In this document: piece by piece, positions 1 through 41,829 of the stretch
How the letters are laid out: every line of letters begins with the position of its first letter
Position numbering within the stretch: position 1 is the first letter of the stretch
Source of the DNA: a virus
Virus record (IMG/VR): IMGVR_UViG_3300005470_000008
Location: 1 to 41,829 of that record
Length of the DNA: 41,829 bases
Strand: one strand, 5' to 3'
Made by a program: the position numbers and the translations under genes
The notes under the pieces: model-generated
Databases searched by the model: none
What the model was told of the DNA's origin: nothing
What the model saw: the letters and a program-made list of their open reading frames with translations, nothing else

Positions 1-1
1 T

Positions 2-283
2 ATAGAAGTAACAACAAATGAAAGCGAACACTTAATCGTTAATGGTTTCTTTAAAGGTACAACGGAAGATATATATAGATTCACTTATCTTGAAGAGGGA
101 ACTTTTGAAATATTTTTTGGTAAAGGAATAGGTTTAGAAATATCATTTGATGAGGAGAAATATCAGATAGAAACCTTGCATATTAACATAGCAAACAGAT
201 TACAAAAAGTTATTAATAGTATAGATAAATTTCTAAAAGAAAACGAGCAAATACACTATATAGTACCGATTGAGTTGAGATAG
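2..283 (+). CDS. Hypothetical protein, C-terminal part of a gene that crosses the window ends
   Basis: The frame is open from base 2 to the TAG at 281-283 and contains no internal ATG, so the start lies outside the left edge. If base 41829 is joined to base 1, the frame continues from ATG 41819 and gives a 97-residue protein beginning MFNNIEVTT. The protein is acidic, has no recognised motif, and ends in a likely helix followed by IHYIVPIELR. It would sit 6 nt after a 48-residue membrane protein in a two-gene unit expressed beside the repressor. The function is unknown. The reading frame is well supported; the join is an inference. Confidence 0.7.
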   Translation: MEVTTNESEHLIVNGFFKGTTEDIYRFTYLEEGTFEIFFGKGIGLEISFDEEKYQIETLHINIANRLQKVINSIDKFLKENEQIHYIVPIELR

Positions 284-312
284 ATCTATATTTCAAACCA
301 ACAGCACTTAAA

Positions 313-338
313 AATATAGAGTTTTAAAACTCTATATT
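313..338. promoter_or_regulatory. 26-bp perfect palindrome
   Basis: Two 13-bp arms with core AGAGTTTT/AAAACTCT meet with no spacer, 29 bp after the stop of the junction-spanning gene and 61 bp before the next start. As RNA it would form an AU-rich hairpin, but there is no proper U-tract, so it could be a weak terminator or a dimeric protein-binding site. Confidence 0.5.
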
Positions 339-399
339 GATTTTAATTTGATTATGTACTTTACTTTTAAGTATATAACAAAATTAAAAAGGAAAAACA

Positions 400-798
400 A
401 TGGAAGAAAAAACAATAAAAAGAGTAAAAAAGTTAAATAAAAATGGTTATGAAGTTAAATACTTAGAATATAACCAAGTTGAATACAAAGGGGTAGAGTG
501 TAGATTATTTATACTAAAAGAATACCTTGAGAATGAAGCAGAAACGATAGCAGACTGTTATTATAGTGAGATCATAAGAGAGATGGAAAGTATAAGTTGG
601 ATTGATACAGATATCTTAGAATCTTTAGTTGGGGATTATGATGAGCAACTTAAAAAAGCAAGAAAATTTATAAAACACAACTGGTACATAGATCACGAAT
701 GTTTTTACAATGATCTGTTATCACAAGATGGTAAATATGGCACAGATGAGCGAACAAATAGAGTATTTTTAGATAAATACGTTATGCAAATAGTGTAA
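400..798 (+). CDS. Hypothetical early protein
   Basis: A 132-residue protein starting after AAAAAGGAAAAACA, a good ribosome site. It is rich in Lys, Glu and Tyr and looks soluble, with an N-terminal basic stretch (KTIKRVKKLNKNGYEVKYLEY) and no membrane segment. I recognise no family. It is the first of four similar-sized small proteins (400-1931), each preceded by its own AAGGA-like site, in front of a tyrosine recombinase. That fits an accessory or early phage operon. Confidence 0.65.
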   Translation: MEEKTIKRVKKLNKNGYEVKYLEYNQVEYKGVECRLFILKEYLENEAETIADCYYSEIIREMESISWIDTDILESLVGDYDEQLKKARKFIKHNWYIDHECFYNDLLSQDGKYGTDERTNRVFLDKYVMQIV

Positions 799-820
799 GA
801 ATAAAGACAAAAGGAACAGC

Positions 821-1183
821 ATGAAAACTAAAGTAAAATTAGGAATTTTAAGATCAAATATAAGTGATGTTACAAGCCAAACAACACCAATATTTCTTAC
901 TAAACACAGCTTTGATTGTGGGTGGTATTGGGGTTTTGGATATTTAGGTAATAGTGGGATTCACTTCCATATTGATTCACTTTTAGACAAAAATTTTAGC
1001 GATATTTTTATACATACAAAGTTAAACAAAAAAGATTGGAGCTATATTAAAAAGAGATTTAAAAAAGCTTACAGTTTAAGAGATACAAGAGATAAAAAAG
1101 TCCTACACAAGCAAGAGGATCTTTTAAATGAGATATGGGAATATTTAACAATAACAAAAAAATTAAACACTATAAACATATAA
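821..1183 (+). CDS. Hypothetical protein with aromatic GWYWGFGYLGN motif
   Basis: A 120-residue protein starting after AAAAGGAACAGC. Its middle contains CGWYWGFGYLGNSGIHFHID, a dense aromatic/Gly/His stretch that I have the impression recurs in small phage-encoded proteins but cannot assign to a named family. The C-terminal half is basic and helical (KKDWSYIKKRFKKAY). There is no signal peptide or membrane helix. The function is unknown. Confidence 0.65.
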   Translation: MKTKVKLGILRSNISDVTSQTTPIFLTKHSFDCGWYWGFGYLGNSGIHFHIDSLLDKNFSDIFIHTKLNKKDWSYIKKRFKKAYSLRDTRDKKVLHKQEDLLNEIWEYLTITKKLNTINI

Positions 1184-1195
1184 GGAAAAAAGACC

Positions 1196-1645
1196 ATGAC
1201 AACAATTCAAAAAATAGACAATTTAATCCAAACAAATGAATACAAAGTGGAGATATCAAGTTATACAGATGTATATCTTGATGATTATGAGCAAGGGGAA
1301 CTGGAACACAGAAACTCATGGGTAAACGACAAAGAGTCCTTTTATATAGAAAAAGAGCATTTGAGGGAAACTTTAAAAGAGGAGTTAGAAGAGTATATCA
1401 CAGATACGTTATACGCAGAATACAAATTTGAGTGGTTAAAAGAGAGCCTAACAAGTTATGATGATACAGACACAGCTTTTTTTTATAGCAACTTTGTGGA
1501 TGTAGACAACACAACACCGACAGAAGATCAAATACAAAACTGGAAAGATGGCAAAGAGGAACTTTTTAATCAAAGTATATCAATAGTTATATCTATAGAT
1601 GGAACAGATATACCAATTAGTATTTTAAGAGAGTTATTATTATAA
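1196..1645 (+). CDS. Hypothetical acidic protein
   Basis: A 149-residue, strongly acidic protein, 12 nt after the preceding gene and preceded by AAGGAAAAAAGACC. It has many Glu and Asp residues in the middle (KEELEEYITDTLYAEY) and no cysteine motif or membrane helix. Small acidic early phage proteins sometimes mimic DNA or block host enzymes, but nothing specific here supports that. Confidence 0.65.
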   Translation: MTTIQKIDNLIQTNEYKVEISSYTDVYLDDYEQGELEHRNSWVNDKESFYIEKEHLRETLKEELEEYITDTLYAEYKFEWLKESLTSYDDTDTAFFYSNFVDVDNTTPTEDQIQNWKDGKEELFNQSISIVISIDGTDIPISILRELLL

Positions 1646-1655
1646 GGAAAAACCA

Positions 1656-1931
1656 ATGGATACAGTAATAAAAAGCATAGAAAGACAGATGGAAAATTTA
1701 GTTATGTACAGAGGTACAAAAAGTGATATAGAAAAAAGGCTTAGTACGATAGGGCAAAGGTTAGATGTTACCCTTGAGCCTTTTGAAGATGAAGCAATTA
1801 TAAAAGATAATGATTTTGGTTTCAATGTAAATTTAGGGAAGTTAAACGATCACTATTTAGACTTTGAAATATATATGCTACCTACAAATCAAAAAGATGT
1901 ATTTATAATAACAGAAGTTAATCCATTTTAA
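1656..1931 (+). CDS. Hypothetical small protein
   Basis: A 91-residue protein starting after AAGGAAAAACC, 10 nt downstream of the previous stop. The N-terminal half is likely helical (IKSIERQMENLVMYRGTKSDIEKRL). The C-terminal half looks like beta strands (NVNLGKLNDHYLDFEIYMLP). No family is recognised. Confidence 0.6.
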   Translation: MDTVIKSIERQMENLVMYRGTKSDIEKRLSTIGQRLDVTLEPFEDEAIIKDNDFGFNVNLGKLNDHYLDFEIYMLPTNQKDVFIITEVNPF

Positions 1932-1946
1932 AAGGAGCTAAACAAA

Positions 1947-2543
1947 ATGGCAAAAAATCCAATAAAATCAAGTGATTACAAAGTATTAAAAACTAAGTTA
2001 TCACTTGATTTTAAAAACAAAAAGATAACTATAAAAAAATATGACAAACTAAATAAAATATTTACATTTCTATTTTATAGTGGAGCAAGGATAAGCGAAG
2101 TGTTACGACTAAAGGGGATGGATATATCCTACCTTATAGAAAACAAAGAACTAAGACTACTTACACCCAAAACAAAAAAATATAAAGATGGTGGTTTTAG
2201 AGATATACCTTTTACAGATACAGCTATAGAGGATATAGCAGATACGTTTAAAGACTGCATTAAACACCAAGAGGGCTACTGTTTATGCCCTCATACAAAC
2301 AGATCAAAGATGTTAAATCTAAACACAGTAGTTAAAGAGATCACATCATACCTAAACGACACGTTTGGAAAGGGTAAGTTTACATCTCATAGCTTTAGAG
2401 CTGGAATCATTACAGAGATGATACTAGATCATGAAGTAAACTCAAAAGTGGTACAAAGCTTCATAGGTCATAAAAATGAAGCCACCACCATGATATATGT
2501 GAAACCAACAAAAACAGATATCAGAAACGCACTTATAAGGTAG
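1947..2543 (+). CDS. Short tyrosine recombinase (catalytic domain only)
   Basis: The full catalytic set is visible: Arg48 in SGARISEVLRL, Lys near 75-77 in TPKTKK, His148/Arg151 in HSFRAG, His175 in IGHKNEATT and the nucleophile Tyr184 in MIYVKP. At 198 residues it has almost no N-terminal core-binding domain, the size class of FimB/FimE invertases and small plasmid resolvases rather than a phage integrase of about 370 residues. It lies three genes upstream of parA in the same direction, which fits resolution of circular dimers. DNA inversion or integron-like roles cannot be excluded. A second, full-length integrase is at 21463-22587. Confidence 0.85.
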   Translation: MAKNPIKSSDYKVLKTKLSLDFKNKKITIKKYDKLNKIFTFLFYSGARISEVLRLKGMDISYLIENKELRLLTPKTKKYKDGGFRDIPFTDTAIEDIADTFKDCIKHQEGYCLCPHTNRSKMLNLNTVVKEITSYLNDTFGKGKFTSHSFRAGIITEMILDHEVNSKVVQSFIGHKNEATTMIYVKPTKTDIRNALIR

Positions 2544-2546
2544 CAG

Positions 2547-2603
2547 ATGGAAAAGCTACTAACACTCATAGAAGAGTTTATAAATAGTTTATTAAAAGGA
2601 TAG
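2547..2603 (+). CDS. Possible 18-residue ORF
   Basis: A short frame, MEKLLTLIEEFINSLLKG, fills the gap between the recombinase stop and the next start and would form an amphipathic helix. It has no clear ribosome site (GTAGCAG precedes it). Its last bases AAAAGGATAG hold the ribosome site of the next gene. It may only serve translation coupling, so it is reported as doubtful. Confidence 0.25.
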   Translation: MEKLLTLIEEFINSLLKG

Positions 2604-2606
2604 CAA

Positions 2607-3359
2607 ATGAAACACCCAATATTTTACGATACACACATCAATAGACTTATTGATAAATATAGAAAAGACAAAATAGGCACAGTTGCATCAATGGTAAATC
2701 AACCTATATCTTTAGGGTTGTTAAAGTTTGTAGAAGTAGCTAGTGATATCATAGACAATGGACTGAATATGATAGAGGTAAATCGTGAAGATTTTAGCTC
2801 ACAAATTTCAAGAGACACTATAAGAAAGATGAAGTTATTAGATATTAAGTTCCCATTAACTTCATCATCTATTACATTAAAAGATAGCGAGGGTCAGAGT
2901 TCACTTTTCTTTTCAAAAACTCATAGCAAAATAATTATATCAAAAAACACCAATGGTATTACTTCAACAGAATTTATATTGTCCGAAGATTTTACAGTTC
3001 AAGAATATTTTGACAAGTATGATATTACAAATGAAGATTTTGTACTTGACTGCTTATCGGTACTACTTTATATGAGTATGTATCATAGTGATAAAGAGAG
3101 AGTCTTTAAAAAAGTAGTTAAGCAAAAAGCAAATAGCAAAAATTACATAGACAAAGGTTTATTAAGAGTAGTAAAACTAAGCGTTCCTACTAAGCAAAAT
3201 AGTAGTACAACTCAAGGCAATAGAAAAATTGAAAAACTATTTATAGTTAGAGGTCATTGGAGAAACCAACCAACCAAAGATGGTAGCAAATTAATATGGA
3301 TTGACCAATTTTGGAAAGGTCAAGGTAGTGAAAAAATACAGAAAGTTTATAAAGGATAA
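2607..3359 (+). CDS. Protein with AcrVA2-like C-terminal motif
   Basis: A 250-residue soluble protein. Near the C-terminus (about 213-240) it carries IVRGHWRNQP followed by KLIWIDQFWKGQG. This RGHW(R/H)-x(n)-W-x(3)-(F/Y)W pattern is, from memory, the hallmark of a broad phage and plasmid family that includes the type V anti-CRISPR AcrVA2, where the C-terminus reads RRGHWHGYWQG and so on. The N-terminal 200 residues show no similarity I can recognise. It is followed 3 nt later by a small gene and then parA. Most members of the family have no proven function, so an anti-CRISPR role is only a hypothesis. Confidence 0.5.
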   Translation: MKHPIFYDTHINRLIDKYRKDKIGTVASMVNQPISLGLLKFVEVASDIIDNGLNMIEVNREDFSSQISRDTIRKMKLLDIKFPLTSSSITLKDSEGQSSLFFSKTHSKIIISKNTNGITSTEFILSEDFTVQEYFDKYDITNEDFVLDCLSVLLYMSMYHSDKERVFKKVVKQKANSKNYIDKGLLRVVKLSVPTKQNSSTTQGNRKIEKLFIVRGHWRNQPTKDGSKLIWIDQFWKGQGSEKIQKVYKG

Positions 3360-3362
3360 AAG

Positions 3363-3782
3363 ATGAAAAGTACAAAAATAGAAGTTGGTGATTTTGTAGT
3401 ATATAAAGGTGAAGCATATAAAGTAAAAGGAACTGGTGATGGTGGATTCTGCATAGATATAGAAAATGAAGGACTTACTGGGTTTCCTTTTGGTTTCGAA
3501 GAAATTAGAAAGATAGAATCTCTATCTGTTATGTTTTGTATTGGAGTATCTGATAATGATGGTAGCAGAACGATAGAAACTTTTGATACATCTGAAAAAT
3601 GTTTACTTGCATATTACAGAATAAAACAATTCGGATACCATCTTACAGAAAATGATGGAGAGAAAATCAAGATCAAAAAAAAGGATAGAAAAAATCTATT
3701 TGTTGATGTTGAAATTTGGGATTTAGATTCAAATAGTTGCTATTTTAGCGATATAGAACAACATATAGAATATTTTAATTAA
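3363..3782 (+). CDS. Hypothetical protein with SH3-like N-terminus
   Basis: A 139-residue protein beginning 3 nt after the previous stop, with AAAGGATAAAAG as ribosome site. The first 45 residues (VGDFVVYKGEAYKVKGTGDG) have the strand-turn-strand spacing of a small SH3-like barrel, a fold often found in nucleic-acid or protein binding. The rest is beta-rich and acidic. It lies directly before parA with a 10-nt gap, so it is co-transcribed with the partition genes. No family is assigned. Confidence 0.65.
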   Translation: MKSTKIEVGDFVVYKGEAYKVKGTGDGGFCIDIENEGLTGFPFGFEEIRKIESLSVMFCIGVSDNDGSRTIETFDTSEKCLLAYYRIKQFGYHLTENDGEKIKIKKKDRKNLFVDVEIWDLDSNSCYFSDIEQHIEYFN

Positions 3783-3792
3783 AGGATAAGAG

Positions 3793-4434
3793 ATGATATA
3801 CACTATAGCACACACAAAAGGTGGAGTGGGTAAGTCCACACTAACATGGAACATCATAACAGCACTACAAAAAGAGGGTAAAGATTTTATATGTATAGAT
3901 CTTGATCACCAACGCACTATTTACAACATAAACCAATACATAAGAGAAGATAACAAGATGGAAGTATACACAGCAGATGATACAACGACACTAAGCAAAC
4001 TACTAGAAAACAACAGCGACAAAACCATCATTATTGATACTGGTGGAAATGGAGATGAGCTAAACAAAAGAGCGATATATGCAGCAGATAAGATCATTAC
4101 GCCAATAGGGAGCGATAGCATAACCGAAGCGATAGGATTTAAAAAATTTGAAGCGATACTGCATGAGCTAAAAACACCACCTATATATATAGCTTTTTGT
4201 AATATATTTCATGGTACTAACAAATTTGATGATATCTTAGAGGTGGTTAGAAGTTACCCAAAAACCAATATTTTAAATACAGTCATAAGGACAAGAACAA
4301 ACTATAAAAAAAGTATGGGTACTGGATTAGGAGTAGTAGAACTACCAAAAAGTAAAAACAAAAAACAACAGTTAAGTTTAGATAAATCTATAAAAGAGAT
4401 AGGGTCTATATTAAAAGAACTAGAGATAAACTAA
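3793..4434 (+). CDS. parA: ParA-family partition ATPase
   Basis: A 213-residue ParA/MinD-type ATPase. It starts almost directly with the deviant Walker A box KGGVGKST (residues 9-16, with signature Lys9). The A' motif is CIDLDHQ (34-40) and the Walker B is TIIIDTGG (78-85). It has no N-terminal helix-turn-helix, so it is the short form that depends on ParB for DNA specificity. ParA polymerises or forms gradients on the nucleoid and moves ParB-bound plasmid copies to the daughter cells. parB follows 14 nt downstream. A partition system in a phage genome points to maintenance as a plasmid prophage, as in P1 and N15. Confidence 0.93.
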   Translation: MIYTIAHTKGGVGKSTLTWNIITALQKEGKDFICIDLDHQRTIYNINQYIREDNKMEVYTADDTTTLSKLLENNSDKTIIIDTGGNGDELNKRAIYAADKIITPIGSDSITEAIGFKKFEAILHELKTPPIYIAFCNIFHGTNKFDDILEVVRSYPKTNILNTVIRTRTNYKKSMGTGLGVVELPKSKNKKQQLSLDKSIKEIGSILKELEIN

Positions 4435-4448
4435 GATAGGATAAAAAT

Positions 4449-5234
4449 ATGAAAAAGTTTAACATAGCAGCTATAAATGACATAGTTGAAACCACCACGA
4501 CCAACAACACCACGACCCAAGTAAAAATAAGTGAATTAAAACCAAGTCCATATCAGCCAAGACTAAAAGAGGAAGTAAGGGATCTTGCACTAAGCATAAA
4601 AGAAAATGGACTTTTACAACCCATCACTATAAACCAAGACAATATTATAGTAGCTGGTCATAGAAGATACTACGCACATATAGAGCTAGGGCTAGAGTTT
4701 ATAGCTGCAAATACTATATTTGCAGATGATAAAAAGCTACAAACACTAGCACTAATAGAAAACATCCAAAGAGAGCAGCTGCACCCTATAGAGTTGGCAC
4801 TAAGCTTTGATGATGCACTAAAAAATGGACTTTTTAAAAGTGCAAAAGAGTTAGCACAAAGTATAAGCAAAACAGAAAGTTATATAGCAAAAACAAGGAA
4901 CTTACTAAAACTACCAAACGATATTATAGTAGATATAAAACTAAATAAAACAAAAATAAGTATAGAAACCATATCACTACTTTTAAAGTTTGAGGAAGAT
5001 CAACTAAGAGATATCTTTGATAGATATACAAAGGGTGAGTTAAATAGAAAAGATATCAAAGATATTTTAGATGAAAAAAACAAAAAACAAACCCAAAAAA
5101 ACAACATTAAAGTGAGTTCAAAATCTATAAATGCCGTTTTCAAAACAGATAAACTAACCCAAGATGAAAAGATAGATTTAGAGCTAGAGCTAAAAGAGTT
5201 GGTAGAAAAATATGAAAAGAAAGTTAAAACTTAA
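4449..5234 (+). CDS. parB: ParB/Spo0J-type centromere-binding protein
   Basis: A 261-residue protein with the ParB/Srx fold at about 25-110. It has the opening SELKPSPYQPR, the CTP-binding box AGHRRYYA (69-76) and ENIQREQLHPIE (104-115). A helix-turn-helix for parS DNA follows at about 130-155 (SAKELAQSISKTESYIAKT), and a charged C-terminal tail would dimerise. Poly-Thr residues 15-24 form a linker near the N-terminus. It is co-transcribed with parA. Known family members bind a palindromic parS and spread as CTP-dependent clamps. The dispersed palindrome AATTTCTCATGAGAAATT elsewhere in the window is a candidate target. The last 23 nt overlap the next gene. Confidence 0.93.
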   Translation: MKKFNIAAINDIVETTTTNNTTTQVKISELKPSPYQPRLKEEVRDLALSIKENGLLQPITINQDNIIVAGHRRYYAHIELGLEFIAANTIFADDKKLQTLALIENIQREQLHPIELALSFDDALKNGLFKSAKELAQSISKTESYIAKTRNLLKLPNDIIVDIKLNKTKISIETISLLLKFEEDQLRDIFDRYTKGELNRKDIKDILDEKNKKQTQKNNIKVSSKSINAVFKTDKLTQDEKIDLELELKELVEKYEKKVKT

Positions 5235-5607
5235 AAGAGTTTACGACCCACAAAGTTACTCAAACTACCCACAATACAGCTACTACATAGATGGTATATG
5301 TATCTTGATCTACAACGCACCAAAGAGGATAATAAAACAGTTGTTTTTTAAGTACAGATATGGACTCAAAGCCGTTCCAAAAGATGCTACTTTACTACTT
5401 ACTAGAAAAGATAGAGAGCCTTATGATGGGAAGTTTTTAGGTGGGTGGATATGTGAAAAAAAAGCCTTTACATATGGGATATATACAAAAGTACAAGATA
5501 GGATACTAACAGCACCCTATGAGTGCTTATGGTGGGCTTTAGGTAAAGATGAGATAGAGAAGTTTTTAAACTACGACACGATAAGGGAAGATCAAGATGA
5601 TCTTTAA
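5212..5607 (+). CDS. Hypothetical basic protein
   Basis: A 131-residue protein whose start overlaps the end of parB by 23 nt. It is Tyr/Trp-rich, with a basic N-terminus (MKRKLKLKRVYD) and GGWICEKKAFTYGIYTKVQ in the middle. No membrane helix or catalytic motif is seen. Its end overlaps a zinc-ribbon microprotein by 11 nt. The tight overlaps on both sides suggest translation coupling. The function is unknown. Confidence 0.65.
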   Translation: MKRKLKLKRVYDPQSYSNYPQYSYYIDGICILIYNAPKRIIKQLFFKYRYGLKAVPKDATLLLTRKDREPYDGKFLGGWICEKKAFTYGIYTKVQDRILTAPYECLWWALGKDEIEKFLNYDTIREDQDDL

Positions 5608-5683
5608 AAACAGATGCCAAAAATGTGGCAAAAAATTTATAGCACCTATTAAAAAATATATTTGTAATATGTGTAAAAAATAA
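5597..5683 (+). CDS. 28-residue zinc-ribbon microprotein
   Basis: The frame begins at ATG 5597 inside the end of the preceding gene and encodes CQKCGKKF followed 13 residues later by CNMC. Two CxxC knuckles in a 28-residue peptide are the minimal set for binding one zinc ion. The remaining residues are mostly Lys and hydrophobic, which fits a nucleic-acid- or polymerase-binding ribbon. AAGGGAAGATCAAG precedes the start. The gene is too short for most gene callers. The regular CxxC pair makes chance unlikely, but expression is unproven. Confidence 0.55.
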   Translation: MIFKNRCQKCGKKFIAPIKKYICNMCKK

Positions 5684-5701
5684 AAAAGGAAATAAAACAA
5701 A

Positions 5702-5752
5702 ATGACAAAAGCAATAATAGAACACTTATCTGATTTATTATTAGGAGCATAA
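5702..5752 (+). CDS. Possible 16-residue ORF
   Basis: A very short frame (MTKAIIEHLSDLLLGA) with a good ribosome site, AAAAAGGAAATAAAACAAA. Its end contains AGGAG, the ribosome site of the next gene, which starts 1 nt after its stop. It may be a leader peptide that couples translation rather than a functional protein. Confidence 0.3.
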   Translation: MTKAIIEHLSDLLLGA

Positions 5753-5753
5753 G

Positions 5754-5972
5754 ATGAGTGATGATCTATACTTAATAATCAGCTTTGTTAGAAAAGAAGA
5801 TATGAGACTTTTAAAATATTTTCTTAAAACAAAAAGTGATACATATCTGGGACAAAACTATATGTATTGGGGAGAGGAAGATGTAGCAAAAGAATATGCA
5901 GCACTCTTTGATTATGATGAAGAGGTTAATATTCTTGCAGTTGAGGAGATACAAGGATTTATAGAATGTTAG
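5754..5972 (+). CDS. Hypothetical small protein
   Basis: A 72-residue acidic protein with a strong AGGAGCATAAG ribosome site. The sequence MSDDLYLIISFVRKEDMRLLKYFL suggests a strand followed by a helix, and a second helix (VAKEYAALFD) lies in the middle. It overlaps the next gene by 7 nt. No family is recognised. Confidence 0.6.
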   Translation: MSDDLYLIISFVRKEDMRLLKYFLKTKSDTYLGQNYMYWGEEDVAKEYAALFDYDEEVNILAVEEIQGFIEC

Positions 5973-6208
5973 AAAATTTAGAAACAGCATATAAAAACAG
6001 AAATAAAATAAAAGTGCTAATACTTAGTAAAGAAGAAGATACAAAAGGATCATTAGAAAAAATTATTGATTCACATATTGTTTTTATAAAAAAAGATAAA
6101 AAATTCTATGTTTATAAAAATAAATTAAGTAACAATTTTGAAGATGTAAGTGAAAAGTATGTAAACGAGATTAAGCAATCAAATGATTATATTGTAGAGG
6201 AGTTGTAA
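5966..6208 (+). CDS. Hypothetical small protein
   Basis: An 80-residue Lys-rich protein overlapping the previous gene by 7 nt and ending 1 nt before dut. It has a helical N-terminus and beta-like segments (SHIVFIKKDKKFYVYKN). No known motif was seen. Its place in front of dut puts it in the same transcript. Confidence 0.6.
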   Translation: MLENLETAYKNRNKIKVLILSKEEDTKGSLEKIIDSHIVFIKKDKKFYVYKNKLSNNFEDVSEKYVNEIKQSNDYIVEEL

Positions 6209-6209
6209 A

Positions 6210-6725
6210 ATGTTAAAAACAATAGTAAAAGGGTGTGAGCCAACAAAAGGCTCAAAGTATAGTGCGTGTATAGATTTATATGCAAGTGAAGATGTTGTTA
6301 TTGGTGCAGGTGAAACTGTTTTAGTAGGACTAGGTGTTGTAATTGACCCAATCAAACTTAATGCGATAGCAGATGACCACATTAATGGTGTAGACGACTT
6401 TATGGAGTCACACCAACTAAACCTACACATAAGAAGCTCAATGAGTGCAAAACACAAACTTATTATTGCAAATGGTACTGGCATTATTGATTTAGATTAC
6501 CCTGATGAGATTAAGATTTGTTTGCATAATCCAATAGATAAAAACTACATAGATGATATTCTAGCAAAAAATAAAAATAGTAAATATTATGGTCAAGTAG
6601 TTATTCAAAAAGGGCAACCAATAGCACAGATAAGTCTAGTAGAGCATAAATCATATTTGTTTGACGTAGAAAGTAAAGATGAAAGAACTGGTGGGTTTGG
6701 AAGTACAGATGAGCATAAATCCTAA
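6210..6725 (+). CDS. dut: dUTP diphosphatase (dUTPase)
   Basis: A trimeric dUTPase of 171 residues that hydrolyses dUTP to dUMP and pyrophosphate, keeping uracil out of phage DNA and supplying dUMP for dTTP. All five motifs are present: I, SACIDLYA (18-25); II, RSSMS (75-79); III, NGTGIIDLDYPDEI (88-101), with the uracil-pocket Asp-Leu-Asp-Tyr; IV, KGQPIAQ (134-140); V, RTGGFGST (159-166). An insertion of about 25 residues lies between motifs I and II. The C-terminal arm containing motif V overlaps the start of the next gene. AT-rich phages commonly carry this enzyme. Confidence 0.92.
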   Translation: MLKTIVKGCEPTKGSKYSACIDLYASEDVVIGAGETVLVGLGVVIDPIKLNAIADDHINGVDDFMESHQLNLHIRSSMSAKHKLIIANGTGIIDLDYPDEIKICLHNPIDKNYIDDILAKNKNSKYYGQVVIQKGQPIAQISLVEHKSYLFDVESKDERTGGFGSTDEHKS

Positions 6726-7230
6726 AAACAAAACACTAGACAAAGAGATAGCTATACTCCATATGGCAAATAACTTTCTAGCTCAAGGGATGGGGCTAGA
6801 AGATTATGCAGATACATTTATAAAAGATACAGATAGCGAAGATACTAAAAAGCTAAAAAAGGTACTTCAAGACCTATCTAAAAAGTCAAGACTGTTTGAT
6901 AAGCATATCACTAAAAATATAGATAGAGCTATATCTATATTTCACAAGTTAGAAAAAGAGATACAGCAAGAGATAAGAGAAAACAAACCTTTAAAAAGAT
7001 TTGAGAAAAGATGTGTTTTAGATGAAAACGGGAACTTACTAGCAAATGGTGTACTGCTCTGTATGTGTCTTATAAGAGAACAACAGCATATCCCAAACAA
7101 AAAGATATTTTTGCAGTACAAAATAGCTAATGAGGTCATAGATGTTATGAAAACAGACTATAGTAAAAACTACGACAACGCAAAGATATTAGCAAAAAGA
7201 TATGTGAAGGAGTTAGAAGATGACATATAA
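6709..7230 (+). CDS. Hypothetical helical protein
   Basis: A 173-residue protein if it starts at ATG 6709, which follows GGAAG at a suitable distance and overlaps dut by 17 nt. An upstream in-frame ATG at 6679 would add 10 residues and overlap dut by 47 nt, which is less likely. The protein is mostly helical and charged, with a hydrophobic, Cys-containing stretch (NGVLLCMCLIREQQ) near residue 115. No family is recognised. Confidence 0.65.
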   Translation: MSINPKNKTLDKEIAILHMANNFLAQGMGLEDYADTFIKDTDSEDTKKLKKVLQDLSKKSRLFDKHITKNIDRAISIFHKLEKEIQQEIRENKPLKRFEKRCVLDENGNLLANGVLLCMCLIREQQHIPNKKIFLQYKIANEVIDVMKTDYSKNYDNAKILAKRYVKELEDDI

Positions 7231-7609
7231 AGAGTTAGAAAAATACTTTAACGTAGGTAATAGTTACTTTTGTACGCTTAAACACAATAACAAAGATATG
7301 TTTAGATACATCTTTGGAGATGACAAAAATAGAAGTGACAGAAAACCCAAGATGGATAGATACCTAAAAGAGAAAGAGTATCTAATATCTAAGTGTGAGG
7401 AGATATATTATAGCTTTGAGAAATCTAAAGAACTAAATGATTTTTTAGTTAGAAATAAACTATATGCGAACTTTAGTACATCTTATTGTGCATTTGAAAA
7501 GATGCTCTTTAAAGAGCAAAGACTCATCTTGAGGTCTGATGTGTGGAATAAGCTAAATGGTATAGTTGAAGCGTATGAGAAGGAAAATAGATGTTTGAAA
7601 TGTGGATGA
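7220..7609 (+). CDS. Hypothetical protein, possible DNA-binding
   Basis: A 129-residue protein overlapping the previous gene by 11 nt. The N-terminus (TYKELEKYFNVGNSYFCTLKHNN) resembles the start of a helix-turn-helix that reads a start module and then a recognition helix. It ends in NRCLKCG, a single CxxC. Its function is unknown, and the DNA-binding idea is weak. Confidence 0.55.
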   Translation: MTYKELEKYFNVGNSYFCTLKHNNKDMFRYIFGDDKNRSDRKPKMDRYLKEKEYLISKCEEIYYSFEKSKELNDFLVRNKLYANFSTSYCAFEKMLFKEQRLILRSDVWNKLNGIVEAYEKENRCLKCG

Positions 7610-7680
7610 TAGCTATGCTTATGGCTATGGTTATTTTAGGTTTGTGTTTAAAGATAGAGGAGAAAAAATATGGTAGATAA
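7591..7680 (+). CDS. 29-residue membrane microprotein
   Basis: The frame starts at ATG 7591 after GAGAAGGAAAATAG, a good ribosome site, inside the previous gene's end. It encodes a Met-rich hydrophobic helix (IAMLMAMVILGLCL) followed by a charged tail (KIEEKKYGR). This is the layout of a single-pass inner-membrane peptide. It overlaps its neighbours by 19 and 11 nt. It could be a phage host-modulating or holin-like peptide, but no family is recognised. Confidence 0.5.
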   Translation: MFEMWMIAMLMAMVILGLCLKIEEKKYGR

Positions 7681-7987
7681 AAGCATAATAGAACAGAGGA
7701 AAAAGGTATATGGTAGCAACTTTGAAGATATAAGCATCAAGTGGGAAAATCACTTAAAATCAAAAGGGATAAACGCACTTATAACCCCAAAAGATGTGTA
7801 TGAGATGATGGCACTTATGAAGGAGTGTCGGGTAAAAAAAGGTAATGAGATATTAAATCTGATGCTAGAAAACAACGCAGACAACTTTGAAGTAAACAAG
7901 ATGTGTGAAAGTATAGAGGATAGCCAAACAGATAGAGATAACTATAGATTTATAGCAAACAATTGGGAGTGGTATGATGAGATATAA
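7670..7987 (+). CDS. DUF6378-like protein
   Basis: A 105-residue protein with the order seen in DUF6378 phage proteins: RKKVYGSNFEDISIKWENHL near the N-terminus, ITPKDVYEMMALMKECRV in the middle and a D-x(n)-DNYRFIA segment near the end. The family is common in phage early regions and has no established activity. The resemblance is from memory of the pattern and is moderate. Translation is coupled to the preceding membrane peptide by an 11-nt overlap. Confidence 0.5.
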   Translation: MVDKSIIEQRKKVYGSNFEDISIKWENHLKSKGINALITPKDVYEMMALMKECRVKKGNEILNLMLENNADNFEVNKMCESIEDSQTDRDNYRFIANNWEWYDEI

Positions 7988-8156
7988 CGTAACTCACGAG
8001 CAGAGTGTAAAACTATATGAAAAAAGAAGAACGCTATTTTTTAGCAAGAATAGTATAGATAATACAAGAGAAAACATAAAGAGGTATAATCACCTTAAAT
8101 ACGTAGGTTACACAAACAGTAAGATTGCAGATATGATGGGGGGATGTGATGAGTGA
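7977..8156 (+). CDS. Hypothetical small basic protein
   Basis: A 59-residue basic protein. Two adjacent ATG codons (7974, 7977) are possible starts, and GGGAG at 7965-7969 suits 7977 better. The end (HLKYVGYTNSKIADMMGG) resembles the first helices of a helix-turn-helix of the type found in small phage regulators. It overlaps both neighbours. Confidence 0.5.
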   Translation: MRYNVTHEQSVKLYEKRRTLFFSKNSIDNTRENIKRYNHLKYVGYTNSKIADMMGGCDE

Positions 8157-8628
8157 GGATAACAGAATATCACAAAAGATATTAAAGCAAGGCAGAGAGA
8201 TAGGTAGACTAAAGCATCAAATTAGTGACCTAAAGATGCTTACAAGCGATAAATACTTACTATTGCTTAAAAACAAAGATGATTATATTCATAGGCTTGA
8301 GATAGATAATAAAGAGAAAGATGATGAGATAAAACTTCTTGGAAATGAGATAGAATATTTAAAAAATGAGATAGCTTTTTTATTACTAGAAGATGTTGAT
8401 GAAACAATAAAAGCAAGTGAAATGCTTGAAAAGTATTATCAAGATGAGATTAAAGAAGAACAATCTTTAAAATACAGATACAAAGATAAAACCTATAAAC
8501 TAATAAGCGATAATGCACTTATTCAAGTGGATGATGAATGGATTAAAGCTATCATATACACAAATGATACTAAAAAGCAGTTTGTGAGAAGTGCAGATGA
8601 GTTTTATGCAAAGTTTCAAAGGATATAA
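8149..8628 (+). CDS. Coiled-coil protein with DUF1653-like C-terminus
   Basis: A 159-residue protein. ATG 8149 follows a G-rich ribosome site and is preferred to GTG 8146. Residues 1-75 form a long heptad coiled coil (LKHQISDLK, IHRLEIDNKEKDDEIKLLGNEI). The last 50 residues (YRYKDKTYKLI ... FVRSADEFYAKFQ) recall the small DUF1653-type domain often placed at the end of phage proteins. The resemblance is weak. It is the last gene of the left early operon. Confidence 0.55.
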   Translation: MSEDNRISQKILKQGREIGRLKHQISDLKMLTSDKYLLLLKNKDDYIHRLEIDNKEKDDEIKLLGNEIEYLKNEIAFLLLEDVDETIKASEMLEKYYQDEIKEEQSLKYRYKDKTYKLISDNALIQVDDEWIKAIIYTNDTKKQFVRSADEFYAKFQRI

Positions 8629-8668
8629 AATTAAAATACCAAACTACCTATAAAGGTTTTAAAAAAAC

Positions 8669-8674
8669 TATAAT
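8669..8674 (+). promoter_or_regulatory. Candidate promoter -10 box for the fibre operon
   Basis: A perfect TATAAT lies in the 75-bp gap before the fibre genes, preceded by A/T runs (GGTTTTAAAAAAAC) and without a clear -35 box. Campylobacterota housekeeping promoters often lack a -35, so this is a plausible start of the late structural transcript. Confidence 0.4.
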
Positions 8675-8703
8675 TTTCTCAATATATACAAAGGTTTGTA
8701 AAA

Positions 8704-9255
8704 TTGAGAGAGATTATAGGTAACTTACAAGATTTAGGCATAAGTGATTATGCAAATCAAGATATAACATTTACACTTACTGATAGACTAGGGCAACCTA
8801 TATCAGTACAAAGTGTATCTACTACATATACAGACCAATCATCTTTTACAACTACTACAGATGATTATGGCTACTTTACAATCAATTTATTCAAAACTAC
8901 AAATACAAATGCAGAGGTTTATTACAAAGTCAAGATAGACTCTAGCACTACAATATTTAACATAACAGTACCAGATGGAGATAATCCTATAAATATTATA
9001 TGCTTAACAAATCGTATAGACTATGATGGTATATTAAAGATATTTGACACACTAGATGACCATGAATATATCTTTGATGATAAATTTATAAGTAAACTTG
9101 ACTCATATTTAAAGGATAACAAAATATATCTACCACACAATGAAAGAAGGATGATAGATAAGTTTATGAGCATAGCAGATATCCCAGTAGAAAACAGATG
9201 TGATGATGTAGCTGCACTTGATCAATACCTATCAACACTAGGACTAGCAAAATGA
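8704..9255 (+). CDS. Fibre/baseplate-like protein with beta-sandwich N-terminus
   Basis: A 183-residue protein with a TTG start, supported by AAAGG nine bases upstream and by the absence of any in-frame ATG near the start. Residues 15-100 (DITFTLTDRLGQPISVQ ... DDYGYFTINLF) have the pattern of a bacterial Ig-like or carboxypeptidase-regulatory-like sandwich. The rest is helical and charged. It overlaps the next gene through ATGA. Its position before three larger fibre proteins suggests a role in linking fibres to the virion. Confidence 0.6.
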   Translation: MREIIGNLQDLGISDYANQDITFTLTDRLGQPISVQSVSTTYTDQSSFTTTTDDYGYFTINLFKTTNTNAEVYYKVKIDSSTTIFNITVPDGDNPINIICLTNRIDYDGILKIFDTLDDHEYIFDDKFISKLDSYLKDNKIYLPHNERRMIDKFMSIADIPVENRCDDVAALDQYLSTLGLAK

Positions 9256-9761
9256 GTTTTATAGAAAACGTAAACAAAATAGCTCAAAAAGATGAGAGTG
9301 TAGAGATTGTAGCAAAAGCTATAAACTCTATAGATGAAGTTGCACAAGGTTTTACAGATCAATTTAACCAAAAAGTAGATGATAGACTAGAGACAATATC
9401 AAAGCAAGTTGAAGATGCTCTAGAGGTTTTATATGTACAAGTTGTATCAAACAACGGGACTGTATTTAAAAACGACACAGAGATATGTAAGGTAATAACA
9501 GCAAATCTTTTTGTAGCAAATATACTTCAAAGTGATATATCTCATCAAGACTATAGATACAAGTGGTTTAAAGATGGTAAGCCAATACTAGTAGATGCTT
9601 ATGGAAATATGGTAACAGTATATATAGAGGGTGAGCCTATACCAAACGGCTTATACTTTACAGATGATGGCAATGTATACTGTAGAAGTATAGTGGTGTG
9701 TAATGGTCAAGTGGATCAAACTGCACAATTTACAGTAGAACTTATAAGAGTAGGAGAATAA
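9252..9761 (+). CDS. Fibre-associated protein with Ig-like C-terminus
   Basis: A 169-residue protein coupled to the previous gene by ATGA. The N-terminal 65 residues form a helix or coiled coil. The C-terminal 100 residues (YVQVVSNNGTVFKNDTEICKVITANLFVANI ... YRYKWFKDGKPI ... VYCRSIVV) follow the strand pattern of an Ig-like domain, with the tryptophan in KWFKDG. Similar VFKN ... Y.W..NG units occur in the next protein, so these are probably repeated adhesin domains in one fibre. Confidence 0.6.
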   Translation: MSFIENVNKIAQKDESVEIVAKAINSIDEVAQGFTDQFNQKVDDRLETISKQVEDALEVLYVQVVSNNGTVFKNDTEICKVITANLFVANILQSDISHQDYRYKWFKDGKPILVDAYGNMVTVYIEGEPIPNGLYFTDDGNVYCRSIVVCNGQVDQTAQFTVELIRVGE

Positions 9762-9764
9762 AAG

Positions 9765-11135
9765 ATGAAAGTAGCAAATGGAAGTATAACATTATTAGAT
9801 GTAAAAGATGGTGAACAACCAATCACAATGTGGATGAGCAATGCAAACCACACTTTTGTAGCAGATGCAAGTGGGTATGTAGTAGATATAGAGAAAAATG
9901 CTTTTTTTACTGAAAGTACAGTTTTTATAGGGGAGACTGAAGCTATATATAGTGAAACAGATATATTATCAAACCCAACAGCAAACAAATATAAATACAA
10001 TGTATCTATATCAAGTAGTAAAACATCTTGGACTTTTATCAAGTCAAAAAATGGCAACAAAGCAAAAATAGTAGCATCAACTATCCCAATAGGCACAACA
10101 GATAAATCAGACACATTAACAGTAACAGTAAGTGTAGTAAATGAAAAAGGGAATATCCAACAAAGCAGTATGGTAGTAACACTATCAAAAGGGATACAAG
10201 GTGTAGATGGTGTAGCTATAAGACTTGAAGCAGATAAACAATACTTTATGGCAGATGGTGTAAACAATCTAGTTGGTGGACAAAGTGATATAAACATATC
10301 TATAAAAACTATAGGGGAAGTGGGAACTCTTACAGCTTACAAAAGGGTAAATGGTGGAAGTGAAACACAAATAATTAGCAATGATGGAAGTGTAATATCT
10401 ATCTATTTTGAAAGTAGTTCAGATGATCTTGGAGAGGGTAGCTTTTTCATAGATGGTAGTGAAGTTATTGGTACACTTGCTGGTCTTTCAATTTCTCAAG
10501 TAGCAGAGAGGATAAATGATAATACTGCTGTACATGGATTTACAGCTGAAATCATAAGTGTACATTATATGAAGATATCGGCACAAGATGGGCATACTCC
10601 GAATGTTAGTTGTAGTGGTAATTACAATGGTGAGCCATTTGTATTTGCATTACCATCTATGACATTTAACGCTATAGATGCAAACAATGATGGGGAAAAT
10701 GATACAAACATAGTGGTATCACCATCAGATTTTGGAACAGCTGATACTATGACTATAATTGTAAGAGGTACTGGTGGTGCAACTGTAAGTGATAGTATCA
10801 CTATAGCTAGAGTAAAGCAAGGGATAAAAGGGGAGAGTGCTATAACTGTAAACATAGTATCGGACACAAACGGCAATGTCTTTAAAAATGGCGATCTAGA
10901 TACACATATCAAAGTTTTAACTGCAAATGTTTACGATATGGAGACTGGCAGTCAGATCACAAGTGGTGTAACGTACCTATGGAAAGTAAACGGAGCAGTA
11001 GCAAAAGTAGATGCAACTGAAAACTACTCAACGGGTGCTACGATAAATGCTACAAAATCATATATCAAGTTTGACTCAACAGATGTACCAGATGGTGGTG
11101 CTATAGATGTCACTTGTGAAGTAACAGTAGCATAA
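9765..11135 (+). CDS. Multi-domain Ig-like tail fibre protein
   Basis: A 456-residue protein with at least three beta-sandwich units. One (370-456) repeats the VFKNGDL ... VTYLWKVNG pattern of Ig-like domains in phage fibre and host-specificity proteins. The N-terminus (NGSITLLDVKDG) is nearly the same as that of the following fibre (TGSITLIDVRDG), suggesting a common docking peptide. The composition is typical of extracellular fibres: many Thr, Ser, Asn and Gly and almost no Cys. No enzyme domain is visible. Confidence 0.7.
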   Translation: MKVANGSITLLDVKDGEQPITMWMSNANHTFVADASGYVVDIEKNAFFTESTVFIGETEAIYSETDILSNPTANKYKYNVSISSSKTSWTFIKSKNGNKAKIVASTIPIGTTDKSDTLTVTVSVVNEKGNIQQSSMVVTLSKGIQGVDGVAIRLEADKQYFMADGVNNLVGGQSDINISIKTIGEVGTLTAYKRVNGGSETQIISNDGSVISIYFESSSDDLGEGSFFIDGSEVIGTLAGLSISQVAERINDNTAVHGFTAEIISVHYMKISAQDGHTPNVSCSGNYNGEPFVFALPSMTFNAIDANNDGENDTNIVVSPSDFGTADTMTIIVRGTGGATVSDSITIARVKQGIKGESAITVNIVSDTNGNVFKNGDLDTHIKVLTANVYDMETGSQITSGVTYLWKVNGAVAKVDATENYSTGATINATKSYIKFDSTDVPDGGAIDVTCEVTVA

Positions 11136-11145
11136 AGGTTTCACT

Positions 11146-12603
11146 ATGGGTAAAAACTATACTGGAAGTATAACACTTATAGATGTAAGAGATGGTCAAG
11201 ATGGTCAAGATGGTGCATCTTATTACACTTGGATAAAATACGCAGACAGCCCTACAAGTGGTATGAGTGACAACCCTAGTGGAAAAGCATATATAGGTCT
11301 AGCTTATAATAAACCAACAGCAACTGAATCAACTAATTATAATGACTACAGTTGGTCTTTAGTAAAAGGTGCAGATGGAGCAGATGGTGCAGATGGAGCT
11401 GACGGATCTGACGGAGCAACTGGAGCAGATGGAGTTAAAGGTGCAGGATTTTACAGAGTTGGAAACAGTAGTGGTACGTGGGATACAACATTAGCCAACA
11501 ACGCAACGGGTGGCACACCTATAAAAGATGATATAGTAACTATATATAAAACTACAGATCTAAAAGTGTCTATCACTAAAAAGTACAACGGAACTGCGTG
11601 GATAGATACAGATTTTGCTATAGATGGGGATATGATAGTAACTGGCACATTAGATGCTAGTAAGATACAAACGGGGAGTATAACAGCAGCACAAATAGCA
11701 AGTGGAACTATAGATGCGACAAAGATAAAATCAGGAACTATAACAGCCACACAAATAGCAAGTGGAACTATAGATGCCACAAAGATAAAATCAGGAACTA
11801 TAACAGCAACACAAATAGCAAGTGGAACTATAGATGCGACAAAGATAAAATCAGGAACTATAACAGCCACACAAATAGCAAGTGGAACTATAGATGCCAC
11901 AAAGATAAAATCAGGAACTATAACAGCCACACAAATAGCAAGTGGTACTATAGATGCGACAAAGATAAAAGCTGGAGCTATAACAGCTGATAAAATAACA
12001 ATAACAAATAGTGATGTACCATCATTTTATTGTTACGAGAATAGCTATGGAAAGAAGTTTAAAGAAATGGTCATAGATGAATGTTCTGTAAGAACTTATA
12101 GTGGAAGTAATACTTATCAAGTTTATCCTTTATATTGTTGCTTACCAAATTCAAATGAAACATCAGTGCATAGAGCCGAAGATGACTCAACTTTTCAATT
12201 TCACAAAGTTCAACATTCCTTAATAGATCAAACTAGTTCAAACACTATTTTAGTTCACCCGAGCAGTACCACCACCATTACCAACATAAGAGTAGAACTA
12301 GTCCTTTTGCAAGATAAGAATGATGCGTCATCTGCAAAAGTAATAGAGACAATAGATTGTCCTACTAATACATCTAAATATTGGTTTGATACAAAATGGT
12401 CATTGCTGCTGTATCAGAGTGGCTCAAGATTAATATTAGGCTCTAACCAAAGTGTAGCCAATCTTGGAAATTCAACTGATTTAGGAATGATGGCAATTAG
12501 AGTTAAGTGTACCTTTAGTAGCACTTCTACCACAATATATTCAGATGGCTATACACTCTCAGCTTATATGAAAAGTAATGACTTAAGATTAAAATATCTT
12601 TAA
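11146..12603 (+). CDS. Collagen-like, repeat-rich receptor-binding tail fibre
   Basis: A 485-residue fibre. It begins with the shared docking peptide (TGSITLIDVRDG) and continues with a short domain (25-74), collagen-like Gly-X-Y triplets of the GADGADGSDG type (75-101) and a linker domain. A stalk of 20-residue repeats follows (about 167-278, pattern GTIDATKIKS-GTITATQIAS). It ends in a unique 200-residue Cys-containing tip (285-485) that is the likely host-receptor binder. The repeats would form a triple-stranded beta stalk. The tip has no repeats and a different residue make-up (more Cys, His and Asn), as expected for a fast-exchanging module. Confidence 0.8.
   Translation: MGKNYTGSITLIDVRDGQDGQDGASYYTWIKYADSPTSGMSDNPSGKAYIGLAYNKPTATESTNYNDYSWSLVKGADGADGADGADGSDGATGADGVKGAGFYRVGNSSGTWDTTLANNATGGTPIKDDIVTIYKTTDLKVSITKKYNGTAWIDTDFAIDGDMIVTGTLDASKIQTGSITAAQIASGTIDATKIKSGTITATQIASGTIDATKIKSGTITATQIASGTIDATKIKSGTITATQIASGTIDATKIKSGTITATQIASGTIDATKIKAGAITADKITITNSDVPSFYCYENSYGKKFKEMVIDECSVRTYSGSNTYQVYPLYCCLPNSNETSVHRAEDDSTFQFHKVQHSLIDQTSSNTILVHPSSTTTITNIRVELVLLQDKNDASSAKVIETIDCPTNTSKYWFDTKWSLLLYQSGSRLILGSNQSVANLGNSTDLGMMAIRVKCTFSSTSTTIYSDGYTLSAYMKSNDLRLKYL
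11701..11970 (+). repeat. 60-bp tandem repeats in the fibre gene
   Basis: Four full 60-bp units at 11701, 11761, 11821 and 11881 and a partial fifth at 11941, in frame with the fibre stalk. Units differ mainly at third positions (GCG or GCC for one Ala codon, alternating along the array), which hints at duplication of 120-bp pairs. Copy-number change here would lengthen or shorten the fibre without a frameshift. Confidence 0.9.
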
Positions 12604-12631
12604 TTATTCGCAAATAAAAGGAAAAACAAAT

Positions 12632-12874
12632 ATGCTAACACTAATAACAAAAAAAATAGCACTATACTTTATAAGAAAGTATGCAAAAGATGCAGTTGTA
12701 GAGGGTGCTAAAGCCTTAGTAGCTTCAACTAAAAATACAATAGATGATGAGATACTTGATGCCTTTTTAGGACAAGCTGTAAAGTCTAATGGAAATGCTT
12801 TAAATCCTATATTTAAACAAGGGATTATGAAAAGTATGAGAAGTGGTACATCTAAAAAGAAGGCTTATCTATGA
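12632..12874 (+). CDS. Hypothetical small protein before the endolysin
   Basis: An 80-residue protein starting after AAAAGGAAAAACAAAT. The N-terminus (LTLITKKIALYFIRKYAKDAVVEGAKALV) is an amphipathic helix with basic spacing. It ends in SKKKAYL and overlaps the endolysin start by ATGA. Its coupling to the lysis gene suggests a virion or lysis role. No transmembrane segment is convincing. Confidence 0.6.
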   Translation: MLTLITKKIALYFIRKYAKDAVVEGAKALVASTKNTIDDEILDAFLGQAVKSNGNALNPIFKQGIMKSMRSGTSKKKAYL

Positions 12875-13299
12875 GCATAATAGATAGACTTAAAACAAAA
12901 GAGGATGATGGCTTTAAAACTGGTGGAAAGCCTTATAAAGACCATCTTGGATTTGATACTATTGGATATGGTACACGACTACCTTTAAGTGAAAAAGAGT
13001 GTGAGATGCTACTTATACATAGACTAGACAACATAACAAAAGAGCTACTTGTAAGTAGGCTTGATGATGACAAAAAGGTAGAGGATATTATCTACAATCT
13101 ATCTGATAAAAGAAAAGAGGTTTTATTTGAGATGGCTTATCAACTAGGAGTACCTAAAACTATGAAGTTTAAGAAAATGTGGAAAGCTATAGAAGATGGT
13201 AACTTTGATAGAGCATCTGTAGAGATGATACAAAGCAGATGGTATAAACAAACTCCTAAAAGAGTTGGACAGTTAGCTAAGATTTTTCAAAGAGGGTAG
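12871..13299 (+). CDS. Endolysin, T4-type lysozyme (GH24)
   Basis: A 142-residue muramidase that cleaves the MurNAc-GlcNAc bond of peptidoglycan. The GH24 catalytic pattern is visible as Glu11 (KEDDG), Asp24 (YKDHLG) and Thr30 (DTIGYGT), matching the E-D-T triad of T4 lysozyme, with a helical second half typical of the fold. There is no signal peptide, so release from the cytoplasm needs a holin. Three small candidate lysis genes follow directly. Confidence 0.87.
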   Translation: MSIIDRLKTKEDDGFKTGGKPYKDHLGFDTIGYGTRLPLSEKECEMLLIHRLDNITKELLVSRLDDDKKVEDIIYNLSDKRKEVLFEMAYQLGVPKTMKFKKMWKAIEDGNFDRASVEMIQSRWYKQTPKRVGQLAKIFQRG

Positions 13300-13304
13300 A
13301 ATAT

Positions 13305-13709
13305 ATGCAAGAGAAAGTAAGTGTTTTAGAGCAAAAGATAAATCAAATAGAAAGAGAGCAAGAGCGTACTGGAGATACTCTAGTACAGATACACAAAACT
13401 CTTGACAAGATAGCTGACAATCAAGAAAAACTAATATTAATAGAACAAAATCAAACAAAACTAGAACACGAAATACAACTTATGAAAAATGAGCTAGAGC
13501 ATAGAAGCGATATGTATGAGGGTAAACTCAAAGGTGTAAGGGAGTTATCTGATAAAGAGGATAACCAAATCAAAAAAGATATAGAAGATATAAAAATGTC
13601 TCTTAAAGATATAGCATCTTCAAACAAAAATAGAGATTGGGCTTTGATAATGGCTATGGCTAGTGCCATTGGTGGGCTTATCTTTTCGCTTATAACGGGG
13701 AGTAAATAA
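13305..13709 (+). CDS. XhlA-like coiled-coil membrane protein, candidate holin component
   Basis: A 134-residue protein with a long coiled coil (1-105) and one C-terminal membrane helix (WALIMAMASAIGGLIFSLI). This is the layout of the haemolysin XhlA family, which acts with phage holins in host lysis. It follows the endolysin by 5 nt and shares one base with the next gene. The family call rests on layout and context, not on a signature motif. Confidence 0.65.
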   Translation: MQEKVSVLEQKINQIEREQERTGDTLVQIHKTLDKIADNQEKLILIEQNQTKLEHEIQLMKNELEHRSDMYEGKLKGVRELSDKEDNQIKKDIEDIKMSLKDIASSNKNRDWALIMAMASAIGGLIFSLITGSK

Positions 13710-13987
13710 TGAAGTTTGATAAAAATAGCTTAAAAACAATCGGTGGAAACCTACTACTTGTGATACTTATAACTGCTGTTATCGTGCTAGTAGCAGTAAT
13801 CATAAAAGCTAGGCTAAGTGATGAAACTATAGGGAAAAAAGACTTAACCCATAGTGCTAGAGAAGTGATAAGGGAGTTAAAACAAAGCGAGAAAGATATG
13901 AGTAAAGTTATCATAAGTATCAAAGATGATATTGCTTTTATAAAACAAAATTGTGTGAAAAACAAAGATGGAAACACAAGCAAATAA
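13709..13987 (+). CDS. Single-TM protein, candidate inner-membrane spanin or holin
   Basis: A 92-residue protein with an N-terminal membrane helix (LLLVILITAVIVLVAVII) followed by a charged helical tail (AREVIRELKQSEKDMSKVIISIKDDI). This N-in topology with a periplasmic coil is that of an Rz-type inner-membrane spanin. Its start overlaps the previous gene by one base (TAATG) and its end overlaps the next gene by 20 nt, as nested spanin genes often do. The next protein lacks a lipobox, so a classical Rz/Rz1 pair is not proven. Confidence 0.5.
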   Translation: MKFDKNSLKTIGGNLLLVILITAVIVLVAVIIKARLSDETIGKKDLTHSAREVIRELKQSEKDMSKVIISIKDDIAFIKQNCVKNKDGNTSK

Positions 13988-14246
13988 TCAAGTGAAGTTT
14001 ATCACAACTGATGAGCTTCAAAAACAGTTAGAGGAGTTTGCAGATGAGCTTGGAAAGTCTATAGTGGAGAAACAAGCTACAACTACTACAACTACTACTA
14101 CAACAACAGTATTTGTAATACTACTGCTACTTGGTGTATTTAATTCTGGTGGAGAAAAGATAGATATAGGAAAAATAAAACAAACTTATGATTTACCAAC
14201 TATATCTATCCCTTATAATCCACTAGAATTAAGTACACTTTGTTAA
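13968..14246 (+). CDS. Single-TM protein with poly-Thr tract
   Basis: A 92-residue protein. Its N-terminus (ITTDELQKQLEEFADELG) closely matches the N-terminus of the next gene's product (VTSEQLQLELENLADELG). Ten consecutive Thr (38-47), encoded by an ACA/ACT triplet run at 14079-14108, lead into a membrane helix (VFVILLLLGVF). A Pro-containing tail ends in Cys. It lies in the lysis cassette but shares a module with a virion-type coiled-coil protein, so it may be a virion or ejection membrane protein rather than a lysis factor. Confidence 0.6.
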   Translation: METQANNQVKFITTDELQKQLEEFADELGKSIVEKQATTTTTTTTTTVFVILLLLGVFNSGGEKIDIGKIKQTYDLPTISIPYNPLELSTLC

Positions 14247-14278
14247 AAAAAGGTACTGGCTTTAAGTTTTTGGTGTCT

Positions 14279-14299
14279 GTTTTAGGTTACAACTAAAAC
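14279..14299 (+). terminator. Stem-loop after the lysis cassette
   Basis: GTTTTAG and CTAAAAC arms (7 bp) enclose a 7-base loop, and a run of five T follows after three bases. It ends the lysis transcript or acts as an operator for the strongly expressed next gene. A second short hairpin (TATCTC-ATAA-GAGATA, 14312-14327) follows, so the leader is structured. Confidence 0.4.
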
Positions 14300-14347
14300 G
14301 ACTTTTTATTATATCTCATAAGAGATAAAACCATATAGGAGAATAAT

Positions 14348-15295
14348 ATGGCATACGTAACAAGTGAACAATTACAATTAGAATTAGAAAATTTAGCAGA
14401 TGAACTAGGTATATCTGTTAGTGAAGCACTAGCGATAGTAACTGGTAGAATTGATACAAATGATGGTCTTATTGCAGGTCTACAAACTGCTGTAGCTTCA
14501 AATGCTGCTGCTATTGAAGCTATAACAGAGATGGAAGATAATGGTATTGAGTCATTAGCAGAAAAAGTAAAAGCATTAAATGATATGTTTACTGAAAATG
14601 GTGACTTAGCAACTGATGTTTTAAATAGAATTGCTGCAAACACTACTGCGATTGGTGCAAACGCTACAGAGATTGAAGCTCTTAAAGTTTCAAGAGACAA
14701 TTTAGCATCTGAAATCGTAAGAGTTGAAGCTAAAGTAGATGCAAACAATATAGCAAATAGTGAAGCTATATCGGCTCTAGATGCAAGAATACTAGCAAAC
14801 AGAACTGCAAGTGAAGCTAGAGATACTGCTTTAGGTCAAAGAATTGATACAGTTGAAGCTACACAAATTGCTGATAAAGCAGAGTTAGTTCAAACTATTG
14901 CAGACAACAAAGCAGAGTCTATCTCTAGAGATGAAGCACTACAAGCACAAGTTGATGCTTTAAGTGGTGGTGGTACTGGTTCAGTTGCTGATTTAACTTC
15001 AAGAATGGAAGTTGTTGAGGGTGACTTAAACGATAAAATGGTTGATGGCGTACTTGTAAAAGGTCTTAAAACAAAAGTATCTGACAACGCTCAAGCTATT
15101 GTTAATGAAGCTGCAAGAGCTACAAGTGAAGAAGCAAGAATCGAAGCTAAAGTAGATGCACTTCAAGGAAGTGGGCTAGTTACTGGTGTAATTTGTGGTA
15201 GAAAAGCTGCTAACAAATTTAGAATCCAACTAGGTCAAGCTGCTAAATCTTTTGATTGTGGTGCAGTACAAAATGGTGATGGTGAAGCTATCTAA
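14348..15295 (+). CDS. Long coiled-coil structural protein, separately terminated
   Basis: A 315-residue protein with the strong site TAGGAGAATAAT before its ATG. Residues 1-30 are the module shared with the previous protein. Residues 30-210 are Ala-rich heptad-type repeats (NAAAIEAITEM, ANTTAIGANATEIEALK). A glycine hinge (SGGGTGS) and a second coil follow. The end is a 45-residue globular tail with two cysteines (CGRKAANKFRIQL, SFDCGAVQ). Trimeric coils of this kind form phage fibres or decoration proteins. It has its own leader and a strong terminator, so it is probably made at a high level. Host origin of the coil family cannot be excluded. Confidence 0.65.
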   Translation: MAYVTSEQLQLELENLADELGISVSEALAIVTGRIDTNDGLIAGLQTAVASNAAAIEAITEMEDNGIESLAEKVKALNDMFTENGDLATDVLNRIAANTTAIGANATEIEALKVSRDNLASEIVRVEAKVDANNIANSEAISALDARILANRTASEARDTALGQRIDTVEATQIADKAELVQTIADNKAESISRDEALQAQVDALSGGGTGSVADLTSRMEVVEGDLNDKMVDGVLVKGLKTKVSDNAQAIVNEAARATSEEARIEAKVDALQGSGLVTGVICGRKAANKFRIQLGQAAKSFDCGAVQNGDGEAI

Positions 15296-15307
15296 TTAGC
15301 TATTTGA

Positions 15308-15331
15308 AAGCAAGGGAAACCTTGCTTTTTT
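15308..15331 (+). terminator. Rho-independent terminator
   Basis: AAGCAAGG-GAAA-CCTTGCTT followed by TTTT is a perfect 8-bp stem with a stable GNRA-type tetraloop and a U-tract, 12 bp after the coiled-coil gene. It is the clearest intrinsic terminator in the window. Confidence 0.9.
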
Positions 15332-15341
15332 ACTAAGTGTT

Positions 15342-15368
15342 AAGTGCTAGATGTAGTGTTTAGCACTT
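15342..15368. repeat. 8-bp inverted repeat in a leader
   Basis: AAGTGCTA (15342-15349) and TAGCACTT (15361-15368) flank 11 bases, 23 bp before the next start. It could be an operator or an mRNA 5' hairpin controlling the next gene, which begins a new transcript after the terminator. Confidence 0.4.
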
Positions 15369-15391
15369 GATAAAAAATAAAAGGAAAAATT

Positions 15392-16348
15392 ATGCAAATA
15401 AAAAAAGTATTTAATCTAGAAGAAGATTTAACAAGTGATGAGTTTATTGCTACTAAGCAAGATATGATAAGTGAACAATGTCAAATGGCACACCCTGACT
15501 TTTTATGTAAAGTGTACACATACTGTACTGCTGATAAAAAGTTTGTTATCCATACTACAGAAGAAAACAAAACAAGTGTTGGAGCTATGAGCAGAATGTT
15601 AGCACACAGAACTGTAGGGGAACAAGCTTTAATGGAACTTGATAACGATATGGTTAATACGTGGGAGATTATCATAAAAGCTGATACTGACCTACCTGAT
15701 TATGTTACAGCACTATCTATAGCACAAGCTAAAGCAGATGAGATGATGGATGCAGATAAAACAAAGATGCCTATAGTAACTGTAGTAGACTACAGATGGG
15801 GAAATCCTAAAACTATCATAGTACCTACAATCTTTGGAGATAAAGATGATGAGGGTAACTGGATACCACCATCACAACCAACACCAATAATCATTATGCC
15901 AGACCCAGAAATCGGTAGAGTGTGGAAAGAGGGAACTGTAGTTACACCTGATATTTTTGATAGAATTAAGCACGGAAACTATGCTGTTTTAGGACTGGCT
16001 GCTGTTCAGACTGAGAGTGTTCTGTACTTAAATCCATCTGTATCTGGTGGAAATTTTGAATATAGACAAACTTCAAATGTTATCATAAATATTGATGATA
16101 ATATAGTAGTATTTACGCAGTTTGAACCAAAACAAACAGATACATCTGTTATGACTTACAGAAAAGTTATAGTAAATGATGTTGAGTACCCTCTAGGAGC
16201 TGTAGGCGGTACAATAGCTACACAAGAACAATATACTAATGCTAGAACTGCTTTAGTAGATGTAGGATTTTATAGAGCAAATCCAAATGACCCAACTTAC
16301 TACAAAACAGATGGTGAGATAAGACTTCAAGGTATAACTTTAAATTAA
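15392..16348 (+). CDS. Hypothetical structural protein
   Basis: A 318-residue protein after AAAAGGAAAAATT. It is acidic, with a helical N-terminal third and a beta-rich remainder. It has a Pro-rich linker (IPPSQPTPIIIMPDPEIGRVW) near 160-180. No family is recognised. It is the first gene after the terminator, in a run of probable virion genes, so a structural role is inferred from place only. Confidence 0.6.
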   Translation: MQIKKVFNLEEDLTSDEFIATKQDMISEQCQMAHPDFLCKVYTYCTADKKFVIHTTEENKTSVGAMSRMLAHRTVGEQALMELDNDMVNTWEIIIKADTDLPDYVTALSIAQAKADEMMDADKTKMPIVTVVDYRWGNPKTIIVPTIFGDKDDEGNWIPPSQPTPIIIMPDPEIGRVWKEGTVVTPDIFDRIKHGNYAVLGLAAVQTESVLYLNPSVSGGNFEYRQTSNVIINIDDNIVVFTQFEPKQTDTSVMTYRKVIVNDVEYPLGAVGGTIATQEQYTNARTALVDVGFYRANPNDPTYYKTDGEIRLQGITLN

Positions 16349-16349
16349 T

Positions 16350-16691
16350 ATGTACCTACAAATAGAGTCTTATAGAGGTGAAGATTGGTTATTTGATACA
16401 CAAATTAGTGTGTCAGATGACCTAAATAAAAAGTTGCATAGACTTTTTAAAAAGCCAACTATGGTGTTTATGCCACACTATATTTATAATGAGTTAAATC
16501 CTAAAGTTAGAGATAGTTTAACTTTAGCGTATGGGGATGATGATGATATGACAGTAGAACAGATGCTTAAAACAGATGTTTTAACTGTACTTACAGATGA
16601 GCAGTTTGAGCCATATGCAGATATGATGCTCTTTGTAGATAATGTTACGCATAGAGAAAATGAATATCTAGTTATAGAGGATATAGTATAA
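16350..16691 (+). CDS. Hypothetical acidic protein
   Basis: A 113-residue protein starting 1 nt after the previous stop, with no clear ribosome site, so it is probably translation-coupled. It has an acidic patch (YGDDDDMTVEQML) and ends in ENEYLVIEDIV. No family is recognised. Confidence 0.6.
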   Translation: MYLQIESYRGEDWLFDTQISVSDDLNKKLHRLFKKPTMVFMPHYIYNELNPKVRDSLTLAYGDDDDMTVEQMLKTDVLTVLTDEQFEPYADMMLFVDNVTHRENEYLVIEDIV

Positions 16692-16692
16692 G

Positions 16693-16779
16693 ATGGAGAT
16701 AGTAGTAGGGATAATATTAGGACTACTTATATTTATCGTTATATACAACTACTTTGACACAGATGATATGTGGCACTAG
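16693..16779 (+). CDS. 28-residue membrane microprotein
   Basis: The frame from ATG 16693 begins 1 nt after the previous stop and encodes a clean membrane helix (IVVGIILGLLIFIVIYNYF) with an acidic tail (DTDDMWH). It fills the gap between two structural genes in the same direction. Single-helix peptides of this type can be holin parts or minor virion proteins. No family is assigned. Confidence 0.5.
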   Translation: MEIVVGIILGLLIFIVIYNYFDTDDMWH

Positions 16780-16801
16780 AGAGATATAAAAGGAAAATAA
16801 A

Positions 16802-17422
16802 ATGGCTTATGATTTTACAAATCAAAAGATTACACTTACACCTGATGTAAAATTAGGTATAAAACATAGAGTAGAGAGTATAGCTTCAAGTCACAACGAC
16901 TTGACTCAAGAGACACAAAATGCTTTAAATGAACTATCAAGTGCAGTAGATAGCATAACATCTCAAAGCGGTACAGATGTAACAGAGATACAAAACAAGC
17001 TTAATATCTTAGCTGATATATTCAGTAAAGATGGTGAAGCAAATGATGTATTTGATGCAATAGTTGGTATAGTTGATAGTTGGAACAATGGTGGAGAGAT
17101 AGTAAAAACTATAGAGACACCTTTCAACAGTGCAACTGGTATAGCTACAGTAGATTTAACAGCGTTTGGATTTACAGACACATCATATAAAGTGATAGGT
17201 TCAGTAGATACACTTGGTAGCTTAAAAGCTAGTGTTGGCTTTGATAAAACAGATGCAAATACTATCACTATCAAAGCTTATGATAAAGCTTGTTTTGTAG
17301 AGGATGCAGTTATGTATGATGCTTCAACAAACAGCTTTAATGTAACAGTTGGTGTAGCATATGAGAGACAACCACTAAGCTTCACACTTACAGATGAAAC
17401 TGGTGCAGAAACTACTATATAG
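16802..17422 (+). CDS. Probable virion/fibre protein
   Basis: A 206-residue protein after AAAAGGAAAATAA. The N-terminal half is helical or coiled-coil (TQETQNALNELSSAVDSI) and the C-terminal half is a beta domain (TPFNSATGIATVDLTAFGFTDTSYKVIGSV). This coil-plus-sandwich layout is common in fibre or head-decoration proteins. It is followed by an 11-bp hairpin. Confidence 0.6.
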   Translation: MAYDFTNQKITLTPDVKLGIKHRVESIASSHNDLTQETQNALNELSSAVDSITSQSGTDVTEIQNKLNILADIFSKDGEANDVFDAIVGIVDSWNNGGEIVKTIETPFNSATGIATVDLTAFGFTDTSYKVIGSVDTLGSLKASVGFDKTDANTITIKAYDKACFVEDAVMYDASTNSFNVTVGVAYERQPLSFTLTDETGAETTI

Positions 17423-17426
17423 TTTT

Positions 17427-17453
17427 ATAGTGCAGTCACTTAGACTGTACTAT
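17427..17453 (+). terminator. 11-bp stem-loop without U-tract
   Basis: ATAGTGCAGTC and GACTGTACTAT pair over 11 bp (one G-U pair) around the loop ACTTA, 5 bp after a stop codon. With no T-run behind it, it is more likely an attenuator or an mRNA-stabilising hairpin than a full terminator. Confidence 0.5.
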
Positions 17454-17476
17454 TAAGACTATAAAAGGGGTAAGAT

Positions 17477-18022
17477 ATGGCTAGTACAAAAAGGATAGAT
17501 TTATTTATAAGATTAACTTCAACTGTAACCAAACAAGGTGCTATAGACTACGCTTATAAAAGGTCAAACGATAGAGATAACGATAGTGGAAACTTTGATA
17601 CAAGTGGAAATATGATAGATGCTCACTACTATGATGTAACAGACTTTAGAGACTCTAGTAAATATATGGTATTTGGAGATGAAGCACAAAGCATACTACA
17701 GCTAGAAAAATCACACGACCTTATCACTCCAAACGATAATAGTGGCAATGTAGACTTAACAAACTACCAAAGAGGATTTACAGATGAAATTGTTATTAGT
17801 AGCGATGATGGTACAGCTATTGTTGAACTGGACAGCTTGGGTACTTATAATGTATTTTTGACAGTCAAAAAGTCTCTACAAGCACTAGCTAGAGTAGAGG
17901 ATGAGACAGACACTAGCTTTAAAATAGTGCTATATGATGGCAATACTTATGGGGAAGATGAGATTAAGTTAGATTGTACAAACAATCCAGTAACAGTAAA
18001 CTACAATGTAGTATATGAGTAA
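17477..18022 (+). CDS. Hypothetical structural protein
   Basis: A 181-residue acidic protein after AAAGGGGTAAGAT. It is rich in Asp, Ser and Tyr, with likely beta structure (EIVISSDDGTAIVELDSLGTYNVFLTV). No Cys motif or membrane helix. It lies in the structural gene run. No family is recognised. Confidence 0.6.
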   Translation: MASTKRIDLFIRLTSTVTKQGAIDYAYKRSNDRDNDSGNFDTSGNMIDAHYYDVTDFRDSSKYMVFGDEAQSILQLEKSHDLITPNDNSGNVDLTNYQRGFTDEIVISSDDGTAIVELDSLGTYNVFLTVKKSLQALARVEDETDTSFKIVLYDGNTYGEDEIKLDCTNNPVTVNYNVVYE

Positions 18023-18025
18023 GTT

Positions 18026-18454
18026 ATGCCTTTGACTATAAAGCAAGAGATAGAAGCTTTAAAACAGATGATTAGCACTTTACAACTAAAAGTAGATACA
18101 AACTCTTTGTATATACTAGATAATAGATCACATCTTATAAATGATGAAGGTGGATTTTATATCCAAAACTATCAGATCAACTACATAGATATAAATGGTC
18201 AAGTAAGTGCCACATATGATCTCTTTGATGCAGAGGGTAATCCTACAGATACATATATAGTAAAGAAGATATTAGTATCAAAGCTAGAGAAACAGTATGA
18301 GATCACGATAGATAAAAGTGGTGGAAGTAATATATCAAATAACCAACAGATATACTATGATAAAGATGGTGTTGAGAGTTGTAGATATGATCTGTTTGAT
18401 ATGTATGGAGAGCCTACGCAGTCAGAGATATTTAGCAAGAGGTTGGTGGTATGA
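18026..18454 (+). CDS. Protein with duplicated YDLFD module
   Basis: A 142-residue protein with an N-terminal coil and two copies of a 33-residue unit: YIDINGQVSATYDLFDAEGN (about 52-71) and YYDKDGVESCRYDLFDMYGE (about 109-128), each followed by PT and a KR/KK-LV ending. Strand-turn-strand hairpins of this kind fit a beta structure in a virion appendage. It overlaps the next gene by ATGA. Confidence 0.65.
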   Translation: MPLTIKQEIEALKQMISTLQLKVDTNSLYILDNRSHLINDEGGFYIQNYQINYIDINGQVSATYDLFDAEGNPTDTYIVKKILVSKLEKQYEITIDKSGGSNISNNQQIYYDKDGVESCRYDLFDMYGEPTQSEIFSKRLVV

Positions 18455-18642
18455 GTATAAAAACAAAAAATGAAAAGCTAGGAAAAGTAGCATTTATGAA
18501 GCTAAAAGAGCTTAGTAAAACAGATGTGGTAAAGTTGTATGAGATGGTAAATAGTAACAAAACCCAGATCACTAACACTAAAAATGAGTTAGAAAAACTT
18601 AAAAATAAAAGAGGGTTATGCCCTCAAAGTTTAACAATATAA
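18451..18642 (+). CDS. Hypothetical small helical protein
   Basis: A 63-residue Lys-rich protein coupled by ATGA to the previous gene. Mostly helix (ELSKTDVVKLYEMVNSNKTQITNTKNELEKLKNK). It could act as a small assembly factor, but no family is recognised. Confidence 0.55.
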   Translation: MSIKTKNEKLGKVAFMKLKELSKTDVVKLYEMVNSNKTQITNTKNELEKLKNKRGLCPQSLTI

Positions 18643-18653
18643 AAGGATAAGAT

Positions 18654-19766
18654 ATGACAGTTGAGGAAAAGCAAAAATTAGATTTAGTAGAGTATGGTCG
18701 TATATATGATGGAATAGAGACAAAAGCAAAAGCTACAGTAGATTATTTTATACAAAACAATGACATAGTAGGTACAGATAGTGCTACAATTATAGCAAGT
18801 GTGATAAATAATGTGATTGATAAATCACTTGAAGCAGTAAAAGTAGGTATAGATGCAAGTATGGCACTTGATCTACACAAAGATAACATAGAGATAAATA
18901 AGCAGAAAAAGCTACAAGAGACAAAAAATACAGATATTATAGAACAAAAAAAGCTACAGAGCATAGAAAATACAAAAGGTATATCAGACAATGTATTTAC
19001 CCAAAAGCAAATAAACACACACAAAGTATATAGTACATACCTTGATAATATAAATAAAGAGCATAAAAACACAGCAGAGGAGATAAAAAATGGTAAAGTT
19101 AAGTTTAACTATACTTTTTATAAATCTTACTACGACTCAACAAACACAAAAATTGATACACAACTTATAGATGAAGATAGTATAACTTTGGATGTTGAGC
19201 ATATACTTAGTATAGATACAACTACAGATGATCCACGATATGAGTACGATAGTCAAACAGATAGATACTATTTTGTATATAAAGGTATAGCAAAAGCAAA
19301 TTCTACAGTTAAAGGGTATTTAAGTAGCACAGAGGGAGATACACTATTTATAGCTGATTCAGAAGGAAACTATGAAGTTAGGATGAGAATAGAAAATGCT
19401 AATGATAAAGCTACTATAAAATATATAAAAGATACAACATACCCACTATTCAAAGACTACAAACGTATAGCATCTAAAGAGTTGATAGATGGTGGTGGAA
19501 TAAGTAGTATAGAGTTAGCAAACTATAAAACTATAGCAGATACACAGTATGTAGACACACAAAATCAAGAGTTAAAAAATAGTGTTATTTACAACAATAA
19601 AATCAAAACACTAGATAGTCTAAGTGACCTATGGGGAACTCTTGGGGCTGGTGGATTAGTAGTTCCTGAAAGTGGATGGAAGCCTATATTTGAAATAGCA
19701 AATGACTTAGCAAATACAACAATACCATCACTATCAAGTTTTCAAAGTGATATCGCAGTAAACTAA
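18654..19766 (+). CDS. Hypothetical virion protein
   Basis: A 370-residue protein. Residues 1-150 are helical, with short repeats of the form KKLQETKNTDIIEQKKLQSIENTKG split over 80-105. The centre (150-260) is beta-rich, with YRFV-like strands. The end is hydrophobic and Gly-rich (LWGTLGAGGLVVPESGW). It ends 1 nt before the next ATG. A tail or stalk component is likely from position. No family is assigned. Confidence 0.6.
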   Translation: MTVEEKQKLDLVEYGRIYDGIETKAKATVDYFIQNNDIVGTDSATIIASVINNVIDKSLEAVKVGIDASMALDLHKDNIEINKQKKLQETKNTDIIEQKKLQSIENTKGISDNVFTQKQINTHKVYSTYLDNINKEHKNTAEEIKNGKVKFNYTFYKSYYDSTNTKIDTQLIDEDSITLDVEHILSIDTTTDDPRYEYDSQTDRYYFVYKGIAKANSTVKGYLSSTEGDTLFIADSEGNYEVRMRIENANDKATIKYIKDTTYPLFKDYKRIASKELIDGGGISSIELANYKTIADTQYVDTQNQELKNSVIYNNKIKTLDSLSDLWGTLGAGGLVVPESGWKPIFEIANDLANTTIPSLSSFQSDIAVN

Positions 19767-19767
19767 A

Positions 19768-21222
19768 ATGGCAACATTAGCAGAGTTAAGAGAGTATGAA
19801 AAAAGTGTAGACAACAACATATCTACACTTAAAAGCTATCAAAATAACTCAAAATATGATCAAACTAAAGTAAACAATGCACTTACTGAACAATACGATT
19901 ATCAAAAGCAGTTAGAAGATGCAAAATCATCTGAAATAAACAAAATTGTTCAAGTACATAGAGTTGATCTACCAAACTACAAAGATAGGGGAGAGTGGCT
20001 TGGTGGTGGTACTTACAGAAATAGCTCATTTGCAGGTGGTGATACATACACCCCCGTATCAACACCATCTTTTGATAACAAGAAAAAAGATAGTGATATA
20101 GGCTCATATCTACTAAGTGGAAACTTTTTATTTTTAAATAGTGGATTTAATTTTATACAGTATGCTATGAGTGGTTATGAACTAAACTTTGCACTCCAAA
20201 ATGAGCAAGAGGTGTATGTGTTTGAGTATGAGATAGTTGTAACAAACAAAGAGACAAACACTATTATACATAGTAGTAGTGGTAGCGTTTCTAGTGATAT
20301 GATGGAAAGTAGCAATTCAACACCTATGGATATAACATCTTTAGCAAATGCTTTTAAAAATCAAAGTGTATTGTCACCTTTGATGTTTAGTGATAAGTTT
20401 TTATTTTCTCTTACTATTATAGATAGACTATCAAGAGAAGATCTAACCATAGAGGAAAATATATCATCTATGGTATTAGGTACTATAAACAGTCAAATAT
20501 ATAGTATGATAGCATCAAAAGTAGTGGATAGTTTTAATATAACAGTAAGTACATTTGGTCAATTTATGGGGTTACATACTGTTTTATACGGGATATACAA
20601 TGAAGCAGTTGAAGTTATGCTAGGACTTGATAACTCTTTTGGTTTTGGCGGGGATTTTGTAGGTGAGCATAATGGTACAGCAATATATAGCGAGTCAAAA
20701 GGTTTTATGGGACTAGATACACTAGGGAAGTCTTTAAGTGTATCACTAGGGCTTACAGATAAAGCCACATATGAGTTTACAGACAAAGATGGGAATGTAC
20801 TAGATGGATACAGTATGACCTCTTATAATAAAACAAATGAAACCTTTGAGGGTCAAAGCACTTGGGATTCTATGTTCGGTGGCTTTGGTAGTCAAGATGT
20901 TTATACTGGATTTGAGCCTAGCACTACCACATTTGATGTAGTTGATAGCGTAGGGTTTGATAATGACTTTGCATCACTTCAATCAGAGATAGATAACGGC
21001 TTTGGTTCAGAGATAGAGTCAGATGGTGGTTTCTTTGATTCTGTAGTTGATAGTGTTAGTGACTGGCTTAGTTCAGACTATGGCGACAATGGTGGGAAAG
21101 CCCCTAGTGGTATAAGTCAAGATGCGTGGGATGCTCATACTGGTGGTGGAAGTTATGGTGGATTATCTGGAGATGCTGCAAGTGCAGCTGGATTTGGTGG
21201 AGATGATGATGGTGGTTGCTAA
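19768..21222 (+). CDS. Hypothetical virion protein with Gly/Asp-rich tail
   Basis: A 484-residue protein. It has an N-terminal coiled coil (1-55), a central domain with hydrophobic segments (GLHTVLYGIYNEAVEVML) and a flexible low-complexity C-terminus rich in Gly, Asp and Ser that ends in DDDGGC. The last 60 residues resemble disordered tails of ejected or surface proteins. It is the last gene of the structural operon before terminator-like repeats and the integrase. Confidence 0.6.
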   Translation: MATLAELREYEKSVDNNISTLKSYQNNSKYDQTKVNNALTEQYDYQKQLEDAKSSEINKIVQVHRVDLPNYKDRGEWLGGGTYRNSSFAGGDTYTPVSTPSFDNKKKDSDIGSYLLSGNFLFLNSGFNFIQYAMSGYELNFALQNEQEVYVFEYEIVVTNKETNTIIHSSSGSVSSDMMESSNSTPMDITSLANAFKNQSVLSPLMFSDKFLFSLTIIDRLSREDLTIEENISSMVLGTINSQIYSMIASKVVDSFNITVSTFGQFMGLHTVLYGIYNEAVEVMLGLDNSFGFGGDFVGEHNGTAIYSESKGFMGLDTLGKSLSVSLGLTDKATYEFTDKDGNVLDGYSMTSYNKTNETFEGQSTWDSMFGGFGSQDVYTGFEPSTTTFDVVDSVGFDNDFASLQSEIDNGFGSEIESDGGFFDSVVDSVSDWLSSDYGDNGGKAPSGISQDAWDAHTGGGSYGGLSGDAASAAGFGGDDDGGC

Positions 21223-21230
21223 AATAAAAT

Positions 21231-21263
21231 AAAAAGGTGTGTCAATTATAAGCCACTTTTTTT
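21231..21263 (+). terminator. Probable terminator of the structural operon
   Basis: AAAAAGGTG and CACTTTTTTT can pair around a 14-base loop and end in seven T, 8 bp after the last structural gene. The stem is AU-rich, so its strength is uncertain. Confidence 0.45.
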
Positions 21264-21304
21264 AATAAAAAAATAAAAATACAGTTAGCTTTTTAATTCT
21301 TTTA

Positions 21305-21338
21305 GCCTATTTAGTTTTAAATTTTAAACTAAATAGGC
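21305..21338. repeat. 13-bp perfect inverted repeat
   Basis: GCCTATTTAGTTT and AAACTAAATAGGC flank an 8-bp AT spacer, between the + strand structural genes and the - strand integrase. It may be a bidirectional terminator, or an arm or accessory site near the phage attachment site. Confidence 0.55.
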
Positions 21339-21371
21339 AATAAATACATATCCCACATCTTTGATAGAGAT

Positions 21372-21455
21372 ATGAATGAGCTTGTTAAAAAAGTGGCTAT
21401 TTTAGAGAATAGTTGTAGGCTTTTAGCTATAAAACAGCAGATTGAGAATAGATAG
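21372..21455 (+). CDS. Possible 27-residue coiled-coil ORF
   Basis: ATG 21372 opens a frame encoding MNELVKKVAILENSCRLLAI and a short tail, a leucine-zipper-like helix, in the gap before the integrase. No good ribosome site precedes it, and the frame remains open upstream. The candidate attachment core lies within it, so it could be the relic of a gene interrupted or regenerated by recombination. Confidence 0.25.
   Translation: MNELVKKVAILENSCRLLAIKQQIENR
21385..21398. other. Candidate attachment-site core
   Basis: TTAAAAAAGTGGCT lies 65 bp from the integrase 3' end and recurs exactly at 41588-41601. An inverted copy with one more T (AGCCACTTTTTTTAA) starts at 21251. A site this close to the integrase is where attP would be expected, but the sequence is short and A-rich, so it may only be part of terminator-like repeats. 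Confidence 0.25.
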
Positions 21456-21462
21456 GATTTAC

Positions 21463-22587
21463 CTATTGGAAATCTTGGTGTGTCAAATATGTGCCATATT
21501 TTTTGATATTATTTAACCTTATGTTTTCATCTAGCTTTATAAATTTTGCATATACACTTAGGGTTGTTTTTAGATTTGCATGACCTAAAGTTTTTGATAC
21601 CCACAGCAGTTCAGCACCACTACTTATCATCACAGATGCAAAGGTGTGGCGAAGATTGTAAAGTGTACCATTTAGTTTTAGTTTTCTACTTATATTTAAA
21701 AATGTTTTACTTATGGTGGTATAGTCTCTAAATCTTTCATTTTTACTATTTAAGAATATATTGGATTGATTGTATTTATTGGTTAAATCTTTTTGTGATC
21801 TTAGGATCTTTTCAGCTAAAGGTAGCATATCTATTACTCTTACTGATGACTCATTTTTAGTGTTACCTACTATCCCTTGTGGCTTTGCTGCTTTGTTTAT
21901 ACTTATAGTTTTATTTTCAAAATCTATATCACTCCATAGTAAAGCTACCATCTCACTAGGTCGCATACCAGTAGCGTACAGAAATTGGATCACATTTTTT
22001 ATATACCCATCTGATATATCTACTAAAGATGCTATATCTTCTTTAGTAAAAGCATTTACATTTTTTGTGTATTCAGCTTCATAATCATCTCTATTTTTAG
22101 TTAGATGTTTCACTTTTAAAACTGGATTTGAGTCTATAACTTCATCTAGTACAGCTTTATCTAATATCATCTTTAGTTTTGTTCTATACATTCTAACTGT
22201 AGCAAGTGAGTAGTTACTTATAAGTAAAGATTGCCACTTTTCTATATCTATAGGTTTTATATCTTTTACAAGTTTATCTTTGAAATAGTTTTTAATATGT
22301 TTCTCATAAGAGTATCTTGTAGCTTTGTATACATTTGTAGATACGCTATATCTATAGCTATCAAAAAATATTTCAGCGTATTTCTCTAGTGTATTAAGAT
22401 TGGTAGTATCTTCCAACTTAAATGTACCAGTTGCTATAGCTACTTCCATTTGAGGTATAAGTGTTTTTTCTACTATTTTTATATTTGAGGGGGTGTATTT
22501 TAACTTAGTGCTTTTTCTTTTTCTTTTACCATCTATAGTAAAATCTATATATATTATATCTGTTTTTGGGTGTCTATAGTATCTCAT
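21463..22587 (-). CDS. int: Full-length tyrosine integrase
   Basis: A 374-residue site-specific recombinase that would integrate or excise the phage at an att site. An N-terminal beta domain (1-45, arm-type DNA binding) is followed by a helical core-binding domain (65-165) and the catalytic domain. The catalytic residues are Arg209 (ATGMRPSE), Lys244 (GNTKNESS), Arg313 in YNLRHTFAS, His336 (LGHANLKTT) and the nucleophile Tyr346. The first His of the HxxR box is replaced by Tyr, a common change in phage integrases. It lies on the - strand between two + strand virion blocks, away from the repressor, which is not the usual prophage-end position. Confidence 0.92.
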   Translation of the reverse strand: MRYYRHPKTDIIYIDFTIDGKRKRKSTKLKYTPSNIKIVEKTLIPQMEVAIATGTFKLEDTTNLNTLEKYAEIFFDSYRYSVSTNVYKATRYSYEKHIKNYFKDKLVKDIKPIDIEKWQSLLISNYSLATVRMYRTKLKMILDKAVLDEVIDSNPVLKVKHLTKNRDDYEAEYTKNVNAFTKEDIASLVDISDGYIKNVIQFLYATGMRPSEMVALLWSDIDFENKTISINKAAKPQGIVGNTKNESSVRVIDMLPLAEKILRSQKDLTNKYNQSNIFLNSKNERFRDYTTISKTFLNISRKLKLNGTLYNLRHTFASVMISSGAELLWVSKTLGHANLKTTLSVYAKFIKLDENIRLNNIKKYGTYLTHQDFQ

Positions 22588-22694
22588 ATGGGAATCTTAT
22601 CAAAAAAAACCTTATTGGTTGACAAATATATATAAATGATGTTTTTTATTAATAGATAATAATAACTCAATAAAAATCAAAAAAAAGGGAAAAT
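22588..22694. promoter_or_regulatory. Divergent intergenic region between integrase and capsid block
   Basis: A 107-bp, very AT-rich gap holds outward-facing gene starts. TTGACA at 22619-22624 could be a + strand -35 box, but the bases 17 bp on are only T-rich. GATAAT at 22655-22660 is a better -10 match, with no -35. AAAAAAAAGGGAAAAT is the ribosome site of the acidic protein. Promoter calls here are weak. Confidence 0.35.
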
Positions 22695-23501
22695 ATGGCA
22701 GATATAGCACAAGATCAAGAGCATACAGATAATGAAGATATTGAACTAGATGATGAGTTAGAAAATGATGAAGATGAATTAGAAGATGATGAGTCAGAAG
22801 ATGATGAGTCAGAAGATGATGAGTCAGAAGATGATGAGCTGGAAAATGATGAAGATGAATCAGAAGATGATCAATCAGAAACTTTTATAAGTGTCAAAGA
22901 GTCTAGTGGTGGTAAGTATGATATTGAATCAAACTTAAAACAATTAGCTGCTATAGAGACAAAGATAGAGAGTAGTTCAAAAAAGATAGATACAAAAGAG
23001 TTCTATAAAAACTTAAAAGAGATATTACCAAAAGATATACTAGAGTTAAGATTTGAAGAGGATGATACGGAGTATTATATAGAGGTTGAAAAGGCTAAAG
23101 AGAAGTGGCTAGAGGAGCAAACAGCCCCATCAAAAGAGCTAGAAAATAAACTAAATGAAGCGAAACAAGATCTAGCAGTAGCTAAAGCTATAGATAGTGT
23201 CCTTAAAAAATACCCTGATTACAACCATGTAAAAATGGCTAACTTTTTCAATGAAGAGTTAAGCAAAACTCAACAAAGAAAGCTAAGTAAAGGTAGCATA
23301 GAGGAAAACCTAGATGAGCATCTTGAAAAGGTATATAAACTATACAAGAAAAAGCACCCTACAAAAGTGGTAGATGTAAAAGCCCCTAAAAAACCAAACT
23401 TATCAAACAAACCAAAACAGACAATAGATGCTCACGAAGATATCAAAGCTCAAAAAGAGGATAAAGAGTATATGGAATCTATTGGATTTAGAAAATTATA
23501 A
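22695..23501 (+). CDS. Acidic scaffold-like protein
   Basis: A 268-residue protein. The first 65 residues are almost all Asp, Glu and Ser in repeats (DESED, from a repeated 15-bp unit near 22790-22840). A long helical region (70-215) and a basic C-terminus follow. The last residues, EYMESIGFRKL, match the end of the next protein (EYLENIGFKKA). An acidic, helical protein in the packaging/capsid block with a conserved C-terminal tag fits an assembly scaffold that binds the capsid through its C-terminus. This is inferred; no named family is recognised. Confidence 0.55.
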   Translation: MADIAQDQEHTDNEDIELDDELENDEDELEDDESEDDESEDDESEDDELENDEDESEDDQSETFISVKESSGGKYDIESNLKQLAAIETKIESSSKKIDTKEFYKNLKEILPKDILELRFEEDDTEYYIEVEKAKEKWLEEQTAPSKELENKLNEAKQDLAVAKAIDSVLKKYPDYNHVKMANFFNEELSKTQQRKLSKGSIEENLDEHLEKVYKLYKKKHPTKVVDVKAPKKPNLSNKPKQTIDAHEDIKAQKEDKEYMESIGFRKL

Positions 23502-23512
23502 AGGATAAAAAA

Positions 23513-23740
23513 ATGGCTAAAAGAAGAATAATTAAAAATGTTGATGCACCTATGGATGAAGATAGAAAGTGGAGATGTGAGAGTGATCTTAGAACTTTAA
23601 AAGATGTTTATGAGATATTAAATGATAAGCAAAGAATGGCAGATGTAAAAAAAGAGATAGCGAATCAAAAAACAGTTTTAGATGCAGTTGAAAAGATAGA
23701 TACAGAGTATCTTGAAAATATTGGATTTAAAAAAGCATAA
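23513..23740 (+). CDS. Small conserved-type phage protein upstream of terminase
   Basis: A 75-residue basic protein. The centre (WRCESDLRTLKDVYEILNDKQRM) resembles, from memory, small proteins of the W-x(3)-DxRTL-x(5)-I-x(2)-D type found near packaging genes in podophages. Its C-terminus (EYLENIGFKKA) repeats that of the preceding acidic protein. Its TAA stop overlaps the first bases of an 18-bp palindrome. The function is unknown. Confidence 0.6.
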   Translation: MAKRRIIKNVDAPMDEDRKWRCESDLRTLKDVYEILNDKQRMADVKKEIANQKTVLDAVEKIDTEYLENIGFKKA

Positions 23741-23756
23741 TTTCTCATGAGAAATT
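23739..23756. promoter_or_regulatory. 18-bp palindrome AATTTCTCATGAGAAATT, copy 1
   Basis: A perfect 18-bp palindrome that fills the gap between the stop of the small gene and the terminase start at 23759. Identical copies occur at 35972 and 41542, and a 14-bp core copy at 31309. It is a candidate ParB or repressor site. With a CATG loop it could also form a weak 7-bp hairpin. Confidence 0.7.
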
Positions 23757-23758
23757 AG

Positions 23759-25291
23759 ATGAATCCACAAGAGCTTCAAACACTTCTTTTAGAGAGGGAA
23801 CTAGCTAAAAGAAGTCATCTTGCATATACTAGATATATGTTCAAGCACTACTATAAACAACCCTTTATAGAGAACTGGCATCATGGATATATAAGTGAAG
23901 CTATCCATGAAATAGAAAAAGGGAATATAACTAGACTTATATTAAATATCCCACCATCTTATGGGAAAACAGAATTAACTGTTAAGATGGGGAGTAGTTG
24001 GATACTTGGGAATACCCCATCAAAAAAGTTTATACACACATCTTACTCATCTGAACTATCTATAAAAAACTCATCTCAAACAAGAGACCTAGTAGATAAT
24101 GAGATATATAAAACTTTGTTCCCTAGTGTATCTATATCAAAATCTCAAGATCAAAAACACTACTGGGAGACTACAAGTAGGGGTGGTATGTTTGCTACTG
24201 GTACGGGTGGTGCTGTAACTGGGTTTCATAGTCATGGTATATGGATAGATGACCCTACTAAGGCTATTGAAGCAAATAGCATATCAGCCTTAAATGAATC
24301 AGTTGATTATCTTGAGGGTTCACTTTATTCAAGGCTTCAAGATAAAAAAAATGGATTTATCGTACTTATTATGCAAAGACTAAACCCAAAAGATTTAGCT
24401 GGTGTACTACTAGAGCAAGGGGGTTGGGAGCATATCAACTTAAAAGCACTTGAGTCAAGACCTAAGATATATGAGATGGGAAATTTTAAGTATGAAAGAG
24501 AACCAAACGAACCTTTATGGGAAGAGTATGAAGATTATGAGCTTTTAAAACAACAAGAGAAAAATATGGGTGTAAAGTTTGCTAGTCAATATCAGCAAGA
24601 CCCAGAAGTGCTTATAGGTGACTTTTATACAGATGATGATTTTACAGAGATTTCAGATTTTGATATACCAAAAGATGAATACAAGTATATAGTAATAGAT
24701 CCAGCTATGAGTACAAAAAACACAGCAGACAATAGGGCTATAGTAACTGTAGGAAAATCTATAGATGAAAGAAAGTTAGAGTTAGTTGTAGTACATGATG
24801 TGTTTTATGGCACTTGGGTATTAAGTGAGTTTGTAGATAGGATAATAGAGACTATGGTTACATATCCTGATGCAACTGTTTTTTTAGAGCTAAGTGGTGG
24901 TGGTATTTTAGTAAATCAAGAGTTATCAAAAGAGATCATAAGGAGAAATGTAGAACTTAAAGAGAAAAGCAAACCTACAATAAAAAACAAGATAGTAACT
25001 TATGCACCAAAAAGAACTGTAAAGAAAAACGAAAAGCTACAAGCTATGCAGCCATACTTCAATGCACACCAAATAAAGTTTAGAAGAAACGGACATGGGA
25101 TAGAGCAACTTAAAAAAGAGTTAAGAAGTTTTGATCCAAATAAAGATAGTCCAAAAGATGACTGTATGGAGTGTCTAGCAGAGTCAATAACAAATGAGAA
25201 AATGAGTGGCAAAAAACCACCAAAAGAGAAACAATCTATATCACAAAGAGCAAAACTAAGACAAAATAATAGTAAATTATGGAGAATCTAA
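23759..25291 (+). CDS. terL: Terminase large subunit
   Basis: The 510-residue packaging motor that cuts and pumps DNA into the prohead. The N-terminal ATPase has a Walker A-type loop PPSYGKTE (65-72) and Walker B GIWIDDP (160-166). The RNase-H-like nuclease begins at YIVIDPAMS (Asp314) and continues with VFLELSGGG and a C-terminal acidic residue near DCMECLAESIT. The ribosome site is displaced by the palindrome, and GAGAAATTAG just before ATG is weak. The small subunit candidate is about 10 kb downstream, an unusual separation. Confidence 0.92.
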   Translation: MNPQELQTLLLERELAKRSHLAYTRYMFKHYYKQPFIENWHHGYISEAIHEIEKGNITRLILNIPPSYGKTELTVKMGSSWILGNTPSKKFIHTSYSSELSIKNSSQTRDLVDNEIYKTLFPSVSISKSQDQKHYWETTSRGGMFATGTGGAVTGFHSHGIWIDDPTKAIEANSISALNESVDYLEGSLYSRLQDKKNGFIVLIMQRLNPKDLAGVLLEQGGWEHINLKALESRPKIYEMGNFKYEREPNEPLWEEYEDYELLKQQEKNMGVKFASQYQQDPEVLIGDFYTDDDFTEISDFDIPKDEYKYIVIDPAMSTKNTADNRAIVTVGKSIDERKLELVVVHDVFYGTWVLSEFVDRIIETMVTYPDATVFLELSGGGILVNQELSKEIIRRNVELKEKSKPTIKNKIVTYAPKRTVKKNEKLQAMQPYFNAHQIKFRRNGHGIEQLKKELRSFDPNKDSPKDDCMECLAESITNEKMSGKKPPKEKQSISQRAKLRQNNSKLWRI

Positions 25292-25320
25292 CCATAAACT
25301 ATATATCAAGTTTTTTTTTA

Positions 25321-25342
25321 AACTAAGCTATTAACTAAGCTA
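25321..25342 (+). repeat. Direct repeat AACTAAGCTA in the capsid leader
   Basis: Two copies of AACTAAGCTA, 12 bp apart, lie in the 82-bp gap between terminase and capsid, after a run of nine T (25311-25319). The gap probably holds a terminator-like T-run and a leader or promoter for the capsid gene, but no consensus boxes are clear. Confidence 0.35.
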
Positions 25343-25373
25343 AAAAAATAGCAAATAGATTTAAGGATTTGAC

Positions 25374-26486
25374 ATGGCAGATTGGTTTACGTTAAGTGAT
25401 AGTAAAGTTGTTCATAAACTCCAAAAAGAGATTACAACAGCAGTTATCAATGAAAGTAGATTTGCTCAATTTATTGGGCTTGGTAATAATGCGATCATTA
25501 AGACTCAAAAGGAAGATGGATTAAGTGCAACAGCAACTATGAAGTTTAGAGGTTTGATTAGAAATGGTGGTGTTAGTGGTGATGAGGATTTTGATACAAA
25601 TGAGGGTAGTTTAACTTACTTAGCTCAAACAATATCATTAGAATCATCTGGAAATAGTGTAAAAAGTGGTAAAACTGTTAAGATTTTATCTCAAGTACAC
25701 TTTGAAAACTTTAGAGATGATGGTAAAGAGGGATTAACAGAGTCAGAGACTGATAAAATGGATAGAAGAATCTACTCAAGAATGAGTGATAAATGTTCAA
25801 ATATCGTAGCTTGTAATCATCATACAGATTTGAATACTTCAAATATGGTAGCTGGTGATGTTTTAACTGTAGCAGATGTTGAAGAAGCTGCAAGAAGAGC
25901 AAGAGAGGGTGTAGATGCTGCTGGAAATAGCGTACCTAGACTAAGACCTTACAAAACAGTTATCTCAAAAGATGCACATGGTATAGAGGTAAAAAGAGAG
26001 ATCTTTGTTATGTATGTTGGTAGTAGAAGTTCATGGAACTTAAAACAAGACCCAGCATGGAGTAGCAAACAAGAAGCTGCATCTGATGTAGGGTTTAACT
26101 CACACATATTTAGCTCACAACTTGGTATTATTGATGATGTTGTTTTACTAAATCACTCAACAGTTTCAAGTGAATACGCTGGTATTTATACTTCAAAAGA
26201 TACTGGTATAGATGGTCAAGATTTTACTATTTACAATGGTGCTGGTGGACTTAAAACAGAGATCAATCTACTTGTAGGTGCAACAGCTATGTTGATGCCT
26301 ATGGATACTGGATACACATATCATGAAGATACTTATGATATGAAAAGAAAAGCAAAAATCGCAGTTGATAGACTTTATGGACTAGCTAAAACTAGATTTA
26401 AAGGTAAAGCTGGAACAGATGAAGTGAACTCAATATATCACGATAAAGATTATGGTGTTATAGCTGTAGTTGGTGCTTTACAGTAG
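25374..26486 (+). CDS. Major capsid protein, N4-gp56/DUF4043 type
   Basis: A 370-residue protein whose general pattern matches the N4 gp56-like capsid family. It has an N-terminal arm with a 'FIGLGNNAIIK' type segment, alternating strands in the E-loop region, LRPYKTVISKDAHGIEVKREIFVMYVG in the peripheral domain and ALLMPMD-like elements (ATAMLMPMDTGYTYHEDTYDM) towards the end. It has its own leader and is followed by a hairpin, suggesting high expression. The family call is from memory of the HK97-fold subgroup. Confidence 0.8.
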   Translation: MADWFTLSDSKVVHKLQKEITTAVINESRFAQFIGLGNNAIIKTQKEDGLSATATMKFRGLIRNGGVSGDEDFDTNEGSLTYLAQTISLESSGNSVKSGKTVKILSQVHFENFRDDGKEGLTESETDKMDRRIYSRMSDKCSNIVACNHHTDLNTSNMVAGDVLTVADVEEAARRAREGVDAAGNSVPRLRPYKTVISKDAHGIEVKREIFVMYVGSRSSWNLKQDPAWSSKQEAASDVGFNSHIFSSQLGIIDDVVLLNHSTVSSEYAGIYTSKDTGIDGQDFTIYNGAGGLKTEINLLVGATAMLMPMDTGYTYHEDTYDMKRKAKIAVDRLYGLAKTRFKGKAGTDEVNSIYHDKDYGVIAVVGALQ

Positions 26487-26498
26487 TGTAGAGTAGGG

Positions 26499-26517
26499 TA
26501 GTCACTTTTTGTGACTA
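26499..26517 (+). terminator. Stem-loop after the capsid gene
   Basis: TAGTCAC and GTGACTA form a 7-bp stem with a TTTTT loop, 12 bp after the capsid stop. No U-tract follows, so it may only reduce read-through and lower expression of downstream genes relative to the capsid. Confidence 0.5.
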
Positions 26518-26549
26518 TCTGTCTATATACTACTACAAGGATAAATATT

Positions 26550-26873
26550 ATGGCTAAAGTAAAACAAACAAAAGAGCAAGATATATTAACATTAGATGAT
26601 AGTGTTGTTACTGATACAAAAGAGCAAGATATATTAACACTAGATGATAGTGTTGCTACTGATACAAAAGAGATAAAAGAGAGTATCTATCTTCAATATA
26701 AAATCGCAGCTATTAGATATATAGGTGAAAAAGAAAGAGACTTTAAAGAGGGGCTAACAAGACCGTTCCCAAAGTTAAAAACTGGTGATATAGTGATCGT
26801 AGATATTAAAACAGCAAATTTTCTTACACGCTTAACTGGTGGGTTTGAGAAAATAGATCTAAACAATAGGTAA
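26550..26873 (+). CDS. Small head protein with duplicated N-terminal peptide
   Basis: A 107-residue protein starting at ATG 26550, which follows CAAGGATAAATATT. An upstream in-frame GTG at 26511 lies in the capsid hairpin and is unlikely. The N-terminus repeats TKEQDILTLDDSV twice at a 16-residue step. The C-terminus (IRYIGEKERDFKEGLTRPFPKLKTGDIVIVDIKTANFL) looks like the small proteins that follow capsid genes in many podophages. A head completion or decoration role is inferred. Confidence 0.6.
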   Translation: MAKVKQTKEQDILTLDDSVVTDTKEQDILTLDDSVATDTKEIKESIYLQYKIAAIRYIGEKERDFKEGLTRPFPKLKTGDIVIVDIKTANFLTRLTGGFEKIDLNNR

Positions 26874-26877
26874 GTAG

Positions 26878-27474
26878 ATGATCGCAAGAGACTTTATAGA
26901 GGAATCAAAGCTACTTTTACTTCAAAAAGGGGTAAATATAGATGCAAGTGATAGAGAGCTTTTTATATATCTACAAAGTGTATATATCACTTTACAAAAA
27001 GATGCACCTCAATTTAGTAAAAAAATAAGTTTTGATATAAAGCCACTTGTTCAAGAGTACAACGCTGGTTATGAGATAATAGATGGGATAAACCTATCTA
27101 TAGGTGGAGAGAAGTTTGTAAAAACAACTCAAGATATGTTTTATACACTAGATGATGAGAGTATGCAATATTACACTATATCTCACAACGATATCATCAT
27201 AAACACGATACCACAAAAAGAGTCTATTGCTACGTTTAGTTTTTACTATGCAAAAAGATTGGTAGATGTAGAGAGTGTTTTAGCTATACCTATTATCTTT
27301 GAGGAATCACTTAGATTACTTTTTTTAAGTAGATGTTGTGAAAAGATACCAACAAGGAATGATAGGAATCTATCTATCCACTACCTAAAAAGATACAACA
27401 CAGAGGTAGAGAGTGCAAAAAAAGTAAATAAAAAAAGATATAAAAATATAACAAGTACGCATCAAGCGTATTAA
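26878..27474 (+). CDS. Probable head-tail adaptor protein
   Basis: A 198-residue protein with an N-terminal helix pair, a central beta region (EYNAGYEIIDGINLSIGGEKF ... YYTISHNDIIINTIPQKESIATFSFYYAKR) and a C-terminal helix (FEESLRLLFLSRCCEKIPTRN). This is the layout of podovirus adaptor proteins that sit below the portal. It lies between capsid and portal. The start follows AATAGGTAAGTAG. Confidence 0.6.
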   Translation: MIARDFIEESKLLLLQKGVNIDASDRELFIYLQSVYITLQKDAPQFSKKISFDIKPLVQEYNAGYEIIDGINLSIGGEKFVKTTQDMFYTLDDESMQYYTISHNDIIINTIPQKESIATFSFYYAKRLVDVESVLAIPIIFEESLRLLFLSRCCEKIPTRNDRNLSIHYLKRYNTEVESAKKVNKKRYKNITSTHQAY

Positions 27475-27488
27475 AAAAGGATAATAAA

Positions 27489-27737
27489 ATGGCTGGAATA
27501 TTTGAAGGTAAGAATTTTGGTACTACCCTAAGTGGTTTAGGTAGCTTAGGTATGGCATATGCTAGTTATAAACAAGCAAAAGCAGCAGAGGACTATAACA
27601 ATAAGTTGTTAGAGTTAGAAAAGGAAAAATATCAAAGAGGTATACAAAGAGAGGATTTAGCACAATCAAGCTTAGATGATGCTATAAATAGTGTTTGGGG
27701 AGTTCCTAAAAAAGAGGAAGATATTTTAGGAGTATAG
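27489..27737 (+). CDS. Small virion or ejection-associated protein
   Basis: An 82-residue protein. Its N-terminus is hydrophobic and glycine-rich (GTTLSGLGSLGMAYASYKQAKAAEDYNNKL), a pattern seen in small internal proteins of podophages. It is followed 1 nt later by the portal gene. AAAAAGGATAATAAA is its ribosome site. No named family. Confidence 0.55.
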   Translation: MAGIFEGKNFGTTLSGLGSLGMAYASYKQAKAAEDYNNKLLELEKEKYQRGIQREDLAQSSLDDAINSVWGVPKKEEDILGV

Positions 27738-27738
27738 A

Positions 27739-29595
27739 GTGTTTGAAAATACAACTACACTAAAAAACTGGTTTGATGAATCTTTTGAGTTGCTTCAAGA
27801 AAGTAGACTAAACGCTCAAAAAACGGCTGATTATGCAAGTGGTGAGCAGCTTGGAAATGAGATAAAATTAACTTTGTCACAAAGAGGGCAACCAGAACAA
27901 TGGGAAAATAATATCTCAACTTATGACAATAAAATAGGTGCATTTAAAGCTAGTAGACAAACAGAGATTAAACTTTTTGGTAGACAAACAGAGGATAAAA
28001 CAAAAGCTATATTACTTCAAGATACTATAAGAGCTATAGAGGAGAGTGGGGATTTTCAAACAGAAAAAGAGTCTAGTGATGAAGATCTAAGATATGCTGG
28101 GTTTGCTGTTCAAGAGATAAGTGTAGTTCAAAGTGATGAAGAGGATCAATTTGGTAGAACTCTAAAAGATATCAAAGTTGAAAATATACCAGCAAACCAA
28201 TCTTTTTTAGATCCTTTTGCTAAAAAGATAGATTATAGTGATGCTAGATACTTCCATAGAGCATTTTGGAGTGATAAAGAGTCTTTATACTTAGAGTTTG
28301 ATGAAGATTTAGTAGACTCACTTCCTGTATCTGTAAATATATACGATACAGAACTTGATGAAGATGTTTATGATCAAAGCCAAAGAGAGCGTGTACTTGT
28401 GATCTATACTTGGTATAAAAAATATGATAAAAAAACAAACTCTATGAAGATATACTATGCTTACTGGGGTGGAGATGTTATTTTAAAGCAAGAGGAGAAC
28501 CCTTATAAAGAGTTTTTTGATGACTTCCCTATAGTGGTTACTTTTTTAAATAGTAGAAAATACAACACACAATATGCTGGTATGTATAAAGATGTACTAC
28601 CACTACAAGATGCACTAAATTTTGCTAAATTAAAAATATGGCACAAACTTGGAAATGTAAAAGTTTTAGTTGAAGAGGATGCCGTAGATGATATCATGGT
28701 GTTCAAAGAGGACTATAGCTTAGATGATAGTATCACAGAGGTTAGAAAAATAGGTGGTATCAAAGAGATAAATCAACACGTAGATATATCTCAACTTTTA
28801 AGTATAGTGGTTGATTGTAGAAACAAAATAAAAGATATCATGGGGTTAAGTGATGAGTTTTTAGCAGCAGCAACAAACAGAATGGGAGCAGATGCACTAA
28901 ATCAAAGAATATCTATGGGTACGCTAGGGCTTGGAAACTTTTTAAATGCAAGTCGTAGACTTCAAGAAAACACACTAAAAAAGATGATACCACTTATCCA
29001 AAAATACTACAATGCAAATAGAGTTTTAAAGATAGTTGATGAAGAGATGGGGATGAGATACTTTGAGATAAACAAACCAAAAGTTGATCAAAATGGTTTT
29101 TATGAGTATGAGCTAGATGATCAAGGTAATGTTATACCTACTATGGAAAACACTCTAAATGTAGGTAAATGGGATCTAATCTACACAGAGATGGAGAAAC
29201 CACTAACATCAAGTACAGAAAGATATAGACAAGATGTAGAGCTTATGAAACTTTTAGGGCAAGTATCACCACAATATGTACCACTACTTTTACCAGAACT
29301 TTTAGCAGATAGCCACTCAACTGTTGCAGAGAAGATAAGATATATTATAGAGACACAAAAAACTAAAGATGATCAAAACCCAATGGAGCAGTTTAATCAA
29401 GATTATGAGATACAAAAGAAACAGCTAGAGTTAGCTGATCTAAATAGTAAAATAGAGTTAAATCAAGCAAGATCAATATATACAGCAGATAAGAACAATG
29501 TAGAGTTAGAGAGGATAAGGCAAAGAGAAAAAGATGGTATAAGAAACCATAACACTAAAAGCGACCAGCTAATACTAAATGCTATGAGAGGATAG
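27739..29595 (+). CDS. Portal protein, P22-type
   Basis: A 618-residue dodecameric portal through which DNA enters and leaves the head. It starts at GTG 27739 after TTTTAGGAGTATAGA. The N-terminus (SRLNAQKTADYASGEQ), the LSQRGQPEQWENNI region, the NIPANQSFLDPFAKKIDYSDARYFHRAFW segment split around 145-175 and the C-terminal helical barrel region (about 530-615) follow the P22-portal family order. The C-terminal barrel helices are rich in Gln and Glu. It lies downstream of the capsid, whereas most phages place portal before capsid. Confidence 0.82.
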   Translation: MFENTTTLKNWFDESFELLQESRLNAQKTADYASGEQLGNEIKLTLSQRGQPEQWENNISTYDNKIGAFKASRQTEIKLFGRQTEDKTKAILLQDTIRAIEESGDFQTEKESSDEDLRYAGFAVQEISVVQSDEEDQFGRTLKDIKVENIPANQSFLDPFAKKIDYSDARYFHRAFWSDKESLYLEFDEDLVDSLPVSVNIYDTELDEDVYDQSQRERVLVIYTWYKKYDKKTNSMKIYYAYWGGDVILKQEENPYKEFFDDFPIVVTFLNSRKYNTQYAGMYKDVLPLQDALNFAKLKIWHKLGNVKVLVEEDAVDDIMVFKEDYSLDDSITEVRKIGGIKEINQHVDISQLLSIVVDCRNKIKDIMGLSDEFLAAATNRMGADALNQRISMGTLGLGNFLNASRRLQENTLKKMIPLIQKYYNANRVLKIVDEEMGMRYFEINKPKVDQNGFYEYELDDQGNVIPTMENTLNVGKWDLIYTEMEKPLTSSTERYRQDVELMKLLGQVSPQYVPLLLPELLADSHSTVAEKIRYIIETQKTKDDQNPMEQFNQDYEIQKKQLELADLNSKIELNQARSIYTADKNNVELERIRQREKDGIRNHNTKSDQLILNAMRG

Positions 29596-29599
29596 GATA

Positions 29600-31240
29600 A
29601 TGGGATTTTATGATAAAGATATAAACTACAGCAAATATAGAAGGGTAGCAGATCCAAATAGAAGTGGCTTAAATGCTTTAGGTAGAGCTTTCAAAGCGTT
29701 TGGTGATACATATAATGAGTGGGGTGAAAATGATGACAATGAAGCTTTAGCAAACCTACAAACAAATAAAACAACCACACTAGATGGTGTAGATATGTTC
29801 AATGGTGAAAACACACTAAAAGCAAATCAAATAGTGGAATTAAATAAACAAAAAGCAGATCAAGAGCTACTAGGTAAAGTTATGGCTGGTAGTATACCTC
29901 AATCAGATTTTACAGCAACACCAGATACACAAGTACCTTATGCAAACGAAAATGAAGTAGGCTACACAATAGAGCAAAAACCAAAATATCAAGTGTTTAA
30001 CGCAGATACACAAGCTAGTATAAACAACTACTATGATAAAGAAAAATCAAAACAAAACATAGCAAATATCCAATCAATGATGGCACAAGGTTTACCATCT
30101 AAAGATATAGTAAACTCTTTTAAAGATGAAAATGGAAAATCTACACTTGATGCAGACTCTTTTAAAATACTGTTTGATTATAAAACAAATGAAGATAAAA
30201 TAGCTTGGGAGAAGAATAAACTAATAGAAGAGAAGAAATATAAAGAGGAGTTAGAGAGACAAAAACATGGTTACAAAATGAGTCAACTTAGACAAGATGG
30301 ATCAATAAAATCACAAGTTATAGATAAAGAATATGAATATAAAGAAAATATAGAAAAGATAAAAAAAGATAGTAAGAATGATTTAGAGAAACAAAAACAC
30401 AAATATAAGTTAAAAGAAATAGATCAAGAATATGGATATAAAGAAAATATAGAAAAGATAAAAAAAGATAGTAAGAATGATAATAGTTTTGATAGTAAAA
30501 TAACTACTGCAACAATAAACAGTATAATAAAACAAAACAACAAAGATAAAACTTTAAAGCTAATAGATACACAAGAAAAATATAAAAATGGAAAGATATC
30601 AAAAGATGAGCATGATAATACTATAACCCAGTTATCAAAAGAACCACTATCAGATAAACAACTTGAAAGATTAAAAGCATACAATACTCAACTTACTAGA
30701 TTAAAAGCCCTAAAAAAACATCTACCAAAAGGTAAAACCATAACTGGAAACAATGAGTTTGTAGGGAGTTTTGATACTGCAATAAATAATATAACACCTA
30801 CATGGTTTAACGCAGATAGAGCAAAATGGAACTCACTAGAAAAAGAGTTGTTACTTTTAAAAACAGACCAGATGGCTGGTACTTTAACAGAGAGAGATAT
30901 GCAGATATTAAACTCAAGTGGATTAACAACAGAACTTAGCTACAAAGATTATACTGAAAAACTAAACTCTATGATAAGTGATATAGAGCAAGAGCAAAAA
31001 GATATCATAACTGATTATGATAAAAAATATGATCTTCCTGATTATTTTAAACCAAAAAAAGAAAATACTATACAAAAGAAAATAAATAGAAAAAGTATAA
31101 TAAAACCAACAGCTATAAAAAATAGCAATATCCAACTTAACAATAGTGTTGAAAATAATAGTAGTGTTATAACCATAAAGAATCAACAAACGGGTGAGCA
31201 AAAACAATATGATACAAAAACAAAACAATTTATCAACTAA
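29600..31240 (+). CDS. Internal/ejection virion protein with helical repeats
   Basis: A 546-residue protein starting after GAGAGGATAGGATA. The N-terminal 60 residues are charged. The centre is a long charged coil with an exact 45-nt repeat (30338-30382 and 30437-30481) encoding YKENIEKIKKDSKND twice. The C-terminus is basic. The layout and place after the portal fit the ejected proteins of podophages that build a channel across the envelope. It overlaps the next gene by 32 nt. Confidence 0.6.
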   Translation: MGFYDKDINYSKYRRVADPNRSGLNALGRAFKAFGDTYNEWGENDDNEALANLQTNKTTTLDGVDMFNGENTLKANQIVELNKQKADQELLGKVMAGSIPQSDFTATPDTQVPYANENEVGYTIEQKPKYQVFNADTQASINNYYDKEKSKQNIANIQSMMAQGLPSKDIVNSFKDENGKSTLDADSFKILFDYKTNEDKIAWEKNKLIEEKKYKEELERQKHGYKMSQLRQDGSIKSQVIDKEYEYKENIEKIKKDSKNDLEKQKHKYKLKEIDQEYGYKENIEKIKKDSKNDNSFDSKITTATINSIIKQNNKDKTLKLIDTQEKYKNGKISKDEHDNTITQLSKEPLSDKQLERLKAYNTQLTRLKALKKHLPKGKTITGNNEFVGSFDTAINNITPTWFNADRAKWNSLEKELLLLKTDQMAGTLTERDMQILNSSGLTTELSYKDYTEKLNSMISDIEQEQKDIITDYDKKYDLPDYFKPKKENTIQKKINRKSIIKPTAIKNSNIQLNNSVENNSSVITIKNQQTGEQKQYDTKTKQFIN

Positions 31241-34200
31241 TATACCTGATGGGTGGGAGATTATCCCTCAAGAAGATGAACAACCAAATATACCTGATGG
31301 GTGGGAAATTTCTCATGAGAAAGATAGGTATGGTGCTACTAGTTGGGGAGAAGTAAACAAACCAATTATCAAAGATATAACAGATGAAACACTAGATGAT
31401 AGAAGTTTTATAGAGCAAGTAAAAGATGGTGCTATAGATAACACACTTATACCTATGGCTACGGCTGTTCAAGATGCTGTAAATATAGTATCACCAATAG
31501 GTGAGGTTGAACTACTTGGGGAAAACTACAACAACCCTATAACTGGTATGAAAGGTGATCAATCACTTGTAGAGTATGCACAAGAGAATAGTGATCTACC
31601 ACTAAACGCTTACAACAAACTAAATAAAATAGCAAAAACACAATATGCACTAATAGGTGATGAGAAACAAGGGCTTGAAACATATCAACAAAATCTAGCA
31701 GATATAGTTGTAAATGATATGGGCTTTGATGATGTTCAAGTAGATGAAGATGGAAAATATTATGCTGTAAAAGGTGATACAGAGGTTGAGTTAAATAAAG
31801 ATGGATGGAAAGAGATACTATCTGATGTTTATGGAGACAAGCTTGAGGTGGCTGGTTCTATGCTTGGTGCAACTAAAGGTTATCAGTATGGTAGCAAATT
31901 TGGTAAAAAAGGTGCTGCAATAGGTACTGCACTTGGTAGTGCTGGTGGGGCTATGGTGGGTACTGTTGGTGATATGGTTGATAGTATAGTTGAGACTGGT
32001 GAAAATTTAACTTTAAAGCAGATGGGAAATGAAGTATTAAAATCTGGTGCTTTGGATGCTGCTGCAACTGGTGTAGTTGCTGCTGTTGTAAATACACCAG
32101 CAGCCTTAAAAGGGGTAAAAAACTATATAAGCGATACTAGTGAAAATATAGTAAACAACAATGCACAAAAATATATAAAAGAGGATCTAAATGTAGATCA
32201 AACTACATCACAAGATGTAGAAAATATAGCTAAATCTTTTGGTGGGAAAGAGGATCAAACACTTACAAAACTAGCAGACCAACAAGATACTGGGGCGATC
32301 TTACAAGATAACTTCCACACAAGCTTAGAGCAAGTGAACACATATCTTGATGATATGGATACATTTTCAAAAAACACTTATAATAAACTAGGGGTAAAAG
32401 AGATAGATGATGATATCATAGCTACTACAGATGAGAGGATAACTGGAAATATCTCAAACAATATAAATGACCTAGAGAACCACTACAAAGAGCAATACAA
32501 TCAAACTAGAAATGATATCCTATCTATAGTTGGCGATACACCAATACAAGCTAATAGTAAAACACTTAATACTACAAAAAAACTACTAAATGCACTATCT
32601 AAACCACAAAACGTAAAAGGGGAAACACTATCAAATGGAGTACCACTAACAGAGTTTCAGAAAGATTACTCAAATCTTGTAGAGACTATAAACAGAAACT
32701 TCAAACAAGAAGAGGATATCTTAGATGAAGCTGGGAACAAAGTAGGGGTGCAAATTGTTGATAGTGATGGGTACAAGCTAAGTAAACTTATGGATGTTCA
32801 AAAAGAGTACAATCAGTTTTTTTATAAATATAAAGATCAATATATCCCTAAACAGCAAGAGCAGCTATCAACTATAAAAGATGCTATATATGATGATATG
32901 AAAAACTACATATATAAAAAGTTTGGTGGAGATGATAAAAGTGCAAAAGAGGTTATATCTAAGTGGGAGAGTGTAAATAGTGACTATGGTCTTTGGAAAG
33001 CAGATAAAGGAAACTTCAAAGAGATAGATAAGATACTAAAAAGTGATATAGATATCACAACTTTAGCAAACGATATGATAACTAAAACTGGAAAGATAGA
33101 TAAAAACCATATAGATTTTTTAGGTACAGTTGCTAAACATCTTGAAAAAGTAGAACCTCAAAAACTTGATGAGCTTTATGGTGGAGTTATAAACAATCTA
33201 CTAAATAAATCATCTATAAAAGCACCTATCAACGGACAAAAAAGGAGAATAATAGACTTTTCAGAGTTTATTATAAACTACGATAAACTACAAAAACAAT
33301 CTTTAAACAAAGTGTTTAGTGGTACAAAAAAAGGTAGAGAGATAGTAGATACTCTACATGATCTAAGGAAAATTGCAGACTACGAGGACTATATCCAACA
33401 AAATCTACTAAAAAGAGGGAACAACCTAACCGAAGCTGTAAAAGTAGCAACTGAACATAAACAGTCGTTTTTATTTGGGGTGGAGTATTTTTTTAGAAGA
33501 ACTTTAGTGGGGTGGTTATCTGATAAACTATTTAGAAGTGAAGCTTATAAAACATTTATAAATAGACTAGCAAAAAACAGAAGATATGGGAAACTTGAGA
33601 TTGATAAGGCTGTAAAATTTACACAAAACAAGATGAAAGATAAATCAAGTAAATTTACAAAAGAGGATAAAGAGTGGTTTAAGAGTATTGTTAAAGATGC
33701 ACAAGAGTATGAAAAGATGGTTTTGGAGCAACAAAAACAAGTGCTAAAAGAGACACAAAAAGCTCAAACTAAACAAGAGCAAGAGATGATCATGCAAAAG
33801 CATATAAAAAATATGCAAGAGACAATGAAGCAAAAAGAGAGTGAGATATTTGCTAAAGGTCTACCAGCACCACAAAGAAACCTAAATGATGGCTTATCAA
33901 ATGAGTATTATAACCATAAAACAAACTATGAAAATAAACTTATACAAGATGATATAAACACAAACTATACACCAACACCAAATGATATAAGAAAACAAAA
34001 CCTACCAACAAAAGAGCAGCTAGATAGTGTAAATATCCCAGCACAAAAGTTAAAATTAAACAAAAGTGCAAAAGAGATAGAGGATGCTTTAAGTAGATAT
34101 GAAAATAAATCAAACAAAATGGTTATGACCATTAAGGGTGAAGCTATAACTAAAACAGACTTTGATAAGGTGCAAAGATTTAATGAGATAAGAAATTATA

Positions 34201-35186
34201 ATCTATCCCCTCAAAGTTTGACTAATGGCAAAAAAGAGATACCAGAAGATCTAGCTTATACATATAAAAGATATGAAAACATAGCAGATGATTTACTTGA
34301 TATGGAGTTTAAATCTGATGCACCTATAACTGATAGCTATAAGCTAGATGATATAACAGATTATATGACAAAAAAAGAACTAAATGAAGCTTTGGCTTAC
34401 ACTAAAACACAAAATCCAAACTATAAAGATAGTTATGATATATTTGTAGCTAAGAGTGATGAGATAGAATCACATATCAATAATCCTAAAGGGGAAACTA
34501 TCACAATAGATGGAAAAGAGGAGGAGTGGAATTTAAAAAATGCCCCATATTTTTCTAAGTTTGGAGATAATTTATTTGGTGGGGCTATAGTTGGTGTAGA
34601 AACAGATGAGGATGGAGATATAATAGGATTTGATCCAGCAAAGTTTATCTTAGGTATGGCTGGGGTAGGGGCTATTAAATATACTAGTAAGCACTTTAAC
34701 AAACAGTTTATAAATAAAAAAGAGACTCAAATACTAAAAAACAGTATCAAAAAAAGTGCCGTTCCACAACCAGATAAAATAGAATATATAGATATAGATG
34801 TAGATAAAGATAAAGCATTTGTTCTTTACAAAAGCATATTTGGAAATGGGTTAGTTGAAACACCAAAAGGGTTAGATGATGTTGTGATTAGTTTTTATCA
34901 GTATGAGAAACTGCACCCAAATATAAATGGGTGGAAAGAGGATAGGAGAGAGTATCTAAATCTTATAAAACCAACTTTAGAAAAACCACTTATGGTAGTT
35001 GAATTTGAAGATACACAAATGTTTTTTAAATTTTTTAAAGATAAAAAAGAGCCTATCAAAATGGTATCTGTAACAAAAGATAAATATGGTGAGATAGATG
35101 TGGTATCAAACTACAATATGGATAAAGATAGTAAATTTATAAAAGTGATGAAACATGGAGAGACGATATATCATGCTAAACAGTAG
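31209..35186 (+). CDS. Giant internal/ejection protein with toxin-like C-terminus
   Basis: 1325 residues from ATG 31209 (a GTG at 31194 would add five). The N-terminus has two 16-residue units beginning NIPDGWEI, a motif typical of phage ejected proteins. A Gly/Ala-rich, membrane-active segment lies near 215-270 (GYQYGSKFGKKGAAIGTALG). Long coiled coils follow, then another hydrophobic segment near 1150-1165. The last 120 residues (KPLMVVEFEDTQMFFKFFK ... DVVSNYNM) resemble the PBECR-type endonuclease-like domains found at the ends of phage head proteins. That call is tentative. It is probably delivered with the DNA into the host. Confidence 0.65.
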   Translation: MIQKQNNLSTNIPDGWEIIPQEDEQPNIPDGWEISHEKDRYGATSWGEVNKPIIKDITDETLDDRSFIEQVKDGAIDNTLIPMATAVQDAVNIVSPIGEVELLGENYNNPITGMKGDQSLVEYAQENSDLPLNAYNKLNKIAKTQYALIGDEKQGLETYQQNLADIVVNDMGFDDVQVDEDGKYYAVKGDTEVELNKDGWKEILSDVYGDKLEVAGSMLGATKGYQYGSKFGKKGAAIGTALGSAGGAMVGTVGDMVDSIVETGENLTLKQMGNEVLKSGALDAAATGVVAAVVNTPAALKGVKNYISDTSENIVNNNAQKYIKEDLNVDQTTSQDVENIAKSFGGKEDQTLTKLADQQDTGAILQDNFHTSLEQVNTYLDDMDTFSKNTYNKLGVKEIDDDIIATTDERITGNISNNINDLENHYKEQYNQTRNDILSIVGDTPIQANSKTLNTTKKLLNALSKPQNVKGETLSNGVPLTEFQKDYSNLVETINRNFKQEEDILDEAGNKVGVQIVDSDGYKLSKLMDVQKEYNQFFYKYKDQYIPKQQEQLSTIKDAIYDDMKNYIYKKFGGDDKSAKEVISKWESVNSDYGLWKADKGNFKEIDKILKSDIDITTLANDMITKTGKIDKNHIDFLGTVAKHLEKVEPQKLDELYGGVINNLLNKSSIKAPINGQKRRIIDFSEFIINYDKLQKQSLNKVFSGTKKGREIVDTLHDLRKIADYEDYIQQNLLKRGNNLTEAVKVATEHKQSFLFGVEYFFRRTLVGWLSDKLFRSEAYKTFINRLAKNRRYGKLEIDKAVKFTQNKMKDKSSKFTKEDKEWFKSIVKDAQEYEKMVLEQQKQVLKETQKAQTKQEQEMIMQKHIKNMQETMKQKESEIFAKGLPAPQRNLNDGLSNEYYNHKTNYENKLIQDDINTNYTPTPNDIRKQNLPTKEQLDSVNIPAQKLKLNKSAKEIEDALSRYENKSNKMVMTIKGEAITKTDFDKVQRFNEIRNYNLSPQSLTNGKKEIPEDLAYTYKRYENIADDLLDMEFKSDAPITDSYKLDDITDYMTKKELNEALAYTKTQNPNYKDSYDIFVAKSDEIESHINNPKGETITIDGKEEEWNLKNAPYFSKFGDNLFGGAIVGVETDEDGDIIGFDPAKFILGMAGVGAIKYTSKHFNKQFINKKETQILKNSIKKSAVPQPDKIEYIDIDVDKDKAFVLYKSIFGNGLVETPKGLDDVVISFYQYEKLHPNINGWKEDRREYLNLIKPTLEKPLMVVEFEDTQMFFKFFKDKKEPIKMVSVTKDKYGEIDVVSNYNMDKDSKFIKVMKHGETIYHAKQ
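31309..31322. promoter_or_regulatory. 14-bp core of the dispersed palindrome, copy 2
   Basis: TTTCTCATGAGAAA lies inside the giant ejection gene, 69 bp after the stop of the preceding gene, and encodes part of ISHEK. The left flank continues as in the full copies (AA) but the right flank does not, so only 14 of 18 bp are palindromic. Confidence 0.5.
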
Positions 35187-35214
35187 AACCCGATATATTC
35201 AAATATCTCCCGAG

Positions 35215-35325
35215 ATGTTATCTTCACACTGGTATCTCAGCCCTACTGTCTCAAAGCACACCAGTCAAGACTGCTTAAATGCAGAAACAACTGATTTTAA
35301 TATAAAATGTATTAAAGGTAAATAA
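35215..35325 (+). CDS. Possible 36-residue ORF in a structured leader
   Basis: ATG 35215 opens a frame (MLSSHWYLSPTVSKHTSQDC ... IKGK) ending 1 nt before the terminase small subunit start. It has no clear ribosome site. The 35187-35270 DNA is visibly richer in C and G than its surroundings and can form several stems (GATAT/ATATC, TCTC/GAGA, ACTGGT/ACCAGT, CTGC/GCAG), so this may instead be an RNA element or leader. Confidence 0.3.
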   Translation: MLSSHWYLSPTVSKHTSQDCLNAETTDFNIKCIKGK

Positions 35326-35326
35326 A

Positions 35327-35959
35327 ATGGCTAAATACTCACAAGAGCTAAAATCAAGAGCAAGAGACTATTATGAGATACATTCTAAAAAACTTGAGGA
35401 TATATCATCTATTCTAAATATCCCTACTACTACCCTTAGTGATTGGAAACGTAAAGATGGTTGGATCAAGGGTGCATTAAAAGATAAGGTTGATAGTGCA
35501 AAAGAGAAGTTAAGGGAAGAGATAGAGAACAATACAGTATTTAAAGCTGTAAAAGATGAACTTCTAGCAGAGATGAAAGCTCAAAATAGCTCTATGGTGG
35601 CTACAACAGTAGAGCAAGATGTGATACTTGACAATAGGGCTTATAGTATACTGCTTGAAGCTGCATCTATAGAGAACTTTGATGCTATGGCTATGGAAGG
35701 TGTTATGTTAGCAAATAAGAAGTTAAAATATATGAACAGCCTACCACTTGAAAGAGTAAGTATGAGTGAGATCAAAACATACAATGATATAGTAGCAAAT
35801 ACAAAAACACAAGTGTATGGTAAAGCACCAGATACAGTAATACAACTAAATCAAAAAAATATGAGTGTTGAGGACTATAGTAAGCTATCAACTCAAGAGT
35901 TGTATGCTATGCTTGATAAGCAAAATAAACAATCACAAGATACATCTACTTTGATGTAG
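35327..35959 (+). CDS. terS: Terminase small subunit (DUF1804-like)
   Basis: A 210-residue protein. Residues 1-50 form a helix-turn-helix (KKLEDISSILNIPTTTLSDW followed by KRKDGW), as in DUF1804-type small terminases that recognise the packaging site. A helical oligomerisation region (90-170) and a polar tail that would contact the large subunit follow. It is separated from terL by the whole head block. A transcription factor with a similar DNA-binding domain is the alternative. Confidence 0.65.
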   Translation: MAKYSQELKSRARDYYEIHSKKLEDISSILNIPTTTLSDWKRKDGWIKGALKDKVDSAKEKLREEIENNTVFKAVKDELLAEMKAQNSSMVATTVEQDVILDNRAYSILLEAASIENFDAMAMEGVMLANKKLKYMNSLPLERVSMSEIKTYNDIVANTKTQVYGKAPDTVIQLNQKNMSVEDYSKLSTQELYAMLDKQNKQSQDTSTLM

Positions 35960-35971
35960 ATATATCTTGAT

Positions 35972-35989
35972 AATTTCTCATGAGAAATT
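35972..35989. promoter_or_regulatory. 18-bp palindrome AATTTCTCATGAGAAATT, copy 3
   Basis: A full 18-bp copy exactly between the stops of the convergent + strand small terminase and the - strand operon. Here it could also serve as a bidirectional terminator, because short T-runs lie on both sides. Confidence 0.7.
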
Positions 35990-36421
35990 TTATAACTCTA
36001 GTTTAAACTTATCATTTATATATTTGTTTACATCTTCAATAGATATATCACTATTATCTATCACCATATTTAAAACTTCTGATAGCACTTGAGGTACTGT
36101 ATCATCATCTAGGTTATATTTATCTACTAAAAGCATCTTTATAGTGTTTGTCATAAGTATTTTGTTTCTATTTGTATACTCATCTAAAGTTATTGCTGTT
36201 TCGTTTGCTTTATCCATATCTTCAATAGACTCAATATTTTCACTTGCTAAAGCAACCGATATCATATCAGATAACTTTATGAACTTACATAAAGAGATCA
36301 TCTTTACTGTTATATCTTGGTTTTCAAAAAATAAAAATGCACTATATGATAGATCTTGTATCATCTCATATTCATTTTTTTCATTACTTGCTTGTTCTAT
36401 TGCTATTCTATTATCAATCAT
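35990..36421 (-). CDS. Hypothetical acidic helical protein
   Basis: A 143-residue, strongly acidic, mostly helical protein at the end of the replication operon. It contains NENIE/DISIEDVNKYINDKFKLEL type helices and no Cys motif. TAAGGAAAAATT is its ribosome site. The function is unknown. Confidence 0.6.
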   Translation of the reverse strand: MIDNRIAIEQASNEKNEYEMIQDLSYSAFLFFENQDITVKMISLCKFIKLSDMISVALASENIESIEDMDKANETAITLDEYTNRNKILMTNTIKMLLVDKYNLDDDTVPQVLSEVLNMVIDNSDISIEDVNKYINDKFKLEL

Positions 36422-36457
36422 AATTTTTCCTTATATTTTATTATATTATTAGTGGTT

Positions 36458-36958
36458 CTATCTTAAAAATAAGATACACCAATCAGCGAAGATATACATA
36501 TCTTGTACATCTTCAAAGTCTCTAAACTGTTTCCAATCTGTTACTGTATATGTGAACCCAGCATCAAATTTTCTTTGTAACTCTTTTGGGATATGGATGT
36601 AGTATTGTCTACCAATCCTTTTGTATTCAAAAAGTTTTTTACCAGTTTTTTCCATAAATCTTATACGTTCTCTAACTGTATGAGGTGATAGATTCAGTAC
36701 ATTTCGTGAAAAATATACAAGTGGCAAATAATCATCAAGATTAAAACACAATGCTGCTGCATCTTTCTCTTTTTGAGTTGTTAAGTTTATCTTTGGGATA
36801 TATCCCGTACTATCAAATACAAAATAGTTATCTTTGTATCTTCTACCAAATCTATCTGGTGCATATCCACTTTTTCTACTTATTTCACTTGCTAATACGC
36901 AACCTCTTAAAACCATATCCACTTTATCATTCCTCCAAACTCTTAATATATTTACCAT
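36458..36958 (-). CDS. Possible DNA-binding protein of the replication operon
   Basis: A 166-residue protein. The centre (LVYFSRNVLNLSPHTVRERI followed by RFMEKTGKKLFEYKRIGRQYYIHIPKEL) resembles a MerR/excisionase-type winged helix: helix-turn-helix followed by a strand with basic residues. The N-terminus has CVLASEISRKSG. Its role may be in replication or gene control. No named family. Confidence 0.55.
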   Translation of the reverse strand: MVNILRVWRNDKVDMVLRGCVLASEISRKSGYAPDRFGRRYKDNYFVFDSTGYIPKINLTTQKEKDAAALCFNLDDYLPLVYFSRNVLNLSPHTVRERIRFMEKTGKKLFEYKRIGRQYYIHIPKELQRKFDAGFTYTVTDWKQFRDFEDVQDMYIFADWCILFLR

Positions 36959-36985
36959 CTTTTTATCCTACAAACTCTTTATAAG

Positions 36986-37519
36986 CTACATATAAAGTGA
37001 AGCTTCACTAGCCAGTTCCTCTTGGCTCATTTGTGATGGTGAGCTATCACTATAGTCACCTTGATACTCAACTGGTGGCACATATCCACCCATACTATTA
37101 CCTTGTGATGATACTCCACCTTTTGGTGGTTGGTAGATCACATCATATAGCCAGTTTATATCTTCGGCTTTCTCGTTTGGTAGTGGTTTTGCTTTAAATA
37201 CAGTTACATACATCTTACCACCATGCACTAGTGGGTTTTCTATATTTCCACTAAAATACTCCGTATTCCCATCTTTTGATTTTTTTCTCCATAAGCCACC
37301 AACTTTTGTACCTCTAAACTTTTCACCTTTTCTTGAAAAGTTGTACCATAGGTTATAATCAGGTTCATTTTGATTTTTTTTATTGTTGTTTGGGTGAACG
37401 CTAAATGTTGAACTTTGCATCATAGGTGGTCTTAATATCATCTCTAACCACTCTTGTTTTGTTTCAACTCCATCTTTTTGTACCAATCTACTGTTTTGTA
37501 CTATTACACCGATATTCAT
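36986..37519 (-). CDS. SSB-like / DUF736-like single-strand binding protein
   Basis: A 177-residue protein. Residues 55-125 (NLWYNFSRKGEKFRGTKVGG, then LWRKKSKDGNTEYFSGNIENP and KMYVTVFKAKPLP) follow the strand order of DUF736-type OB-fold proteins. The C-terminal 40 residues are Gly/Pro/Ser-rich and acidic (DYSDSSPSQMSQEELASEA), as in SSB tails that recruit partners. It lies directly downstream of the helicase, which supports coating of single-stranded DNA at the fork. The assignment is by pattern. Confidence 0.55.
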   Translation of the reverse strand: MNIGVIVQNSRLVQKDGVETKQEWLEMILRPPMMQSSTFSVHPNNNKKNQNEPDYNLWYNFSRKGEKFRGTKVGGLWRKKSKDGNTEYFSGNIENPLVHGGKMYVTVFKAKPLPNEKAEDINWLYDVIYQPPKGGVSSQGNSMGGYVPPVEYQGDYSDSSPSQMSQEELASEASLYM

Positions 37520-37546
37520 AATTTTTTCCTTTATTTTAAATTTAAT

Positions 37547-38875
37547 TTATTGATAGTCATATGGCATATCCACATCTATCATAGTTTGTTCATTTTCCCA
37601 ATCTGGATCATCTTCATATTGTGTTACAACTGGCTGTATGCTATTACCCCCTTTATTTATATTTGGATTGTCTGTATCATGCTCATGTATTATCTTAAAT
37701 GAGTGTGTATCTGGATCAAATCTAACATCTACTTTTCTCCTTTTAAAATTTTGTTTATTTTTTGCTAGTAGTATAGTCCTAGTCTCACTATCTTTGTGTT
37801 TTAAAAAGTGAAACCACACACCACACTCATGGTCTGCATCTATACACCCTTTTACACTTACCTCTTCAGCATCGTGGTCTGATTTTGATGTTTGTACTAC
37901 CATAGCTATGATAAGATCGTGTTTTTGACAAAGTAATCCTATCCTTGAGAATACATTTGCTAGTAGTTCTGCTTTTGTTGCATTTTTAAACCCAGCGTTT
38001 GAAACTCTTAGTTGAGAATCTATGAATATAAACTCAACACCTTTTTTTACCATCTTTTTTATCTGTCTTTCAAGATCATTTATATCTGTTGTTTCATGAT
38101 CTATATAAACATTTTGAGATATCGCTACTCTTCTTTTATTGTCTTTATGTGGGTATTTTTCGTGTAGTTTTTTGATATATTGTCTAGCTCCAAACTCTAA
38201 AGAGAAAAAGCCACACTTCACCCCATCTGCTGCCATATTTTCCATGATAGTTGTAGCAAAGTATGTTTTACCAGTCTCTTTTTTACCACTTATAAAGACA
38301 AACTGTCCTTGTTCTATACCACCATCTAGTGCTGTTGCTGCATCTGCTACCATAAGTCCTGTTGGTATCTTTTTTAAAGGTGGTAGGTTTTCGTAATACA
38401 CTTCCATATCGTGTACTGTATTTAATGATTTTCCACCAGTATCGTGATCAAGGTTGTCTATCTTTTTTGCTAAATCCTCTAGCATAATGATAGAGTCTTT
38501 ACCATCTTGGTGTTGTATTTTTAGTTCATTTGCATAAGATACTAAGGTTCTACGCCTATAGTTTTCTATGATCTCTTTTGCATAATGTTCTACATTTGAT
38601 GCACCATTTGCACTTAATACCTCAATAATTGAGCTTTCATTTGCTATAGATTTATCTACATTTTTTAGTACAAAATCCTCATCTACGGGATGATCTTTTT
38701 TGTATAACTCTATCATCACTCTATATATTTCAGCATATGCCCGTAGGTAAAACATATCTGCTTTTAGTATTGGCTCTATAGTCTCTAAAACTTCTGAATC
38801 AAACAGTATCGTTGCTAATACTGCTTTCTCTATGTTTGCTTGATATTGGTTTGAATTTACTGTGTTATTAGTCAT
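37547..38875 (-). CDS. dnaB: Replicative DNA helicase, DnaB-like
   Basis: A 442-residue hexameric helicase. A DnaB N-terminal domain (10-140; IEKAVLATILFDSEVLETI ... KADMFYLRAYAEIYRVM) is followed by a RecA-type motor with Walker A GKKETGKTYFA (197-207), SLEFGARQ (225-232; the usual helicase box is SLEM) and Walker B FIFIDSQ (282-288). It would be loaded at the origin by the initiator encoded upstream. Good ribosome site AAAGGAGATAAAA. Confidence 0.88.
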   Translation of the reverse strand: MTNNTVNSNQYQANIEKAVLATILFDSEVLETIEPILKADMFYLRAYAEIYRVMIELYKKDHPVDEDFVLKNVDKSIANESSIIEVLSANGASNVEHYAKEIIENYRRRTLVSYANELKIQHQDGKDSIIMLEDLAKKIDNLDHDTGGKSLNTVHDMEVYYENLPPLKKIPTGLMVADAATALDGGIEQGQFVFISGKKETGKTYFATTIMENMAADGVKCGFFSLEFGARQYIKKLHEKYPHKDNKRRVAISQNVYIDHETTDINDLERQIKKMVKKGVEFIFIDSQLRVSNAGFKNATKAELLANVFSRIGLLCQKHDLIIAMVVQTSKSDHDAEEVSVKGCIDADHECGVWFHFLKHKDSETRTILLAKNKQNFKRRKVDVRFDPDTHSFKIIHEHDTDNPNINKGGNSIQPVVTQYEDDPDWENEQTMIDVDMPYDYQ

Positions 38876-38972
38876 TTTTATCTCCTTTGTTTTGTTTTAA
38901 AAATATAATCGTAAATACGATAGTTAAGTAGCTAATACAAGCTGCTATCACTACTAAACTTATATCACCCAT
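38868..38972 (-). CDS. 34-residue membrane microprotein overlapping the helicase start
   Basis: The frame from ATG at 38972 encodes MGDISLVVIAACISYLTIVF followed by TIIFLKQNKGDKND: one membrane helix with a basic tail. It overlaps the upstream gene by 8 nt and the helicase start by 8 nt, so its translation is linked to the replication genes. The stretch AAAGGAG inside its end is the helicase ribosome site. It may anchor replication to the membrane or be a leader. No family is recognised. Confidence 0.45.
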   Translation of the reverse strand: MGDISLVVIAACISYLTIVFTIIFLKQNKGDKND

Positions 38973-39201
38973 TTGATATCTCTAATCTATCAAAATATTG
39001 TTTTGCTGTTTTTTGATCTTCAAAAAATTTTACTGTTTGTTTTGGGAACTCATACCCTACAAGTTTTTTTGAGTATCTAAAAACTACAAAATTTGAAGTT
39101 ACCATATCAACGGCAAGTATATGTGTAGGTGAACTTTCAAGAAGTCCAAACCCCATACCTATAGCAAAATCATACAACTCTTGCTTTTGATCTAAAGTCA
39201 T
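38965..39201 (-). CDS. Hypothetical small protein of the replication operon
   Basis: A 78-residue protein that overlaps the previous gene by ATGA and the following membrane peptide by 8 nt. Likely helix-strand-strand-helix (FAIGMGFGLLESSPTHILAVD ... VKFFEDQKTAKQYFDRL). No family is assigned. Confidence 0.6.
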   Translation of the reverse strand: MTLDQKQELYDFAIGMGFGLLESSPTHILAVDMVTSNFVVFRYSKKLVGYEFPKQTVKFFEDQKTAKQYFDRLEISNG

Positions 39202-39533
39202 GCTATCTTTACCCCCATATTTTTTAAAACACTAGATGCTATATCTGATTGTGTTTGTTGTCTTTTTGGTTTAAAACCATTTGCTTTTAGTTCCCTTATG
39301 GCTCTTGGGATAAACACCATACGATCTTCACCATCTATGTAAAAATGTGTATCTTGGATAAACACCCCACTTGCTAGATACTTTTGCATAGTAGGTTGAG
39401 ATATGTTAAGATACTTTCTAACAGCAGCTCTAGTTGTCAAGTCACCCTCTATGATCTCTTTTAACTCTTGGTTCTCTTCTCTTAGTTTGTTTAACTCTTT
39501 GATTATAAAATCTAACTTTTGTTCTAAATACAT
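39198..39533 (-). CDS. Small helix-turn-helix protein
   Basis: A 111-residue protein with an N-terminal coiled coil (LDFIIKELNKLREENQELKE) and a helix-turn-helix (TTRAAVRKYLNISQPTMQKYL, about 33-53, shown split) followed by FYIDGEDRMVFIPRAI. This is the layout of small phage DNA-binding proteins of the excisionase or HTH_17 type. It may control the operon or the integrase. Confidence 0.65.
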   Translation of the reverse strand: MYLEQKLDFIIKELNKLREENQELKEIIEGDLTTRAAVRKYLNISQPTMQKYLASGVFIQDTHFYIDGEDRMVFIPRAIRELKANGFKPKRQQTQSDIASSVLKNMGVKIA

Positions 39534-39542
39534 ATTTTACCC

Positions 39543-40577
39543 CTATAGTCCGTAAAGATGTTCCATCATAATTTGAGCTTTTAGATCAAGTGATCTACTA
39601 TGATGCCTACTTCCAATATCAGCACCACCCATCATCACAAATACCTCATACTCTTGATCTGTAAACAGATGCTTAAAATCTTCTGTTGCCGCCCCATTTG
39701 CTTCAAGTACCTCTTGGATTGAGCATTGAAGTTTCATAAACTGTTGATGCTGCTCTTTAGAAAAACCATCTCTTACTTGCTGGTCGTATGATGATAGTTT
39801 TTGAACAGCCGCCCCATTTGCTTGGCTAGTGGTATCTTGTGGGTTGTTAAGCAATACACACTTTTGTGGTAAGTTGTTGATATCTAGGTATTGAGCATAT
39901 TTAGTTAAGAAGTTTTTTGGCTTCATTGGTGAATATGCAAAATGGTTGGTGCATTTGTAGTTTTTAAGTGCTGCAAAGATATCTTGAGCATTTTGGTTGT
40001 AGTGATCAAAGTTTTCTTTTAGCTTTAGTCTGAACTCTTTGTAATCACTAGCTTGAGTATGTTCTGTTTTTCTAGGATAATTACCCTCAAATTCAAAAAC
40101 AAAATCATCAAAAGAAAAAGTACCCTCACTCCCACTATCTTTAGAGGTATTTCTTTTCTTTTTATTTATATATAGAGTCTCTTTTTCTAATGTATCTGAT
40201 GAGATACTTGTAGGTATCTGATGAGATACTTCTGATGTATCTGATGAGATACTTGATGATGTATCTGATGAGATACTTGTAGGTATCTGATGAGATACAT
40301 TAGATGACTCATTTTCTATAATAACAGTAATAAAAGATGATCTATTTTTTTTGATAATTCTACCCTCTTGAACTAATTTTTTTATTGTATTTGTATAAAC
40401 TAATTTATGTATCTTACAATTTTCAATAAACTCATCTCTTGAGATGTTTGCACTAAGCTCTTGATATTGGATCGTTTTTGAGAAAATATAGGTCAATACT
40501 CTTAGTTCATTTGGTTTATTGATATATTCATTTATCCATTTTGGGTACATAATATAATTGTATTTTGGTAGTGCCAT
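39543..40577 (-). CDS. Replication initiator with internal origin
   Basis: A 344-residue protein with an N-terminal winged-helix domain (1-110; NELRVLTYIFSKTIQYQEL ... FIENCKIHKLVYTNTIKKLV). A low-complexity linker repeating SISSDT (93-130) lies exactly where the five DNA iterons are, and a C-terminal domain follows (145-344). This is the plan of lambda O-type initiators, whose origin repeats lie inside the gene. Downstream are a helicase and an SSB-like protein. No ribosome site precedes ATG 40577. Instead a short upstream frame ends with TAATG on this start, which suggests coupling. Confidence 0.75.
   Translation of the reverse strand: MALPKYNYIMYPKWINEYINKPNELRVLTYIFSKTIQYQELSANISRDEFIENCKIHKLVYTNTIKKLVQEGRIIKKNRSSFITVIIENESSNVSHQIPTSISSDTSSSISSDTSEVSHQIPTSISSDTLEKETLYINKKKRNTSKDSGSEGTFSFDDFVFEFEGNYPRKTEHTQASDYKEFRLKLKENFDHYNQNAQDIFAALKNYKCTNHFAYSPMKPKNFLTKYAQYLDINNLPQKCVLLNNPQDTTSQANGAAVQKLSSYDQQVRDGFSKEQHQQFMKLQCSIQEVLEANGAATEDFKHLFTDQEYEVFVMMGGADIGSRHHSRSLDLKAQIMMEHLYGL
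40192..40298. repeat. Five 16-bp iterons, candidate replication origin
   Basis: Five exact copies of GTATCTGATGAGATAC start at 40192, 40214, 40237, 40261 and 40283, spaced 22-24 bp, or about two helical turns. Each has 6-bp inverted arms (GTATCT/AGATAC). An AT-rich stretch (40150-40190) lies on one side as a melting region. They lie in the initiator gene, as in lambda ori. Confidence 0.88.
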
Positions 40578-40708
40578 TATATTTTTACCATTTTGTATTT
40601 TGAAAAAAAAGTTATTGTAAAGTTGGTCATATTCTTCCCTTTTTTTGTTTTCAATATTAAGCCCACGAAAAGCCCATGAGTAGGAAAGCCGACCAAAGCA
40701 AAACTCAT
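40577..40708 (-). CDS. Possible 43-residue leader ORF upstream of the initiator
   Basis: ATG at 40708 opens a frame (MSFALVGFPTHGLFVGLILK and so on) that ends in TAATG, sharing one base with the initiator start. No ribosome site is visible, and the frame runs through the inverted repeat at 40653-40720. It would be a leader controlling initiator synthesis if translated. Confidence 0.3.
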   Translation of the reverse strand: MSFALVGFPTHGLFVGLILKTKKGKNMTNFTITFFSKYKMVKI

Positions 40709-40720
40709 GGACTTAATATT
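40653..40720 (-). ncRNA. Structured leader of the replication operon
   Basis: Outer arms AATATTAAG/CTTAATATT and inner arms CCATGAGT/ACTCATGG can pair around a loop in the roughly 200-nt leader of the - strand transcript, with a 12-nt bulge on one side. The G/C-rich core stands out from its surroundings. It may be a copy-control RNA structure, an attenuator or a protein-binding site. Confidence 0.4.
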
Positions 40721-40733
40721 AAAAACTGTTTGT

Positions 40734-40762
40734 TTGACATAGTAAAATACATTTGATATACT
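40734..40762 (+). promoter_or_regulatory. Rightward promoter for the repressor
   Basis: TTGACA (40734-40739), a 17-bp spacer and TATACT (40757-40762), close to the sigma-70 consensus, point to the repressor gene. A second pair, TTGTTA (40762) and TATTAT (40785) with 17 bp between, is a weaker alternative. Confidence 0.7.
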
Positions 40763-40785
40763 TGTTATATATTAAATGTAAGCGT

Positions 40786-40814
40786 ATTATAGTTTAAAAA
40801 AATGAACTTGTCAA
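40786..40814 (-). promoter_or_regulatory. Leftward promoter for the replication operon
   Basis: On the - strand TTGACA (40814-40809), a 17-bp spacer and TATAAT (40791-40786) form an exact consensus promoter. Its start point would lie near 40779, about 200 nt before the initiator, and it faces the rightward promoter. Confidence 0.8.
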
Positions 40815-40873
40815 TTTTAAGTTGAATTTTTTAAACAAATTTGTAAATTTAAAAATAGCAAAAAGGATAAAAT

Positions 40874-41536
40874 ATGAACCAAACAAGTGGAGAAAGGCTG
40901 AAAATTGCACTAAAAGAGCTAAAATTAGCATATAAAGATTTAGATGAGTTGGTAGGTATACCAGAACAAAAAGTAAAAAACTTAGCTACTGGAATAAAAA
41001 TAATGAGTGCAGATATAGCTATATCCCTTGAGGAAAAACTTGGTATAAGTAGTGCTTGGCTTTTATTAAACAAAGGTCAGATGTTTGATAAACAAGCTAC
41101 TGCCTTACAAAAAGCATATGGTGATGATGATATCTCAAGACTTACAGTTCCATACTATACTGATATAAAAGCAAGTGCTGGGCATGGATATATAGCAGAT
41201 GAAGATAGTGAAGTTGATATAATAAATCTACCTAAAGATCTAGTTGGTAAACACTACAATCTTGGGAGAATTGAAGCTATTAAAGTGCATGGGGATAGTA
41301 TGACTCCAACTATAAAAGAGAATGATGTGGTATTTATCTGTAAAAAAGTAAATGATATAGTAGACAATAAAATATATATAATAAACTGGAATGGTGAAAT
41401 ATATATAAAAAGGATATTTAAAAGAAAAGATACATATATCATAAAATCAGATAATCCAATCTACCCACAAGATGAAGTAAAAAAAGATGAGATCACTATA
41501 GTAGGTAGACTCATATACAATATGACAGAACTATAA
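40874..41536 (+). CDS. CI/LexA-like S24 repressor
   Basis: A 220-residue repressor. The N-terminal helix-turn-helix (about 5-65; GERLKIALKELKLAYKDLDE ... AISLEEKLGISSAWLL) is followed by a linker with the likely self-cleavage site Ala102-Gly103 (KASAGHG). The S24 peptidase domain has the catalytic Ser142 (HGDSMTPTI) and Lys179 (YIKRIF). RecA-stimulated self-cleavage after DNA damage would lift repression of the face-to-face leftward promoter. Its ribosome site is AAAAAGGATAAAAT. A dispersed palindrome lies 6 bp after its stop. Confidence 0.9.
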   Translation: MNQTSGERLKIALKELKLAYKDLDELVGIPEQKVKNLATGIKIMSADIAISLEEKLGISSAWLLLNKGQMFDKQATALQKAYGDDDISRLTVPYYTDIKASAGHGYIADEDSEVDIINLPKDLVGKHYNLGRIEAIKVHGDSMTPTIKENDVVFICKKVNDIVDNKIYIINWNGEIYIKRIFKRKDTYIIKSDNPIYPQDEVKKDEITIVGRLIYNMTEL

Positions 41537-41541
41537 AATAC

Positions 41542-41559
41542 AATTTCTCATGAGAAATT
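41542..41559. promoter_or_regulatory. 18-bp palindrome AATTTCTCATGAGAAATT, copy 4
   Basis: A full 18-bp copy, 6 bp after the repressor stop and before the next promoter. Three of four copies lie within 15 bp after a stop codon. Confidence 0.7.
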
Positions 41560-41568
41560 ATCAGTTTC

Positions 41569-41602
41569 AAGCCACCCCCCACTTGCTTTAAAAAAGTGGC
41601 TT
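41569..41602 (+). terminator. Imperfect hairpin after the repressor, with candidate att core
   Basis: AAGCCAC and GTGGCTT arms (7 bp) flank 20 bases. The right arm is part of TTAAAAAAGTGGCT, identical to 21385-21398. A terminator for the repressor is possible, but there is no U-tract. Confidence 0.35.
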
Positions 41603-41607
41603 TAAAC

Positions 41608-41636
41608 TTGATAAAACCTAGTGTTTATGGTATAAT
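41608..41636 (+). promoter_or_regulatory. Promoter for the post-repressor genes
   Basis: TTGATA (41608-41613), a 17-bp spacer and TATAAT (41631-41636), a near-consensus sigma-70 promoter, 21-30 bp before the next start codons. No repressor-type operator palindrome overlaps it, so the genes it drives may be on during lysogeny. Confidence 0.75.
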
Positions 41637-41665
41637 TTGGAACTTTAAAAAGGGATATGACCACT

Positions 41666-41812
41666 ATGAATGATACACTTACAAACTACTTTCAATACGC
41701 TTTCTCAAGCCCATATAATACTGTTGCATTTATTATAGCTGTTATTGCAGCTATCTATTTTCACATAAAATTTGTTCAGCCCCACTTGGAAAATTTTTTA
41801 AAGAAATTGTAA
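41666..41812 (+). CDS. 48-residue single-TM protein
   Basis: A small membrane protein: polar N-terminus (MNDTLTNYFQYAFSSPYN), one membrane helix (TVAFIIAVIAAIYFHI) and a basic tail (HLENFLKKL). An in-frame ATG at 41657 would add three residues but lies too close to AAAAAGGG. It is the first of two genes expressed from the strong promoter beside the repressor, 6 nt before the frame that crosses the window ends. Possible roles are superinfection exclusion or a small toxin. No family is recognised. Confidence 0.6.
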   Translation: MNDTLTNYFQYAFSSPYNTVAFIIAVIAAIYFHIKFVQPHLENFLKKL

Positions 41813-41818
41813 TACGAT

Positions 41819-41829
41819 ATGTTCAACAA
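41819..41829 (+). CDS. 5' end of the gene that continues at base 2
   Basis: ATG TTC AAC AA at the right edge joins base 1 (T) to give AAT and continues in the frame open at 2-283, making a 97-residue protein. The start follows the preceding stop by 6 nt. The match of frame and start supports a circular molecule. Confidence 0.6.

Follow-up and report, generated by a model that had tools for sequence, protein, structure and literature searches.

The SopB sites of phage N15 are dispersed. They comprise four inverted repeats, IR1 to IR4, in a phage kept as a low-copy plasmid (PMC7205306). In IncC plasmids, scattered sites with the core TTTCACATGTGAAA, of which R55 has 14, are reported as ParB-bound parS; in the EMSA reported there, the IncC ParB bound three probes (a pair of sites of 22 bp, and DR2 of SGI1 with 31 bp), and the bare 14-bp core was unbound (PMC10954446). 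The chromosomal parS of Spo0J/ParB and the NBS of Noc share the half-site TTTC.C, which varies at positions 1 and 6, the very positions at which the Noc site departs from canonical parS (PMC7383237). The viral DNA analyzed here, a stretch of 41,829 nucleotides (IMG/VR record IMGVR_UViG_3300005470_000008; hereafter the window), carries a palindrome at four scattered places, and comparison of sequences argues with high confidence that these are the predicted centromere (parS) on which the element's ParABS proteins act. We favor this reading because a related phage, G003, also has ParAB together with five copies bearing one symmetric change; because the class of palindromes with a CATG center sits in or beside parAB of many related plasmids and contigs; because the palindrome class correlates with one residue in the recognition helix of ParB; and because the IncC sites with the core noted above are reported as bound by ParB (PMC10954446).

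An exact search of the whole window recovered the 18-bp palindrome AATTTCTCATGAGAAATT three times without a mismatch (copies 1, 3 and 4 in Table 1), while the remaining place (copy 2) reads AATTTCTCATGAGAAAGA, with 16 contiguous bases in agreement and a perfect 14-bp core at 31309-31322, just as the earlier note had it. A search of the whole window with up to three mismatches revealed nothing beyond these four places; the chance expectation for such matches is 0.11 and the maximum in 100 shuffles was two. The word accounts for three of the four perfect palindromes of 18 bp in the window, three of the five of 16 bp and four of the nine of 14 bp. Among 300 second-order Markov sequences as long as the window, palindromes of 16 or 18 bp were never repeated, and two copies of one 14-bp palindrome arose in nine sequences, with more in none. 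Similarly, CATG occurs 46 times in the window, and the 18-bp surroundings have at most two of nine pairs mismatched in four cases, which are these four copies. The claim that the repeat is not due to chance is thus borne out by both the shuffles and the simulation. A palindrome that recurs within one element and is specific to it is one of the marks of a ParABS system.

Searches of other genomes point in the same direction with respect to a chance or host-derived repeat, a reading for which no supporting point was found and whose probability we consider negligible: the inner 16-mer is present in none of 397 genomes from the phylum of the presumed host (that of G001, a Campylobacterales MAG), where the reversed control pattern is found in 11; in these genomes the palindrome is not abundant, as the earlier note had allowed it might be in the host. 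Of the ParB proteins found, the nearest to that of the window (L008, 60%), which runs off the end of its contig, is encoded in G001, a MAG in which the 14-mer was not found and the 18-mer at three mismatches occurs in only two places versus six for the reversed control. A search of viral_contigs, from which the window's own record is possibly excluded, returned no match to the 18-mer; four of these contigs contain a single copy of the inner 16-mer; they gave no S24 match and, in the stretches examined, no ParB match at E 1e-8. Neither the S24 repressor nor the single ParB of the window has a relative in viral_contigs, and a megablast of positions 20001-41829 against phages gave no match. In L131, whose terminase is 80% identical, the homologous junction before the terminase lacks a copy.

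The gene content of the window is that of a partition system within a phage. The ParA-type Walker ATPase gene adjoins parB, and ParB, with its ParB_N and HTH domains, scores over the cut-off for PF02195, PF17762 and TIGR00180. Its recognition helix is SKTESYIAKTRNLLKL, with a lysine where Caulobacter has N178, as mapped by motif spacing. The tyrosine recombinase is possibly a dimer resolvase. Virion, replication and partition genes are all present in the record, but so is an integrase gene (21463-22587). The element is probably a phage-plasmid, for which we infer a plasmid state. In sequence, ParB matches solved structures of Spo0J, ParB, Noc and KorB; the last of these, together with the copies beside the terminase and repressor ORFs, is consistent with a variant of the parS explanation in which the ParB sites act mainly in KorB-like silencing or regulation rather than in partition. 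However, a ParA gene directly upstream of parB is the usual partition operon, and a mainly regulatory use seems unlikely; the regulatory and partition roles are compatible.

Table 1. Palindrome copies and selected genes of the window
Feature	Position	Strand	Details
Small tyrosine recombinase, 198 aa	1947-2543	+	Counterpart in G003, 41%
ParA-type partition ATPase, 213 aa	3793-4434	+	CbiA and AAA_31 over cut-off; phrog_164 ParA-like; 37% to G003 ParA
ParB, 261 aa, proposed palindrome binder	4449-5234	+	ParB_N and HTH_ParB
Palindrome copy 1, candidate parS	23739-23756		Overlaps TAA of ORF 23513-23740; terminase ORF 2 bp on
Palindrome copy 2	31307-31324		16 contiguous bases match, 14-bp core; within ORF 31194-35186
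Palindrome copy 3, candidate parS	35972-35989		Flanked by ends of convergent ORFs 35327-35959 (+) and 35990-36421 (-)
Replication genes	37547-40577	-	DnaB-like helicase 37547-38875; O-like initiator 39543-40577 (weak match)
S24/CI-like repressor, rival binder	40874-41536	+	48% identity to G003 repressor
Palindrome copy 4, candidate parS	41542-41559		S24 repressor stop 5 bases before

We found the conservation in related elements, which the earlier note had named as a check, in phage G003, whose terminase and ParB are 50% and 42% identical to those of the window (ParA and repressor in Table 1). It has five perfect 18-mers, AATTTCGCATGCGAAATT (AATTTCG-CATG-CGAAATT), starting at 2694 (in parA), 6179, 7187, 9358 and 9545: in all five the window's word recurs with a T to G change at the seventh base and the matching change at its partner. 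The positions are little conserved: the copy after the S24 gene is the only one of the window's four sites with a counterpart in G003 (9545-9562, directly after that gene). The two phages form a natural pair for testing whether a protein and its scattered sites all change in concert. This shared placement after S24, along with the homology of the repressors, would also fit a scattered set of operators or stoperators bound by the CI-like S24 repressor, which the earlier note had offered as an alternative; indeed, two phages alone allow the word to have changed in step with S24. Nevertheless, none of the four plus five copies falls between the divergent S24 and rep genes in either phage, so that no site lies in the repressor's own promoter region in the window or in G003. 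Moreover, the class is found at parAB in plasmids for which no S24 is listed (as judged from partial stretches and incomplete PLSDB gene tables), pSULKU03 has an S24 gene yet, over the 50,000 bases examined, no palindrome that reaches 16 bp, and the palindrome type tracks the ParB recognition helix. Taken together, these observations make operators of S24 a decidedly improbable explanation.

With respect to open reading frames, the copies are indeed mostly placed just after stop codons, with three of the four in such a position and the fourth (31307) inside an ORF. This placement might be taken to indicate transcription terminators or RNA hairpins, the other alternative of the earlier note, the more so as copy 3 has a terminator-like hairpin next to it and copy 4 is followed by a strong hairpin of its own, separate from the palindrome (z -4.16 for 41530-41615). 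However, the four 46-base stretches containing the copies fold no better than shuffled sequence (z -1.01, 1.20, -0.27 and 0.41), no copy is among the 14 terminator-like sites of the window, and the copies lack a stable stem rich in G+C with a run of T after it. The location of one copy within an ORF also speaks against this, and terminators have no need for an identical sequence undergoing concerted symmetric change; we accordingly regard them as very unlikely. An Rfam search of positions 22500-41829 gave a single match, far under the gathering score and within the initiator gene.

Returning to the parS reading, no copy lies in the vicinity of the window's parAB: positions 1-23738 contain none, and even if the record were circular the nearest would lie some 4.1 kb off. 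G003 does have a site near parAB, in the form of the copy inside parA. Since the IncC sites are scattered, we do not treat a site near parAB as defining of ParABS. Campylobacterota plasmids and contigs with ParB relatives often have CATG-centered palindromes in or beside parAB. For instance, GTGTTTCACATGTGAAACAC or its core is found in or near parAB at five Sulfurimonas loci and L011, AGTTGTGCATGCACAACT or its core occurs twice per locus in seven Sulfuricurvum loci, and two copies of GTTTCGCATGCGAAAC are located within parB of a Hydrogenimonas plasmid. Across 23 loci hand-picked from the 33 with K or R at position 178, 29 of the 37 palindromes that measure at least 16 bp and lie up to 2 kb from parB are CATG-centered, versus four of 17 farther out, all four being G003's own copies.

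To count the association, the CATG class was defined as perfect CATG-centered palindromes 16 bp or longer and canonical sites as TTTC.CG.GAAA or TTCCACGTGGAA; the window was searched over its full length and the other loci within 2 kb of parB. Duplicates (L001, L134, L141, L167 and L171), pieces without ParB (L131, L132 and L140) and seven rows with helix gaps were left out, and the pR55 ParB stands outside the counts. Among the resulting 146 ParB loci, those with K or R at position 178 have a CATG palindrome in 19 of 33 cases (window included; 14 lack one) and canonical parS in none, whereas those with N178 have a CATG palindrome in none of 83 and canonical parS in 20; for other residues the figures are one and none of 30. 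The site type thus goes with the ParB type among relatives that are themselves related and were partly picked, and the Fisher value of 1.5e-11 overstates the support because of this relatedness and because the class had been noticed in some loci before counting. Among L141-L170, TTTC.CG.GAAA occurs at none of the 30 loci, and CATG-centered palindromes that reach 14 bp are confined to L147 and L167, the latter a repeat of L005; L144 has one of 12 bp. The sequence TTTCCCGCGGGAAA is present near L144 and L146. In the 40 kb of pR55 searched, there are two exact cores TTTCACATGTGAAA, one just before parA. The IncC ParB, with 27% identity to that of the window over 180 aligned positions, has T at position 178; hence, K or R is not required for a CATG-type site.

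The palindromes are therefore very probably docking sites for ParB, which would let the virus be shared out at division like a plasmid. In the proposed arrangement, each half-site (ATTTCTC) would be contacted by the helix-turn-helix of one monomer of a ParB dimer, the half-sites being of the parS/Noc type but set 2 bp wider, around CATG, than in canonical chromosomal parS. Once loaded, ParB may spread over the flanking DNA, and ParA would use the ParB-DNA complex to position and separate copies, such that the phage persists as a low-copy plasmid. The dispersed sites could provide several nucleation points, and those by the terminase and repressor genes may allow ParB to influence transcription as well. 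We would extend this, with slightly less than even confidence, to a branch of the ParB/Noc family: there, loss of the conserved Asn178 (to K, R or the T of IncC) may go with half-sites spread by 2 bp around CATG and with diversifying half-site bases, and the phages of this branch may scatter and move their sites while keeping the copies of a genome uniform. If true, half-site spacing joins the base-specific switches at positions 1 and 6 as a route to mutually compatible partition systems. The comparison also suggests a simple rule, relating residue 178 to half-site spacing, for predicting parS of uncharacterized ParBs, and turns what was a guess into a testable centromere assignment.

The earlier proposal of a dispersed, N15-like parS set for the local ParB is strongly supported by these comparisons, which link a plasmid-like phage lineage, whose hosts are presumably Campylobacterota, to IncC plasmids and their design of scattered parS sites. 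Like the window, R55 has many scattered TTTC-N-CATG-N-GAAA cores, mostly intergenic with some in genes, but its half-site has A where the window has T beside the C of the center, and the AAAC/GTTT flanks matter in IncC (PMC10954446). Further, R55 is a conjugative plasmid whereas the window element is a phage. In N15, CATG is also the center of one repeat according to the printed oligonucleotides; however, its half-site is of the GTGCGACC type, SopB is close to that of F, and the plasmid is linear (PMC7205306). Relative to the canonical parS (TGTTTCACGTGAAACA), in which the half-sites abut at a central CG, the window half-site departs at positions 1 and 6; with CATG in place of CG its half-sites lie 2 bp wider apart than in chromosomal parS/NBS, and residue 178 is K versus N. 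The extrachromosomal mycobacterial prophages (RedRock and others) are similarly temperate phages kept as plasmids with parABS and more than one parS locus, although these loci are directly repeated 8-bp motifs, unlike the window palindromes (PMC7157519). The Bsr parS of Burkholderiales secondary replicons are likewise family-specific 16-bp palindromes resembling chromosomal parS, but are centered on a CG dinucleotide rather than CATG (PMC5450999). The predicted dispersed and center-expanded parS set is thus an extension of a kind already known rather than a new kind.

The palindrome AATTTCTCATGAGAAATT is a real repeat of the window and, as far as searched, is particular to this element. The three perfect copies and the 14-bp core claimed in the earlier note were all recovered when the whole window was searched with up to 3 mismatches, and no place beyond these four was found, with 0.11 expected by chance. 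This word accounts for 3 of the 4 perfect 18-bp palindromes in the window, 3/5 of those of 16 bp and 4/9 of those of 14 bp; among 300 Markov sequences, a 14-bp palindrome reached two copies in 9, and one of 16 or 18 bp recurred in none, which bears out the note's view that the repeat is beyond chance. Its inner 16-mer is present once in each of 4 viral contigs and in none of the 397 genomes of the phylum of the Campylobacterales MAG G001; these counts speak against a host-derived repeat. The copy at 31309 starts within the second NIPDGWEI repeat of a 1330-aa protein.

The window, an IMG/VR virus record 41,829 bases long, encodes terminase, capsid and portal proteins, a DnaB-like helicase, an S24 repressor and an O-like initiator (a weak match), and its two tyrosine recombinases coexist with a full ParAB pair of typical form. 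Solved structures matching this ParB by sequence are Spo0J, ParB, Noc and KorB entries. A Campylobacterota host is suggested by the terminase, for which the best 15 of 1322 matches in annotated phages are Helicobacter phages or prophages (34-38% identity). A 30/60-base repeat array (11575-12054) lies within an ORF (11146-12603) whose product, we would guess, is perhaps a fibre-like protein.

Features of the window and palindromes of related elements
Element	Feature	Position	Remark
Window	small tyrosine recombinase, 198 aa	1947-2543	common to window and G003 (41%)
Window	ParA	3793-4434	pairs with ParB
Window	ParB	4449-5234	matches ParB_N and HTH_ParB
Window	integrase (tyrosine recombinase), 374 aa	21463-22587	without match in G003
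Window	1330-aa protein	31194-35186	C-terminal PBECR2 nuclease-like domain; NIPDGWEI motif repeated at start
Window	AATTTCTCATGAGAAATT	23739, 35972, 41542	perfect copies
Window	partial copy	31307	16 contiguous bases matching; 14-bp core 31309-31322 perfect
Phage G003	AATTTCGCATGCGAAATT	2694 (inside parA), 6179, 7187, 9358, 9545	five perfect copies
Five Sulfurimonas loci and L011	GTGTTTCACATGTGAAACAC or core	about 0.8-0.95 kb before ParB match	
Seven Sulfuricurvum loci	AGTTGTGCATGCACAACT or core	within and just after parB	
Hydrogenimonas plasmid	GTTTCGCATGCGAAAC	inside parB	two copies
S. paralvinellae plasmid	AATTATGTTCATGAACATAATT	adjoins parA	
L025, L147	further CATG-centred palindromes		

A related phage, G003 (IMGVR_UViG_3300019754_000113), shares with the window its terminase (50%), S24 (48%), ParA (37%), ParB (42%) and small recombinase (41%), as well as capsid, portal and DnaB. 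Its palindrome differs from that of the window at the seventh base of each half, symmetrically and in 5/5 copies; one additional CATG-centred 18-mer has two mismatched pairs. Both phages carry a copy directly after the S24 gene (9563-10225 in G003). The remaining positions differ: between 23.7 and 36 kb the window has three copies, placed within the head genes or adjoining them, a region without any copy in G003, and a contig with an 80%-identical terminase lacks the copy before that gene. Because the positions differ and the sequence is constant among copies, the sites seem to move with a word uniform in each genome, the pattern to be expected if a single protein binds them all.

That this protein is the S24 repressor, an alternative raised in the earlier note, is unlikely, since the divergent region between the S24 and replication-initiator genes holds no copy in either phage. 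Its other alternative, that the copies are terminators, is likewise improbable, as the four copy-bearing stretches fold like shuffled sequence. Separate from the palindrome, a strong hairpin (41559-41613; stretch 41530-41615, z -4.16) directly follows the copy at 41542-41559, and may terminate S24 transcription. Large imperfect hairpins occupy the S24-initiator intergenic region of both phages (window 40647-40726; locus L139, 10345-10518), where G003 has a 67-base hairpin-bearing stretch twice (96% alike); at a guess, these may serve as an origin of replication or as a control element. ATGTATCTGATGAGATACTT-type repeats inside the O-like initiator gene (40190-40306) may be origin iterons or only encode a repetitive peptide.

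We consider it very probable, from sequence comparison, that the palindromes are parS of the local ParB. Many ParB relatives have long CATG-centred palindromes in or adjoining parAB (see table); at L007 the annotation puts a GTGTTTCACATGTGAAACAC-type palindrome upstream of parA. Across 23 loci, hand-picked from the 33 whose ParB carries K or R where Caulobacter has N178, a CATG centre is present in 29/37 of the palindromes that reach 16 bp and lie no more than 2 kb from parB, as against 4/17 of those farther away, all four being G003's own copies. Among 22 loci, no such palindrome was found in the Aliarcobacter plasmids L002 and L004, pSULKU03 (L006), L048, L018 and L008, the last having the closest ParB (60%) on a contig that stops within parB.

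The site type is associated with the recognition helix across 146 ParB loci with this helix complete, window included. With K/R at 178, the CATG palindrome is found in 19/33 and canonical parS, its half-sites abutting at a central CG, in 0/33; with N the figures are 0/83 and 20/83, and with other residues 1/30 and 0/30. Removing repeats of helix and core leaves 11 (CATG, K/R), 14 (canonical, N) and 1 (CATG, other); since these loci are relatives of one another and the count came after some had already been seen, this is an association, not proof. Residue numbers follow PMC7383237, whose contact residues G170, K171, S172, R173 and N178 were carried over by motif spacing. According to that paper, R173 bonds guanine 1, and adenine 1 is favoured by variants with Q173; adenine 1 occurs in the window (E173) and G003 (A173), and guanine 1 with K173 in most Sulfurimonas loci, Sulfuricurvum, Hydrogenimonas and L147. 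L025 (T173, guanine 1) and S. paralvinellae L005 (Q173, thymine 1) do not fit this rule. As residue 178 of IncC ParB is T, the CATG class is tied to loss of N178 and not to K itself. Near two K178 ParBs, L144 (3434) and L146 (568), we observed TTTCCCGCGGGAAA, which resembles Noc sites in its half-site and is expanded by 2 bp (GC).

ParA, ParB and the sites are the observed parts of the proposed system. Most likely, ParB dimers would load onto the palindromes and then spread, and with ParA would partition the phage as a plasmid of low copy number; ParB may in addition regulate the genes beside the sites. The integrase gene makes integration possible as well.

Among the papers listed on phage-plasmid parS, on Campylobacterota parS (the first 12 of 692) and on the palindromes, none describes the present sites, and TTTCTCATGAGAAA itself occurs in no paper of the collection searched. 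Among known systems, phage N15 carries four inverted repeats for SopB (PMC7205306), parS is present at several loci in the mycobacterial plasmid prophages but differs in type from the window sites (PMC7157519), and Burkholderiales secondary replicons use a 16-bp parS with central CG (PMC5450999). IncC plasmid R55 has 14 scattered sites whose core, TTTCACATGTGAAA, is one symmetric base apart from that of the window; IncC ParB is reported to bind a pair of 22-bp sites and, from SGI1, the 31-bp DR2, three probes in all; the bare 14-bp core was unbound, and a 4-bp insertion at the centre abolished binding (PMC10954446). Together with the site sets of the relatives and the helix association, this precedent indicates that the earlier note was right in the main in assigning the palindromes to the local ParB: they are very probably a dispersed parS set, itself a new member, with an expanded CATG centre such as is reported for IncC.

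Follow-up and report, generated by a model that had tools for sequence, protein, structure and literature searches.

The window corresponds to an entire IMG/VR virus record (41829 bp) and encodes a terminase, a portal and a capsid protein together with a CI-like repressor, which mark it as a tailed phage. Its replication operon, on the minus strand, comprises an O/gp18-like replication initiator of 344 aa (39543–40577), a small excisionase-like HTH protein (39198–39533; weak match to PHROG 66), a 78-aa ORF, and a DnaB-type replicative helicase (37547–38875; Pfam DnaB, 1.3e-18; PHROG 19, 1.2e-41), the last reading in the same direction as the initiator and lying two small genes further on. No relative of the helicase was found in the plasmid collection. 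In many genomes of the class, homologues of the HTH gene immediately precede an integrase-like gene, and use of this excisionase-like neighbour as a pointer to O genes was dropped because its homologues mark integrases. The minus-strand gene at 36986–37519, which a previous sequence-only reading of this DNA had called SSB-like, matches only DUF736 (Pfam, 7.3e-8) and shows no match to SSB. Elsewhere, positions 6210–6725 encode a dUTPase-like protein (Pfam, 5.2e-11). For the lineage as a whole, only single genes were matched in the phage and plasmid collections.

The initiator matches PHROG 678 (replication initiation, O-like) with E=6.7e-5, its residues 7–75 align with a profile built from nine O-like sequences (hhalign E=2.1e-5, probability 77%), and Pfam Phage_rep_O is hit at E=0.0072, below the cut-off. 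The O-like identity is putative: it comes from distant sequence matches obtained more than once, not from a structural proof. A single-sequence AlphaFold model gave a pLDDT of 32 with no confident residue, and a PDB search found no relative. Neither tblastn nor peptide patterns recovered close relatives of the initiator from the viral, genome, phage and plasmid collections, and no plasmid Rep family was matched among the proteins scanned.

Five exact copies of the 16-bp sequence GTATCTGATGAGATAC begin at 40192, 40214, 40237, 40261 and 40283, with start-to-start spacings of 22, 23, 24 and 22 bp (22, 24, 23 and 22 in gene order), and no further copy is present elsewhere in the 41.8-kb record. 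Each copy consists of perfect 6-bp arms (GTATCT and AGATAC) flanking GATG. The array at 40192–40298, its dyad arms, its spacing and its position within the initiator reading frame are all as previously described. In 60 third-order Markov simulations of the window, the maximum was 2 identical 12-mers within 150 bp, against 5 observed, and no exact iteron pair was found in the viral contigs searched. The iterons span codons 94–130 of the ORF and fall in frames 0, 1, 1, 0 and 1 of the gene. In gene order on the minus strand, iterons 1 (40283–40298) and 4 (40214–40229) are read as VSHQIP, while iterons 2 (40261–40276), 3 (40237–40252) and 5 (40192–40207) are read as SISSDT. The SISSDT linker attributed to the array in the sequence-only reading is therefore encoded by three copies, the other two being read in another frame. 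Identical bases yielding different peptides in two frames indicate that the DNA, not the protein, is constrained; this double reading is the strongest sequence evidence for conservation at the DNA level, and it adds weight to the earlier proposal that the protein has been shaped by a DNA function.

A candidate unwinding element (40140–40191), AT-rich and purine-asymmetric, adjoins the iterons on their gene-3′ side, as in lambda O, and its duplex stability is in the lowest ~5% of the window. Duplex energy over 40140–40199 is −1.06 kcal/mol per step (window mean −1.19, sd 0.067), and the 3′ flank of the iterons is 71% purine. The AT-rich stretch reported beside the repeats is thus present as a weakly paired flank, although the 5′ side (40290–40440) is about equally weak, and the weak stretch is not unique within the gene. 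GC skew, put forward earlier as a check, does turn near 40 kb, but gene direction switches at the same place, so the turn is no independent evidence for an origin.

A sister phage (IMGVR 3300019754_000113, 46.9 kb; locus L039) has TerL (50%), DnaB (49%), ParB (42%), the CI-like repressor and DUF736 in common with the window. Its initiator (L039:1930–3132) contains five sites that resemble GTGTCCAAATGGAAAC; three match it exactly and are spaced 21 bp apart. The N-terminus of this protein has no match to the O profile, and its C-terminus aligns with a profile of the window and G004 proteins (hhalign E=1.6e-6, probability 90%); on the simplest reading, the DNA-binding domain and the iterons would have been exchanged together. 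Homologues with an intact initiator but no repeats had been named earlier as counting against the origin; the single full-length syntenic relative found, this sister, has repeats, of another sequence. Contig G004:C21 preserves the syntenic initiator C-terminus, the HTH gene and the helicase (59% to that of the window), and it is uninformative on repeats because it begins past the linker. From their translations, two sister ORFs in the gap between initiator and helicase (L039 3129–4848) resemble PAPS-reductase-type proteins, and two adjacent ORFs (L039 7706–11079) resemble the large and small subunits of ribonucleotide reductase.

We surveyed genomes of the class with PF04492, which matched 18 of 397. 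Intragenic dyad repeats are present in eight non-lambda O-like genes (L019, L020, L021, L022, L024, L025, L028 and L036), in 2–4 copies placed 17–33 bp apart at about codons 101–152, after the winged helix, and they exceed codon-shuffled controls. The repeats fall in more than one frame in five of the eight genes, three of the eight have two copies only, and each gene's set has its own sequence (for example GTACCGAAAATGGGTAC, GTGCAAAAATTGCAC and TTCGCCACACGAA). The remaining PF04492 matches lack a clear array, and several, such as the GntR-like L032–L034 (judged from sequence), are probably not initiators. No chain of three repeats was found in ~100 ORFs at other prophage loci, the Helicobacter phage initiators L008 and L009 have weak repeat families only, and in SNW-1 none of the tested genes preceding the helicase gave an O-like match. 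Locus L018, on a small contig (G348:C34), carries O gene DNA of phage lambda together with its iterons, within a genome assembly of the class; it is probably laboratory contamination and was left out of the count of relatives. The likeness to lambda O/ori drawn in the sequence-only reading is borne out by the O-like domain, the dyad iterons in the linker, their lambda-like spacing, the purine/AT-rich 3′ flank, the co-directional helicase and the intragenic iterons of relatives. The five repeats are highly likely to be a lambdoid-type intragenic theta origin, the firing of which we infer.

The window also encodes ParA (3793–4434, plus strand; CbiA, 4.6e-13; PHROG 164, 9.6e-31) and ParB (4449–5234, plus strand; ParB_N, 3.8e-15, with HTH_ParB; TIGR00180 over the cut-off). 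ParB has its 42% identical counterpart in the sister and another in genome G004, and its relatives are found on plasmids of Aliarcobacter, Hydrogenimonas and Sulfurimonas, among others. A small Xer-like tyrosine recombinase of 198 aa (1947–2543, plus strand; Phage_integrase, 8.8e-18, catalytic part only), a putative dimer resolvase, likewise has a sister counterpart. The parS-like sequence AATTTCTCATGAGAAATT forms three perfect 18-bp palindromes (41542–41559, 35972–35989 and 23739–23756), and its exact core occurs additionally at 31307 (4 found, 0.11 expected). The first of these lies behind the repressor gene, and in the sister, which carries AATTTCGCATGCGAAATT five times, one copy is found in the same place, directly behind its repressor gene. 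The sister palindrome differs from that of the window by a symmetric change, which suits a dimeric DNA-binding protein, and ParB is the obvious candidate to bind these candidate parS sites. A full-size integrase of 374 aa (21463–22587, minus strand) is encoded between late genes, so the prophage of the window could be integrated; the sister record has the small recombinase only. Virion genes and a partition system thus occur together in the window, alongside an integration module of a kind that phage-plasmids usually, though not by strict requirement, lack. The repeats are intragenic, in contrast to iteron plasmids of the Rep_3/RepA type, in which iterons lie outside the Rep gene. The earlier description of a compact plasmid replicon holds as far as ParA, ParB, the parS-like palindromes and the resolvase-like recombinase are concerned, but with tailed-phage genes beside them "phage-plasmid" describes the window better, and the lineage is probably one of phage-plasmids.

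The presence of ParB raises the question of whether the repeats are themselves a parS array, that is, a centromere bound by the phage ParB and not an initiator-bound origin. The iteron core TCTGATGAGA and the parS-like core TCTCATGAGA differ at a single base, with an overall match of 11/14 (p ~0.005 for random dyads). However, the window has a separate perfect palindrome outside the gene that is symmetrically altered in the sister, the sister's iteron is unlike its own palindrome (8/14), and the eight O-like genes at other loci, found independently of par genes, carry intragenic dyads in the same place. We consider a centromere array improbable, with a slim chance of being correct. It is very improbable that the repeats are a low-complexity linker at the protein level, or a recent neutral tandem duplication, free of DNA function. 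Repeats 1–2 and 4–5 do look like the two halves of a block duplication (94% identity across 48 nt, 69 bp apart) that a Ser/Thr-rich linker would tolerate, and part of the iteron identity may for that reason be recent, but a reading free of DNA function is at odds with identical DNA read in two frames as different peptides, with the 6-bp dyad arms, and with dyad repeats of other sequence in the same place in relatives.

A promoter-like site directed toward the initiator (TTGACA-17-TATAAT; 40786–40814, minus strand) agrees with the consensus at 12/12 positions and has identical hexamers in the sister. It stands face to face with a second site (40734–40762, plus strand; 11/12 consensus; same geometry in the sister) directed toward the CI/LexA-like repressor (40874–41536, plus strand; Peptidase_S24, 1.1e-23; PHROG 4, 3.9e-43). 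Between these promoter-like sites lies a 31-bp dyad, ACATTTGATATACTTGTTATATATTAAATGT (ACATTTGATATA..TATATTAAATGT; 40749–40779), a candidate CI operator. Dyads are typical of operators and the neighboring gene encodes a CI-like repressor, but the near-consensus promoter pair lies ~450 bp from the repeats with its own candidate dyad, and no promoter of comparable quality is found at the iterons, which leaves hardly any probability that the repeats are sites for this repressor or another regulator of replication-operon transcription.

The 5′ leader of the initiator is predicted to form an RNA stem-loop (40647–40726, minus strand), with z=−7.1 on the mRNA strand versus −2.4 on the other strand. 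The sister has two tandem copies (z=−9.5 and −8.5), and all 19 outer pairs are kept across the three elements, five of the 19 covarying through double changes; since the element is carried by two phages only, these represent few independent changes. A leader ORF of 17 codons (40577–40630, minus strand) ends on a stop codon that overlaps the initiator ATG as TAATG in both window and sister. The SD-like AGGGAAG at 40634–40640 is complementary to the loop at 40682–40688, the duplex having a predicted energy of −12.4 kcal/mol in the window (20/1000 shuffles as good) and −16.6 in the sister (1/1000). A coarser fold test of the 220 nt upstream gave z=−5.9 for the sister, a modest −2.4 for the window and −2.1 for L008, and nothing for lambda O and eight other O-like genes. 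The Rfam search gave no match, the stem-loop model matched none of the 397 genomes, and, on the question of an antisense RNA, the other strand beside the stem-loop has no good promoter. The leader stem could also extrude as a DNA cruciform, though G-U pairs on the mRNA strand favor RNA. Together, the stem-loop and the TAATG-coupled leader ORF suggest plasmid-like translational control of the initiator.

In the mechanism we propose for the lambdoid-type origin, dimers of the O-like protein would use the N-terminal winged helix to bind all five dyads and wrap ~110 bp into an O-some, which would melt the adjacent AT-rich stretch. By analogy with the proposal for P22 gp18/gp12, the DnaB-type helicase encoded by the phage would then be delivered to the opened strand by the initiator's C-terminal domain. 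CI, acting at the promoter, and the structured leader with its translationally coupled ORF would both limit initiator output. Combining the putative origin, the candidate centromere and the predicted RNA control, all of which we infer from sequence, we think it highly likely that the repeats are iterons of a lambdoid-type theta origin within the gene of their own initiator, in a phage that is probably plasmid-capable and whose initiator output is limited by CI and the leader. With a putative O-type origin, partition genes of plasmid style and a folded RNA leader together in one phage, a single start site may serve both virus and plasmid states. More tentatively, and as a possibility we do not favor outright, this may be a Campylobacterota phage-plasmid lineage in which lytic growth and plasmid maintenance share a single lambdoid-type intragenic origin, the loop of a conserved stem-loop masks the ribosome-binding site of the coupled leader ORF and so keeps the initiator at plasmid level, and the DNA-binding domain and iterons are swapped as a cassette while the helicase-contacting C-terminus is kept. 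The joint reading would bring phages with Campylobacterota-like hosts into the range of lambda/P22-style origins and suggests how a single replicon could drive both lytic phage growth and low-copy plasmid replication; the same bases read in two frames offer a clean DNA-level signature for sequence searches for such origins.

The window resembles plasmids of the ColIb-P9, IncB and R1 type (see the works cited in PMC10724649) in having a structured leader, a short leader ORF that is coupled to the start codon of the initiator, and a loop able to pair with sequence near that ORF. It differs from them in that its sequence and initiator are unrelated, no antisense RNA was identified, and its complementarity would hide a ribosome-binding site, not expose one. 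With the phage-plasmids N15 and P1 the window shares phage genes, ParA/ParB and several inverted-repeat candidate centromere sites (PMC7205306; PMC11652158); in N15 the inverted repeats are IR1–4 (PMC7205306). It differs from them in its O-like initiator and in the additional presence of an integrase.

The closest parallels in replication are with P22 and L and with lambda. Gene 18 differs in its intragenic repeats between P22 and L, and gp12 is a DnaB-type helicase (PMC8022706). Common to the window and to genes 18–12 of these phages are an O-like initiator gene with internal repeats, a phage-encoded DnaB-type helicase gene after it, and variation of the repeats among relatives (PMC8022706). 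Tblastn gave no match in the phage collection, and compared with P22 and L the window adds the excisionase-like gene and the 78-aa ORF between initiator and helicase, ParA/ParB, and the structured, coupled leader. In lambda (J02459), four iterons with spacings of 20, 24 and 23 bp occupy codons 117–145, where they fall in three frames, and A/G-rich DNA lies 3′ of them. The window iterons are instead identical rather than degenerate and number five, a helicase takes the place of the P loader, and the initiator protein is only remotely related. What the window has in common with lambda O/ori and the Stx phages, the origins of which have been described (PMC7466680), is dyad iterons in the linker codons, 20–24 bp spacing, the use of several frames, and a purine/AT-rich 3′ flank.
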